Origin: Clavelina lepadiformis
Taxonomy: Eukaryota; Chordata; Ascidiacea; Aplousobranchia; Clavelinidae
Assembly (NCBI RefSeq): GCF_947623445.1
Contig: NC_135244.1
Coordinates: 1,178,001-1,242,000 of the forward strand
DNA: 64,000 nt
Direction of reading: 5' to 3'
A program made the position numbers and the translations under genes. Positions within the stretch are counted from its first letter, which is position 1. Every line of letters starts with the position of its first letter. Under the pieces are notes generated by a model that made no database searches, had not been told where the DNA came from, and saw only the letters and a list, made by a program, of their open reading frames with translations. Shown piece after piece: positions 1 to 64,000 of this stretch.

Positions 1-881
1 ACAAACTTTCGCTTCTGCCGAAGTCGGTAAAATCTTGGGACAAATGAACCCTTAAAATAAATGAAATCACAAATTATCTCTAAGCAGAGAAATCCCCGTT
101 TACCAAAGCGGCAATGATGAAACTTATATCATTTATTGGAAGTTCTAACTAGAATTTGATTTATTAAACAAATTTCTTTCGTTAAATTATGCTCGCAAAT
201 GTTATGTCAGGGTTACCATATTTTAATCACCGAAAAGGAGGACACGTAATGCCACCAAACGCTTACTCAGTGTCTAGTGGCGAATTTAAGATTGGGTTGA
301 GGACAGGGAGACAAATGTTTGTTGACACAATACCTGAACCACCAGCATTGCTAAGCTCATCGAAAATATGCGGAGTGTAAATTTTTGATTTTTTACGCCT
401 CAAAAGGAATTTTAATTAAATATTTAAACAAAAATAGCGGAAATTTATCGTGTACAATTTTGAAACGTTGTTTCTCTGCTTATTATAGGATTTCTAGATG
501 ACCGCAGATAAGCGGACGCAAACAAGAAAATTTGATAAATGAAAAGTAATGAAGACTTAAAAACGCCTACAGGGTGCCACAAAAACAATTGGTTCATGAG
601 AGAGGTCACGACCTTTCCTTAATTCACTGGTGCACTTGTGGAATTAATTGTCTGAAATGCATGACATGGATTCATGGATTCACCCATGCAAGTTAAATAA
701 CATTGACATTGTAATTAAAAAGAAACTTAGTGCTTGTTCTTTGTCGGCTGCATTCCTAAAGTCAGATTGATGGAATAGGTCTTGATAAAATGTAGAACAT
801 CTCCGCAATAATACAAGGAACATCCGATCAAATTTAAGAACTAATTAACTTCCAATGGACCACGGTAAATGAGCCAACCTT

Positions 882-985
882 TTATTCTTCACTACAAGAA
901 AACCAACAGACACTACAAGACACTACTACCACACTACTACTACACCACAACCACTACAAGATTACACCATTACTACACTGTAACG
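882..985. repeat. Imperfect ACT/ACC trinucleotide tract
   Basis: The plus strand repeats cactac, actacc and actact units with interruptions. A short open frame across it encodes Tyr/Thr/His runs and is best seen as a by-product of the repeat. Confidence 0.6.
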
Positions 986-1419
986 ACTACAAGGAAACCA
1001 GGAACAGGCTTGTACAGCACGTATGCAGATAAACAACAGTTTTCTAATTTATGAAAATAAGGTTAAATTGCGAAGATTGTAATTACTAACACGGTAAAAT
1101 TTTTTATAATCGCAGTGGTAATTGAAAAAAAATAAAACATTTGAGGTCTAGTATACAAGTGCACAACCACAGGATGCGCATCATCCACATTACCACATCG
1201 TTTGTTGTTAAGTTTTAACAACAATTTCAACCCATCCAAGCAAACTTAATGATTTTAGGTTGGTCCAAGCAAACCTGTACACTTTGAAGACACCACTTTA
1301 TTATTTTATTATTTGATTGACTTTGTGATTTTTCAATCAGAGAAATCATATTGTCCTTCACTGCTAAGCATTCTTAGACAATTCACAGTATATTGGTCAA
1401 AACGTTCACCATTAATATG

Positions 1420-1560
1420 AATGGTTAGAGTGCAATAGTGTGGCCCACGTTCGACACCCAATGATTATAATGTCCTTGGGCAAGGCATTAATGGCACTTA
1501 CTGTTCTTCAGTGAACCTGATGAACCATTTCAACTTTGGACAATACCAATAAATAATAAA
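1420..1560 (+). mobile_element. Probable tRNA-derived SINE remnant
   Basis: A box-A-like stretch (ATGGTTAGAGTGCAATAG) is followed about 25 bases later by a degenerate box B (GTTCGACACCC). After these comes TGTCCTTGGGCAAGGCA and CAGTGAACCTGATGAACC, a layout known from many invertebrate SINEs. The copy ends in an AATAAATAATAAA tail. The call rests on motif order only. Confidence 0.45.
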
Positions 1561-3479
1561 TGTGTGACAATCATAACTTGCACAAAAGTTTCCTCAGTCC
1601 AAGAATAAAGATTATGATACTACATCGTTTGCAATTTAAGGTGAAATATATTACTGTTAGTATGTTCTTTGTAGCAAAATATAAATTGCTTACGTATGTT
1701 TGTAATTTTGTTCAGATGCTTGTAAAATGTAAAAACCAAATTTGGTTAAATATTTGCCACTGATTTGTGCTAAAAAGGGATAAATTTAAACCCGTCAAAA
1801 AGCTGATAAACATGTCAAGAAAACTATTGAAATGGTGAGTTATTTTAAACCTAAGTAACATATCACTAAACCTTCAGCACAAAGGCAATAACTTACAACT
1901 AATTATAAAAATGAAGCATGTTCACAAATTTTGTGCGTGGTAGTAATTAGTAAATGTTAAAGTGAGACAGGCAGATAAACAAATAAATACGATGCATCAT
2001 TGGACATTGACCAAGTTTAAGTGATAATAATTTACCGATATCACATTTATACAGTACTTTGGGTCACACACCTTTAAATTAGGCTTTGTGACCGACAAAC
2101 TTTTTCAGTTTGTTGTGATATAATGATATGAATAACTAATGCCCAATAAATAACTTGGATTAAAGAACACAACCCTAGTAGCGGAATGTATGGTACCACG
2201 CATAACACTGTCAGAGTTACTGTTGCAATTTGGTTTAAACTATAACATTGTTACATCACTTACATTGGTGATGCATTTTTATGTAAAACATTCAGGTTAT
2301 CAAAAGTTAATTGTCAATTTGTATCGTCAATATTTTTGACCATACAAATGGTATTGTGTAGTCAATAAAAGGTACCTGGTACAAGGCACCAAAAGTATGA
2401 TATAACCCAACAGGTTTATTGTATAGTCAGTGTTCCCAAAGTTAAAGGGAAAAGTTATTTTGCGCCATGTTTTGTTGATAAAACAATGTTTACACAGGTT
2501 TAATACAAAACCATTAAGCTTTGGAATTATAATTTTTTATGTACCGTATTTTAATACATTTGTACGATTGTAAATTATTTCATGGGAGTTGTAACGGACC
2601 TAAGCAAATTTTGAACTTTTGTAACTGGACCTTTGCTAAAAATAGTTGAGTAGCCCTGTTCTAGTTATTGATTGATATTTTGTGTAAACGTTTCCTCAAA
2701 CACTGGATTGATAATACAATAAAAGCTGGCAAAAGACAAACGACCACTGGGTTATTTATGATCTTGTGTAATGATTAACCAATATTATGAGGACTTATAA
2801 ATCGAATTCAGTTCCATATTTGGAAAGGAATTGCGTTTATGACAAGTTTGAGCTTTGCTACGACCAGTTGTAATGTTGTTCCTCAGATGAAAGATGAATG
2901 TGCAAAATGTTCTAAATTTTGTATATAAAGGTGTTTTATTAAAATTAATGGATTTAATTTCAGCGGAAATTCGTTAACTCAACATTGCTTGATGTTAAAT
3001 TCTGAATAACTGGAAATAAGTTTGTAGATCGTAAAGAATCCCTTATAATAAAATTGCATGTTAACAACAATATCTCAAACTCATTGAGATAGACATATAG
3101 TTATTATATATATAGTATAGGTAATTATAGTTATATATATAGTTTATAAATTAAAAATGTTTTGTTGAAATTAAACTCAACTTTGTTTTGTGCTAAATTT
3201 TAATTAAATGGAATTAAGCAGGTTATGAACAGGTTTTATTGATAAACCTGTCAATCAAATAAAATCAAACCCACGCAGATTTACTGATTTTTAAATAGGC
3301 TGGGTCATTACCAGTATCGCCCAGTCTGAAACTTGTCGCCACTTTTGCTAATCACGCATAACTTTTAAAGTAATTTAACTTGTTTCTGTAACTTTCAGAT
3401 ATCAAGTGGTTATATTTCATGCAAATTATACCTTTATAGGTCAATATGTTATGTTGGTAGTATCTAGCAATCTTTAACT

Positions 3480-3572
3480 GATATTTGTGTTTCTACAGAG
3501 CAAACTATTTAAGGTATAAAATAATACAAATAGGTATGTTGTGAGGTATCAAATAAAACTCTGAAAAGTGTC
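3480..3572 (+). promoter_or_regulatory. 5' leader of the NLR gene with a splice-acceptor-like site
   Basis: A pyrimidine-rich TTTCTACAG ends at 3498, 75 bases before the proposed start codon at 3573. It could be the acceptor of a 5' UTR intron or of spliced-leader trans-splicing, which ascidians use widely. No TATA box is evident. The function is inferred from the motif alone. Confidence 0.3.
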
Positions 3573-6500
3573 ATGGCAGAGCAAAGCACAAGCTCAAATG
3601 TAAATATTACTGATGCTGTTTTTAACCAATCACCAGTTATAAAAGGTAGGTTATATAAAAAGTAGTACAAACTATATATAAAGTATATAATCTTTAATCG
3701 GTTCATGTTTGGTTGGTTTATATTTTTGCTGGTAACACAACAATAAATGTCAAGTGATCTATTTCCAGATGCTAAGATTGTCAACGTCAACTACACGCAA
3801 CCACCCAGCACAAGCTCATCTGATGAAGATGGTCAGTAATCACTTCTCATTAAATTGAAATTTAAATGTCATGAAGTAATAATAAATAATTCAAACATCT
3901 TATTGTTACGAGCAAAAGAAATTACTTGCAAGTTGTGTTTTCATTTAACGTCTGATGTCATGATGATGTCATGGTGTGTGGCGACAAGTTGCAAGCAACG
4001 TTGTATAATATCAAATTGATGCGTGTTGGTCATAGCAAGCATCAGGTGGTGATTACTTTGAACGTAGAATGTGAAACCCGATACCGTATGTTTCGTTAGA
4101 TGTCAGTGTTAGGCTGCATTGTATCTTTTCCTTGCGCTGATAACCACCGATATCCTTCATATACCAATCCAACCAATTCATAACTGCCGATCTGATTGAA
4201 TTAACAATCTATGTTAATAAGATAATTTTCGTTACGTTTCCCCATTTACTTCACCCACCCTGGCTGTGCAATAAATTTAATGTACTTTGTGGGAATGAAA
4301 ATCTGTGCTTTAACAACTGAAAATACTTCTGTTCACTCTGTAAGGGAAATGTGGAAGTGTAAAATGTGTAAATGAAATGGAATGAAATGAAATGAAATGT
4401 AAAATCTGCTAGTCGTTAGCAACGGCTGGGGCGCTAGGCAGATTGTATGGGACGTAAGTCACCATGATTGAACAACGAGTTCCCAAATTTTAACTGTTTC
4501 CTTTACATTAACAAGTCGATTGAAAAAGGAGATGATGTATTTTCCACGATCAAAGGAATGACGAACAAAGAACGGTTTTTAAATACTGGCTTCTGCAGCC
4601 GTAACAAAAGGCAACTGAACTCAGATCCACTTCGGAAACAAAACTGAGCAATCCATTTGCGTCATTAATTAGCGGAGGCGGCGCCTTCCGAGGAGAGTGA
4701 CTGAAAACATTTTTAAAAACGCAAAAACTTTTTTAAAATAGCGCAAAACACATACATAGTGCAAATGAGAACGGAGCGGATATAATTTTACACAAAATAG
4801 TGGTTTCTCCTTTTCCTAGTTCATCAATAAGCCTTACTGTATTTATTGGAGTATATCCCGCACTGGTGTATAACCTGCACCCATTGTTTAGATAATAAAC
4901 TTCTATGTGGTGTTTAGTCATCATGCGCTTCTGTGTGTTGCATTATCCTCTATTCTCTTTATGTCTCGTTTCTTATTCATCACTGCATCAGGACAACTAA
5001 CAATTGTTTGACGTAACGTGTAGACTGTGGTTGCAGCGGATGATTACGCTGCTCACTGGCCGTTACTTATTATCACGCTCTCGGTTACACATGAACCATC
5101 ATGCTCTGGCTGTAATGTTGCGTGAATGATTAAACTTTGGTCCCGAATTTAATGCATGATTAGTAAAACAAGAAAGTTGCTATCCATTTGCTGGCAGCGA
5201 TGACATACTACAAAATAACTTTTCACACAAAAGATTAACCTTATATAGACTGTATCTTATATCTGCTTACTGCATATCTAATACCTGCTCACTCCCACAC
5301 GACAAAATCGAAGAAAACAAAGCGAAGTGCATCTGCAGCATTTATCTCAAAGTTTTATGAGTTATCTCAATAGAGCCTGAGTTATCAAGTTATGTCTTGA
5401 GTTATGTTATGAGTTATATCATATACATATTGTATGTGCCAAAATAAAAACCTTGTTTAGTTAATGTCGGTATATAACCTGTACTCTGTACCTTGTTATG
5501 GACACGTTTTCAAAACAAAATGTAGCTATAGCTCACAAAGCTATAGCTCAAAACATTTGATGAATTAAATGTGTGTGACGTTGCAAGTATTATTTTGGGT
5601 TTGTATGACAAGGCAATATATTTCATATTTAATCTACTTTGAAGCTAATGTTGCCTAATGAAACCTAAGGCTTGTTGTCACCTACAATTTGATCTTTACC
5701 ACCTTGTTGTCATGCATCATAATTTCCTTTATGATGTAATAATATTCTCCAAATTTAGGTATAAATTAATGATGTCATTGCAGAATATCTTTGAAAATTC
5801 TTCCACCAGCATAATTAAGTAACATTTCTATTTCATTTTCAGTCAACTTATTTCAACACTTGCCTCACACTTTCACTACAAAATGTGCTGTAATTTTAAT
5901 CAGTCTTGTGTTATTTTTGCAGAGCGGAATTCCATTAAAAAATTGATGAAGTTGTGCATCAGTTACCTTGAGATAGAAGGAAAGTTACGTAATCAAGGTG
6001 TCATTGCTAAAAAAGAAATTCCAGAAGTCCATCCAAAAATTCACGAGATTACATACTATGGCAAAGATACAGTTCCTGTTGATGAAAGATACGATCCAAA
6101 AGTTCAGAACGAACTATTCAAAAATAAGATGAAAAAGGAAGTTTGTTTTGAAGATCTGTTGGAAGAAAAAGACAAATTCATCAGCATTGTTGCCAGCGCT
6201 GGTTCTGGAAAGACCGTCTTCAGCCTGAGGCTGGCAAAAGCTTTTTCCATGCTTAAGCGACTCTGTATCCACCTGAAATTCATGGATGCCAATTATGAAG
6301 AACCATTGACTCTTAGACAGTTATTGCTTGACAACATGTTTCCAGGACATAATGAGGAGTTTTACGCCGCCTGCTTCTCCTGGATGCAGAAGAACGCCGA
6401 CAAGATTGTGATGATCCTGGATGGATTGGATCAAGCGCAATATTCCTTAAAGGAAACTTCACCAAATAGAAATGACAATGCCTGTGTCCCTGTCAAAGAC

Positions 6501-9500
6501 CTGGTTTTTAACTTGTGTAGAAAACATTTCTTCCCCAACAGTCTCCTCATCATCACATCCAGGCCACATGCACTTCTCTACCTCCCTGAACTAGCAAGAC
6601 CCCAGGTCACTTATGCTCTGAGTGACCTCAGTCTTGAAGACGCAAAGAAGTTGTTCCTCGCATTTGCTGATGAAGATCTCTGGAGGAAGATAAATGCAAC
6701 TTCAAGTCAAATGCTGTCAATGTGTAGAAATCCCTTGATGCTCCAGATGATCATTTCCAGCAACACCGATCCATCAGAAGACATTGGTAATGCTTCCACC
6801 CCTACAAGGCTATTTGCAACAGTGATGAAGAACCTGACATACAGTCACAATTTTCAATTCCCAGAAACCATGGATGAGTTGGCCCGGAAACTGCAGGTCC
6901 TTGCGTTTGCTGCAACAAAGCACAGAAAAGTTGTCCTAACTGCTAAAGAGCTGAGAGATGAAGGCGTGGACCCGACAACCATCCATGACATAGTGGTTCA
7001 ACTCCATTGTCATCGACGTCCAATAAGCAGTCGTCTCTTGGAAGGCAACACCAAGTTCCTCTTCTGTCATCAGACCTTTCAAGAACATCTCACAGCATCC
7101 TATGTTGTTTACGGAATGCCAGTGGAGGAATTTCAAGCTTTTGTAGAAACATCACTGTTTGAAGAGCATTGGACAGTGGTTAGAAGATTTGTCTGTGGCC
7201 TGTTGTTTGATTTGGAGTCGAAAGCTGTTTCAGGTAATAATGAGTTATAATTTACCACGATACACAACAAACGAAAGCAGTGATTAAGTACCGTGCTTGT
7301 ATTTGTCACATTTTGTCTTGCTACTTAATACGCAACAATCAAAGCAGTGATTATCTACCAGCACTTGTATTTTGCCATGTTTGTCATTCACTTCATTGAA
7401 AGTGGCCAATTGCTTCTATTGTTGGTATTTGTTATGTTTATTTTTCTTTCGACATCTTTTGTGCATTTGTTTGTTATTTTCTAATTACCTGTCATGCCAT
7501 GCACACTGCACAGTATGGCACTGCCATATATCCACCTTAACCGGGAAAGTTACTTCAAAGACTGTGATGTTTTACTTGTGTTTGGTATTTTTTTTTGTGG
7601 TGTTTGCTCATTTGCTTTTGATTGTTTTGGTTATTTAATTTAATTTCATTTAACTTTGAGCTACTGTAGTTCCAAACACGTCATTTCAATTGCAAAAGTA
7701 TCATCATAATTGTGATTTGTTTTTTATTTCTTCTAATTGTATTTTTTCTGTTTTGTGACACATATTTTTTTGTTTTAAATGAAACTTGTGCAATAATATT
7801 TTGCAATATTCTGTCAATTAGAGTTTTGTTGACTCCAATGTGTCACGTTTTATGCCCTCTATGATTTAGTACCATGCATAGGAATTTTGTGCGAGATCCA
7901 TATTTCACATAGAACAACAAAAACATAAACATATGATAAAGTCTATACCAGTTACGTTTAGTAAGTTGTGTTTTATTATTACATTTGTGTGGAATGTTTC
8001 CTTCCATTTTTGTGGTTGTTTACCTCACCATGTCCATGAACTAAAGCAGTGTTTCCAACCGGGCTGCCATGAAAGTGGTCAGGGGCATGGTGAGATTTTG
8101 CACAATTTAGCTTTTAACAATTTTACTATATTCAGTATTTACTCGATTGTAAGCCGCGCAACATAAGTGGTATCTGTCATTGTGTTGAATTTCTCCGCTC
8201 CTCTCCCACTCCTCTTGCTCCTCTCCCACTCCCGATAAAAAAAAACAAAAATTGCCTCAGCAACAGAGCATCAACGTATCACGCACTGATCACGCGTTTA
8301 CTGCATGTGGCATTCCATTGTAAACCGCACAAATGATGATAAAAGATACTTTGTTCCGCGGCTTACAATCGAGTAAATACGATAAAACAGCGCATGTATT
8401 ATTCCCCCCTATCTTATACTTCTCACTCTTTTCAACTTTGTGGCATTATTAAGTGTGTGCTGTGTTATGAGAAATGTGCAATTTATGCGATGTTGTGCTG
8501 GTAATTCACTGTCGTTTTGGCATTTTGTCCATTATTTTATGGATACTTAACTTTATCTCACACTCATAATATAATGTTTTTAACAACACACGTTTTTCTG
8601 TGCATGTTGGGCTCTGAACAGATTAGTTATTAAACTACAAGTTGATATCATTGTATGACTAAGCATTGAAAAGCTTTTTCTTTCCATATCATGTTGCATG
8701 TGGTGGCCATGGTTGTGGCTTTGTTTTATTGCTATATCAGTTTTATTTAAAAATAACAGCAGTATGGCCGCCAATGATAGTTTGCAACGAGTGTGTTTAA
8801 GTTTACAGACTTTACGATTTATTTTCAGGAGATCTTCAAAGGAAAAAGGAAACTTTGAAGAAACATCTCATCCAGCAGCTGGCAGTCAATTCAGAGAAGC
8901 TTATGAAACACCATAAAAAAGAGCTTATGGAACATCATATTTTTGCTTTCCGAGGTAAATTAAATCAGTTTTTAACGAGGTGAAAAAATGTGCTGTGATG
9001 ATGTGTGTTTAAAAAAGGTGATACTGTGATTTGTGTATAAAAGTGCAGACACCTTGTTACCAAGTATTGGTCGAGGATAGAGATGTATCGATGCCGGGGT
9101 TTTACCGATGTTACTGATCCCGATGTATCTGCCCTTCTCAACATCGGCATCGGTCGATGTTTGTGACTTTTCACAAAAGTAGCATTTAATGCGATGTGGT
9201 ATTTTTCTTGCGCTCTGTGTAATGTAATATAAGATTTTTATGTTTTCCAAACCAAACAGCTAACTTGCAACTTTTGCGGTTGTAAATCCGTATTTATACG
9301 CATGCGCACAGCGTTTTCTGGAGATGTTTTTGGAACCGAAACTTAAAATTTTTTAACGATCTCTCAAAATGTACATTTCTGCAACTGATACAGCAGAAAA
9401 TTATCGGTCACCGGTTAATTTTTAATAGGTTGCGTTCCTTTAACATTTCTTAACGTTCGCCTTAGAAGCAAAACTGAATAAAAACTCTGCAACACGATCC

Positions 9501-12500
9501 GCTAATGACACGTGTTTAGAGTGACGGCTACTTTGAGCCTACAGTCTGTGATGTGTAATGTGTCATTTTGACGAAAATATTTGGCCAAAAACGACATGAA
9601 GTTTTACGTTTATTCGACCGACTAAAAGTCTGGAAAACGTTTTTGTCTCATCGGCCCAATTCTGTTCGTGCAATAAACAGACCACACGTGATCAACTTTA
9701 AACAATACAATTAAGGAAATTTTCTCGTGAAGTAATTGTTCAAGTCTGTTGACGTGTTGTTGACAATCATGAGGGTCGACGTACAGATAATTGAGATGAT
9801 TTTTGACTGACATTCAACTTCCGTTATTAACGTCGTTGCATTCGTAGCCTGCTTTTATGTTAGTTTTATTACGTTGTGAATACTGATGATAGTTATTGCA
9901 ACTATACCATTTGATATCAACATCTTTACACGAAAAGAATGAGATGAATGCTATGGTTTACCATTGACGCTTTGAAGTATCTCACTTGGTTGATTTGTCG
10001 ACCATGTTTGAAAAAGATCGCTTTAAAATAAACAATGCCTCGGCGGAAATGGGGTTAAATTTGTCACCAAACAAAGCGTCTCAGCTGCTCGTGTTGGCAA
10101 CAAGGCGCTGCATTGTCATTTCGCTGAAGACTTTCAAGAAAAAAGGTTGTGTTTATTTTCTTTTCGACATCTTTTGTGCATCTGTTTGTTATTTTCCTAA
10201 TATCTGTCCTGCCATGCACACTGCACAGTATGGCACTGCCATATATCCACCTTAAACCGGGAAATTTCTTCAAAGACTGTGATGTTTCACTTTTGTTTGA
10301 TATTTTTGTTGTGGTGTTTGCTCATTTGCTTCTGATTGTTTTGGTTATTTTAGTTTAACTCCATTCAACTTTGAGCTACTGTAGTTCCAAACACGTCATT
10401 ACAACTGCAAAAGTGTCATCATAGTTGTATTCTTTTTTATTTCTTCTACTTGTAATTTTTCTGTTTTGTGACACTTATTTTTTTGTTTTAAATGAAACTT
10501 GTTCAATAATATTTCGCAATTCGCAATGACCTGTCAATTAGAGTTTTGTTGACTCCAATGTGTCACGTTTTATGCTCTGTATGATTTAGTACCATGCATG
10601 GGAATTTTGTGCAAAATTCATATTTCACATAGAGCAACAAAAACATAAACATATGATAAAGTCAATACAAGTTATGTTTAGTAAGTTGTGTTTTATTATC
10701 ACATTTGTGTGGACAGTTTCCTTCCATTTTTGTTATTGTTTAACTCACCATGTCCATGAACTAAAGCAGTGTTTCCAACCGGGCTGCCATGAAAGTGGTC
10801 AGGGGTGTCGTGAGATTTTGAACAATGCGTGTACTATATTCAGTATTTACTCGATTGTAAGCCGCGCAACATAAGTGGTATCTGTCATTGTGTTGAATTT
10901 CTCTGCTCCTCTCCCGCTCCTCCTGCTCCTCTCCCACTCCCGATAAAAAAAAAAAAAAAATTGCCTCACCAACAGAGCATCATCGTATCGTGCACTGATG
11001 ACGCGTTTACTGCATGCGGCATTCCGTCGTAAACCGCACAAATGGTGATAAAAGATACTTTGTTCCGCGGCTTACAATCGAGTAAATACGATAAAACAGC
11101 GCATGTATTATTCCCCCCTATCTCATACTTCTCACTCTTTTCAACTTTGTCGCATAATTAAGTGTGTGCCGTGTTATGAGAAATGTGCAATTTATGCGAT
11201 GTTGTGCTGGTAATTCACTGTCGTTTTGGCATTTTGTCCATTATTTTATGGATACTTAACTTTATCTCACACTCATAATATAATTTTTTAACAACCCACA
11301 TTTTTCTGTGCATGTTGGGCTCTGAACAGATTAGTTATTAAACTACAAGTTGATATCATTGTATGACTAAGCATTGAAAAGTTTTTCCTTTCCATACCAT
11401 GTGGATGTGGTGGCCATGGTTGTGGCTTTGTTTTATTGCTATATCAGTTTTATTTAAAAATAACAGCAGTATGGCCGCCATTGATAGTTTGCAACGAGTG
11501 TGTTTAAGTTTACTGACTTTACGATTTATTTTCAGGAGATCTTCAAATGAAAAAGGAAACTTTGAAGAAACATCTCATCCAGCAGCTGGCAGTCAATTTA
11601 GAGAAGCTTATGAAACACCATAAAAAAGAAAAGCTTATGGAACATCATATTTTTGCTTTCCGAGGTAAATTAAATCAGTTTTTAACGAGGTGAAAAAATG
11701 TGCTGTGATGATTTGTGTTTAAAAAAGGTGATACTGTGATTTGTGTATAAAGTGCAGACACCTTGTTACCAAGTATTGGTCGAGGATAGAGATGTACCGA
11801 TGCCGGGGTTTTACCGATGTTACTGATCCCGATGTATCTGCCTTCTCAACATCGGCATCGGTCGATGTTTGTGACTTTTCACAAAAGTAGCATTTAATGC
11901 GATGTGGTATTTTTCTTGCGCTCTGTGTCGTGTAAGATAGGATTTTTATGTTTTCTAAACCAAACAGCTAACTTGCAACTTTTGCGGTTGTAAATCCGTA
12001 TTTATACGCATGCGCACAGCGTTTTCTGGAGATGTTTTTGGAACCGAAACTTAAAATTTTTTAACGATCTCTCAAAATGTACATTTCTGCAACTGATACA
12101 GCAGAAAATTATCGGTCACCGGTTATTTTTTAATTGGTTGCGTTCCTTTAACATTTCTTAACGTTCGCCTTAAAAGCAAAACTGAATAAAAACTCTGTAA
12201 CACGATCCGCTAATGACACGTGTTTAGAGTGACGGCTACTTTGAGCCTACAGTCTGTGATGTGTAATGTGTCGATTTTGACGAAATAATTTGGCCAAAAA
12301 CGACATGAAGTTTTACGTTTATTCGCCCCATCTAAAAGTCTGGAAAATGTTTTTGTCTCATCGGCCCAATTCTGTTCGTGCAATAAACAGACCACACGTG
12401 ATCAACTTTAAACAATACAATTAAGGAAATTTTCTCGTGAAGTAATTGTTCAAGTCTGTTGACGTGTTGTTGACAATCATGAGCGTCGACGTACAGATAA

Positions 12501-15033
12501 TTGAGATGATTTTTGGCTAACATTCAACTTCCGTTATTAACGTCGTTGCATTCGTAGCCTACTTTTATCTTAGGTTTTATTACGTTGTGAATACTGATGA
12601 TAGTTATTGCAACTACATCATTTGATATCAACATCTTTATACGAAAAGAATGAGATGAATGCTATGGTTTATCATTGACGCTTTGAAGTATCTCACTTGG
12701 TTGATTTGTCGACCATGTTTGAAAAAGATCGCTTTAATATAAACGATGCCTCGGCGGAAATGCGGTTAAATTTTTCACCAAACAAAGCGTCTCAGCTGCT
12801 CGTGTTGGCAACAAGGCGCTGCATTGTCATTTCGCTGAAGACTTTCAAGGAAAAAGGCGAATACAAAGCAATGTATCGCGGTAATGGAAGACTGTGACGT
12901 GAACAGAACTACCTGACTAAAGCGATAACACTGCGCAGCATAAAGATTTACAACTGTGTTAAATTACCACGTCTTCAAAAGCGAAGCAAGACAGACGAAA
13001 TAAGAAATAAGACCGGTTGTGATAATTCGTTATTTAACACGTGTGTACAGGGCAGAGATGAAAATACTCGAGTCAACGTGATATATCGGCATCGGTACAT
13101 CTCTAGCCGTCTTCATGTCTCCACATGTGTACATAGGGAGCTGATGTCAATACTTTAACTCACACTTGGATATAATTTTAGCAAATGTGACAGCAAAGAT
13201 ATGTCACGTCATAATTATTTACAATATGTTTGTGTCATCATAACGCGATGTATTGACGTTACTCTTTACCTCCTATTACGTGTATGGTTATCTGGTGACT
13301 TTTTCCGTGTCTTAATAGAATTCTATAATGCTTCTATAGATATGCAAGTTTATCATCAACCTTTACGTAACACTTGAAATTGTGATGTAATAATCATAAT
13401 TTATAGTTTTAATATTTCTGGATTGCTGATTGTTTAGCCATGTGTGGTTGCAGATTTACGAGACTACACAGCAATGCAGTTTATATTTTTATTTGTTTAA
13501 TTTCCCGCTGACCACCAAACATATCTGAATAGTCCATCTTTTATGGATGTATTATTGTAGCAATTCTAACCGACATAATCGCTTTATAACTACGTATTAT
13601 GTTTATTTAGGTTATGAAGCACTGACAGACAAACTATTGGACCTGTACGCTTGCGTTGGAGAAGGAAAAGATTCGTCCATTGCAACCAAAGCAGCAGAGC
13701 ATTTTCCAACAGCAATCCCATTATCGCAGCCGATGAATTCAAACCTGGTTCCTGGGTTCTGCTTCGTCATGAAACACGTCACAAAGCAATTGGATGTACT
13801 CGGTCTGAGTTACTGTCGCCTGGATGCGAATTCATTTCACGAGATCGCTTCGGTCATAAAAGAGATGAAACCAGGACAAGTAAGATATTATTGACATCAA
13901 TTACCTATTGTTGTTTGTTTACATTCCGACTAATTGTTCCCGACCAATCAAAATATTAAATTGCTGACTTGTCCCATGTAAGGTTGGCAAAAAGTCATGT
14001 GTGCGGTCATGTCTATGAGTCACTTATAACTGAGGCAATCTTTGAAGTAATTTGATGTCACTGTATATATTCAAGCCTTTGCTGTTTTTACCTCATTGAA
14101 ATGTTGGTGAAATGGAAGAACTCATGCGTTGTCATCTATTCTGACGTCATTTTCACAACACAATCATTGTTTAACTTCTCCACACATCACATTGTTATGG
14201 CGGTAACTGGTTAGTTATTAAAATTAAAATTCGTAAAACTATCGCTTAAAATTGTGAACTAGAAAAGTTTTTCTTTCCAAACTCGATTTAAATCACGCCT
14301 TTAACGTTGCTCTGTTTAATTACCGATTACGTCACTAGATTATTCTTACGTCACAAAGAAGCACAAGTTTTTAACAACGCGGAGATTTGTCGAAGCCTGT
14401 TTGTCAAAATATCAACAATCACAATTCCCTCTCTTTAAGTCAATAACCGGCCCCAGTCACCCAATTGGTGTTTTGATAATTTGGTAACCTGTGATATGCG
14501 CCACCTTGTGTTTATTTACCTTGTTTATTACTGTAGTGACAACTTATGTCAATATACTGCAGTTAACTTGAATCATAGTTAAGGTATTATTAGAAACAAA
14601 CATAACAAATCAGCTGCTACTTTGATCGGTACCACAAATGAAAAATTTATTCTGTACTTTTGTATATAAACGCATATTATTTGAGGTAATAATATAGAAT
14701 CTGTGCATCGACATCATTAGAACTTAGTTGACAAAGTTATAGTTGACGTCATCACAAATATTTCAACTGTAGATTGGAGAGATGGGTATCCATGGTAACC
14801 ATCTGCAACCATCAAACATCGATGACGTCATCGGGTTGTTGAGAGTCGTGAGAGATCGGCTGTCGATGTTCAGTTGTTTCGTTGGTGATGATGAAAGGAG
14901 GCAAGTTAATCATCAAGCTAATCAGGAAGAAATCAACAAAATCCAAACTGATCTCAGCAAGATTCAAACCAGGTTGGAAGTTGTTGTTGGTGGTGGCGTT
15001 GATGGTCTCATCATACTTCGCTCACAAAAGTGA
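3573..15033 (+). CDS. NLR-type NACHT/LRR protein, six or seven exons
   Basis: Proposed exons are 3573-3645, 3769-3831, 5923-7233, 8829-8954, 11536-11664, 13611-13879 and 14773-15033. All have GT-AG borders and matching phases (1,1,1,1,1,0), giving 743 residues, or 700 without one of the twin exons. The large exon carries a NACHT NTPase: Walker A ASAGSGKT near residues 136-143, Walker B VMILDGLDQ near 207-215 and sensor LLIITSRP near 253-260. Exons 8829-8954 and 11536-11664 are near-identical Lys-rich helices. Exon 13611-13879 holds an LRR unit (LDVLGLSYCRLDANSFHEIA), and the last exon a second LRR-like start and a coiled-coil-like tail. NLRs are cytosolic pattern sensors that oligomerise through NACHT. 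No death-fold domain is visible N-terminally and the LRR part is very short. The start was chosen because the first two short exons join in frame; the ATG at 5883 lies in intron sequence. Confidence 0.85.
3832..5922 (+). other. Second intron of the NLR gene
   Basis: The intron opens with GTCAGT and ends with TTTTTGCAG. It is about 2.1 kb and contains an AATGA tract near 4370-4399 and a short GAGTTAT-rich stretch near 5350-5420. No other gene is seen in it. Confidence 0.6.
4370..4399. repeat. AATGA pentanucleotide microsatellite
   Basis: About five head-to-tail AATGA units lie within the second intron of the NLR gene. Confidence 0.7.
8135..8380. mobile_element. MITE with 24-bp terminal inverted repeats, copy 1
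   Basis: The left end GTATTTACTCGATTGTAAGC is an exact inverted match of the right end GCTTACAATCGAGTAAATAC, and the match continues inwards through CGCG. The element is about 246 bp, has no coding capacity and lies in an intron of the NLR gene. The superfamily is not clear. Confidence 0.75.
9078..10147. mobile_element. hAT-like element, right end removed by the duplication
   Basis: This begins with TAGAGATGTATCGATGCCGG, the same end as the complete copy at 11787-13105, and matches that copy until the duplication breakpoint. No transposase is recognisable. Confidence 0.55.
10843..11089. mobile_element. MITE with 24-bp terminal inverted repeats, copy 2
   Basis: This is the duplicate of the MITE at 8135-8380, with the same inverted ends and a longer A run in the middle. 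It arose with the surrounding 2.7 kb duplication, not by a second transposition. Confidence 0.75.
11787..13105. mobile_element. Non-autonomous hAT-like element, complete ends
   Basis: The left end TAGAGATGTACCGATGCCG is exactly inverted at the right end (13087-13105). Termini of the form TAGAGATGTACCGAT resemble hAT-type ends. The 1.3 kb interior has only short open frames with no recognisable transposase. A clear 8-bp target duplication was not found, so the superfamily is tentative. Confidence 0.55.
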
Positions 15034-15071
15034 ATCGGGATGAACGAGACAAACTCCAAGAAGCGCTAAAT

Positions 15072-15307
15072 CAGGGGCAACTTCTTCGGCGGGCCTGATA
15101 TGAGAAAATGAAGTACTTGGCGGGCCGGATTTCTGAATAGATTGGAACGCAGCTTTGTCTTATTAATGTTCATGGTCGAAAATGTTTGCTCATAAATGTA
15201 TGTAGATTGCGGCAGAATATGGCTGTAGGCCACATTATCATGTAAGACCAGAAACTGTCTGCGGGCCGCTCAAAATCCCGTCGCGGGCCGTATGTTGCCC
15301 GCCCCTG
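15072..15307. mobile_element. hAT MITE in the 3' region of the NLR gene
   Basis: The 236-bp element starts CAGGGGCAAC and ends GCCCGCCCCTG, with GGGCC-rich subterminal blocks at both ends, as in hAT MITEs. It is flanked by a perfect 8-bp direct repeat CGCTAAAT at 15064-15071 and 15308-15315, the target-site size of hAT elements. It lies 38 bases after the NLR stop codon and so probably falls in the 3' UTR. Confidence 0.85.
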
Positions 15308-15315
15308 CGCTAAAT

Positions 15316-15930
15316 GATGCGGAAAACACAAGATCGCTTCATCCTTGCACCACGTTACGCTCGCGATAACTATTAATTGTGATGTCATTGTACAACCTTG
15401 CATTTATTTGTTTGTTTTATGTAATTTGTTAACTTAGGCGAAAACATCTTACTTATTATGGCGTAACAAGCAGATATAGTTAAATTGTTCATAACCATTC
15501 TGAGAAATTCAAAATTTTATTAAAACTATGAAATTAATTTTGGTCGTTGTTGATGACGTCACTCATGCATTGAGAAGTTCATTTACTTGAGCGCGATTAC
15601 GAGTGGTCAATGCAGCAATGTCGTGGTCACTTCTACATTTCTTCAAATTGTTTTTAAATTTGCATTTTATGATCGCGATTTCTTATGTAATTGTTGAAGA
15701 CGTGTTCTGTGCTTTACAACTCCTCTCTATGATTCCAGTTAAAATATAAATACAATTTACTTTATTACGTCATAGAAGCGCGTGATGTACAGCATATTTT
15801 ATTGAGGCAAAAAACACAAAGAATTTACAAATCACTGTTCATTCACAAATAACGCATCAAGTGCGCATGTCAACAAAATACAACGGTGTCTAGCAATGTG
15901 AGATACAACACGATCCTTATACATACAAAC
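15316..15930. other. NLR downstream region, non-coding
   Basis: No gene is supported. The sequence is AT-rich, and its start continues the pre-insertion sequence of the hAT MITE target. No canonical AATAAA was identified with confidence close to the NLR stop. Confidence 0.4.
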
Positions 15931-17020
15931 GTTTATGCGGGTTCGCGTCCAAGGACTTCCCTAATTTTAACTATTTGGTCGTGATAGGTCGTGTCCTGAT
16001 TAAAGGCCCTGGCTCGTCTCGCGTAGAGGGAACGTTCAATCGCAGCAATTATGGTTTTTGTGCTAAAAATCTCCTCTTCAAAAATGAAGGCGTTCCTGTG
16101 GCGCCAAATTTGATGTTTAATTACTGTAACCAGTAAAATCGTCATCAATCAATCATTTTATTTTTCGACAAAAGCGCGGTGAGGACGAAAAATCGAGCCA
16201 GTTGTTACTAACACGCGCCAATGAACAGGAAAAAGTAACAATCCCAGAAGGCCTAAAACGTGCTCAAGAGAAATAACGTTGCTATTTGCTGGTAACAACT
16301 AGCACGGCCACTAAACCTATAATTAGTTAAATCCATAAAACGTAAATAGAAAAAGCGAAATTAAGCAGACGAGCAGGTGATGTGTCCAAACAACTGATGA
16401 ATGAAACTTGCTTCAGTGTTGTACATCAGTGGATGAGAAAAGAAACCATTGTGAAAGAAATGTCGAATGCTCATGTCGAGCACTTCACGATCAAGGTTTT
16501 CGGGGCGATGCATGTTTATTATTTCTGTTACGTCGTTAAAGGAGATTGCAGTTCCCGTGGAAACGGTACCTACTCTGCATGCGTAGCGCCATGTAGCGGC
16601 GATTTCTTTTACATTTAAATAAAACATGCGAAGGCGCACCGGGGCCGATCAAGCAGAACCGACATGCGGTGTCTGAAAAAGGATGAAAGTTGAACGTATT
16701 TGACCTAAAGCTTAGGTCATTCCTGGCAAATCTGTAATTAACCGTTTTTTGTCAGTTGTTTGAAATTGGGATGTGGACATTTTTCCACGTTTGGTGATTA
16801 CCTGCCCACCGTCCCTTTTATCCTTCCGTAAACGCCAATATGTTGTTTTAATCTTTCCCGTGCAGAGTTCTTTCAAAGTTGCCTGGTGCATATTTCTCAA
16901 TTTTAGCGCGTGTTGGTAAAATCGCGAGGGCGCTGTCACGTGATGCATGTCATTGTTAATTCGAAGGTTGTAAACTTTGGATAATTGAGGATCAATTCGG
17001 TCAATTCTATTTGCCACAAT
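15930..17020 (-). mobile_element. LINE 3' end remnant (L1/Tx1-like)
   Basis: Three minus-strand fragments follow in order: 17017-16712 (LKELCTGKIKTTYWRLRKDK), 16639-16361, and 16148-15933 (HQIWRHRNAFIFEEEIF). They resemble the region downstream of the reverse transcriptase in L1/Tx1-type retroposons. The same motifs recur beside a recognisable reverse transcriptase at 34.7-36.3 kb (KIGKAYDRIIGEK and HQIWKFRNSCLYEQQKF). Frame changes between the fragments show decay, and no RT domain remains here. The family is inferred from the second copy. Confidence 0.5.
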
Positions 17021-17355
17021 ATTTTCATAATCACTGAGTCGAATTTACACTCAACAGCTCAACAAACAACTGTAAATAAACAACAAACAAACAACTCTAC
17101 TTCACTCAGCAGTCAACCATATTTATACTCATCCCAGCTATTGCATTGTCAGATGTAATTGCTGAGATTTCAGCCTAAAGAAGAAATTAAGGACGAAGTT
17201 TCCAATATCCCGAAAACATCACAAGGTCCAATTTAATAGCTAACCCCACAAATACAGGCTGTAAAATCATCAACGTGTACTGTACAAGCCTCCACCCTTG
17301 TACATGGCATCGTCGTCAGTAGTCCCGTACTTTATTCTTATGTATTCTTTATGCA

Positions 17356-17478
17356 GGTGACTTCAACTGCCATCATGATTGTTGGAGATACTGTACAATT
17401 GCACTGAGAGGGAAGAAAATGTTTGACATTGTGACTACCAACAGAATTGTCAAGAAGCCAAATGCCCTGTCAATTTGA
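17356..17478 (+). pseudogene. Possible retroposon endonuclease fragment
   Basis: A 40-codon open stretch starts GDFNCHHDCWRY and ends at a TGA. GDFN followed by His and Trp is typical of the apurinic endonuclease domain of non-LTR retroposons. It is short and isolated, and it lies on the strand opposite the neighbouring LINE remnant. The call is tentative. Confidence 0.4.
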
Positions 17479-17569
17479 GCAGCCGACAACAAATTGATTG
17501 CATAACAACAATTTTACAGAATTTTCCTTTTTTCATACTAACTTGCATACGATACTGATGGTTATTACT

Positions 17570-18140
17570 TTGTGTTCTATCTCAGTCATTGTTATTTATA
17601 AATAACAGCGGTATTCATTGTTAACACTAGCATTGTTGCTGATGAGTTTTTACAACAGTTTTTACAACAGTTTTTACTTGATTGTACAATTTATTTTCAG
17701 GACTTTGAATAAATATGTCGTTGAGCAGTTAACTTCATGAGAATCAATGCAAAGGAAAGGAAGGAACAAGGAAAAAAGCTTTCACAAGCAGTTTTATTTC
17801 TGAGATTGCAAAGAGTCGCTGACTTATTGGTTTGAGACTTCTTGGTTTGAGACTTAGTGCTATTAAACCAAGTCATTTATATAACAAATATAATTTATAA
17901 CAAATATATCAACTCTTAGATAGGAAGGATGAAGAATCTCTATAACCACCTTCAATCATCAAACACAGATGCATTGGGTTGTTGAGATAAGCTGTGAATA
18001 CATTATTGCTTCATTGGTCACGATGGGGGAAAGATGAACGAGAAAGAATTCAAGAATCTTTAGGCGATATTCAAACTTAGTTGAAAGTTAAAGTTGATGA
18101 TGATGATGTAGTACTGAGCTCAAAGAGGCGATAGTGACGT
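17570..18140 (+). pseudogene. Decayed copy of the NLR 3' exons
   Basis: Around 17590-17720 the sequence follows the intron and start of the helical NLR exon, including the TTTATTTTCAGGA acceptor. Around 17930-18130 it follows the last NLR exon (ACCACCTTCAATCATCAAACA, then GGGTTGTTGAGA and the coiled-coil part ATTCAAAC). Many indels and stop codons break it. It appears to be the remnant of a second, older NLR gene or a partial duplication without its NACHT exon. Confidence 0.65.
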
Positions 18141-19500
18141 CAGAATGAAACATTTTGTCTCGTTTAAACCTTTATTACAAACTCAGCTCCTAATAAAATT
18201 GCAAAAAAGTAGTAAAAACCAAACCACGATGAAAAAAGTCATCACTTTTGTATATTTTTATTGCTTAATTATTTTTACTGTGATCTTGTCTACAATGATG
18301 ATTGTAACGTTATTATCAACAAAAGCTACTTTCCTAAAGTAAAATGCAAGTTCACAAACAAGTCAGCTTTAAATCAATGAGCAGTTGTCAGTAGACATAC
18401 TGTGTAAGATATCGTTTGCTTCGTATAATTTCATTTATATATTATTGTGATGTCTATGCGTGCAGTGTAGAAACCAGTTGGCGACGTCGTAACATTCATT
18501 GTGACTCACAATCATTGTTGTTTTAATTCGGAAAATGTGACTTTTTATTTTCTCTGCAAAGTTTGGTTAGTGTTTTGCAAAGTAGATGATATTATCACCT
18601 GCTTTAAATCTTGAAATGTTTCTGCTGCTTTGGGACTTTGCGTGTAACTTTAATGTGTGCCGTTAATTTAATTGTGATTGTTATCTTACGTTTTTTAAAT
18701 AACCGCTTCGTATTAATGGACACAAGTAAATAGACATCTTATACGCAGCAGTATCACTTATGTTTTGCTTATTCGTATTACTTAGAAAGTGTAAAGCACC
18801 TACAATAAAAACCTTTTCTTGTAAACTATTTCTATTGCAATATTAAAACTTTTCCGCCGACAAAAGGTTAGAGTATTCTATCTAACCGCACGCAGCAATA
18901 GAGTTAGATGATTTTACAGGTACATTTTACCACACCAACACTACTACCATACCTAATACAAACCTTACTCATCAAGTGTATTGTTTTTCCATTGTGCCGC
19001 CATCTTATTCATGAAAGAAGGCCAAATTTGTGATACAATTTTGGCAATAACTGCTTAACCACTACATATTATTAAATTTTGTTTCAACAGTATATTTACT
19101 ATCAACTTCATTTTTATTTAAGGTCAACTTGTTTTAGACTTGCCCCTTATTTTAAACTTTTATTGGATATAGTTTTTACGCCCTATTTCGATGTAATCTA
19201 ATTTATCACTTTTAAATAAAACCGGTTTGCATTAAGCTCTTCCTTTGAAACACCCATCAATTTGTTGTGCGATTTCTAATGACAGTTTTCTACTTCGACC
19301 TCATGCTAAGGGAGTTAGAGAACCACTTAATAAGGTAACACTTTAATAAGATGTTTCATAAAAAAACATAAAAACAAACAAAAAAGCAAAATTATTGTTT
19401 CAAACATATTAAAACCTATTGTTGGCTTAAAACTATGTCACTTGAGTTATTATTGTTCACTTTAAGAAGATCGCCAGTGTTTGAAAAGAATACAAAATTT
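18141..19500. other. Intergenic region, nothing recognised
   Basis: The stretch is AT-rich and has no open frame with family features and no clear terminal repeats. Confidence 0.5.
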
Positions 19501-19538
19501 TGCTGGTCGCGCGGTAGCCTACGTCTCATTCAATCTGA

Positions 19539-19660
19539 TGACGTCACGTTTCACGAAAGGGGTATATTCCAGTAGTGGTGCGACGTGATTGGCTGAGAAA
19601 TCAAATGGAATTTTTTACTTCGTTCTAATTGTCTTCATGTGCAATCTGATTGACTGGAAG
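19539..19660 (+). promoter_or_regulatory. Promoter module of homeobox unit A
   Basis: A perfect CRE (TGACGTCA) at 19539-19546 is followed by an inverted CCAAT box GATTGGCT at 19587-19594 and a weaker GATTGACT near 19649. The same order of CRE and inverted CCAAT boxes occurs upstream of units B, D, E, F and G, which supports a shared ancestral promoter. Binding by CREB/ATF and NF-Y type factors is inferred from the motifs. Confidence 0.55.
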
Positions 19661-21308
19661 TCCGCAATCCAGTACTTAGTTAAAAACTGTTGTTCAGTTG
19701 ACTGAGGTGCTTCTTTCGGTTAGCAGAGCCAATTATTGTGAAGTATTTCTTTCTGAAAAGTTTTTTTTGTAAGGTTTGTCACAAATTCCCCTGTAAAACT
19801 TGAAGAAACCTGTTGTTGACGGCTTAAATAACAGTTGCTGTTATGTCTTGTACAAATATTGCCTCATAACGGCCGCTGACATGATGGCTTTATATCTTTG
19901 TTAACCGTTTTTCAATGTAGCTAAACTTTATGAACTGAAGTAGTCGCAGGTTTCACCCTTAGGCTACCTGACAAATAAAAAACAATATTATTGAACTCGA
20001 AGTTTTGAAATTGGCTGTACAAGGTATTTTCAGCGTTGACTCGCAGACAAGTTGGTCAGAATTTAGCTTAGTTTGCTATAAATGTCATGTCTTATCATTT
20101 TTTCGTTCATTACATGCATGCAGATTTGGTTTAACACTGTGGCGTAATTGACTTTTTCTTCAAGTTCTTTCTTGTTTTGCGTTATGGTTTCAGGTATACT
20201 GTAATGCCCAAACGTCCAGTGTTTTCCACTAAAAAGTAGCTAAGATCCACAACAACAATTTACTGCTCTTTAATAGACAGTCCTAAATTCTGCAGTTTGG
20301 CCAAGTTAAACGTATTTTTATTCTTGTTCTTCAGACAATTTAAAGATGATTTTTCATTCATCGAAGTAACAAAAGCGTGTGCTTTAAAACGTAATTCTTC
20401 GATGTCTCTAAACAATTTGTGAATTTTCCTAAACAGTCTTTTGCCAAGTCAGTTAAAGGAATACTTGTGTACAGCTCTATAGGCAAGTTGAGCAAAGCGC
20501 GTTTCAGACTTAGGTCATTTGGTCAGCTCAGTGTGGTGGAATGAGTAAATGAAGTAAATTTGCAGAGCAGAAAATGTTGAAACTTACAACGTTACACCAT
20601 GAACCCTTAAAATCCCTCTTCTTTGGATTGCGATCGGGATTGCAATTAATTTTCGGTCATCTGTAATTTCGTGGTTATGTTCTATAAAAAAGGTGAATTA
20701 GGTTCGTGCAATGCAAGGAATGGTCACTTGACCCAAAATGTTCATCCATTGATACAGTCGTTTGAGTGAAGTTCTACTCAGGAAATCGAACCTCAGTGGA
20801 GTTATTCCTACGTGTGGAGAGTTATTTTATTACTTTGGAAGATTTGTTTTATCGTTTGGGAAGATCACTTTGTCACGTTTGTCACGATCACTTAAACTCA
20901 CTTTGTTAGTTCAATTAAGTTCATTAGGAGTGGGTCAGCCGAAGAAGCTGCAATTCTGTTTTAAGTTTTTGCGTCTGTCCGCCCAAAGCGGTTTAAAGGC
21001 TCTGGTCCGGGTTTGTCTGGTTCAGTGAAGAAACACAGTAAAGATGAAACAGTTTAAAAAGTTGGTATGGTTACAGATGTTACGTTTGACTTAGGTGTAA
21101 ATGATTTAATTTGGTTAGGTTCAAAATTATATCGCTGCTGGAAACTTTAAACAAAGTAAAAGCAGCCTTTTCAAGCTTAGCAATATCAGTAAGTTCATTA
21201 ACTCGATACGCTGATGTAAATGCAACAAGTTCAGTGACAACAAATAACTCAGCAGAAGAGAAACACAAGTAATTTTTTTCGTTTATTTCTACAGCAGAGA
21301 GAAAGAAA
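19661..21308 (+). other. Probable 5' UTR and leader intron of unit A
   Basis: No separate gene is seen. In units B to G the first coding exon is only four bases and lies about 0.1-0.15 kb before the next exon. A matching ATG-G-GT exon was not found here with confidence. An ATGA-GTAAAT near 20540 would keep phase but is speculative. Confidence 0.35.
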
Positions 21309-22566
21309 ATGATGTCTCAAAAAGGAACTTTATTTGAACACCCTGGAAACAACGTGATAAGCGACCAAAGTTCAGCGAGTTTACCGTCGTTACCGGGCGC
21401 TGCATCAATGGTCGCATCACACTCTGGGAGTTCTATGATTGTGACGTCGACAAGCAGCTCAACCTACGTTATGAGTGACCTGACGGTTGGCGGTGTACGG
21501 TCGAACTTCAACTATATTTCTAACCAGGGTCAAGGTCAAAGATCAGCTGTGACGTCGACAACGGGTAGTGCGAGTTACAATGGCGCTGCAGTCATAAATT
21601 CCACACCAGGTACAGCATTCCACATAAATAAGTTAACATGTTCAACAAAATACTAATAATTTGCGGCGTTGCAGGTCTTCAGATGGTTGAGCAATCAATT
21701 GGAATCAGTGGACAACCTTCGTCAAACTCATTTTTCGTACCATCGGCTCCACCAATGTTTCGGCCAGTCCCTCGCAGATTTACAACAAACCTGATTCCAA
21801 CTGACACTGTGACCTACGTTGAAATGGATTCCAACGGTGTACCACAAATTTTACATCATAATCCTTACTTGCCTCCAACGACCGCGATGCCACCGACATA
21901 TACTGCAAGTGCGTTCAGCATGTCCACACCGAGTGCCTTCGCTTCATACATCTTTTTCAAAACGTTGTTTAAACCCAGTGAAAAGTTTAACACTTAAGCA
22001 ATGAAACAACGACCAACCAAGTTTTATTTTTTAGATCATCAGAGATTTGGAAATTCAATGAGAACCAGTGGCCAAGCTTGGTCGAGACCATCATTTGTAC
22101 CATGGGCGGCACCAACTCAATTTAATAACTTTCCTGTAATTCGGGCACCGACAACAGCTGTTGTGAGTGGCTGTAGCTGTAGTGGCACAAGCAGAAGTTT
22201 CGGAGGCGTTTGTGACGGTCAAACAGCAAGTGTGACGTCAACAGGGAACAGTGCAAGTTCGGTTCAGGCCACACCGTTCAGCTCTGCCCAAGGTACTATT
22301 TCTTGATAAAAAATATTATAATAGTTTTATAGTAAGGCAATTCGTAACTTCAGATTTGTTTTTCAGCAAATAACTTGCAACACAAGTGGAGAAAGAAAAC
22401 AGTTTATTCAAGAAAGCAATTGAGGGCGTTGCAGGACGCGTTCAGTCGAGATGTCTATCTTACCGCCGCCAAGAAAAAAGAACTTGGGGAACAGATCGGT
22501 TTAACCGAACGTCAAGTTATAGTGTATTTTGACAACCATCGCCAAAAACTGAAAATTAACACGTAG
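21309..22566 (+). CDS. Divergent homeobox protein, unit A
   Basis: Exons 21309-21609, 21675-21908, 22035-22292 and 22367-22566 join in phase 1 to give 330 residues. The first three exons are rich in Ser, Thr and Asn. Exon 1 has the family block SNFNYISNQGQGQ, and exon 2 has VTYVEMDSNGVPQILHHNPY. The last exon is a homeodomain (from KKTVYSRKQLRALQDAF to QVIVYFDNHRQKLK). Its spacing matches Antennapedia one-to-one without gaps, but Trp48 is Tyr, position 50 is Asp and 53 is Arg; Asn51 is kept. The sequence before the ATG (a CAG, then AGAGAAAGAAA) reads in the same phase as exon 2 of the other units, so an upstream mini-exon is possible. The donor of exon 2 (GCAA-GTGCGT) is the least certain border. 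The likely role is a nuclear transcription factor. This is the most divergent member of the array. Confidence 0.75.
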
Positions 22567-22964
22567 AAGAAAGTTACCCCGCCGGAATCCATGAAGTTTT
22601 TGACGAACTCGAAGGCAGCTTGCTAATATGCATCGTTCAGCTCATCAGCCATAATATCGACATCTTATATAAACGAACGATGTCTTTACTGGGCGATGTG
22701 AATCGAAGTTAAGTTATGTCGAACACAATCTGCACTTAACACCACATGCCGTTACCTTTCAAGGCAAGTAGGCTTGAGGCAAATACTATGTACAAATGGT
22801 TTCACTGAAACTAACTATCTACTAAAGTGTTCCAGTTAAAGTATTTGTGTTCTTGCAGCTTGCTTCCAATAATGCGACAGAAATTGCACAAACAGATTTT
22901 ATTGCATATTGTATATTTTACCGTATATGGTTCGTTCGAAATGTTTTAATGTGTTTTACCGCGA

Positions 22965-22970
22965 AATAAA
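22965..22970 (+). terminator. Polyadenylation signal of unit A
   Basis: AATAAA lies about 400 bases after the stop codon, in a context (TGTTTTACCGCGAAATAAAAAC) that aligns with the 3' flanks of units B, C, F and G. Confidence 0.55.
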
Positions 22971-23404
22971 AACGATATTGAAGAATTTACAACAAACGCT
23001 TCAAACTGAATTTCCGCCTCAAAGTGTGAAATTATTAGCAACTCAATTCAAGAAAGTTAACCCAAAATAAGATGACAATGCACTTAGACTGAGTTTGAAT
23101 TAGGCGGGAAACGGTTACGTAACAACGGAGTCAGAGACATGATCTAATATGGGTCAGATTACAATCTTCACCTACCGTACTTACTAGTACCACGTGCCCA
23201 CTAGTCTGCATAATTTCTATTTTGAATTTGATTGGCATGAAGTGGCAATCAAGCCTATGTGTGTTCATGAGTAGTAAATGTACCGTAACTTGTGAATCTA
23301 AGTGATCAAAATAAATCTTCTTTGCAACGGGTAATTGCTTTCTTAAAATGTATTACTGTAATTACAAAACAAAGCTTCCACATAAAATTACCAGCCCTGG
23401 AAGT

Positions 23405-23730
23405 AATCCGACCCTCACGCATGCTGAATCTCTGCATATAGTTCATACAAAACAGTTCCTTGCTTGTTGTACTTCTATTAGTTTTATTTGAGATTTTCCA
23501 ACAATTGTCGCTCACGTCACGTTAAAAAAGCATTACGAAAGATATGCTGTTGTACATCTTAACTCAGTAGTTATCATGATCAAACTGATGACGTCAGTTT
23601 TTCTGACTCGATTTTATCTACGTACCAGCGTAAAGTGATTGGCTAGAAATTACCTATTGGAGATTTTGTGATTTATTTCTTACTGTTTTTCTTTACAATT
23701 TGATTGGCTGCAGGGTTACATAAAACGCGT
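23405..23730 (+). promoter_or_regulatory. Promoter module of homeobox unit B
   Basis: The block starts with the shared CCTCACGCATGCTG boundary. It has a CRE (TGACGTCA) at 23589-23596, inverted CCAAT boxes at 23637-23644 and 23702-23709, and a TATA-like TTACATAAAAC at about 23716. The same elements occur in the same order in units D and G and, on the other strand, in E and F. Confidence 0.6.
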
Positions 23731-24941
23731 TTCGTGAAAAAATGTTCTTCATTTTGCTGCAACGCTTCGTTGTGTAAGCACTGCAAGGTAATGTTTTAGT
23801 ACAAACTACTTTTTTGTACTACGTTTGTTTGCTTGTTTGGAACTTGAAATATGTTGTTGTTGAAGTTATATTGAATTTGGCTTAACGTTCAATCCTGTGG
23901 TAGCAACAGATAGTAACTTTGTTTTGCCTGAAAATTGGAGGAATTTGTTGCGCTATTTGTTATAAGTTTATTTGAAACGGCCTATTGGAGGTATGCAAGT
24001 TGCTGGAAATTATGCTTTAGGCTACTAGGATTTTGCGTGTGATGAATCAGTAAACTGCAGCTTGCCAAAATTCCAAGGTCGGATTTCTGCTTCCAACATT
24101 GATTAACTTGCGCATAGCCAGCGCCCAGCTAACTCAAGTAGCCTAGCTCGAAAATGCAAACCATATACAGTATTTATTCTATCTGTCAACGATTCTACGA
24201 CAGTGTTCAACGAAACTTTCTTGTCGGCTTCGAGTAGTCTAATCTTTGCAGCAGGAGATGGTTCGCTTGTCACTCACCAACAAGTCTTCTAAGCAGTGCA
24301 AGTGTAAATGAAAACTCCTTCAAGCTTAGTTTAATTTTTGTCACTGTTTGTGGAAAACCTATTACTTTTTCAAGACCTTAAAAGGTGCCGAATATTCCAA
24401 GTGTATAACCTAACCTTTCCACGAATGTTTCCACGTGTAGTCATCAGATCCAACGATTCAATGCTATTTTGGGTTCTGTGGCTTGAGATCCAAAAATCAG
24501 AGAAATGTGCACTTGATCAAAGTTGATGCATCACTTAAGAGCATTTCCTTTTTCATGACAAGTCAATAATCTGTGTGGACGTTTGGGAACTCAGAATTTT
24601 GGGCATTTTCATGACGTATGTTTTGATACTTTCGAACATTTTGTTGTTTTTGTGAACGCTTTTTGCTTCTTCCAAGATTTATTTTTGCTTTTATGGTATT
24701 TTACATTGCCTCTAAAAAGAAAAGGAGCTACCAAATGTAAGGCTTTCTGGTAAATGTGAGCCACAGTCACCAAATTATTAGCTTAATTCTTATTATTGTT
24801 ACAGATTTAATGTTTTAGTTAATAGATGTTTAGTTTTTAGATAAATTTGACTCCAATTTGCTGGACAATTCCCACTGAATACCAAAAGTTAATATTAAAG
24901 CAAGTGTTTGATGCTGACTTGTTTACTTTACAATTGTTAAA

Positions 24942-26499
24942 ATAGGTAAGTATGGGATGGTATAAGCTTACTGGTTTTGTAAAGTTTACCATCATGGCTA
25001 GGTCTCATTTGAGTACATTCACAGTGAAAATATAAGGCAGCGACGATATATTTTAACATTTTCATCAGAGCAAACAAAAATGAAAGCAAGCGGAAAAAGT
25101 TCATCATCTGAAGACAGAGAACTTCCCTCAATCGATACCAGCGACCAATCTTCGTCAAGTTCGTTATTGGAATCATCAGCTGCACCGGTAGTTTTACAAC
25201 AACCAACCTCTAAAAGTTTGACGCCGACAGTCCACGTGTCCAGTAGTGAAACAACAGCTGTAAGTGAGTGGAGCTCTAGCAGGGTAAGTAGAAGCTTCAA
25301 CTATATTTCTTATCAGGGACAAGATGAAAAACCAACAGCTACGTTATCTGAAGACAGAAGTGGACCTTCCAGTGAAGCAACGGCCAGAAACTTCCCGCTT
25401 GGTAAGTTATATAACAAGTAATTTAACGGAAATATTGTTGAAATCCAAATATTATTTTATAGTTGATCGGAAGAACTCAAACATGAACTGTATTCTTCAG
25501 ATCCCCAGACAGTTGAGAGTACAATGGAACCCGGCAACCGAGCTTCAAGTTCTTTACCGGTTTCGTTGCCACACCCTTTATTGGCTCCGAATTACGCATT
25601 AATGATGCTAACACTGCGAAATTTGTCTAACATCGTGACATACATTGAAGTAATTGACGGTGTGAGCAGAGTTTTACATCACAATCCTCACATGCCTCCG
25701 GATCAATTCCCATACACAACACCAGCAACAGAGCGCGTAAGTGTCAATCAAGCTGTGGTTAACGAGTTTATTCTGGGTACCATAGTAAGTATTTCGCAGG
25801 AAAACACGACACCAAGTTTATCTTTGGCATCATTGTTCCCATCAATGATCCCACCACAAGCCCGAAGCTATTCTTCAAATCGGACGTCGACTATCAACGT
25901 CACTTCCACTGAAAGCAATGTCGTGAGTAGACGTGTAGCTTAATAGCTGCCCGAGGAGAAATTTCAACTATGTTTTTAATTTGAGCCAAAGTCACAGAAC
26001 AAATGCAACATTGGCCGCAAAACAAGAAAAAAATGTTTCCACCTACAGCCAGCATGTTAGCGCTGTTTAAGTCCAAAGTAAAATTCTAACTTTCCTTTTC
26101 AGCAAGTCATTCCACCCTTGGAAAGTCAAATATCAACTAGTACGGCAGCTACAAACAGCGCAATTTGGGATCAAGCCACGGACAAAAACACCACGCCTGG
26201 TACCGCTGTTCGATAGAAATCATTTAAAGATTTCTATTATTCTTGGACCCTAATCACAAGTTCTCTTTTTAATAGAAAAACGGCAACCCGGACCAAGATC
26301 GAGAAGTAAGTTCACCGATTTCCAGGTAAATATTTTAGAAGCAGCATATGCTCGCAACAAGTCCCTTTACCGTGGAAGGAAACAAGTCATTGCGGAGGAG
26401 GCGGATCTTACCGAACCACAAGTACAAGCGTGGTTTAATAATAAACGCCAAAGAGAGTCAAAATTAATGAAAACGCCTAAAAAGCCCAGCAGCAAATAA
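24942..26499 (+). CDS. Divergent homeobox protein, unit B
   Basis: Coding exons are 25069-25401, 25501-25736, 25800-25922, 26103-26199 and 26276-26499. With a four-base first exon at 24942-24945 the chain would give 338 residues, but that exon reads ATA-G where the other units read ATG-G. Translation may therefore start at the ATG at 25081. Exon 3 has TYIEVIDGVSRVLHHNPHMPP. The last exon encodes a homeodomain from RSRSKFTDFQVNILEAAY to QVQAWFNNKRQRESK with Trp48, Asn51 and Arg53 kept, which makes it the most canonical HD1 in the array. The intron at 25737-25799 is only 63 bases, a multiple of three without stop codons, so it could be retained. The likely role is a DNA-binding transcription factor of an orphan class. 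Confidence 0.75.
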
Positions 26500-26732
26500 C
26501 AAGTTTTTAACTAGTCCGAACAAGGTCAATAGGTTTCGTTTAGCTCTTCTGCTTAGGGCCTAGGTTACATGTTATTTAAATTGAGAAAAAAGTTTTTAGA
26601 TTTTATTGTTGTCCCATGTTTTTGTGCTCATGCGAAATGTTTTAATGTGTTTTTCCACAAAGTATAAACAACATTTTTAATTGTATTGTTCTTTAAGAAA
26701 CGATTTACAAGCGTCACACACCCAATTGTTGC

Positions 26733-26738
26733 AATAAA
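26733..26738 (+). terminator. Polyadenylation signal of unit B
   Basis: AATAAA lies about 235 bases after the stop codon, in a 3' flank that aligns with the region after unit G at 63.36-63.5 kb, where this hexamer is not conserved. Confidence 0.5.
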
Positions 26739-26739
26739 C

Positions 26740-27574
26740 GAAAAATACATTTGCATGTAAACTTTTCTAACAACTAGAAGCAGGAAAACACATTGGTATG
26801 GTCAGTTCGCTATTGACATAAAGCTGCTATGCGATGTTTCACCAGGAGTTTATCTTTCGTTGATTAAGCAATCGTAACTTTAGCAATTATTTTTGAAGAA
26901 AATAAAAACAAATTGGACCCTTACACAATTAGTTAAGGACCTGGCTACAGGTGTTTCAATTTGATGCTCATTGTTGCTGGTATTGTGCTTCGACATTCAC
27001 TTGCAAATGTTTGTAAATGCAAAGTCTTTTAAAGTCTTTTAGTCCTAATTACTAATTTTAATTAATAAATAATCTTAATCTTAATCTTTATGCTTGCGAA
27101 AATTCTTTAAAATCCCAGAATCTTTGTTTATCAGCAAAGTTCATGAAAAATTCGGTTTAGTTAATTTTTCCATTAACATATGAAATTTTCGTTTAAAATT
27201 TATATATTTGAGGACTAGTTACTAATCAAAATATAATCAAATTACAGTTTAAGATAATTAAAATAATGCTCTGAAAAGAAAAGGACTTGCCAATTGAAAA
27301 CGAAGTAGTTGCATATTTGATAAAAAGTGTTGTATCATTACGCAATTTCACACGGTAAAGTCAACAGTTAAAGTCTTTTTCAACTAAGAAATAACAAAAA
27401 GTAATAAATTATATTAGTAATTAACTTTCAGGACCCAAAAACTAAACTTTTTATCATCTCTATTGCAAAACAAAAGCCCTATCTAATCAAAAATGTATCA
27501 TTTGACAATGAGTGAGAATAATATTGATATCAATCTAAAAAATAAAAAAGTTTTTAAACAAATGATTTTAAATA
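26740..27574. other. Unit B 3' flank, non-coding
   Basis: The first part (to about 27000) aligns with the flank after unit G (63.5-63.75 kb) and is part of the duplicated unit. The rest is AT-rich and holds nothing recognised. Confidence 0.5.
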
Positions 27575-28374
27575 CAGTCGACTCCGCTTAATTCGGACAC
27601 TTTGGTTCCGCTCACTTTTGGCCGAATTAAGCGGAGAAACGGCTTTGTCCAAATTAAGCGGAAAATCGATTGTTCATTTCATGGTCATGCGTAAAGGCAA
27701 ACAACGCATTTAAAATACTGTAGTGTTGCGTAATAAATGAATTGCACCTGCGCTATACTGCAGTAATTGGCACTGATCGCATAAAACGCACAAGAGTACG
27801 AGTAAATGAGTACGCATAAAACGCACATTCTGAGCCGCTTCCTCTTTAAACCTCGTCCACGAAGCATAGTCTCTTCACGTTGTTCACGCAGATTTGCATC
27901 ATTTTTCTGCCAATCTTGCAAAGTACGTTTTGATATCCCCACCAACGCAACTAACTGCCGAACTGTCAAGGAAGCGTCGTCATTTTTTTCTTCGTTTACT
28001 TTAGTGAGCAATTTCACTTTTTCTTCAAAACTTTTCTGTACCCTTCTGTCCTACAAGATGGACGCAATTGTACCGAAGTAAAAGCGACTATGAAGCTGGC
28101 ACGGCGTTATATGAGTTCATTGTCGATTGTTACCGCATCAATCGTCATTTTTTCACCAAAATCACTCATAATGCAACTGCATCTTGTGTTAAAACCAACC
28201 AAGTACTGTTTATTGTTTCATAACCTAACGATGTAACGATGGAATTGCGAACCTGTGTCCGAATTAACGGGAGTTTTTACGTTCAATTTTTACTTTTGTT
28301 CCGTTCCCGAGCATTTTGGCCGAATAAAGCGGTTGTCCGGGTTATCCGGTGTCCGAATTAAGCGGATTCGACTG
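27575..28374 (-). mobile_element. Tigger/pogo-like DNA transposon, non-autonomous
   Basis: The 800-bp element has inverted ends (CAGTCGACTCCGCTTAATTC and its near complement at 28355-28374) flanked by TA on both sides, the target of Tc1/mariner/pogo elements. The minus strand at 28017-27800 encodes KLLTKVNEEK, then VRQLVALVGISKRTLQDWQK, which fits the N-terminal helix-turn-helix of pogo/Tigger transposases. A stop precedes this fragment and the DDE domain is missing, so it is a deletion derivative. A GAATTAAGCGGA motif is repeated several times near each end. Confidence 0.85.
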
Positions 28375-28479
28375 TACATTTAAAAAAAACCCACATCATA
28401 CAGCGAAATCATGTGTTGCCACTTCATTTAATTTTGACATTACTTGCAAAATAGCAGTTGCATAAATCTTAATTATATG

Positions 28480-29255
28480 TAAGTCTTCGGAATCATTGAA
28501 ATATAAAGCCACCTGATGATAATACTTGCAACTTCATAATATATCAGGACAAAAATTAAGGCAATGTTTCCAACCACATCAACATTTGTAATTCAACCAG
28601 TTATTTAATCTGTATTCAATACTTTGTTTTGTCTGGTTGTCCTGATGGTTGTCTAAATTTTTGTGTATTGTTAACTTGAGCAGTTAACAGTTTCTTGATA
28701 AAGTCAATTTGTGTAGGTTTGGCGTGATGTCATTGAACATTTTACCATGAATCGTTTTTAAGGAAAATGAATCCCGAAAAAAATTGCCACTTCTGCACAT
28801 TTTGAAATGAAGTTTCCTATAATATAATTTCTATTTGATATTCTGAAGTATATCACAAGATGAACAAAGAAAGGTTGCAAAGAAATCAGATTGCTGCTTA
28901 ATGCGACCTTACAATAAAGTTTGTTTATACAACCTGACAAACATTTAGTAAGTTGAAGATAATTTAAATTTGTTTTTTTGATCATCATTAAAAATGGTGT
29001 AATATAGATATTGATACAATTTGTGCAAACATGAAAATTGACTGAGTGCATATACACCAGATATCATCATTCTTCGGTTGCATTTAACATAATAAAGATG
29101 TTATATCTGAAAAAAGTATGATGACAAATTATTAGAAATGTGGTACAGAAAAGGTGTATGCAAAAATTCAGGCAGGATCACGAAAAGAGCAAGAAAAAAA
29201 ACTTATCTAAAAATGCACGCAGACAACAAGCTTGATAGCCTTGTCTTGAGTTTCG
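28480..29255 (+). repeat. Locus-specific spacer repeat, plus-orientation copy
   Basis: About 0.8 kb that recurs inverted at 38.94-39.33 and 39.90-40.30 kb, and partly in the same orientation at 53.33-53.87 kb. Shared landmarks include CCACTTCTGCACAT, GATATTCTGAAGTATATCAC and AACTGTTTAA-type tracts. It has no coding capacity and marks duplicated blocks of the homeobox array. Confidence 0.7.
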
Positions 29256-29268
29256 TCAACTTGTTTAA

Positions 29269-30290
29269 CCCTAGAATGCATACATGAAAAAACTTACGCT
29301 AATGCATAACAGGGGTCATTTTGACCCGTAATGCTATTACATGCAATTCTACTTTAAAGAAATTGAATGTTTTTCTTCTTGTTCTTTCCTTGTCTCTTCC
29401 GTTGGTGTTATGATGACATATGTACAGTTTTTGCTGCGTTTTAATGAAACAATCGACGAAAAACAGTATAAAGAAGTCGATGAGAAAATGAAAGAAAAGT
29501 CCAAAACAGTTCACATTACAACGAATAGCCTGAGTCATTCACTGCATTTGTTGCATGTGATCATGGTCACGCTGTGCTTTGGACACACGGGTCTGCAACA
29601 TTTTGCAACTAACTTTCTTATCCTTTGCGTGTGGACATAAGGAACATCGCTTCTACTGCTGCAACGTGTTTGCTGTTTGCAGGTATGTACTTGGAGAAGC
29701 TAAGTCACATCTCACCATAGCCTCTCTTGTGGCTCTGTGGAGTTGAGGAATTTTCTGTCTTGTCATCATGTGGGGCAAAATGAGGCAGTTAGCAAGATCT
29801 GTTATGAAACCTCGTCGCTTTGAACCTTGTCCACTCTGATAATCAGGATATACTTGTCTGCATATGGTATATGCATTTAGAGCTGCGATGTCGAGCAGAG
29901 TGTAAAAGAGAACTAGAGGCCATCGGCGGGTTTGTCGTTTGCAAGTATATGTTTGAACCATTTGGCCAACCAAGTGAACACCAATCTTTGTCTTGTTATA
30001 AAACCTGATGATCTCAGGCCTCTTTTTTGTGTCTTCTTCGTCAATGCTTATATCGTGATGCATGCTGCGGGTCAAAATGACCCCTGTTATGCATTCTAGG
30101 GGTATTTAATGAAAAATGCATTTTTCTTGTCAAAGGTAAAATTTTACAGAACAACCGTTTTCTCATCATGTATAAGTATAAAAGGCTAACAAAGTCAAGA
30201 AAATCCAGGAGTTAATTCACAATATGTGTTAAGCAGTTACGATGAATAGCAACGTTTGGGTCATTTTGACCCCTGTTATGCATTCTAGGG
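29269..30290 (-). mobile_element. piggyBac element, internally deleted
   Basis: The ends are CCCTAGAATGCATA and TGCATTCTAGGG, flanked by TTAA at 29265-29268 and 30291-30294, the exact signature of piggyBac. The palindromic GGGTCAAAATGACCC lies inside both ends, and a third end-like copy sits at about 30062-30101. The minus strand 30075-29653 encodes the C-terminal part of the transposase (RPEIIRFYNKTKIGVHLVGQ, later RRWPLVLFYTLLD). The third catalytic Asp, normally in GVD, is His here. A TAG comes before the Cys-rich C-terminal zinc-binding part, which continues after it with a frame change. The N-terminal two thirds are absent, so it could move only with help from another copy. Confidence 0.9.
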
Positions 30291-30294
30291 TTAA

Positions 30295-30557
30295 GAATGC
30301 AAACAAACTTGTCAAATATAAGCATCAGCGAATATTATGACTTTTAAATAAGTTAAAACATTTGGATGTGCGCTGGGTATCTATTTCATAAATAACAATT
30401 TTTTTCCGGCAGTTAAAAGCTCTGAATATTGCTTATGCTTATGGCTTTAAGATTGCAGCTGTCATGCCTGTTGGCCAATAGCGTATCCTCGTAGGCCTAA
30501 CCTATACCGGGACTTTATATCTATCATTTAAGATATGATTTATACACGAACCTCACG
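30295..30557. other. Spacer between piggyBac and the Mutator-like element
   Basis: This is array flank sequence. The 10-bp GAACCTCACG at 30548-30557 is the left target duplication of the next element and belongs to the start of the promoter block continued at 32789. Confidence 0.55.
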
Positions 30558-32788
30558 GTACTACGACACCTTATCGAAAGACACTTTATCGAACGACAGT
30601 TAATCGAGCCGACAGTTGATCGAACGACACTTTATCGAAAGGACAGCTGATCGAACGACACTTTATCGAACCGACAGTTAATCAAAACGACAGTTGATCG
30701 AACGACACTTTATCGAACCCACAGTTCAAGCAAGATTTTTGCGTGTTTCTCAAACATTGAAACAATGAGCCATTGTGATGTGCGGTCTTTGTAATGGTGT
30801 GCATTAATGAATTGTGATGTATATATCATAAAGTTGACAATTTATATTTTATGTCTATATTTTATATTTGTATCATAAAGTGTTCGATTTCGCATGGCGG
30901 CCGGCCCGCCCACATATTAATAAGATATCACAAGAATACGCACGAGAATTACTAAGTACGAGATTGTCTGTACAGTAGACTAGACTAGTCATTATAGATA
31001 CAAAGAGTAAGGAATTGAAGGCAAAATTTTATGGCAAGGGGCATGTCGCTGCCTGACTTTTACACAAAGTAGCTTCTTGAAAGTAGTCTTTATCCCAGCT
31101 TGACCGACAGCGCAAAATAAATGGCTTCGATGCTTGGTAGCACGTACACATGTGAACAAATATTTTCAACAATGAAATTCACGAAAAGCAAGCTAAGATC
31201 ACGCATTTCCGACGCCTATTTAGAAAATGTTCTGGTTATTGCTTCATATGACTTGTCACCAGATGTTGAAAAACTTTCACAAAGCAAGCAGCATCAAGTG
31301 TCACTTTAATGCTGTGTTGTTGAAGTGTGAATACAGATATTTTGCTCTTCTTGTGATTGGTACGATTGAGATTGCAGAGTCAATGTACTGAAGTGAGTGT
31401 GAATTATTGTATTAATGAGGCATCAGGTAAGTAAATAAAGTGACTAACCGCTAGAAGGGAAAAAGTGTTACCGTAGTCTGTGATATAAATTCATAATCAA
31501 CAGGAAATATTTCATTTATTTATATGTTATTATTTATTTATGAGTAGTCTTGTCTTGTCTGAATACATTGACTATTTTGAAACTACTTGGATTGGACGAT
31601 TGTGTCGCAGGAATCGTCGTCAATCTCTATTTCCTATCCGGTGTTGGAATGTTTTCCACCGGGTTCAAGATGACCTTCCAAGAACGAATAATAGCATTGA
31701 AGGATGGCACAATGCGTTCAGCAAGCGTGTCTCATTATCCCATCCGACGCTTCGAAGACTCGTCAAAAAAATTAAGCGGGAACAAGGTTCCAACGAAATG
31801 TTAGTTGAGCAATTGAGTGCTGGAATCGATGGCCCACCTCGGAAGAAGCGCTACGACGCTGTCAACCAACGGCTGAAGAGCATAGTTGAAAATTATGACT
31901 CAACAAATATGGACATAAAAAGTTATCTTCGAGCAATTGCACACAACTTGTAATTAAATGAATGCGATTGAAATGTGCACTTCGTCAGTTGTCGTGCTTT
32001 TAACAGTGCATGTTGTCAGTTCTTTTAATAAATTGTCGTTCTTTTAACAGTGCATATCGTCAGTTGTTTCAATAAATTGTGGATCTTTTAACCCTATCCT
32101 AACCAGGCTCGCGAGTTTACTAAAAAAACTAGGTGTGGCCAACCCCGCACACACACTTGCAATCGTTAATTACTAAAAACCTATGCGTCGTAGACTGATG
32201 AGATTATTACAGGTTAGTAGAAACATCATCTGGCTTCCTGTATACATCATAATTGTAAAACTAAAGAAAGTGAATTTAGTGTAAATTAGGTATTTCTAAA
32301 AGTGTCACATTTCTATAAATTCTTCTTGTTACGCCGCGCCCCCGCTGTGAAAAGAGAACGAAAAAGATTAGTTAGTCAAGTTATTGGTGCGTAAATGAGT
32401 AATACGTTTCAATGCGGAGAGAGAGCAAAATTATATAAATATCACAATATCTCAAAAATTACAAAATCCAACTTTATCAAACAAACATGGACAGATAGCT
32501 GAACATCACAATGACCCATTGTTGCAATGTTTGAGAAACACGCAAAAATCTTGCTTGAACTGTCGGTTTGATAAAGTGTCGTTCGATCAACTGTCGTTTC
32601 GATTAACTGTCGGTTCGATAAAGTGTCGTTTGATCAACTTTCGGTTCGATAAAGTGTCGTTCGATCAACTGTCGTTTCGATCAGGTGTCGTTTCGATCAG
32701 GTGTCGTTCGATTAAGTGTCTTTCGATAAAGTGTCGTTCGATTAAGTGTCGTTCGATAAAGTGTCTTTCGATAAGGTGTCGCGTCACG
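30558..32788 (+). mobile_element. Mutator-like element with long repeated inverted termini and a hAT fragment
   Basis: The element is flanked by a perfect 10-bp duplication GAACCTCACG (30548-30557 and 32789-32798). The inverted termini are about 225-280 bp and built from many GACACTTTATCGAACGACA-like units; the inner end (CAAGCAAGATTTTTGCGTG) is also inverted at about 32540. Plus-strand 31540-31953 encodes 137 residues with IDYFETTWIGR, then RTNNSIEGWHNAF, typical of the C-terminal part of MULE transposases of FLYWCH-linked type. Plus-strand 31121-31309 encodes STYTCEQIFSTMKFTKSKLR and ASYDLSPDVEKL, matching the C-terminal dimerisation region of hAT transposases. The catalytic regions of both are missing, so the element is non-autonomous and looks chimeric. 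Target duplications of 8-11 bp are usual for Mutator elements. Confidence 0.85.
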
Positions 32789-32789
32789 G

Positions 32790-33100
32790 AACCTCACGCA
32801 TGCATTCTATGCATACATATCATACAGAACAGTTCCTGCTTATTGTAATTTTCTTTTTTTTATTTGAGATGTTCCAACAACTGTCGCTCACGTAGCGTTG
32901 AAAGTGCATTAAGAAAGCTTTGCTAGTGTACATCTAAACTCAGTAGTTATCACAATCAAACTGATGACGTCATTTTTCCTGCCGCGGTTTTATCTACGTA
33001 CCGGCGCAATGTGATTGGCTATAAATCACCTATTGGAGAATTTGTAATTTATTCCTTACCGTGTTTCTTTACAATGATTTTTGCAAAGTTATAAAAGACC
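32790..33100 (+). promoter_or_regulatory. Promoter module of homeobox unit D
   Basis: It resumes the CCTCACGCATGC boundary cut by the Mutator-like element. A CRE lies at 32965-32972, an inverted CCAAT box at 33013-33020 and a TATA-like TTATAAAAG near 33090. The second inverted CCAAT box seen in B and G is weak here (GATTTTTGC). Confidence 0.5.
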
Positions 33101-33940
33101 TTTCGTGAAAAATCTCCCTTTATTTTGCTGAAATTCTTCGTTGTGTAAGCACTGCATAGTGATGCTTTAGTACAAAAAGTTTCTTCATTGTTGAAAGTTA
33201 TGTGGCTTAATCTTCAACGGAAATTGAAATATGTTGTTGTTGTTGTTGAAGTACTTTTATTATTTTCAGTACATACAGTAGCAACAGATTTTATCTTTGT
33301 TATGCCTGATACCTGAACGGAATTTCTTGCGCAAATTGTTTTCTTTAAAACGGCCTATTGGAGGTATGCAAGTTGCTGGGAATTCTGCTTTAGGCAAGGA
33401 GGGTTTGCGCATGAAGAATAAGCAAACTACAACTTACCAAAATTTAACGATTCAGGCTACTGTATCTGAGCTAAAGCAAACCATCTGCAGTATATGTACT
33501 GTCCCACAACAACTCTACGACAGTTATCAAAATAACTTAAGCATTACTTAAGCATTTCCCTTTCCACGACAAGGCAAATTATTCGTACAGACGTTTTGTT
33601 TCTCCAGATATTGGGCATTCTCATGATGTATGTTTTGGTACGAATATTTTGTTCCTTTGTGAACGTTCTTTGCCTCTTCACAAGATTTATATTTATCTAT
33701 TTCCCACATTGCTTCTAATTGCTTCTAAAGAAGGAAAAAAAGATAGCAAATGTAAAAAGCTTTTTGGGTATATGTAGGTCAGTCACCATCATCTTAGTTC
33801 TTATTAATGTTACAGATTTAATGTTTAGTTTGATTAATTTGACTCAGTGATTTCATACTTGACACATCACACTGAATATAGCAAACGCTACTATTAGAAC
33901 GTGTGTTCGATGCTGACTTGTCTGTTAAACGACTGTTAAA
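33101..33940 (+). other. 5' leader region of unit D
   Basis: The sequence aligns with the stretch between promoter and first exon of units B and G (for example CGGCCTATTGGAGGTATGCAAGTTGCTGG). No separate gene is seen. Confidence 0.5.
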
Positions 33941-34215
33941 ATGGGTAAGTTTTAGATGGTATAAGCCTACTTTATTTCATGTCATGTTGGTGTTGTGATG
34001 TTTCCCATCCTAGCCAAGTCTCATCTGAATGTATTCACAGTGAAAATACAAGCGGCAACGACGATATACTTCACCATTTCATTACAAAAAGAAAATCAAA
34101 CCAAGCGGAAAAAGATCATTATCTGAAGACATAAATTCCCTCAATCGAATTCCAGCGACCTTGTTTCGTTAAATTCATTATTGGTATCATCAGCAGAACC
34201 GGTAATTCTACTTCA
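33941..34215 (+). pseudogene. Truncated homeobox unit D
   Basis: The four-base first exon ATG-G with GTAAGT is kept at 33941-33944. The second exon has lost its CAG acceptor (CATTACAAAAAG instead of CATCAGAG), is frameshifted (GAAGACATAAATTCC) and stops at about 34215, where unrelated inverted flank sequence begins. No homeodomain exon follows. Confidence 0.75.
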
Positions 34216-34223
34216 ACCTCATG

Positions 34224-34560
34224 TCATGCCATGAGAATGAAGCATCGCCGTATTCCAAAATGTCTGTATTGATTGTTGCCTTGCTTTGGAAAGGAAAATG
34301 ACACTAAATGTAGTGCACAATTTCCGAATTTTGGAAGCTCAAACCATAAAACACAGCAGCATTGTATATTGGGATCTGATGACCGTACGTAGAAGCATTC
34401 GAAAAAGAAGGATTTTAGTATTATTCCCCTGGTTGTTTGCAACATGCTACATTTGATACATTTGAAGGTCTCAAAAATTTAGCAAGTTTTATACAAACAG
34501 TGACATGACCTGAAGTAACTTGAATGAGCTTTTAGGCTGCAAAGAATTCATTAGTAAAAA
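34224..34560 (-). repeat. Inverted fragment of a homeobox-unit 5' flank
   Basis: CAAAATGTCTGTATTGATTGTTGCC and the following 250 bases match, in the same left-to-right sense, the 5' flank of the minus-strand unit F (51885-52110). The piece is therefore inverted relative to the D unit it abuts and marks a rearrangement junction at about 34215-34224. Confidence 0.6.
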
Positions 34561-34699
34561 ACAAAATATATCGTCAAAATCGCAGGCCGCGTATTGCGAA
34601 AGCATGTTCATAAAAGAAATTACACGGTGTATATCAACTGGAAATAAGCGAAGGGGTAGGGTCTGTGTTTCGGTTTAATCGATTATTATCTAACGCTCT

Positions 34700-36355
34700 T
34701 TTTATGTTTTGGGTCAAGAACTCAAGATGTCAGGGGAAATTTTTGTTGTTCATACAAGCAGCTATTCCTAAATTTCCATATTTGGTGTCTAGTTGTTGTT
34801 ATAATTTCCGTTAGAATTTTGTCCTGTCTTTCGTATCCTATGTCATTTAGTGGATACGACAATAAGTTGCAATTTAGGATGGTTTTAACAAATTTTTGCA
34901 TTTGGCGCCATTGGACCAATTTTGCAACTAGTATCGGTGTTAGGTGCGTAGGTTCCCACGTTTATGTGGTAGGGTAGAATGTTCCAAACGCATCGGTAAT
35001 CAAAAGTTCTTAAATAGCTGGGCAATGAAAGCAAGTAGACTCTTTTCGATTGATTAATCATGTTGCTGCTATCTGTTTCTTTTCTCCTATTATGCGGTCA
35101 TATGCTTTCCCTATTTTACCACCGGCCAACTCATTTGTTTGGAAGTGATATTTCTTTATAATTTCGATTATGCTTTCATAAAAAGGTGAACGTTTTTGCG
35201 CGTGTGGCAGGTTGTTTAGTCTTATTACTCCCAGAATGTCTGACATCGCATGGCCAATTTGATATTCTACATAGCAGTCATGCGTAGAGAGAGGTTCGTT
35301 AAATATCCTTGCGCGGCGGTAATTCTTTATTGCTCTTACATACATAAGGTAAGCGTATATTTCGAAATTGGGGATTCTGTGTCCTCCCTGAAGCTTCGGT
35401 TGCTGCAGTTCGTTTATCGTTATATAAGTGTTATTGCCAACAACTTTCTTGTTATTTGGTTGTTTATTATTGTTTTTTCCGATCGTGAGGCGGGGTACAT
35501 TTGGGCCGCAAAATTGGTTATTGGCAGAAGTATAGCTTTTATGAGGGTCTCCTTGGCGCCGTACGTGGCATACGTTTGGTTAATGTTTATTATTTCCTCT
35601 TTAATTCTTTTTGCGGTTTTTTCCAGTATTGTGGTACATTTGTGTTACCTATTTTTGCGCCCAGCAGGTCAAGTGATTTAACATTCCATTCTATTTCCGT
35701 AAGGGGGTAAGTTGGTATGGCGCCGATTATTATCGTTAAGTCTCGCGTTGTTTGTTTATTTATAAATGTAGGCCTGATGCCGCAGCAAAATTTTGGACAA
35801 GCGCCTGGGTCGCATCGACTGAGTGGTGGTCTTTAAGTGTCAGCGTAATGTCGTTGGCATTACAGACGTTTTTTTATTTCTCGTCTGCCGCTTAATTGAA
35901 AACCTTTAACTTCGCTTTTAGACTTTATTTTAGCAATCAGTGGTTCGGTTGCGATTAAAAAAAAAATAGGCTCAAAGAGTCTCCTTGTCTGAACCCAAAT
36001 TTTAGTTCAAAAGCCGGCGACTAGAAACCATTTACCATTACATTGATTGAACAATTTGTACACATGTTTTTTACTACTTGTAAGAAACTACTTGGGAAAC
36101 TCATTTGGCCTAAAACTTTTAAAAGCCATCTGTGACCAATGGAATTAAAAGCCTTCTTAAAATCTAGTGAGACTAGGTGGCCCTTTTGTCCTTTATCTAG
36201 GTTGTGGTCATAGATATCTCTTAACAGCACCGTTGCGTCGCCAATGTTCTTTCCTGTGGTGGCAAATTGGGTTTTGTCAATTTAAAAGTGGTAAAAGTTC
36301 CTTTATTCTGTTGGCCCGAATTTTGGTGTAGATTTGTAATCTACATTCACAAGTG
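34700..36355 (-). mobile_element. L1/Tx1-like LINE remnant with reverse transcriptase
   Basis: Minus-strand 36230-36021 encodes RT motif A (GHLVSLDFKKAFNSIGHRW) and a following VVKNM...VMVNGF segment. Upstream of 35880 the frame FRQGDSLSLFFFLIATEPLI gives motif B. The catalytic YADD is replaced by NAND after a frame change, so the enzyme is dead. Further downstream come LGAKIGNTNVPQYWKKPQKE, the fragment at 35345-35058 (LAGGKIGKAYDRIIGEK) and the end fragment at 34919-34722 (HQIWKFRNSCLYEQQKF). The element is 5'-truncated where the second piggyBac begins. The Tx1-like assignment is by motif resemblance. Confidence 0.7.
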
Positions 36356-36363
36356 TAGTTATT

Positions 36364-38924
36364 TTACACTAGAACGGCCGGAAATCAAGTTTACCTCCAA
36401 CAGCCGGTAGTGTCGAAAACGACACTATCCTAAAAATGTAATTTTTGACTAAATTTAGTGAAAAATTTAAAACTAAATACTTCCGTAATGAGTTTAGGAT
36501 GTATTTTGCTTGTTCAATTGAAACAAAAACTAACATAGCTACAGCAAGTCGATCTTGTATGACGTTGCACAGATTTGTAAGGAACGAAAAAAAACAACAT
36601 TTATGATTTAAAAAAAATATCAAACGCTATGCTGATGGTAGGTATCTTAACAAAACGTTAACTATTGTAGATAAAGGTGATATGATTCCTACACACAATA
36701 TGATAATTCTTTAGAGTTTACAGCAGGACCCATGTTGATCAATTTACGTCGTGCAGTTTTTGCATTCTGTATGCTTCCAGTCGCCGTTACCACGCACTCC
36801 GCAAGTTGGCAGATTGCTGCAGTGACTGCAAACTGTAACTTACCTCGTCTCGCACATTTCCTTCGCTTTCCAGATGGTCTTTTGTGTGCTGGGTTAACTT
36901 CTCTCTGGACCACTTGCTTCCGCTTCACCACGTAAGCATCCCTCAACCCCTCAATAAGCTGGAGTATGAAGCTTCGTCGGCTGATGTTGCTACCGGAACT
37001 TTTTCGGTACAGAATCCAGGAAATTTAGCTCTACTATGTCCAGTACGTTTGCCCAAACAGCCAAATGCCATAGTCTACTTGCTGCATACGTTGTGTATTT
37101 TCTTGCCATTTGGTCGAAAACGTCCACGCCTACCTTGTTTTGGTTGTAGAATTGTATAACTGTAGGTTTCTTTTTTTCTGTTGCATCAGTGCTTGGGCTG
37201 TTGTGCATTGTCGATAAAAGGTTAACATTTTTCTTTTGTTTGCACTGGAAATTCACAAGCAAACAGTTTTTCGGTAAATTGTTGAAGAACTTGCTAGAAA
37301 ACTTTTATTCTTCTCCTCTGGTTATCTCTTTGGGAAGTCCTTTGCTGTTAGGTCGAACTGTTCCTACAATTGTCATATTTCTTCGGCTTAGCAAAACAGC
37401 AAGATGCACACTAGCAAAAAAAGTTATCTGTTGTGATGTTGCATCCGCCATTTCTATCCAAGTTGCTGGTAAGTCTCATCACAACATCTTCGACAAGAGG
37501 TCTGCCATTTCGCTGATCTTTTTCCAGAGCGCCGAGGTATGGCAAGATATTACAAACATATTTGGAGCTCACCTCAGCTAGTACCCAAAATTTTATCCCA
37601 AATTAGTCCGGTTTGTTTGGCATGAAAACAATGAAAGGACATCTGTTCTTCATCGGAAACAACTGCTCATCCACTGTTAAACTCCAATCCGGCCTGTAGT
37701 TTCTTATGCAATTAGAGACCAATGCTTCCATAAGCTCACGAATGTGTATAGATTTATCGGCCAACAATCTCTGACTTCGGAAATCTTTGTTATCAAATCT
37801 AATATATCTTTTCCTATGTCAGCTCTTGACATAGTTTCCCTGAAGATAGGAGGGCCGTATATTTCACTCCAGAAAAAGTCAACAGAATGGCTTTTACCGT
37901 AAATCCCTCTTGCGTACTGTAAGGAAATGAAGGCCTCCAGCTTTTCCATTGGTAAAAGGAAGTTGGGCTCATTTTTGGTAGCTTCTCTTACTGTAAGTGT
38001 TTTTATGGGGATCAAAATAGTGTTGTCAACAAACAATTTCCTGCAATTGTAAGAGCTACTGGAAGCGAACACGTGGATTGACACCTGGTCTCACCCGCAC
38101 TAAGTTTGCAGGATTTAAACGCAATGTTCTTGCACACAACAAAGAGGTCCACATTGCTCCAATTCTATCTGTATATTGAACCGAAGATGAGCTTCCACCA
38201 TCACTGTGATGGTCTGAAGAACTGCCAGCATCATACAAATCATCGTCACCTGAAGTGTCACTGTCACATACTTGAAAAACTTCATCTGGCATATCTTCTG
38301 GATCATCAGACTCATCAATGTCAGAATCTTCATGAAGGATTGTTACGGCTTCCGCCGCTGTGTACCTAACCCTAAATTTGTGTGATGACATCTTTATCTA
38401 AAAGTTATCTAAACTAATTGTAAATCTGCATATGAAAATATTCATTAATATCGTAAAATAGTTTTTTGCTTGTTGCCTGCAGTTTGTTGCCTACTGTACA
38501 GATTGTAACCTAGCTCTGCTAATAGCGTATGAAATAAAAAAAAACTATTACTGGATGTTTTTATTTTTAATTATCCTTTTTATAATATGGCAAACGTATA
38601 ATGCTCTTATTCTTACTGCTGTAACATAAAATCCATACGTTGCGCAAAAACTGCCGTGTGCATTTCACAGTTAGTTTTCACTGCAAAACAAAGAAATTTT
38701 GAATTGTGCAAACGTACACCGACAAAGTACGTGTATGATGATCGAAAAGATAAAAATTAGGGTAATCTCAGGTATATGATAGTTGCAAGTGCAAACGCGC
38801 GATGTAATAAGATGTTGTACCTATAAGATGTTGATGAATAAGAATAAGATGAATACGATGTTGTATCTATTGCACCCCTAAAATCATCTTGGTGTCGATT
38901 TCGACACCTCGGCCGTCAGGAGCA
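36364..38924 (-). mobile_element. piggyBac transposon, nearly full length, inactivated
   Basis: On the minus strand the acidic N-terminus is at 38391-38056 and the domain with LPMEKLEAFISLQYARG and IFRETMSRADI at 38084-37704. The core with TVDEQLFPMKNRCPF, FGIKFWVLAEVSSKYV, TTDNFFASVHLA and IVGTVRPNSKGLP spans about 37700-37290, and KPTVIQFYNQNKVGVDVFDQ lies at about 37170-37110. All three Asp of the piggyBac DDD site (DEQL, TDNFF, GVD) are present. A TAA at 37603-37605, frame changes, and a shifted Cys-rich tail near 36850-36735 (CSHCSNLPTC, then WKHTECKNC) inactivate it. Inverted GTGTCGAAA-CGACAC motifs lie near both ends. Clear TTAA sites were not found. Confidence 0.8.
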
Positions 38925-38936
38925 GCAATCAGATTT

Positions 38937-40300
38937 CTTTGTTACACTTGCAACACTTCTTTGTTCATCTTTTGATATACTCTAGAATATCAAATAGAAA
39001 TTATATTATAGGAAACTTCATTTCAACATGTGCAGAAGTGGCAATTTCTTTCGGGATTCACTTCCCTTAAAAGCGATTTATCTTAAAATCTTCAATGATT
39101 AACATCAAGCAGCCAAGCCAAAACAAATTAATTTTTTCAAGAAACTGTTAAATGCTCCAGTTAACAATATACAAACAATTACACAACCATCAGAACGATC
39201 AGACAAAGCAATGGGTTGAATACAAATTAAATAACTGGTTGAGTTAGAAATGTGGATGTGGTTAAAAACATTGTCTTAATTTTTGTCCTGATATATTATA
39301 AAGTTTAAACAAAATTTGTTTATGAAATTGATTCCCTGCGGACATCTAAATGTTGTAAAATGTTTAGAAGTCATAATATTGGCTGATAGATATATTTGAC
39401 AAGTTTGTTTGCATTCTTAAACAAGTTGATGAAACTAAAAATATCAATCACAAGTAACTACAAATGTTGGTATGATACTGAAATATTTGTCGTCAGTCTG
39501 AGGAAAGTTTTGCACGATTTAAACTTGGAAATGATTCCTCACTACTCGAGCCCATGTTACCAAGCTTGTTGTCTGCGTGCATTGTTAAATAGAATTTTAT
39601 GTTTTGCGACTTTTGTGATCCTTCCCGAATTTTTGCATACTTTTTACCTTTACCACATTTCTATTAATTTGTTTTTAAATTTTTTTCAGATATAACATCT
39701 TTATTATGTTAAATGCAACTGTAGAATGATAATAACTAGTGCATATGCACACAATCAATCTTTATGTTTATACGAATTATGTCAATATATATATTACACC
39801 AACTTACATGATGATCAAAAGAACAATTTTAAATTGTCTTCGACTTATCAAGTCTTTGTCAGGTTGTATAAACAAACTTTATTGTAAGTTCGGGTAAAGC
39901 AGTAATCTGATTTCTTTGTTACACTTGCAACACTTCTATGTTCATCTTGTGATATACTCCATGATATCAAATAGAAATTATCTTATAGGAAACGTCACTT
40001 CAACATGTGCAGAAGTGGCAAATTCTTTCGGGATTCATTTTCCTTAAAAGCGATTTATGATAAAATGTTTAACGTTCAATGACATCAAGCCAAACCTACA
40101 CAAATTAACTTTACCAAGAAACTGTTAAATGCTCCAGTTAACAATACACAAAAACTTAAACAAACATGAGGGCGATGAGACAAAGCAATGGGTTGAATAC
40201 AGATTAAATAACTGGTTGAGTTAGAAATGTTGATGTGGTTGGAAACATTGCCTTAATTGTTGCTCTGATATATTATGAAGTTGCAAGTATTATGATCAGG
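38937..40300 (-). repeat. Spacer repeat, two inverted copies in tandem
   Basis: Copies at about 38937-39330 and 39895-40300 are inverted matches of 28480-29255, both starting TCAGATTTCTTTGTTACACTTGCAA-like. Between them (39330-39895) lies sequence matching, inverted, the spacer at 53.6-54.05 kb. No gene is present. Confidence 0.65.
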
Positions 40301-40930
40301 TGGCTTTATATTTGTCAGATATAATTTGATATCTTAAACCAAAACAATATTAATCAGAAAACATCAGTGAATTTTTCTGATAAACAAATATTCTGAGATA
40401 CTTGCGAACACAAAGATTTAAGACCAAAATTATTAATTAATTGACATTTTTAATTGGAATTACAAGATTTTCTATGATTTGCGAACGCACGTCCAAGCAC
40501 AATACCAACAGCAATGAGCATCAGATTGAAATAAAAAAATCGCAGCCTATAGCAGCTTTATGTCAATAGCTAACTGACCGACGTACTTGTGCTTCCTACC
40601 CTTTAATTGTTACAGAGTTGAAATTATTTTCGCAATAAAGTTCATATGCAAATATGTTTTTCGTTTACAGCAGCAATTCGATATGTAGCGCTTGTAAATC
40701 CTTTTTTAAAGAACAATACATATAAAAATGTTGTTTGTATTTTGAGGTGAAACACATTAAAACATTTAGCACGAGCACAAACATTGATAATAAAATCTGA
40801 AAACGTTTCAAATTTAAGTAACATATAGGCTATAATTATTAAAATCAAACGTATATAAAAACAGTTTAAGCAAAACCCATTTATGCATTGGTGTTGCCTT
40901 TAACGTTTTATGGTGGTACGGCATTATATG
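40301..40930 (-). other. Unit C 3' flank
   Basis: Read on the minus strand, the part near 40640-40760 aligns with the 3' flanks of units B and G (TTAATGTGTTTCACCTCAAAATACAAAC). The remainder holds nothing recognised. Confidence 0.45.
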
Positions 40931-43232
40931 TTAACTTGACGCATGGCTGTTTTCTTGCAGAAACCGTACGACATTGCTTACGTCATCAGTGTTACTAAAA
41001 CTCCCACTAGCTGGCGCAGTGTAGTTAATCACGATCTCCGCCTGTTGAGACACCTCAGTGTCGTGTTCATGAGATGTTGATGGTAACACCGAAGAGCTAG
41101 ACGAAGCCTGTTGACCCGACTCGTCAAAAACTTCCTGTTTGTTGCAGGGATTTCTTGCGTTTTCATTCATCTTGACTTTCATTTTATATCGATTATTACT
41201 AAACCACGATTGTACTGTTTCTTCGGTGAGATTGGTCCTGAGTGCAATTTCTTTTTTTCTTCGTCTAGAAAGAGCCGGGTTGAGATTAAATTCTTTTTGG
41301 AGTATTGCTAACTGTTCAGGAGTGAATCGAGTTCTCGATTTTCTCCAGTGTTTCTTTCTTTTTTTTGCTAAAAACAAACGAACGTGTTTTTATGAGGTGA
41401 CTTATTATAAATATGTTAATTATAAGTACTCGACATTTTCGTTGATTGATCACAACGTTTGCTGTTCATTGGTAATGTTTGACCTACACCAAGAGGTGAA
41501 ATGACGTTCCAATAAGTGACGGCATCATTAACTTCACCACAAATAAAACATTCCAGAGAAAGTGAAACCGACAAAGAATCTGAAGAATGTTGTACTTGTG
41601 ATGAAGTCCCCGATGCCGAATTCGGAACCTAACAAAAACCTGACGAATGTTTTAGTTGTGGTGAAATCGCTGAGACTGACGATCCCGTCGAATCTCGTTC
41701 ACTTTGTTCGGACTCGTCAAAAACTTCCCTGTTCTTTTCTGGGCTTGGTGACGTTTTTCTATCAACTGAATCTGATTTTGAGATTGTTCTAAATGACTTC
41801 TGTCGAACAGCTTACCAGGGTTGTTGTTGGTGACCGTGGCTTGATATGAAATAGTGCTGTTTGTGGCTGCCGTCAGAGTTGATGTTTGAACTTCACTAAA
41901 GGAGGAAATGACTTCCTGAAAAAAAAACAAGGTTAGAATTATACTTTGGATTTTACGCACCGCCAACAAGCGGGTCGCAGGTGCAAACATACTTCCTTGT
42001 TTGTGGAAAATGTCGCCGTTGATTTGTGTTATTGGCTCAAAAAAAAAACTGAAAATCTGTACAAGCTTCTGTAGCAGCTGTAACGTTTTACGTTTACTCA
42101 CTACATTGCTTTCAGCGGAAATGATGCTGATAGTCGACGTCAGGCTTAATGAAGAGTTTTGTGATTGTGGTGGGAGCTTTGATGAAGACGATGGTTCCAA
42201 AGATAAACTTGACGAAGCTTGTTGGCTGGTTTCGTCTGAACGTTCGACTTCCTGGTTGCCGAGTGAGCACGACTTTTGCTGCGTGTGGTCCTGTGAAATA
42301 TAATTGTGAAATAATTAGATTACTATATAATATGTGTGTTAAAACAATTGTACCCAAAATAAACTCGCTAACCACAGCTTGATTGACACTTACGCTCTCT
42401 GTTGCTGGTGTTGTATATGGGAATTGATCTGGAGGCAAGTAAGGATTGTGATTCGAAACTCTGCTTACACCGTTGATTACTTCAATGTATGTCACGTCGC
42501 TACCCACATTTCGCAGTGGTGGCATCATTGATGCGTAACGTGGAGCCAATGAAGGGCCTGGCCGAAATGGTATAAGCGATGGAAACACTGACGCCGAAAA
42601 TAGTCCCGGTAAAGAACTTGAAGCTCGGTTGCCGGGTTCCATTGTACTCTCATTTGTCTGGGGATCTGCAGAACACAATCACATTTGAGATTATGTTTCG
42701 TTCTAATATAAAACAAGGATTGAATTTCAATAATATTTCCGTTAAATTACTTGTTACATAACTTACCCATGGGAAAACTTCCAGCTGTATTTTCACTGGC
42801 ATGTCCACTTCTTTCTTCAGATAACAAATTTGTTGGATTTTTTTCTAGTCCCTAGTAAGAAATGTAGTTAAAGCTTCCACTTACCCAGCTAGATCTGCAC
42901 TCATTTACAGCTGTTGTTGTTTCACTACAGGACACGCACGTATAAAGTGAGGTTTTTGTAGAACTACCTGTGCAGATTGTGATACCAATAACGAACTTGA
43001 CGAAGCATGGTCGCTGGGATCGATAGACGGAATGTTTCTGTCTTCAGATGATGAAGTTTTTCCACTAGGTTTGATTTTCGTTTTCTCTGATTAAAACGGT
43101 TAAATGTATTGTTGCTGCCGCTTATGTTTTCACTGTGAATACATTCAGTTGAAACTCGGCTAGGATGGGAAACATCACAACACCAATATGGCATGCAAGA
43201 AAGTAGGCTTAGGCCATCCCATGCTTACCCAT
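40931..43232 (-). CDS. Divergent homeobox unit C, HD2 only, damaged 5' part
   Basis: Minus-strand exons are 43232-43229 (ATG-G), 43086-42767, 42665-42394, 42290-42102, 41915-41816 and 41367-40931. The second exon is 320 nt instead of the 333 nt of B, F and G. It is frameshifted and has an in-frame TAA and a TAG, so normal splicing gives a short product. Skipping it keeps the frame and would give 333 residues. The later exons are intact, including TYIEVINGVSRVSNHNPYLPP. The last exon is HD2: from WRKSRTRFTPEQLAILQKEF to VQSWFSNNRYKMK, with Trp48, Asn51 and Arg53, followed by a Ser-rich tail. HD1 has been deleted: GAAAAACGTCACCAAGCCC follows directly at about 41750, with one or two relics of the 60-bp repeat. 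The CRE/CCAAT promoter block is also missing upstream. It is a probable pseudogene or altered gene. Confidence 0.6.
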
Positions 43233-44280
43233 TTTAGAAGTTGTAAAACAAACACGCCAGCAGCGAAAACATTTTATAATATTAGCATTTTATATGCAGT
43301 GTGATGTGTCGAGCAAATATGGTCAAACTAATCAACATAAACATTCAATCTGTAACAATAATAACAATTAAGTTGATAAGATGGTGGCTGGTCCACATTT
43401 TCCAAGAAAGCTTTACATTTGCTAGCTCCGTATCCTTCTTTACTGCCAATGTAGGAGAAGCATAATAATAAATCTCAAGCAAAAAGCATTCAAAAAAGGA
43501 ACGAAGTATTCGAAAGTGTCAAAACTAACGACACGGGAATGCCTAGTATCTGGAAACGTCTATCCACCAAAACGTCTTTATGGATTATGGCCTCGTCGTG
43601 GAAAGAGAAATGCTTTAACAATGTCTCCACTTTGATGAAGCGCACAATTCTTTGATTTTTGGAAGCTCAAGCCACCGAACTGACAGTAACATTAAACCGA
43701 TTTACACGTATAAATATTCTAACAAAGGTTAGGTGTAAACACTTGGATTATTGGGCACTTTTCAAAGTCTCGAAAAATCAGTAGGTATTAGACATAAGCC
43801 GCTCGTAGCCAACAAGAAAGTTATTTTGATAACTGTCGTAGAATCGTTGATAGATTTGCTGTATTTGAGGTAGCCTACTTGGATTGGCTGGGTGCTGACT
43901 ACGAGCAATGTATGAACGTTGATAGCAGAAGAGTGACAGGGCATAATTTCACCTGCTGCTAAGATTTGAAGCAGAAGTTCGACCGAAGAATTTGGCATCA
44001 AGCTTTAGTTTGCTCATTCTTCATTCGAAAAACCCTCTTTGCTTGAAGCAGAATTCCCAGCAACTTGCATTCCTCCAATAGGCCATTTCAAATATGACAT
44101 TCAGCGCAATAAATGCCGGCCAAGTTTCAAGCAGAATAAAGTTAAAATCTGTTGCTGCTGCAGGTACTGAATGTTAAGCCACACTGTAAAGTGTAAAGGG
44201 TCAAAGCACATGTGAAACCATCTTCCCTGCAACATGTAACAATACAATACAACACAATACAACTACAGTCAAGTCAGCAT
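43233..44280 (-). other. Unit C 5' flank without the core promoter
   Basis: On the minus strand this follows the 5' flank of unit E up to GGGTCAAAGCACATG (about 44200) and then breaks off. The TATA, inverted CCAAT and CRE block that lies further upstream in E, F, G and B is absent. Confidence 0.55.
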
Positions 44281-45110
44281 CGAACACACGTTATAATAAT
44301 AGTACTTGGTATTCAGTGTGATGCGTGCAGCAAATATCACTGAGTCAAATTGTTGAAAGTAAACATTAAATCTGGAACATTAATAACAATTAAGCTAATG
44401 GTTAAATGATGACTGACCAACATTTTCCCAGAAAGCCTTACATTTGTTGTCTCCTTCTCTACAGGGCAATGTAGGAAGAGGATAGAAATATGTTTTATTC
44501 CAACTAAAACCGTGCGTATTGTTCAAAAGTTCGAGCCTATTTTAAATAATTGAGTTTGATAGTTTGACCTGAAATAACCGTTAGAACTAATGATATTGTA
44601 TTATTTCCTTGTTGTAGAAAGGGAAATGCTCAAGAAATATATTAACTTTAAGTGTTTCATAAGATGTCGATGGTAACAACAAAGAGCAAAACGAATCCTA
44701 TTGACCTTTTTCTGACTCTTCGCTTCTGAGCTGTGTGGGGATTATCATCATCTTAAACCACTATGGTAAGACTGGCTCCGAATGCAATGACTTTTTCTAT
44801 GAGCTCATTCTAGAGCTTTCGTAATTTGGAAAGAGCCGGGTTAAGATTAAATTCTCTTTGGAACATTTCTAACTGCTCAGAAGTGAATCGATTTGTCGTT
44901 TTGCCTCCGCGTTGTTTTCTCTTTGTGTTACAAAAATAGGAACTTGTCAATATGAGATGATTTAATAATATAAATATGTTAAAATATTTTTTTGGAAAAC
45001 AATAATACTTGGCATTTTTTAATGACTGTTACTTGACCAAAATGTTTTCGGTTTCTGGCTGTTGTCAGAGTTGATGTTTGATGACAGCATTGTCAAATGT
45101 GACAGTGACT
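44281..45110 (-). pseudogene. Partial 5' flank and decayed HD2 exon of unit E
   Basis: 44281-44640 matches the 5' flank just before the first exon of other units (CAGTCAAGTCAGCATCGAACACA). On the minus strand, 44935-44820 reads as an HD2 start (RFTSEQLEMFQREFNLNPAL) close to that of unit C and then meets a TAG and frame changes. The acidic tail region near 44650-44700 is also recognisable but broken. Confidence 0.55.
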
Positions 45111-46765
45111 TCAAAACAAGTACATTTTCCTAGGCAAATCGAAACCGACTAACCACCTGAAGTATATTATACATGTGGAGCATTCCCTGATGACGAAATT
45201 AGAACCGACTGAAGAATGTTGTAGGCCTACTTGTGTTAAAGTCGCTAATGCTGAAATGGAAACCGACCAAGAACCTGACGAATGTTGTACTTGTAGTGCA
45301 GTCGCCGAGGACGAAATGGAAACCGGGAAAGCACCAAACAAGTGTTGTACTTGCGGTGAAGCTGTTGTTGCCAAAATGGAAACCGACAAAGCACCTGAAA
45401 AATATTGTACTTGCTGTGAAGTCGCTAATGACAAAATGGGAACTGACCAAGCACCTGATGAGTGTCGTACTTGTGGTGAAGACCCTGATGTTGGAATCAG
45501 AACCGGCCAACCACGTGACGAATGTCGTATTTGCGGTGAAGACCCTGATTTCGAAGTCGGAACCGGACAACCATTTGACCAAAGTCGTATTTGCGGTGAA
45601 GACCCTGATTTTGAAGTCGGAACCGGCCAACCACTTGACCATTGTCGTACTTGCGGTGAAGATTCTGATGTCGGAATCAGAACCGGCCAACCACTTGACG
45701 AATGTTGTACTTGCGGTGAAGTCCATGATACAGAAATCGGAACCGACCAATCACATGATGAATGTTGTGCTTGTGATGAAGTTACTGGTACCGATAATCC
45801 GGCCAAAGCTCGTTGCCTTTGTTTGATCTCGTCAAAACTATCCCTATTTTGTTCTTGGCTTGGTGACGTTTCTTCCTCTCCTGGCTTTGTTTCTGATTTT
45901 CTTGTAGGTTTAAACCAATTATTCACTTGCATGTTGGTAAGATTATCATTCATCGCTATTTCCTTTTTGCTTCCCAGCCAAAGGTACTGGTCGTAGTTAA
46001 ACTCGTCTTGTAAAACCTTTGACTGGTGTTCGGAGTGTTCATTTTTTTCTTTCGGCACCTGTTGCCGTTTTTCTGTTAAAAATCGAAAATGTGATTGAGT
46101 TCATAAATAATAAAACTCTTAACATGCTTTCTGTCGAACAGTGGTACCAGTTGTGGTGTTGGTGAATGTAACTCCACCCGAACTTAAGCTGTTTGTGGCT
46201 GACATCAGATTTGATGCTTCACCTTCACCAAGAGGCGGAATGACGTTCTGATAAAGCAAGTTAGAATTATACTTTAGATTTAAACAGCGCTAATAAGCTG
46301 GTTGCATGTGCAAGTATATTTTCATTATTTGTAGATAATGTCGCTGTTGATCTATGGCATTGGCTCGAATAAGAAATATAACTGAAACGTCTGTACAAGC
46401 TGTTGTAACGCTACACGCCTACTCACGACATTTCTGCCAGTGGAGAGAGACGATATCGAGCATGAAGAGTTTTGAGATTGTGGTTGGAGGTTTGGTATAA
46501 CTACCGGTGCAGCTGGTGATACCAATAACGAACTTGACGAAACATGGTTGTTGCTGTGATCGATTGAGGGAGTTTCGCTGTCTTCAGATAATGCCTTTTT
46601 TCCGTTTGGATTGGTTTTCTCTGATAAAAATAGTAAAATATCGTCGAAGCCGCTTATGTTTTCACTATGAATGTATTTAGATGAGACTTGGCTAGGCTGA
46701 TAAATTTTACAAAACGAATATGGCAACAATATAAAGAAGCCTTTTACCATTCCATGCTTACCCAT
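45111..46765 (-). CDS. Divergent homeobox protein with repeat tail, unit E
   Basis: Minus-strand exons are 46765-46762 (ATG-G), 46620-46427, 46247-46148 and 46072-45111. Phases match and give 419 residues. The second exon is a fusion of the start of exon 2 and the end of exon 4 of the other units; an in-frame deletion removed exon 3 with the TYxE/LHHNPY motif. The last exon holds HD1 (EHQSKVLQDEFNYDQYLWLG to MQVNNWFKPTRKSET). Trp48 and Arg53 are kept but Asn51 is Pro, so normal base contact is doubtful. About ten divergent 20-residue repeats follow (for example SSPQVRHSSGAWSVPI), homologous to the long array of unit G. The strand is set by the homeodomain; the opposite strand is also open but only by repeat composition. 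Confidence 0.7.
45181..45830 (-). repeat. Older 60-bp minisatellite within unit E
   Basis: About ten to eleven units of 60 bp with no length change but strong sequence divergence encode the C-terminal repeats of unit E. They correspond in position and phase to the array of unit G, so the repeat predates the duplication of E and G. Confidence 0.8.
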
Positions 46766-48050
46766 TTTAACAGTTGTTCAACAGACAAGTCAGCTTTAAA
46801 AACATGTTATAATATTGAAATCATTAAGAGTTATATTAATCAAAATAAACATTAAATCTGGAAATACAACAAGAATTAAGCTACTGTAATAGGATGGTGA
46901 CGGACCCACATTTTCCCAAAAAAGCCCTATTTTAAATAGTTGAGTTTGATAGTTTGACCTGAAAACACCGTTAGAACTAATGGTATTGCAAAATTTCGCC
47001 TACATGGTACAATGTAACGGTGGAAGTGAAGAGGCAAAAATCGTTCAAAAATGTTCGAAAGTACCAAAACATACGTCATGAAAATGCCAAATCTCTGGAG
47101 TACCAAAACGTCTTTATGAATTATTACCTTGTTGTGAAAAGGAAAATGCTTGAGTAATGTATCAACCACAATTAAGCGAACAATTCTCCGATGCTGAGAA
47201 GCTGAAGCCACCGAACAACCAGTAGCGTTGAAGCGTTGGATCTTACGACTACACTAGAAACATTGGAAGGTTAGATGGATACACTTGGAATATTTTTCAC
47301 TTTTCAAGATCTCAAAAAAGCAATAGGTTTCATGCCAACAGTTACACGAGTTAAAATACATAAGTTAGAGTTTTAAGATTGCACGGAAGACTTGTTGGGG
47401 GCTACAGACAAACTATCCCAGGCTGCAAAGATAAACTTTCAAAAGCTGCTCGTAACCAACTTGAGAGTTTTTTTGATAGCTGCCGTAGAATCGTTGACAG
47501 ATAGAATAAATACTGTATATGGTTTACTTTTGTTGAGGTAGGCTACTTTGATTGGCTGGGTGCTGCTACGAGCAATATGTGTGAATGTTTGAAGCAGAAC
47601 TTCGACCGAGGAATTTTGGCAAATTGTAGTTTGCTCATTCTTCATACACGAAAAGTTCTTGGCTTCAAGCAGAATTTCCAGCAACATACATATCTCCAAC
47701 TGGCTTTTCAAAAACTAATATAGCGCAAAAAACCTCCAATATTCAGGCAGAACAAAGTTAATATCTGTTGCTCCTGTAAAGGGTCAAAGCACATCTTAAA
47801 CCATCTTGCCAGCAATATTTAGCAATGAATTAGACAATTACGTCACTTTGTGGTGTATTGATCACTCAAAATACTAAAAGCACTTCAACAACCGCAAAAA
47901 CAAATTTCAAGTTTCGTTGGGGAATAAACCACACAACTTATAACAATGATGAAACTCTTTGCACTACAGCATCACTATGCAGTGGTTACACAACCAAGCA
48001 TTGCAACAAAATGAACGACAATTTTTCACGAAAGGTGTCTCATGTAACTT
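46766..48050 (-). other. Unit E 5' leader region
   Basis: Aligns with the sequence between promoter and first exon in units F and G. No separate gene is seen. Confidence 0.5.
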
Positions 48051-48053
48051 TGC

Positions 48054-48175
48054 AACCAATCACATGATAAAGAAACATAGTTAGAAATAAATCACAAATT
48101 CTTCAATAGGTTTTTTTCTAGCCAATCACATTGCGCCGGTACGTAGATAAAAACGCGTCAGAAAAAATGACGTCA
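48054..48175 (-). promoter_or_regulatory. Promoter module of homeobox unit E
   Basis: Given on the plus strand: CRE TGACGTCA at 48168-48175, CCAAT boxes AGCCAATC at about 48119-48126 and ACCAATC near 48056. The order towards the gene is the same as in B and G. The TATA position is altered (AAAGTTACATGAG). Confidence 0.5.
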
Positions 48176-48329
48176 TCAGTTTGATTGTGATAACTACTGA
48201 GTTAAGATGTACAGCAGCAGATCTTTCCTAATGCTTTTTTAACACAAAGTGAGCGATAATTGTTGGAAAATCTCAAATAAAACACCGGAAAGTGCATGCG
48301 TTTGTATTCCAAATCAGCATGCGTGAGGT

Positions 48330-49270
48330 TCGGATCAATTCCAAGTGTGGTAGTTGTTTGTATAAATCATATCTTACATGATATATATCAAGTACAGGTA
48401 AAGGTTAGGCCCACGAGTACACGCTATTGGAATACAAAGCTACAACCTTAAACCCATAAACGAGATTCAGATTCATAAAGCTAAGCGTTTAACTGATGGA
48501 AATAACTTATCTATTATGAAAATGATTCCCAACGAGCATCAAAAGGTTCTCAATTGTTTATAAATCATAATATTAGCTGATGGTTAGATTTGGAAAGTTT
48601 ATTTGCGTTGTTGTATTTTGATAAGAAACTTTTCCTCAATTATAACTTGTATGTTTAAAATGTGATTTATTTGTAACTTGATAGTTTCATCGTTAAATGA
48701 AATGTGTAAAGTTTAAAAGAATATTTCAAATATTCATTCATTTTTCAAATCATCAAATTGTAAAGTTTTATTCAACTGACCAGAACATGATTGATGATTA
48801 ATTCATAATTGCTATACAAGACTTATAAATAAAGACTTGGCATATTAGCATGAAATGTTATTCAATCTAAGACGATTGTTGGCCAAGACAGTTGCTAACT
48901 TCAAAATATTAATTTCCTGACAATTTCGTACACTTTATTTGGACATTGTAATTTGTAAAAAGGATCCCCAGAACTACTCTAATTAGCGCTTATGGGGAAC
49001 CGTAGTATTTCTTGTTCAACAGCGATGAATAGATCTGAGGGAAAAATTTTGAAACACTACGTAGTACGTACAAGAATTTTGCAACGCCATATAATCCACG
49101 TATATATGATGAAAAGATCATTGAATTTTTCTAATAAACAAAGATCTTGTTGCGTAAATCAATTTGTACTTCCGTATTGTATTCCTGTTTACTTGTAGTT
49201 ATCTTTGGTGTTTCCGAAATAATGTTATTATGCAAATTTAGTTTACGTTTACGATAGAAATTCGGTATAT
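48330..49270. other. Intergenic spacer between units E and F
   Basis: The left edge is the inverted GCATGCGTGAGG block boundary. The rest is AT-rich spacer with some similarity to the other spacers of the array (for example AATATTAGCTGATGG). No gene is seen. Confidence 0.5.
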
Positions 49271-49509
49271 AGCGCTTAAAGAAATACACATAAAAACATT
49301 GTTTGTATTTTGCGGTAAAACACATTAAGACATTTCCCAAAAGCACAAAAGTTGAACAATAAAATCTGAAAAGTTTCCGCAATGTAAGTAACATATAGGC
49401 TATATTTATTAAAATATAAACGGTGATAGACACTCAGTTTAAGCAGAACTTGTTTCTGCATATTAGTTGCCTTTAGACAACTCGTCATGAAAGTTCGGGA
49501 TGGTGTGTT

Positions 49510-49700
49510 AATTTGGCGCATCGCTGTTTTCTTTCGGATTGGTTGCAGTAGTGGTTACGTCACTGGAGTCGCTTCCACTCACAGCAGTTGACCACAATCT
49601 GCACCGGCTGAGGTATTTCCGTGTTGTAGATATGAGATGTCGGTGGTAACGCTGATGAGTTGGACGAAACTACTTGGCTTCCCATAGACTTAAAAATGGG
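49510..49700 (-). pseudogene. Relic of the HD2 tail of unit F
   Basis: On the minus strand SNSSALPPTSHIYNTEIPQP aligns with the Ser-rich tail of the HD2 exon of unit C (SSSVLPSTSHEHDTEVSQQ). The HD2 homeodomain itself is gone and the relic is frameshifted. It lies just after the stop codon of unit F. Confidence 0.55.
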
Positions 49701-49719
49701 TCAGTTCGCTGCTTCCCTT

Positions 49720-51394
49720 TTATGGCATTTTTTTGACCTTTTTTAATTTCCTTCTTTGATATTCAAACCAACTTTTCACCTGTTTTGGTGTAAGATTGAC
49801 CTTGATCGCAATTTTGCCTTTTCTCCCGAACCAAAGGCACTGGTCCATATCAAACTCCTTTCTCAAAATATCTAACTGGTCTTTAGAGAATTTATGTGTC
49901 AATTTGGCCAAGGATTGTAGTTTCTGAGCTAAAAAACGAAATTTTGATTGTTAGTTCACAAATAATAAAACTCTTAAAAAGCTTTGTCGAACAATGATAC
50001 CAGGCGTGGAGTTGCTGAACGTGGCTTGACCCAAACTGTTTGTGGCTGACGTCAGAGTTTTCGTTTGACCTTCACCAATGCGTGTAATGACTTCCTAAAA
50101 ATGCAAGTTAAAATTGTAGTTTGGATTTCAAGCAGCGCTCACAAGCTGGCAGCAGGTGCAGAGATATTCTCATTATTTGTGGAAAATGTCTCCGTTGTTC
50201 TCTGATATTGGCTTTATTAAGAAATAGAAATGAAACGTCTGCACAAGCTGCTATGAGGCTACACGTCTACTCACGACATTGCTTTCAGTGGAAGTGATGC
50301 TGATAGTCGACGTCCGATTTGAAGAATAGCTTTGGGCTTGTGGTGGGATCATTGATGGGAACAATGATGCCAAAGATAAACTTGACGTAGCTTGTTGGCT
50401 GGCTTCGAGTGAGTGTTCGACTTCCTGGTTGCCGAGTAAGCAAGCCTTTTTTGGCACTACTTCCTGCGATTTCAATAATGAAAAGACTTAGCCTACTATA
50501 TAATATTTGCGTTGAAACATTGATACCGAGAAAAAACTCGCCAACCACAGCTTGATTAAAACTTACGCTCTCTGCTGATGGCAATACATTGGGCGTATGA
50601 TCTGGAGGCAAGTAAGGATTGTGCCGCAAAACTTTGCTTACACCGTCAATTACTTCAATGTATGTCACGTTACTAGTCAAGTTTGGAAGTGGTGGCATCA
50701 CTGATGCGTAATTTGGAGCCAATATAGAGCTTGGTGGCAGTGGTATTCGCGGTAGAAACATTGGCACCGAAAAAGGAAACGGTAAAAAACTTAAAGGTCG
50801 GTCGCCGGGTTCGATTACAGTTTTGTTTTTCAATCTTGCTGCGAAAATCCAAATATAAAATAGGATTGGATTTCAATAATAAAACTGTTAAATTACTTGT
50901 TACGTTACATTTACCCAACGAGAAACTTCTGGCCGTAGCTTCACTGTAATGTCCAATTCTATCTGTAGAGATCGTGGCTTTTGGTTTTCCATCCCGTCGC
51001 TGGTAAGAAATATTGTTGAAGCTTCCACTTAACCTGCTAGAACTCCACTCACTTACAGCTGTTGTTTCACTGAAGGACACGTTGATTTTCGGCGTCGAAC
51101 TTACAGAGAGAGGTTGTTGTAAAACTACCGATGCAGCTGATGACACCAATATTGGACTTGACGAAGCAAGGTCGCTGGGATCAATGAAGGAGATTTTTCT
51201 GCCTTCAGATAATGAGCTTTTTTCGCATAGTTTGTTTTTCTGTTTCTCTGATGAAATGGGAAAATATATATAATCGTTGCCGCTTATGTTTTCGTTGTCA
51301 ATACATTTACATGAGACTTTCCTAGGATGGTAAACTTTACAAAAACAATATGGCATGCAATAAAGTAGGCTTATACCATCCCATAATTACCCAT
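49720..51394 (-). CDS. Divergent homeobox protein, unit F
   Basis: Minus-strand exons are 51394-51391 (ATG-G), 51247-50915, 50838-50567, 50463-50275, 50094-50001 and 49928-49720. All phases match and give 366 residues with no defect seen. Exon 2 is Ser/Thr-rich with SGSFNNISYQRRD. Exon 3 is Pro-rich with TYIEVIDGVSKVLRHNPYLPP. The last exon is a short HD1 (HKFSKDQLDILRKEFDMDQ to KQVKSWFEYQRRKLKK) ending eight residues later. Trp48 and Arg53 are kept but Asn51 is Tyr. This is the best-preserved complete unit on the minus strand. It is head-to-head with unit G, whose promoter lies about 1.5 kb away. The likely role is a nuclear regulator of an orphan homeobox class; DNA binding is uncertain because of position 51. 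Confidence 0.8.
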
Positions 51395-52767
51395 TTTAAA
51401 AGCTGTAAAACCGACAAGTCAGCATCGAACACATTTGGTACTCTGTAATAAAAATGTAATCATTTCGTCAAATTAATCAAAAAACAAATAAAATCTGAAT
51501 CTGTAACAACAATAACAATTAAGCTCATAAGATGTTAACGCCTCATAGTGCCTCATTAAGCTAATCAAATATTGTCTAAACAAAATTTAACGGCTCATAG
51601 TGCGCCGCTAACTGCTTCTCCTACTTTACAGGCAATGTAGGAAAAGAATAAACATAAATTTCATCCCAACTTAATAGTTAGAGTTGTGCAAAAGTACAAT
51701 TCTAAATTAAAAATTGAATTCGACAATTTGAACTGAAACCAACGTTAGAACTAATGGTATTGCCAAACTTATCCTGCAAGTTAAGGTGAAAGGAAAGTGA
51801 GAAGCAAAAAGCGTTCACAAAAGTGAACGAAATGTTCGAAAGTACCAAAACACATATCACGAAAATGCCGAACCTCAGTAGTACCAAAATGTCTGTATGG
51901 ATTATTGCCTTGTCGTTGAAAAGGAAAATGCTTGCTTAAATGTACTGTATCTCCTTTAATGAAGTTCACATTTTCCCTATTTTTGCAAGCTCAAGCCACC
52001 GAATACACAGTAGCATTAAAACGTTGGATCTGATGACTACACGTAGAAACATTCGAACAAATAGTAGTTGAATATCCTTGGATTTTTCGGCATCATTCAA
52101 AGTCTCAAGAAACCAACAGGTTTTATACAAACAGTGATTTGAATTAAAAGTAAGTTGAATGAATTTTCACACTCCACAACAGACATGTTGGAGTGACACG
52201 CAAACTACCACCTGCTGCGAATATTTACACTTAAAGTCCGCTCGGAGACAACAAGAAAGTATTCTTGAACACTGTCGTAGAATCGTTGACAGGCAGTATA
52301 AATACTGTGTACAGTTTGCTTTAGTTCAGGTAGGCTACTAGGATCGCCTGGCTGGCTACGTGCAATTTATGAATGTTGGAATCAGAACTTTGATCTGGGA
52401 AATTTTTGCAAGCTGTTGTTTGATAATTTATCACACGCAAAACCCTCGTAGCCTAAAGCAGAATTCTCCAGCTACTTGTATAACTCAAATAAGCCATTTC
52501 AATTAAACAAAGAGCAAAAAACATCGTTCAGTTGTTAGGCTGAACAAAGTTATTATATGTAACTACTATAGGCAACGAATGTTATGCCACATTTATAACA
52601 ACTTCAACAGCAAGATATCTGAAGTTCCGTGTAGAAACAAGCCGCAAAACTTATATCAATGATGAAATAGTTTGTACTAAAGCATTAGGTGCAGTGCTTA
52701 AACAACGAAGCATTGTAGCAAAATGAACGACTTTTTTTCACAAAAGACCTTTTGAATAACTTTGAAA
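51395..52767 (-). other. Unit F 5' leader region
   Basis: Aligns, inverted, with the leader regions of units B and G (for example the CGTAGAATCGTTGACAG stretch at 52270). No separate gene is seen. Confidence 0.5.
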
Positions 52768-52888
52768 CCAATCACATTGTAAAGAAACACAGTTAGAAAT
52801 AAAATCAAAAAATCTCCAATAGGTGCTCAAATAGCCAATCACATTGCGCCGGTACGTACATTAAAGTGTCTCAGAAAAAGTGACGTCA
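52768..52888 (-). promoter_or_regulatory. Promoter module of homeobox unit F
   Basis: Given on the plus strand: CRE TGACGTCA at 52881-52888, CCAAT boxes AGCCAATC at 52833-52840 and ACCAATC near 52768. The TATA-like site seen in B and G is degenerate here. Confidence 0.5.
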
Positions 52889-52989
52889 TCAGTTTGATTG
52901 TGATCATTACAGAGATTAGATGTACAAGAGTAAATCCTTCATAATGCTTTTCAACACTAAATGAGCGATAACTGTTGAATCATCTCAAA

Positions 52990-54230
52990 TAAAAGCAACT
53001 AAAAGTACAAGAGGTAAGGAACTGTTTTGTGTGTTCTTTTTTGTATGACGTGTATGTATATGTATAAATTATATCTTAATTGATAGATATCAAGGTCTGG
53101 TATAGGTTAGGCCTATGTGGACACGTTATTGGCCTACAGGCTAGACAGCTACAACCTTAAAACCGTAAACGGGAATCAGAATTAGGCTTATAACTACTGC
53201 AACGAAATTGTCTTTATGGTATTAATATCCAGTGAATATCCAAAGGTTGTAAATATTTATGAGGTCGTAATATTGGCAGATGGTTAGATTTGAAAAGTTT
53301 GTTTGCATTTTAAAACAAATTGTACATTTTACAATAAATCGCTTTTAAGGAAAATGTATCTGTATATGTTGATACAAAATTTCCAGTAAAATAATATCTA
53401 TTTGATATCCTGCAGTATATCACAACATGAACAAAGAAGTGTTCTAAACATGAGAATACTACTTAAGCCGAACCTACAGTGAACTTTGTTTATAAAACCT
53501 GAAAAAGATTTAGTAATTCGAAGACAATTTAAATTTGTTCTTTTCATCATCATCAAAATTGGTGTAATATATACAGTATATTAGCATAACTTATATAAAC
53601 ATGAAAATTGATTGTGCACATATGCTTTAGCTATCATCATTCTCCACTTGCACTTAACATAGTAAAGATTTTATGTAAAGGTGTTATATTTGAAAAACAT
53701 ATGATAACAAATTAATAGAAATGTAGTAAAAAAAATTTATACAAAAGTTCAGACAAGGTCACAATAATAGCAAAAAAGAAAAAATATATTTAACAATGCA
53801 CGCAGACAACAAGCTTGGTAACATGGGCTAGAGTAGTGAGGAATCATTTTCAAGTTTAAATCGTGAAAACTTTTCTCAGTCTGACGACAAATATTCCAAC
53901 ACCTTACCAACATTTGTAGTTACTTGTGAATCATATTTTAGTTTCAAGAACTTGTTTCAGAATGCAAACAAACTTGCCAAATTTTACCATCAGCCAATGT
54001 TATGACTTACAAACAATTTACAACATTTGGATGTCTACTGGGTATCAATTTCATAAAATACAATTTTTTCCCAGGAGTTGTAAGCCTATCTCTGAATCTG
54101 ACTTATGATTTTAAGGTTGTAGTTGTCTTGCCTGTAGGCCAATAGCGTGTCCTCGTAGGTCTAACTTATACTGGTACTTGATATCTATCATTTAAAATTT
54201 GATTTATACATAAAAAATTACCACACTTGA
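52990..54230. repeat. Spacer between the head-to-head units F and G
   Basis: The inner part, 53330-53870, matches the spacer repeat of 28.5-29.25 kb in the same orientation and that of 39-40 kb inverted. No gene is present. Both edges are the block boundaries that precede the promoter modules of F and G. Confidence 0.6.
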
Positions 54231-54418
54231 AACTGATCCAAACCTCACGCGTGCTGATTCTATGCATACAGTTCATACAAAACAGTTCATTGCTTGTTGT
54301 ACTTTTCGTTGTTTTATTTGAGATGTTACATCAATTTTCGCTCACTAGATGTTGAAAAAGCACTAGGAAAGATTTGCTGCTGTACATCTTAACTCAGGTG
54401 TGATCACAATCAAACTGA

Positions 54419-54557
54419 TGACGTCACTTTATTTTGAAGCGGTTTTATATACGTAGCGGCACAATATGATTGGCTGTTACCATTGGATTTGATTGGATTT
54501 TGTGATGATTTCTAACATGTTTCCTTACATTGTGATTGGCTGCAGGGTTATATAAAA
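54419..54557 (+). promoter_or_regulatory. Promoter module of homeobox unit G
   Basis: CRE TGACGTCA at 54419-54426, inverted CCAAT boxes GATTGGCT at 54468-54475 and 54534-54541, and a good TATA box TTATATAAAA at 54548-54557. This is the most complete version of the module shared by the array. Confidence 0.65.
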
Positions 54558-55853
54558 CGTCTTTCGTGAAAAAAAGTCGTTCATTTTGCTGCAATGTTTA
54601 GTTGTATAAGCACTGAAACGCAAAGTTTTAGTACAATCTACTATGGTTGTGGCATGTTTGCTTACTTGTTTGGAACTTGAAATATGTTGTTGTTGAAGTT
54701 ACCCTGAATGTGGTTTAACGTTCGCTACCTGTAGTAGCAGCAGATAGTAACTTTGTTTTGCCTGAAAATTGGAGGCAATTGTTGCGCTAGTTGTTATATT
54801 TGAAACGGCCTATTGGAGTTAGACAAGTTGCTGGAAATTCTGGTTTAGGCTACAGGGGTTTTGCGTCTAAAGAATGAGCAATGTACAACTTGCCAAAATT
54901 CCCAGGTCGAAGTTCTGCTTCCAACATGGATAGCGTAGCCAGCGTAGCCAGCGTAGCCAGCGTAGCCAGCGTAGCCAAATCTAGTAGCCTGCCTCAACTG
55001 AAACAAACTATATACAGTATTTATACTGTATCAGCGATTCTACGACAGTACATAAAATCACTTTCTTGTTGGCTACAAGTAGTCTGACTGTTAATCTTTG
55101 CAGCAGGTGATAGTTTGCTTGTCACTCCCCAACAAGTCTTCTGAGCAGTCCAAGTGTAATTGAAAACTCCTTCAACTTATTTCAACTTTTTTCACCGTTT
55201 GCATAAAACCTAATCCTAGAAGGTGCCAAATATTCTTACCGTATACACCTAACCTGTGTTTGAATGTTTCCACGTGTGGTCAGAAGATTCAACGTTTTAA
55301 TGCTACGGTTGGTTCGCTGACTTAAGCTTCCAAAAATCAGAGAATCGTGCCTTCATCAAATTTGAGCCAATATTATATCATTTCCACGACAATGCAATGA
55401 TATAATCAATGCAGACGTTTTGGCATTGAAGATAGTTGATTGAAGATAGCATTTTCATACTTTCGAATATTTTGTTCCTTTTGTGGACGCTTTTTGTTAC
55501 GTTACTTCACTTCCCTTCCACCCTACCATGCAGGATAACTTTGGCAATACCTTTAGTTCTAACGATGGTTCCAGGGCAAACTTTCAAACTCAACTATTTA
55601 ATGCAGACTCGAACGTGTAAACAGCACACACATCTAAGTGGAGATGAAATTTATTTTTAAAATCTTCCTACATTGCTTGTTGAGAATGAAAAGGAGGATA
55701 ACAAGCGTGGGCCAGTCAGCATCTTTTAGCTTCATTATTATTGTTGTTGTCTAGATTAATATTTATTTTGATTAACTTGATGTAATGATTTCATACTTAC
55801 TGGGCACATCAACGTGTGTTCGATGCTGACTTGTCTGTTTTACAACTTCTAAA
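54558..55853 (+). other. 5' leader region of unit G
   Basis: Aligns with the leaders of B and D. It contains five tandem AGCGTAGCC units at 54932-54976. No separate gene is seen. Confidence 0.5.
54932..54976. repeat. Five tandem copies of a 9-bp unit
   Basis: AGCGTAGCC is repeated five times in the leader of unit G. The equivalent place in unit B has only a single related stretch (GCGCATAGCCAGCGCCC). Confidence 0.8.
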
Positions 55854-58800
55854 ATGGGTAAGTTTGGGATGGTAGAAGCTTACTTTATTGCATGTCATAT
55901 TGGTTTTGTAAAGTTTACCATCCTAGCCAAATATCATCTGAATACATTTACACTGAAAACATAAGCGGCAATGACGATATATTTTAACATTTTCATCAGA
56001 GGAAACAAAAACCAAAGCAAACGCAAAAAGTTCAACATCTGGAGACAGAGAAATTCCCTCAATCGATCCTAGCGACCATGCTTCGTCATGTTCGTTAATT
56101 ATATCACCATCTGCACCGGTAGTTTTACAACAACGTCACTATATACGTACCACGCCGACAATCAACGTGTCCTGCAGTGAAACAACAGCTGTAAGTGAGT
56201 GGACCTGTAGCAGGGTAAGTGGAAGCTTCAACTACATTTGTTACCAGGGACAAGATGAAAAACGAACAGCCATGATCTCTGCAGATAGAAGTGGACATCC
56301 CAGTGAAGCAACGGCCAGAAGCTTCCCGGTGGGTAAGTGTAATATAACAAGTAATTTAACAGAATTATTGTTGAAATCTAATCAATTTTTTATATTAGAA
56401 TGAAAAAAACTCAAAATTGAATTGTAATCTTCAGATCCCCAGACAGTTGAGAGTACATTTGAACCCGGCAATCGAGCTTCAAGCTCTATGCAAGTTCCGT
56501 TTTCGGCGTCAGTGATTCAACCGCCTATACAATTTCCGTCAGGTTCTTCATCTTACGCATCAATGACGCCACCACCGCGAAATATGATTAGCAGCGTGAC
56601 ATACGGTGTAAGCAGAGTTTTGCATTACAATCCTTACTTGCCTCCAGATCAAAACCCAAATACAACGCTAGCAACAGAGAGCGCAAGTTTCAATCAAGCT
56701 GTGGTTAGCAAGTTTCTTCTGGGTACCAAAGTTTTAGCACAAGCATTATATAGTAGGCTAACTTTTTTCATTATTGAAACCGCAGGAAGACACGCCAAAA
56801 AAGATATTCTCACTCGGCAACCAGGAAGTCGAACGTTCAGACGAAGCCAGCCAACAAGCTTCGTCAAGTTTATCTTTGGAACCATCGTCTTCATCAATGC
56901 TCCCACCACAATCACAAAACTCTTCTTCAAGCCTGACGTCGACTATCAGCACCATCTCCACTGAAAGCAATGTCGTGAGTAGGCGTGTAGCCTTACAGCA
57001 GCTTGTACAGACGTTTCAGTTATATTTCTTACTAAAGCCAATGCTACACATGAACGGCAACATCGGCTACAAACTAAGAGCATATGTTTGCACCTGCAGC
57101 CAACTTGTTAGTGGTGCGTAAATCAAAACTATAATTCTAACTTGCCTTTTCAGAACATCATTACGCTCTTCGAAGGTAAAAAATCAAATCTGACGTCAGC
57201 CACAAACAGCACATGTTCGGGTCAAGCCACGGTCACCAACACCACGCCTGGTACAGTTGTTCGATAGAAATAATTTTAAGAGTTTTAATATTTGTAAACT
57301 CATAATGACATGCTCGTTTTTAGCAAAGAACCCGCAACCCGTGCATAAAAAAAACAAAAAACTTACCGACGAACAGTTAAAGGCTTTGCAAGAGAAGTTT
57401 GATCACGACAAATACTGTTGGCAAGGAAGAAAAAAGGTTATTGCGGAGGAGAACAATCTTTCCGAAATGCAAGTAGAAAATTGGTTCAGATACAACAGGA
57501 GGAAGTCAAATAAGTTAGGAGAGGAAAAAACGTCACAAAACCCAGAAACGAACAAGGATGTTTCTGACGAGACCGAACGAAGCTATAGAGCTTCGACCAG
57601 ATCGTCGGTCCCAGAGACTTCACCACAAGTACAACTTACGTTAAGTTCTTGGTCGGTTCCGATTTCGTCATCAGGGACTTCACCACAAGTACAATATTCG
57701 TCAGGTGGTTGGTCGGTTCCGATTTCGTCATCAGGGACGTCACCACAATTACAACATTCTTCAGGTGGTTGGTCACTCCCGATTTCGTCATCAGGGACGT
57801 CACCACAATTACAACGTTCTTCAGGTGGTTGGTCGGATCCGATTTCGTCATCAGGGACTTCAACACAAGTACAATATTCGTCAGGTGGTTGGTCGGTTCC
57901 GATTTCGTCATCAGGGACTTCACCACAATTACAACATTCTTCAGGTGGTTGGTCGGTTCCGATTTCGTCATCAGGGACTTCACCACAATTACAACATTCT
58001 TCAGGTGGTTGGTCGGTTCCAATTTCGTCATCAGGGACTTCACCACAATTACAACATTCTTCAGGTGATTGGTCGGTTCCGATTTCGTCATCAGGGACGT
58101 CACCACAATTACAACATTCTTCAGGTGGTTGGTCGGTTCCGATTTCGTTATCAGTGACGTCACCACAATTACAATTTTCTTCAGGTGGTTGGTCGGTTCC
58201 GATTTCGTCATCAGGAACTTCACCACAATTACAACATTCTTCAGGTGGTTGGTCGGTTCCGATTTCGTCATCGGGGACGTCACCACAATTACAACATTCT
58301 TCAGGTTGTTGGTCGGTTCCGATTTCGTCATCAGGGACTTTACCACAATTGCAACGTTTTTCAGGTGGTTGGTCGGTTCCGATTTCGTCATCAGGGACTT
58401 CACCACAATTACAACCTTCTTCCGGTGGTTGGTCGGTTCCGATTTCGTCATCAGGGACTTCACCACAATTACAACATTCTTCAGGTGGTTGGTCGGTTCC
58501 GATTTCGACATCAGGGACTTCACCACAATTACAACATTCTTCAGGTGGTTGGTCGGTTCCGATTTCGTCATCAGGGACTTCACCACAATTACAACATTCT
58601 TCAGGTGGTTGGTCGGTTCCAATTTCGTCATCAGGGACTTCACCACAATTACAACATTCTTCAGGTGGTTGGTCGGTTCCAATTTCGTCATCAGGGACTT
58701 CACCACAATTACAACATTCTTCAGGTGGTTGGTCGGTTCCGATTTCGTCATCAGGGACTTCACCACAATTACAACATTCTTCAGGTTGTTGGTCGGTTCC

Positions 58801-61800
58801 GATTTCGTCATCAGGGACTTCACCACAATTACAATATTCTTCAGGTGGTTGGTCGGTTCCGATTTCGTCATCAAGGACTTCACCGCAATTACAACGTTCT
58901 TCATGTGGTTGGTCGGTTCCGATTTCGTCATCAGGGACTTCACCACAATTACAACATTCTTCAGGTGGTTGGTCGGTTCGGTTTTCGTCATCAGGGACTT
59001 CACCACAATTACAACATACTTCAGGTGGTTGGTCACTTCCGTTTTCGTCATCAAGGACTTTACCACAATTACAACATTCTTCAGGTGGTTGGTCGGTTCC
59101 GTTTTCGTCATCAGGGACTTCACCACAATTACAACATTCTTCAGGTGGTTGGTCGGTTCCGATTTCGTCATCAGGGACGTCACCACAATTAATTTTTTCT
59201 TCAGGTGGTTGGTCGGTTCCGATTTCGTTGTCAGGGACTTCACCACAATTACAACATTCTTCAGGTGGTTGGTCGGTTCCGATTTCGTCATCAAGGACTT
59301 CACCGCAATTACAACATTGTTCAGGTGGTTGGTCGGTTCCGATTTCGTCATCACGGACGTCACCACAATTACAACGTTCTTTAGGTGGTTGGTCGGTTCC
59401 GATTTCGTCATCAGAGACGTCATCACAATTACAACATTGTTCAGGTGGTTGGTCGGTTCCGATTTCGTCATCACGGACGTCACCACAATTACAACATTCT
59501 TCAGGTGGTTGGTCGGTTCCGATTTCGTCATCAGGGACTTCGCCACAATTACAACATTCTTCAGGTGGTTGGTCGGTTCCGATTTCGTCATCACGGACGT
59601 CACCACAATTACAACGTTCTTCATGTGGTTGGTCGGTTCCGATTTCGTCATCAGGGACTTCACCACAATTACAACATTCTTCAGGTGGTTGGTCGGTTCG
59701 GTTTTCGTCATCAGGGACTTCACCACAATTACAACATACTTCAGGTGGTTGGTCACTTCCGTTTTCGTCATCAAGGACTTTACCACAATTACAACATTCT
59801 TCAGGTGGTTGGTCGGTTCCGTTTTCGTCATCAGGGACTTCACCACAATTACAACATTCTTCAGGTGGTTGGTCGGTTCCGATTTCGTCATCAGGGACGT
59901 CACCACAATTAATTTTTTCTTCAGGTGGTTGGTCGGTTCCGATTTCGTTGTCAGGGACTTCACCACAATTACAACATTCTTCAGGTGGTTGGTCGGTTCC
60001 GATTTCGTCATCAAGGACTTCACCGCAATTACAACATTGTTCAGGTGGTTGGTCGGTTCCGATTTCGTCATCACGGACGTCACCACAATTACAACGTTCT
60101 TTAGGTGGTTGGTCGGTTCCGATTTCGTCATCAGAGACGTCATCACAATTACAACATTGTTCAGGTGGTTGGTCGGTTCCGATTTCGTCATCACGGACGT
60201 CACCACAATTACAACATTCTTCAGGTGGTTGGTCGGTTCCGATTTCGTCATCAGGGACTTCGCCACAATTACAACATTCTTCAGGTGGTTGGTCGGTTCC
60301 GATTTCGTCATCACGGACGTCACCACAATTACAACGTTCTTTAGGTGGTTGGTCGGTTCCGATTTCGTCATCAGAGACGTCACCACAATTACAACATTCT
60401 TCAGGTGGTTGGTCGGTTTCAATTTCGTCATCAGGGACTTCACCACAATTACAACATTCTTCAGGTGGTTGGTCGGTTCCGTTTTCGTCATCAGGGACTT
60501 CATCACAATTACAACATTCTTCAGGTGGTTGGTCACTCCCGATTTCGTCATCAGGGACTTCACCACAATTACAACATTCTTCAGGTGGTTGGTGGGTCCC
60601 GATTTCGTCCTCAGGGACGTCACCACAATTACAACATTCTTCAGGTGGTTGGTCGCTTCCGATTTCGTCATCAGAGACTTCACCACAATTACAACATTCT
60701 TCAGGTGGTTGGTCGGTTCCAATTTCGTCATCAGAGACGTCACCACAATTACAATATTCTTCAGGTGGTTGGTCGGTTCCGATTTCGTCATCAGAGATGT
60801 CACCACAATTACAACATTCTTCAGGTGGTTGGTCGGTTCCGATTTCGTCATCAGGGACTTCACCACAATTACAACATTTTTCAGGTGGTTGGTCGGTTCC
60901 AATTTCGTCATCAGGGACTTCACCACAATTACAATATTCTTCAGGTGGTTGGTCACTCCCGATTTCGTCCTCAGGGACGTCACCACAATTACAACATTCT
61001 TCAGGTGGTTGGTCGGTTCCGGTTTCGTCATCAGGGACTTCACCACAATTACAACATTCTTCAGGTGGTTGGTCGGTTCCGATTTCGTCATCAGAGACGT
61101 CACCAAAGTTACAACATTCTTCAGGTGGTTGGTCGGTTCCGTTTTCGTCATCAGGGACTTCACCACAATTACAACATTCTTCAGGTGGTTGGTCGGTTCC
61201 GATTTCGTCATCAGGGACGTCACCACAATTAATTTTTTCTTCAGGTGGTTGGTCGGTTCCGATTTCGTTGTCAGGGACTTCACCACAATTACAACATTCT
61301 TCAGGTGGTTGGTCGGTTCCGATTTCGTCATCAAGGACTTCACCGCAATTACAATGTTCTTCCGGTGGTTGGTCGGTTCCGATTTCGTCATCAAGGACTT
61401 CACCGCAATTACAATGTTCTTCCGGTGGTTGGTCGGTTCCGATTTCGTCATCACGGACGTCACCACAATTACAACGTTCTTTAGGTGGTTGGTCGGTTCC
61501 GATTTCGTCATCAGAGACGTCACCACAATTACAACATTCTTCAGGTTGTTGGTCGGTTCCGTTTTCGTCATCAGGGACTTCATCACAATTACAACATTCT
61601 TCAGGTGGTTGGTCACTCCCGATTTCGTCATCAGGGACTTCACCACAATTACAACATTCTTCAGGTGATTGGTCGGTCCCGATTTCGTCCTCAGGGACGT
61701 CACCACAATTACAACATTCTTCAGGTGGTTGGTCGCTTCCGATTTCGTCATCAGAGACTTCACCACAATTACAACATTCTTCAGGTGGTTGGTCGGTTCC

Positions 61801-61963
61801 AATTTGTCATCAGAGACGTCACCACAATTACAATATTCTTCAGGTGGTTGGTCGGTTCCGATTTCGTCATCAGAGACTTCACCACAATTACAACATTCTT
61901 CAGGTGGTTGGTCGGTTCCAATTTCGTCATCAGAGACGTCACCACAATTACAACGTTCTTTAG
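55854..61963 (+). CDS. Homeobox protein with giant Ser/Gln/Trp repeat tail, unit G
   Basis: Exons are 55854-55857 (ATG-G), 56000-56332, 56435-56682, 56786-56974, 57154-57250 and 57324-61963. Phases match and give 1836 residues. The donor after 56682 is GC (AGC-GCAAGT) where other units have GT; GC-AG introns are a known minor class. Exon 3 has the TYGVSRVLHYNPYLPP version of the family motif. The last exon holds HD1 (KKLTDEQLKALQEKF to EMQVENWFRYNRRKSN) with Trp48 and Arg53 but Tyr at 51. About 70 in-frame 20-residue repeats follow, rich in Ser, Gln and Gly with one Trp each (core GGWSVPISSSGTSPQLQHSS). A one-base deletion at about 61805 shifts the frame and a TAG follows at 61961-61963; without it the repeat frame would run to 62473. 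The strand is fixed by homeodomain and exon phases. The likely role is a nuclear regulator with a very long disordered tail. Confidence 0.75.
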
Positions 61964-62640
61964 GTTGTTGGTCGGTTCCGATTTCGTCATCAGAGACGTC
62001 ACCACAATTACAACATTCTTCAGGTGGTTGGTCGGTTCCGTTTTCGTCATCAGGGACTTCATCACAATTACAACATTCTTCAGGTGGTTGGTCACTCCCG
62101 ATTTCGTCATCAAGGACTTCACCACAATTACAACATTCTTCAGGTGGTTGGTCGGTCCCGATTTCGTTCTCAGGGACGTCACCACAATTACAACATTCTT
62201 CAGGTGGTTGGTCGCTTCCGATTTCGTCATCAGAGACTTCACCACAATTACAACATTCTTCAGGTGGTTGGTCGGTTCCAATTTCGTCATCAGAGACGTC
62301 ACCACAATTACAATATTCTTCAGGTGGTTGGTCGGTTCCGATTTCGTCATCAGAGACGTCACCACAATTACAACATTCTTCAGGTGGTTGGTCGGTTCCG
62401 ATTTCGTCATCAGGGACTTCACCACAATTACAACATTCTTCAGGTGGTTGGTCGGTTCCAATTTCGTCATCATAGACTTCACCACAATTACAATATTCTT
62501 CAGGTGGTTGGTCACTCCCGATTTCGTCCTCAGGGACGTCACCACAATTACAACATTCTTCCGGTGGTTGGTCGGTTCCGATTTCGTCATCAGGGACTTC
62601 ACCACAATTACAACGTTCTTCAGGTGGTTTGTCGCTTCCG
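57601..62640 (+). repeat. Coding minisatellite, about 84 units of 60 bp
   Basis: The period is exactly 60 bp for more than 4 kb without a length change, until a single-base deletion at about 61805. Substitutions are concentrated at a few positions (for example GGGACTT/GGGACGT/GAGACGT and CATTCT/CGTTCT). The first units (57601-57900) are the most divergent. The unit has no stop codon in most frames, so long open frames exist on both strands; only the one continuous with the homeodomain has independent support. Confidence 0.95.
58861..60300 (+). repeat. Higher-order repeat: two 720-bp blocks of 12 units
   Basis: 58861-59580 and 59581-60300 are nearly identical unit by unit, including rare variants such as the GGTTCGGTTTTCGTC step, the CATACT unit and the AATTAATTTTTT unit (59190, 59910). 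A partial third block reuses the last markers at 61141-61320. Eight-unit blocks also repeat at 61561-62039 and 62040-62520. Confidence 0.9.
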
Positions 62641-62775
62641 CCATATTCAGCCATAGACCGCAACAATTTTGGTCAAGCAACAATCATTAACAAATTCCGA
62701 ATATATTGGTTTCTCAAAAACTATTTTAATATTTTTATAATAAATCACCTCATATTAACACGTTCGTTTTTTTAG

Positions 62776-63245
62776 CACCAAAACGAAAAACAACCGGGGA
62801 CGAAATGAGAACTGAACTCGATCGTGAACAATCAGAAATGCCCCAAAGTGGATTTAGTCCTAACCCGGCTCTTTCCAAACGAAGAAAACAGTAAATTGCA
62901 ATCTTACCTTCGTGGTGTAATAATAATCGACATAAATTAAAAGTCAAGATGAACGAAAACGCCACAAACCCAGACGCGACGATTCAGAATAAGGTCAATA
63001 TGCTTGGTCCAGCTCTTCGGCGTTACCATGACCATGACCATGACCATGACCATGACCATGACCATGACCATGACCATGACCATGACCATGACCATGACCA
63101 TGACCATGACCATGACACTGAGATTCACTCGCAGACGGAGATCGTGATCAACCATACTGCGCCAACCACTGTGGGCTGTAGTAAAACTGATGACGTAAGC
63201 AATGTCGTTCGCCTTCCTCAAAAAGACCGCGATTCGCGAAATTAA
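62776..63245 (+). pseudogene. Broken HD2 exon of unit G
   Basis: After a TTTTTTTAG acceptor the sequence aligns with the HD2 exon of unit C: the part for the homeodomain start and the FSPNPALSKRRKQ-like stretch is there, then a TAA interrupts it. The middle, with the recognition helix, is deleted, and only NNRHKLKVKMNENA follows in another frame. The tail (DTEIHSQTEIVINHTAP) is kept and ends at 63243-63245. It is entered in phase 1 like HD1, so it was once an alternative last exon. Confidence 0.7.
63025..63114. repeat. Fifteen ACCATG hexamers in the HD2 tail relic
   Basis: Perfect hexamer repeat, read as alternating His-Asp. Unit C has only a single HEHD at the same place, so the expansion is recent and specific to unit G. 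Confidence 0.9.
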
Positions 63246-63299
63246 CATAAGATGCCGTACTCTCAAGAAACGTCTAAAAATGGGTCCTTCTTAAACTGT

Positions 63300-64000
63300 G
63301 TTTCTATAACCGTTTGTGTTTGCCTGTATGTTATTTAAATTGAGAAAACTTTTCAGATTTTATGGCCATTTTAGTGCTCACGTGAAATATTTTCATGTGT
63401 TTTACCACAAAATACAAACAATATTTTTAAATTTATTGTTCTTTAAGAAAGGATTTACAAGCGGTGCACACTGAAACGCTGCCGTAAACGAAAATTATAT
63501 TTGCATATGAACTTTATTTCAGAAATAACTTCAACTCAGTAACATTAAACAGAAGTATGGTCAATTAGCTACTGATTTAAAACCTGTTACAAGGCTGCAG
63601 ATTGTTTCACAGGGAGTTTGTCTTTCATTATTTAGCAAATGGTTTTTGAAAGCACTAAAATCATGTTGGACCCTGATACAATTGTTTGGGAGCATGGCTA
63701 CACTGCAGGTGTTTCAGTATGAGGCTCATTGTTGTTAGTTTTGTGCTTGGACATGCGTTCAGAAATACAAACGTGAGAATGCGTTTCCATTGTTGTATTT
63801 CTTTGTGTGCAACATCATCTAAGTTAGATTTCAAAGCAGGAAGGTTTTTGGTTGGCTTAGGTGTCCACTGCAGGGAAGTATCCAGCTACGTGTTGTTAAT
63901 TTTGCTTAAATTAAGATTATCTTATTCCAAAATTATACCTTTGCGGTTAGAGTCCTACGCAATATAATATTTGTTTATCAGAAATTTTCACTGTTGTGTT
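63300..64000 (+). other. Unit G 3' flank
   Basis: 63355-63760 aligns with the 3' flank of unit B at 26600-27000 (TTTAAATTTATTGTTCTTTAAGAAA). The AATAAA of unit B reads CCGTAAAC here. No further gene is supported up to the window end. Confidence 0.5.

What the first reader, a model, noticed from the sequence alone, without database searches (positions are those of the whole stretch)
19539..63500. An inverted array of rapidly diverging orphan homeobox genes
Seen: at least six units share promoter motifs, a four-base ATG-G first coding exon, exon sizes (333 nt exon 2; 189 nt exon 4; 94-100 nt exon 5) and a homeodomain last exon, on both strands. They show an in-frame exon fusion (E), a lost start codon (B), a truncation (D), a promoter loss (C) and homeodomain loss. 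Inference: a birth-and-death family that may be lineage-specific. I do not recognise it as any named homeobox class.
Basis: partly seen in the sequence, partly recalled or inferred. Interest (0 to 1): 0.85.

Follow-up and report, generated by a model that had tools for sequence, protein, structure and literature searches.

The report
Runaway Cdx-like homeobox gene array
A sea squirt seems to have turned a copy of the body-patterning gene Cdx into dozens of fast-changing homeobox genes, most of them missing the residue that normally reads DNA and one of them fused to a part of the Mediator transcription machine.

Summary
The window is chromosome 5:1.178-1.242 Mb of the sea squirt Clavelina lepadiformis. 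It carries seven related units on both strands; six share a promoter module and six keep a homeodomain. They belong to a ten-unit array (B, to about 1.26 Mb). A second array (A, 0.85-0.92 Mb) holds about 34 more homeodomain loci. Together, 32 of 116 Pfam homeodomain matches lie in 0.2% of the genome. The family is probably not class-less: one array-A gene is a clear Cdx (ParaHox) derivative; B is tied to Cdx by a C-terminal motif and to A by the promoter module, although B homeodomains alone look no closer to Cdx than to Hox genes. Standard Cdx remains on chromosome 1. Exons 2-5 evolve at dN/dS near 1 and several units are broken, so birth-and-death is supported. The homeodomain core is kept in 38 domains, but Asn51 in only 8. 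One array-A gene encodes homeodomain, Cdx-like tail and complete MED31 in frame. Expression, lineage-specificity and DNA binding could not be tested. Known parallels are moth Shx and mammalian ETCHbox arrays; no report of this case was among the papers listed by my searches, whose lists were capped.

The parts
19535..22566 (+). Unit U1: promoter module (19535-19594), exons 21295-21609, 21675-21908, 22035-22292, homeodomain exon 22367-22566 (N51 kept)
   Evidence: no ATG-G first exon was found, an in-frame ATG lies in exon 2
23585..26499 (+). Unit U2: promoter 23585-23709, exon 1 24942-24945 (ATA, start lost), exon 2 25069-25401, fused exons 3-4 25501-25922, exon 5 26103-26199, homeodomain exon 26276-26499 (N51 kept)
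32961..34221 (+). Unit U3: promoter 32961-33020, ATG-G exon 33941-33944, start of exon 2; truncated, no homeodomain
40931..43232 (-). Unit U4: no promoter module; exon 1 43229-43232, exon 2 42767-43086 with a 16-nt deletion (frameshift), exon 3 42346-42665, exon 4 42102-42290, exon 5 41816-41915; HD-a deleted; HD-b exon 40931-41367 (N51 kept)
44816..44893 (-). Broken second homeodomain (HD-b) of U5, with stops
45111..46765 (-). Unit U5 body: exon 1 46762-46765, in-frame fused exon 2/4 46427-46620, exon 5 46148-46247, HD-a exon 45111-46072 (N51 to P) with repeats like those of U7; 419-aa chain
48054..48179 (-). U5 promoter: CRE 48168-48179, ATTGG boxes 48120-48129 and 48054-48063
49720..51394 (-). 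Unit U6 body: exon 1 51391-51394, exon 2 50915-51247, exon 3 50519-50838, exon 4 50275-50463, exon 5 50001-50094, HD-a exon 49720-49928 (N51 to Y); 382-aa chain
52766..52892 (-). U6 promoter: CRE 52881-52892, ATTGG boxes 52833-52842 and 52766-52775
54415..54541 (+). U7 promoter: CRE 54415-54426, ATTGG boxes 54466-54475 and 54532-54541
55854..61963 (+). Unit U7 body: exon 1 55854-55857, exon 2 56000-56332, exon 3 56435-56730, exon 4 56786-56974, exon 5 57154-57250 (Cdx C-terminal motif), HD-a exon 57324-61963 (N51 to Y) running into a 60-bp tandem array; 1852-aa chain
57544..62600 (+). 60-bp tandem array (ends approximate) encoding 20-residue repeats; no codon-position bias, other frames and strand also open
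62811..63245 (+). Broken second homeodomain (HD-b) of U7 and its Asp-His-repeat tail

Best explanation
The window holds most of array B of a large homeobox complex on chromosome 5 of Clavelina lepadiformis that descends from the ParaHox gene Cdx. Inferred history: a Cdx copy came to lie near MED31, gained a promoter of CRE plus CCAAT boxes, duplicated in tandem and by inversion, and multiplied its homeodomain within genes (two ancestrally in B, sets of three in tandem units of A). It has since evolved by birth-and-death, with 5' halves more alike than the homeodomain exons, perhaps through gene conversion. The intact units should make proteins with a Ser/Thr/Pro-rich, probably disordered N-terminus and one strongly diverged homeodomain. 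Because the hydrophobic core is kept while Asn51 and other DNA contacts are mostly lost, I think most members act mainly through protein contacts, as competitors or adaptors of canonical homeodomain factors and of Mediator, while the minority that keep Asn51 (U1, U2, U4 in the window) may still bind DNA. Shown: anatomy, consistent chains, shared promoter, loss of Asn51, Cdx kinship of the 924156 gene. Inferred: Cdx kinship of B and of the rest of A, a fold-but-not-DNA function, co-expression.
For: Cdx origin: the A homeodomain at C5:924156 has Cdx as its best match outside the arrays, 48% identity, E 1.1e-11, next Hox 3.2e-7; its whole ORF against 25 other homeobox loci of the genome gives Cdx 7e-26, next 1.6e-11; its tail after the homeodomain aligns with the Cdx tail at 105 against shuffles 32.3 sd 5.8, 0 of 3000. 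The Cdx C-terminus searched in the whole genome at E up to 10 returns only itself and U7 exon 5 (E 2.9); exon 5 of U7, U6, U5, U4 and U2 against Cdx reach their scores in 0, 0, 0, 2 and 1 of 3000 shuffles. An A tail (847530) against U7 exon 5: 58 against 24.6 sd 4.3, 0 of 2000. Promoter module: 12 of 18 genome-wide matches lie in A (3) and B (9); reversed-pattern control 2. Coding: four chains (U2, U5, U6, U7) are open with GT-AG borders and consistent phase, U1 too after an assumed start. Residues: L16 38 of 38, F/Y20 38, V/I45 38, W48 37, F49 38, but N51 8 of 38 against 36 of 36 others. U7 homeodomain model: three helices, mean pLDDT 84.2; best PDB match Gsx2 homeodomain, TM 0.79. Homeodomain and MED31 in one ORF.
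Against: B homeodomains do not single out Cdx: for U4 the best match outside the arrays is a posterior-Hox-like gene (38%, 1.6e-7), Cdx only 1.2e-4, and in the PDB Hox-B1, Gsx2 and Pdx1 (42-43 bits) beat CDX1 (33.5 bits). Cdx is the best of the genome's own loci for 15 of 38 array ORFs (13 of 32 in A, 2 of 6 in B; no composition correction). The 81-row tree is unresolved. The E of 2.9 for exon 5 is not significant without its location. Of 31 A tails tested against Cdx one (924156) is overwhelming, the rest lie at z 0-4.5; the 918066 tail is not significant (325 of 3000). Of 12 A-tail to B or Cdx comparisons only the two with U7 exon 5 stand out, and a genome search with an A tail found no B exon at E up to 10. 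Core conservation is partly built in, since the homeodomains were picked by a profile search. dN/dS near 1 outside the homeodomain is also what decaying genes show. No expression evidence.
Confidence: 0.55

Rival explanations
1. Sequence-specific transcription factors of the early embryo or germ line, working like moth Shx or mammalian ETCHbox/Obox genes: each divergent homeodomain binds its own DNA site and the array diversifies targets.
For: Same architecture as those systems (passages read). N51 kept in 4 of 7 B homeodomains. Homeodomain exons diverge more than exons 2-5 in B (dS 0.68-2.8 against 0.07-0.48).
Against: N51 lost in 27 of 31 array-A and 3 of 7 B homeodomains, and usual residues at 47 and 50 mostly lost. 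No expression data.
Confidence: 0.25
2. A mostly neutral tandem expansion: many copies are decaying pseudogenes and only a few members matter.
For: dN/dS between 0.7 and 1.4 in 19 of 25 exon 2-5 comparisons, higher in five, lower in one, and 0.70-0.83 in array A; U3 truncated, U4 frameshifted, U2 without its start, a further copy with a stop; the U7 repeat tail shows no codon-position bias, 92/80/97.
Against: Homeodomain core residues kept in 37-38 of 38 domains despite great divergence (partly ascertainment); exon 3 (320/320/296) and exon 5 (97/100/100/94/97) keep one remainder by three while introns 2, 4 and 5 do not (coordinates); lower dN/dS in the homeodomain exon, 0.22-0.73; promoter module at 9 places for 10 B units.
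Confidence: 0.25
3. Array B comes from another ANTP-class gene (for example a Hox gene), not from Cdx, and only A is Cdx-derived.
For: U4 homeodomain is closer to posterior-Hox-like, Hox and Gsx genes than to Cdx; U2 likewise prefers Hox; tree unresolved.
Against: Exon 5 to Cdx C-terminus match; promoter module shared with A genes; A tail to U7 exon 5 match; the homeodomain exon begins in the same phase as that of Cdx (inferred acceptors).
Confidence: 0.25

Closest known systems
Shx genes of Lepidoptera, zen-derived (PMC9977156, passages; PMC4207634, listing only)
   Same: Tandem expansion and rapid homeodomain divergence from a conserved Hox-related gene; up to 165 loci in one moth
   Different: Derived from zen inside the Hox cluster; here Cdx-like, on another chromosome than Cdx, with multi-homeodomain units, Asn51 loss and a Mediator fusion; expression unknown here
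ETCHbox/Obox/TPRX genes of mammals, CRX-derived (PMC8208926, passages)
   Same: Divergent tandem duplicates of a conserved homeobox gene, gene loss, a 5' region more prone to gene conversion
   Different: PRD class, embryonic expression known; no fusion to Mediator in the passages read
Cdx/caudal (ParaHox)
   Same: Homeodomain and tail of the 924156 gene; exon-5 motif of B; phase-1 start of the homeodomain exon
   Different: Asn51 mostly lost, dozens of copies, new N-terminal exons; the standard Cdx is still present on chromosome 1
HOPX, a homeodomain protein that does not bind DNA (abstract starts in the listing)
   Same: Homeodomain lacking residues needed for DNA binding
   Different: Single small gene; no sequence kinship tested
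MED31 (Pfam Med31)
   Same: Four copies beside array A, the only ones above the Pfam cut-off; the part joined to the homeodomain differs from a plain copy with dN/dS 0.23
   Different: Joined to a homeodomain; one search listed no paper on this, but none of its ten listed papers mentions MED31 at all

Membership tests
Homeobox genes (PF00046) | Homeodomain above the curated Pfam score | tested here: met
   8 matches in B and 24 in A among 116 genome-wide at E up to 0.001 (lower bounds, counted by exon); U4, U5, U7
Homeobox genes (PF00046) | Asn51 and other DNA-contact residues | tested here: not met
   N51 in 8 of 38 array homeodomains (4 of 7 in B), 36 of 36 of the comparison set
Cdx/caudal class | Groups with Cdx in a homeodomain tree | tested here: inconclusive
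   81 rows, 61 columns, arrays unresolved; bootstrap not settled
Cdx/caudal class | Closest to Cdx among the genome's own homeobox genes | tested here: inconclusive
   Best for 15 of 38 array ORFs; clear for 924156, 918066, 896426, 906445. In B: U4 and U2 favour posterior Hox, U1 Hox about equal to Cdx, U5 and U6 Cdx, U7 a zinc-finger homeobox gene over Cdx
Cdx/caudal class | Similarity outside the homeodomain | tested here: met
   924156 tail 105 vs 32.3 sd 5.8; U7 exon 5 64 vs 25.4 sd 4.5; only other genome-wide hit of the Cdx C-terminus. Not met for most other A tails
Cdx/caudal class | One orthologue per genome | tested here: not met
   Canonical Cdx at C1:10847967 plus the arrays
Divergent tandem homeobox arrays (Shx, ETCHbox kind) | Tandem copies, fast divergence, gain and loss | tested here: met
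Divergent tandem homeobox arrays (Shx, ETCHbox kind) | Early-embryo or extra-embryonic expression | not testable with these tools
   No RNA data held; ERR10908613 is named in PMC10884593
Divergent tandem homeobox arrays (Shx, ETCHbox kind) | Restricted to one lineage | not testable with these tools
   No relatives held

The most novel reading that the evidence does not exclude
A ParaHox-derived family that has largely given up sequence-specific DNA reading and become a set of folded protein-contact modules plugged into Mediator: the array began with, or still works through, a homeodomain-MED31 fusion subunit, and the fast-changing members compete with or redirect Mediator and canonical homeodomain factors in an embryo- or germline-specific programme.
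Probability: 0.2. Interest if true: 0.92.

Novelty: new variant of a known kind. Interest (0 to 1): 0.72.

Why it matters
Cdx is among the well conserved patterning genes of animals. A chordate that keeps it and also turns a copy into some 44 homeodomain loci (intact and broken) would show that ParaHox genes, too, can seed fast-evolving arrays, as zen and CRX did. The widespread loss of Asn51 with the core intact makes the question of what a homeodomain is selected for, besides DNA reading, directly testable. A homeodomain joined in frame to a complete Mediator subunit would be a natural experiment in wiring a regulator straight to the transcription machinery.

Tried and rejected
Homeodomain tree for class assignment: no resolution. 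Closest solved homeodomains of U4: a tandem engrailed construct first (two domains summed), then Hox-B1, Gsx2, Pdx1, with CDX1 lower; no class. Linking B N-terminal exons to anything outside C5:1199-1258 kb: nothing at E up to 1. Linking an A tail to B by genome search: no B hit at E up to 10. dN/dS as proof of coding for exons 2-5: not usable, ratio near 1; exon 4 even looks more constrained in the other frame (0.28-0.89 against 0.80-1.38), so the exon 3/4 junction is unresolved: the donor used for the homeodomain chain (GTTTTA/GTTTCA) is weak, and a donor 8 nt upstream (GTAC/GTAT) would end the chain in exon 4. Indel test by pairwise alignment was muddied by compensating gaps (18 of 49 exon, 10 of 76 intron and 4 of 27 homeodomain-exon gaps multiples of three); I rely on exon lengths, which is modest evidence. 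One search stopped with an error after two pairs. The U4-U9 comparison used a wrong frame for U9 and is discarded. My splice guess for the second homeodomain-MED31 gene (HD 920776) was out of frame, so I claim one fusion only. The repeat-tail ORF as evidence of selection: rejected, other frames and the other strand are about as open. Left out of the 38 homeodomains: 851097 (N-terminal half out of frame), broken 858305, 859022/859100, 1222816, 1240811, and 1246325 (no letters held).
Full report
Where it is. A genome search places the window at C5:1,178,001-1,242,000 of a 209-Mb assembly. The contig lengths agree with the chromosome table of Clavelina lepadiformis kaClaLepa1.1 (PMC10884593, passages read): C5 is 24,617,235 bases against 24.62 Mb for chromosome 5. 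Small differences remain (209.06 against 210.1 Mb in all, about 0.01 Mb in chromosomes 1-3). It is an aplousobranch ascidian.

The observation. U2-U7 align as DNA; U1 is matched by protein and promoter. Six units carry CTGATGACGTCA followed after 49-50 nt by an ATTGG box; U2, U5, U6 and U7 have a second such box about 66 nt further. Assembled chains for U2, U5, U6 and U7 use GT-AG borders, keep one reading phase and end at a stop after a homeodomain: 359 (without a start ATG), 419, 382 and 1852 aa. U1 gives an open chain of four exons plus an assumed start. U4 has a frameshifting 16-nt deletion in exon 2, lacks the promoter and the first homeodomain; U3 stops in exon 2. By the coordinates, exon 3 (320/320/296 nt in U4, U6, U7) and exon 5 (97/100/100/94/97 in U2, U4, U5, U6, U7) keep one remainder by three, exon 4 has one length (189), and U2 and U5 are fused in frame, while introns 2, 4 and 5 vary in remainder. 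That is modest support for coding.

Two homeodomains, lost in turn. After exon 5, U4 and U9 (locus L018) go straight into sequence that in U5 follows the homeodomain (scores 143 and 89 against shuffle means of 18); U4 shows no trace of HD-a there (score 18 against 18.9). U4 and U9 keep a second homeodomain, HD-b. U5 and U7 keep HD-a and carry broken remains of HD-b with stops. The ancestral B gene therefore probably had two.

How big it is. N-terminal exons of this family were found only at C5:1,199-1,258 kb (13 and 12 matches at E up to 1), exon 5 to 1,259.5 kb (8 matches), and the promoter module at nine places there: with U4, ten units. A profile grown from four window homeodomains finds 35 hits (34 loci) at C5:847-924 kb and 8 in the window, broken ones included. 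Two more lie at 1,246 and 1,252 kb. Independently, Pfam Homeodomain gives 24 hits in A and 8 in B among 116 in the genome (lower bounds, homeodomains counted exon by exon). Array A includes repeated sets of three homeodomains 4-7 kb apart.

What it comes from. The A homeodomain at 924156 matches the genome's Cdx far better than any other gene, and its tail continues the match. Across all 38 array ORFs tested, Cdx is the best of the 25 other homeobox loci for 15 (13 of 32 in A, 2 of 6 in B). For B the homeodomain alone is undecided or leans to Hox. Two independent features tie B in. First, exon 5 and the last residues of Cdx share an ungapped pattern, SATNS-7-VTNTT in U7; the Cdx C-terminus finds nothing in the genome at E up to 10 except itself and U7 exon 5 (E 2.9), and exon 5 of five units reaches its score in 0-2 of 3000 shuffles. 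Second, of 18 genome-wide matches of the promoter pattern, 12 lie in the two arrays (3 in A, 9 in B) and six elsewhere, while the reversed control finds 2; one A copy, at 921956, stands before a homeodomain next to MED31. U7 exon 5 also matches the tail of an A gene. Against this, most A tails score weakly against Cdx (z 0-4.5 in 30 of 31), ten of twelve comparisons do not stand out, and an A tail finds no B exon genome-wide.

A homeodomain joined to MED31. Of 11 Med31 matches at E up to 1, the 8 over the Pfam cut-off (two exons each of four copies) all lie at C5:919.6-936.8 kb (the two stops flagged there fall before exon 2, in intron sequence). In the copy at 923-924 kb one open exon holds the homeodomain, about 100 Cdx-like residues and MED31 from about its third residue; spliced to MED31 exon 2 it reads 288 aa from an inferred start. 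Its MED31 part differs from a plain neighbouring copy with dN/dS 0.23 (11 synonymous, 10 non-synonymous differences in 95 codons). A second copy also has a homeodomain upstream and the shared promoter, but I could not join it in frame.

What the proteins probably do. In 38 array homeodomains L16, F/Y20, V/I45 and F49 are kept in all and W48 in 37, but Asn51 in only 8, against 36 of 36 in a comparison set of the genome's other homeodomains and recalled ones; Arg5 is kept in 15 of 38, and residues 47 and 50 are scrambled. The core figures are partly built in, since the domains were chosen by a profile search; the loss of Asn51 is not. In B four of seven keep Asn51. The U7 homeodomain, with Tyr at 51, is predicted as the usual three helices (mean pLDDT 84.2, pTM 0.66, six-row alignment); of 423 PDB matches at E up to 10 (none below 0.001) the 50 listed are, apart from one designed protein, homeodomain proteins by title or recall. 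So the fold seems to be kept while DNA reading, for most members, probably is not. Outside the homeodomain B evolves at dN/dS near 1 (0.68-2.37 over exons 2-5, dS 0.07-0.48); the homeodomain exon has 0.22-0.73 with dS 0.68-2.8. The 5' halves being more alike than the homeodomain exons suggests gene conversion, as reported for TPRX genes (PMC8208926, passages); I did not test it. Array A: 0.83, 0.81 and 0.70 for the three homeodomain types.

What is known. Moth Shx genes (PMC9977156, passages) and mammalian ETCHbox genes (PMC8208926, passages) are the same kind of event from other founders. In Corella, Cdx was recovered on its own scaffold (PMC7337526, passages). Searches of the paper library for tunicate or Clavelina homeobox or Cdx expansions and for a MED31-homeodomain fusion showed no report of this in their listings. 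Only titles and abstract starts were seen, most lists were capped (for example 12 of 316, 10 of 308), and the papers listed do not mention MED31, so absence from print is not shown.

Limits. No RNA, no other tunicate genome, no letters for C5:1,030-1,178 kb and for most of 1,242-1,260 kb. The function is an inference from residues and architecture.

Noticed in passing
C5:919.6-936.8 kb (loci L039-L041): MED31 in four copies; two pairs by synonymous distance (M1-M4 0.19, M2-M3 0.20, across pairs 0.6-0.9), one copy of each pair standing behind a homeodomain.
   Followed up: partly
window 57544-62600 (+): About 5 kb of 60-bp tandem repeats inside the U7 homeodomain exon frame; several frames on both strands are unusually open.
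   Followed up: yes
window 5823-7250 (+): NACHT-domain ORF of 475 aa (Pfam 3.4e-14), an NLR-like gene upstream of the array.
   Followed up: no
window 7431-10146 and 10146-12857: Head-to-tail duplication of 2.7 kb at 94.7% identity.
   Followed up: no
window 28499-29251, 39544-40313, 53319-53834 and pieces at 30291-30546, 38921-39305, 53956-54210: A dispersed repeat of about 0.75 kb (74-87% identity) lies between units, possibly the substrate for their duplication and inversion.
   Followed up: no
window 29653-30105 (-) and 36990-37304 (-): Transposase fragments (Pfam DDE_Tnp_1_7, 1.3e-8 and 5.9e-7); piggyBac type by recall.
   Followed up: no
C5:886583-886741 (-): An array-A tail match in inverse orientation without a listed homeodomain: probably one more unit.
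   Followed up: no
window 14142-15561: Several more TGACGTCA sites whose immediate context recurs at C5:1,011-1,029 kb: probably a separate repeat.
   Followed up: no
window 42102-42290, 50275-50463, 56786-56974: Exon 4 looks more constrained in the frame that would end before the homeodomain; an alternative short isoform is possible.
   Followed up: partly
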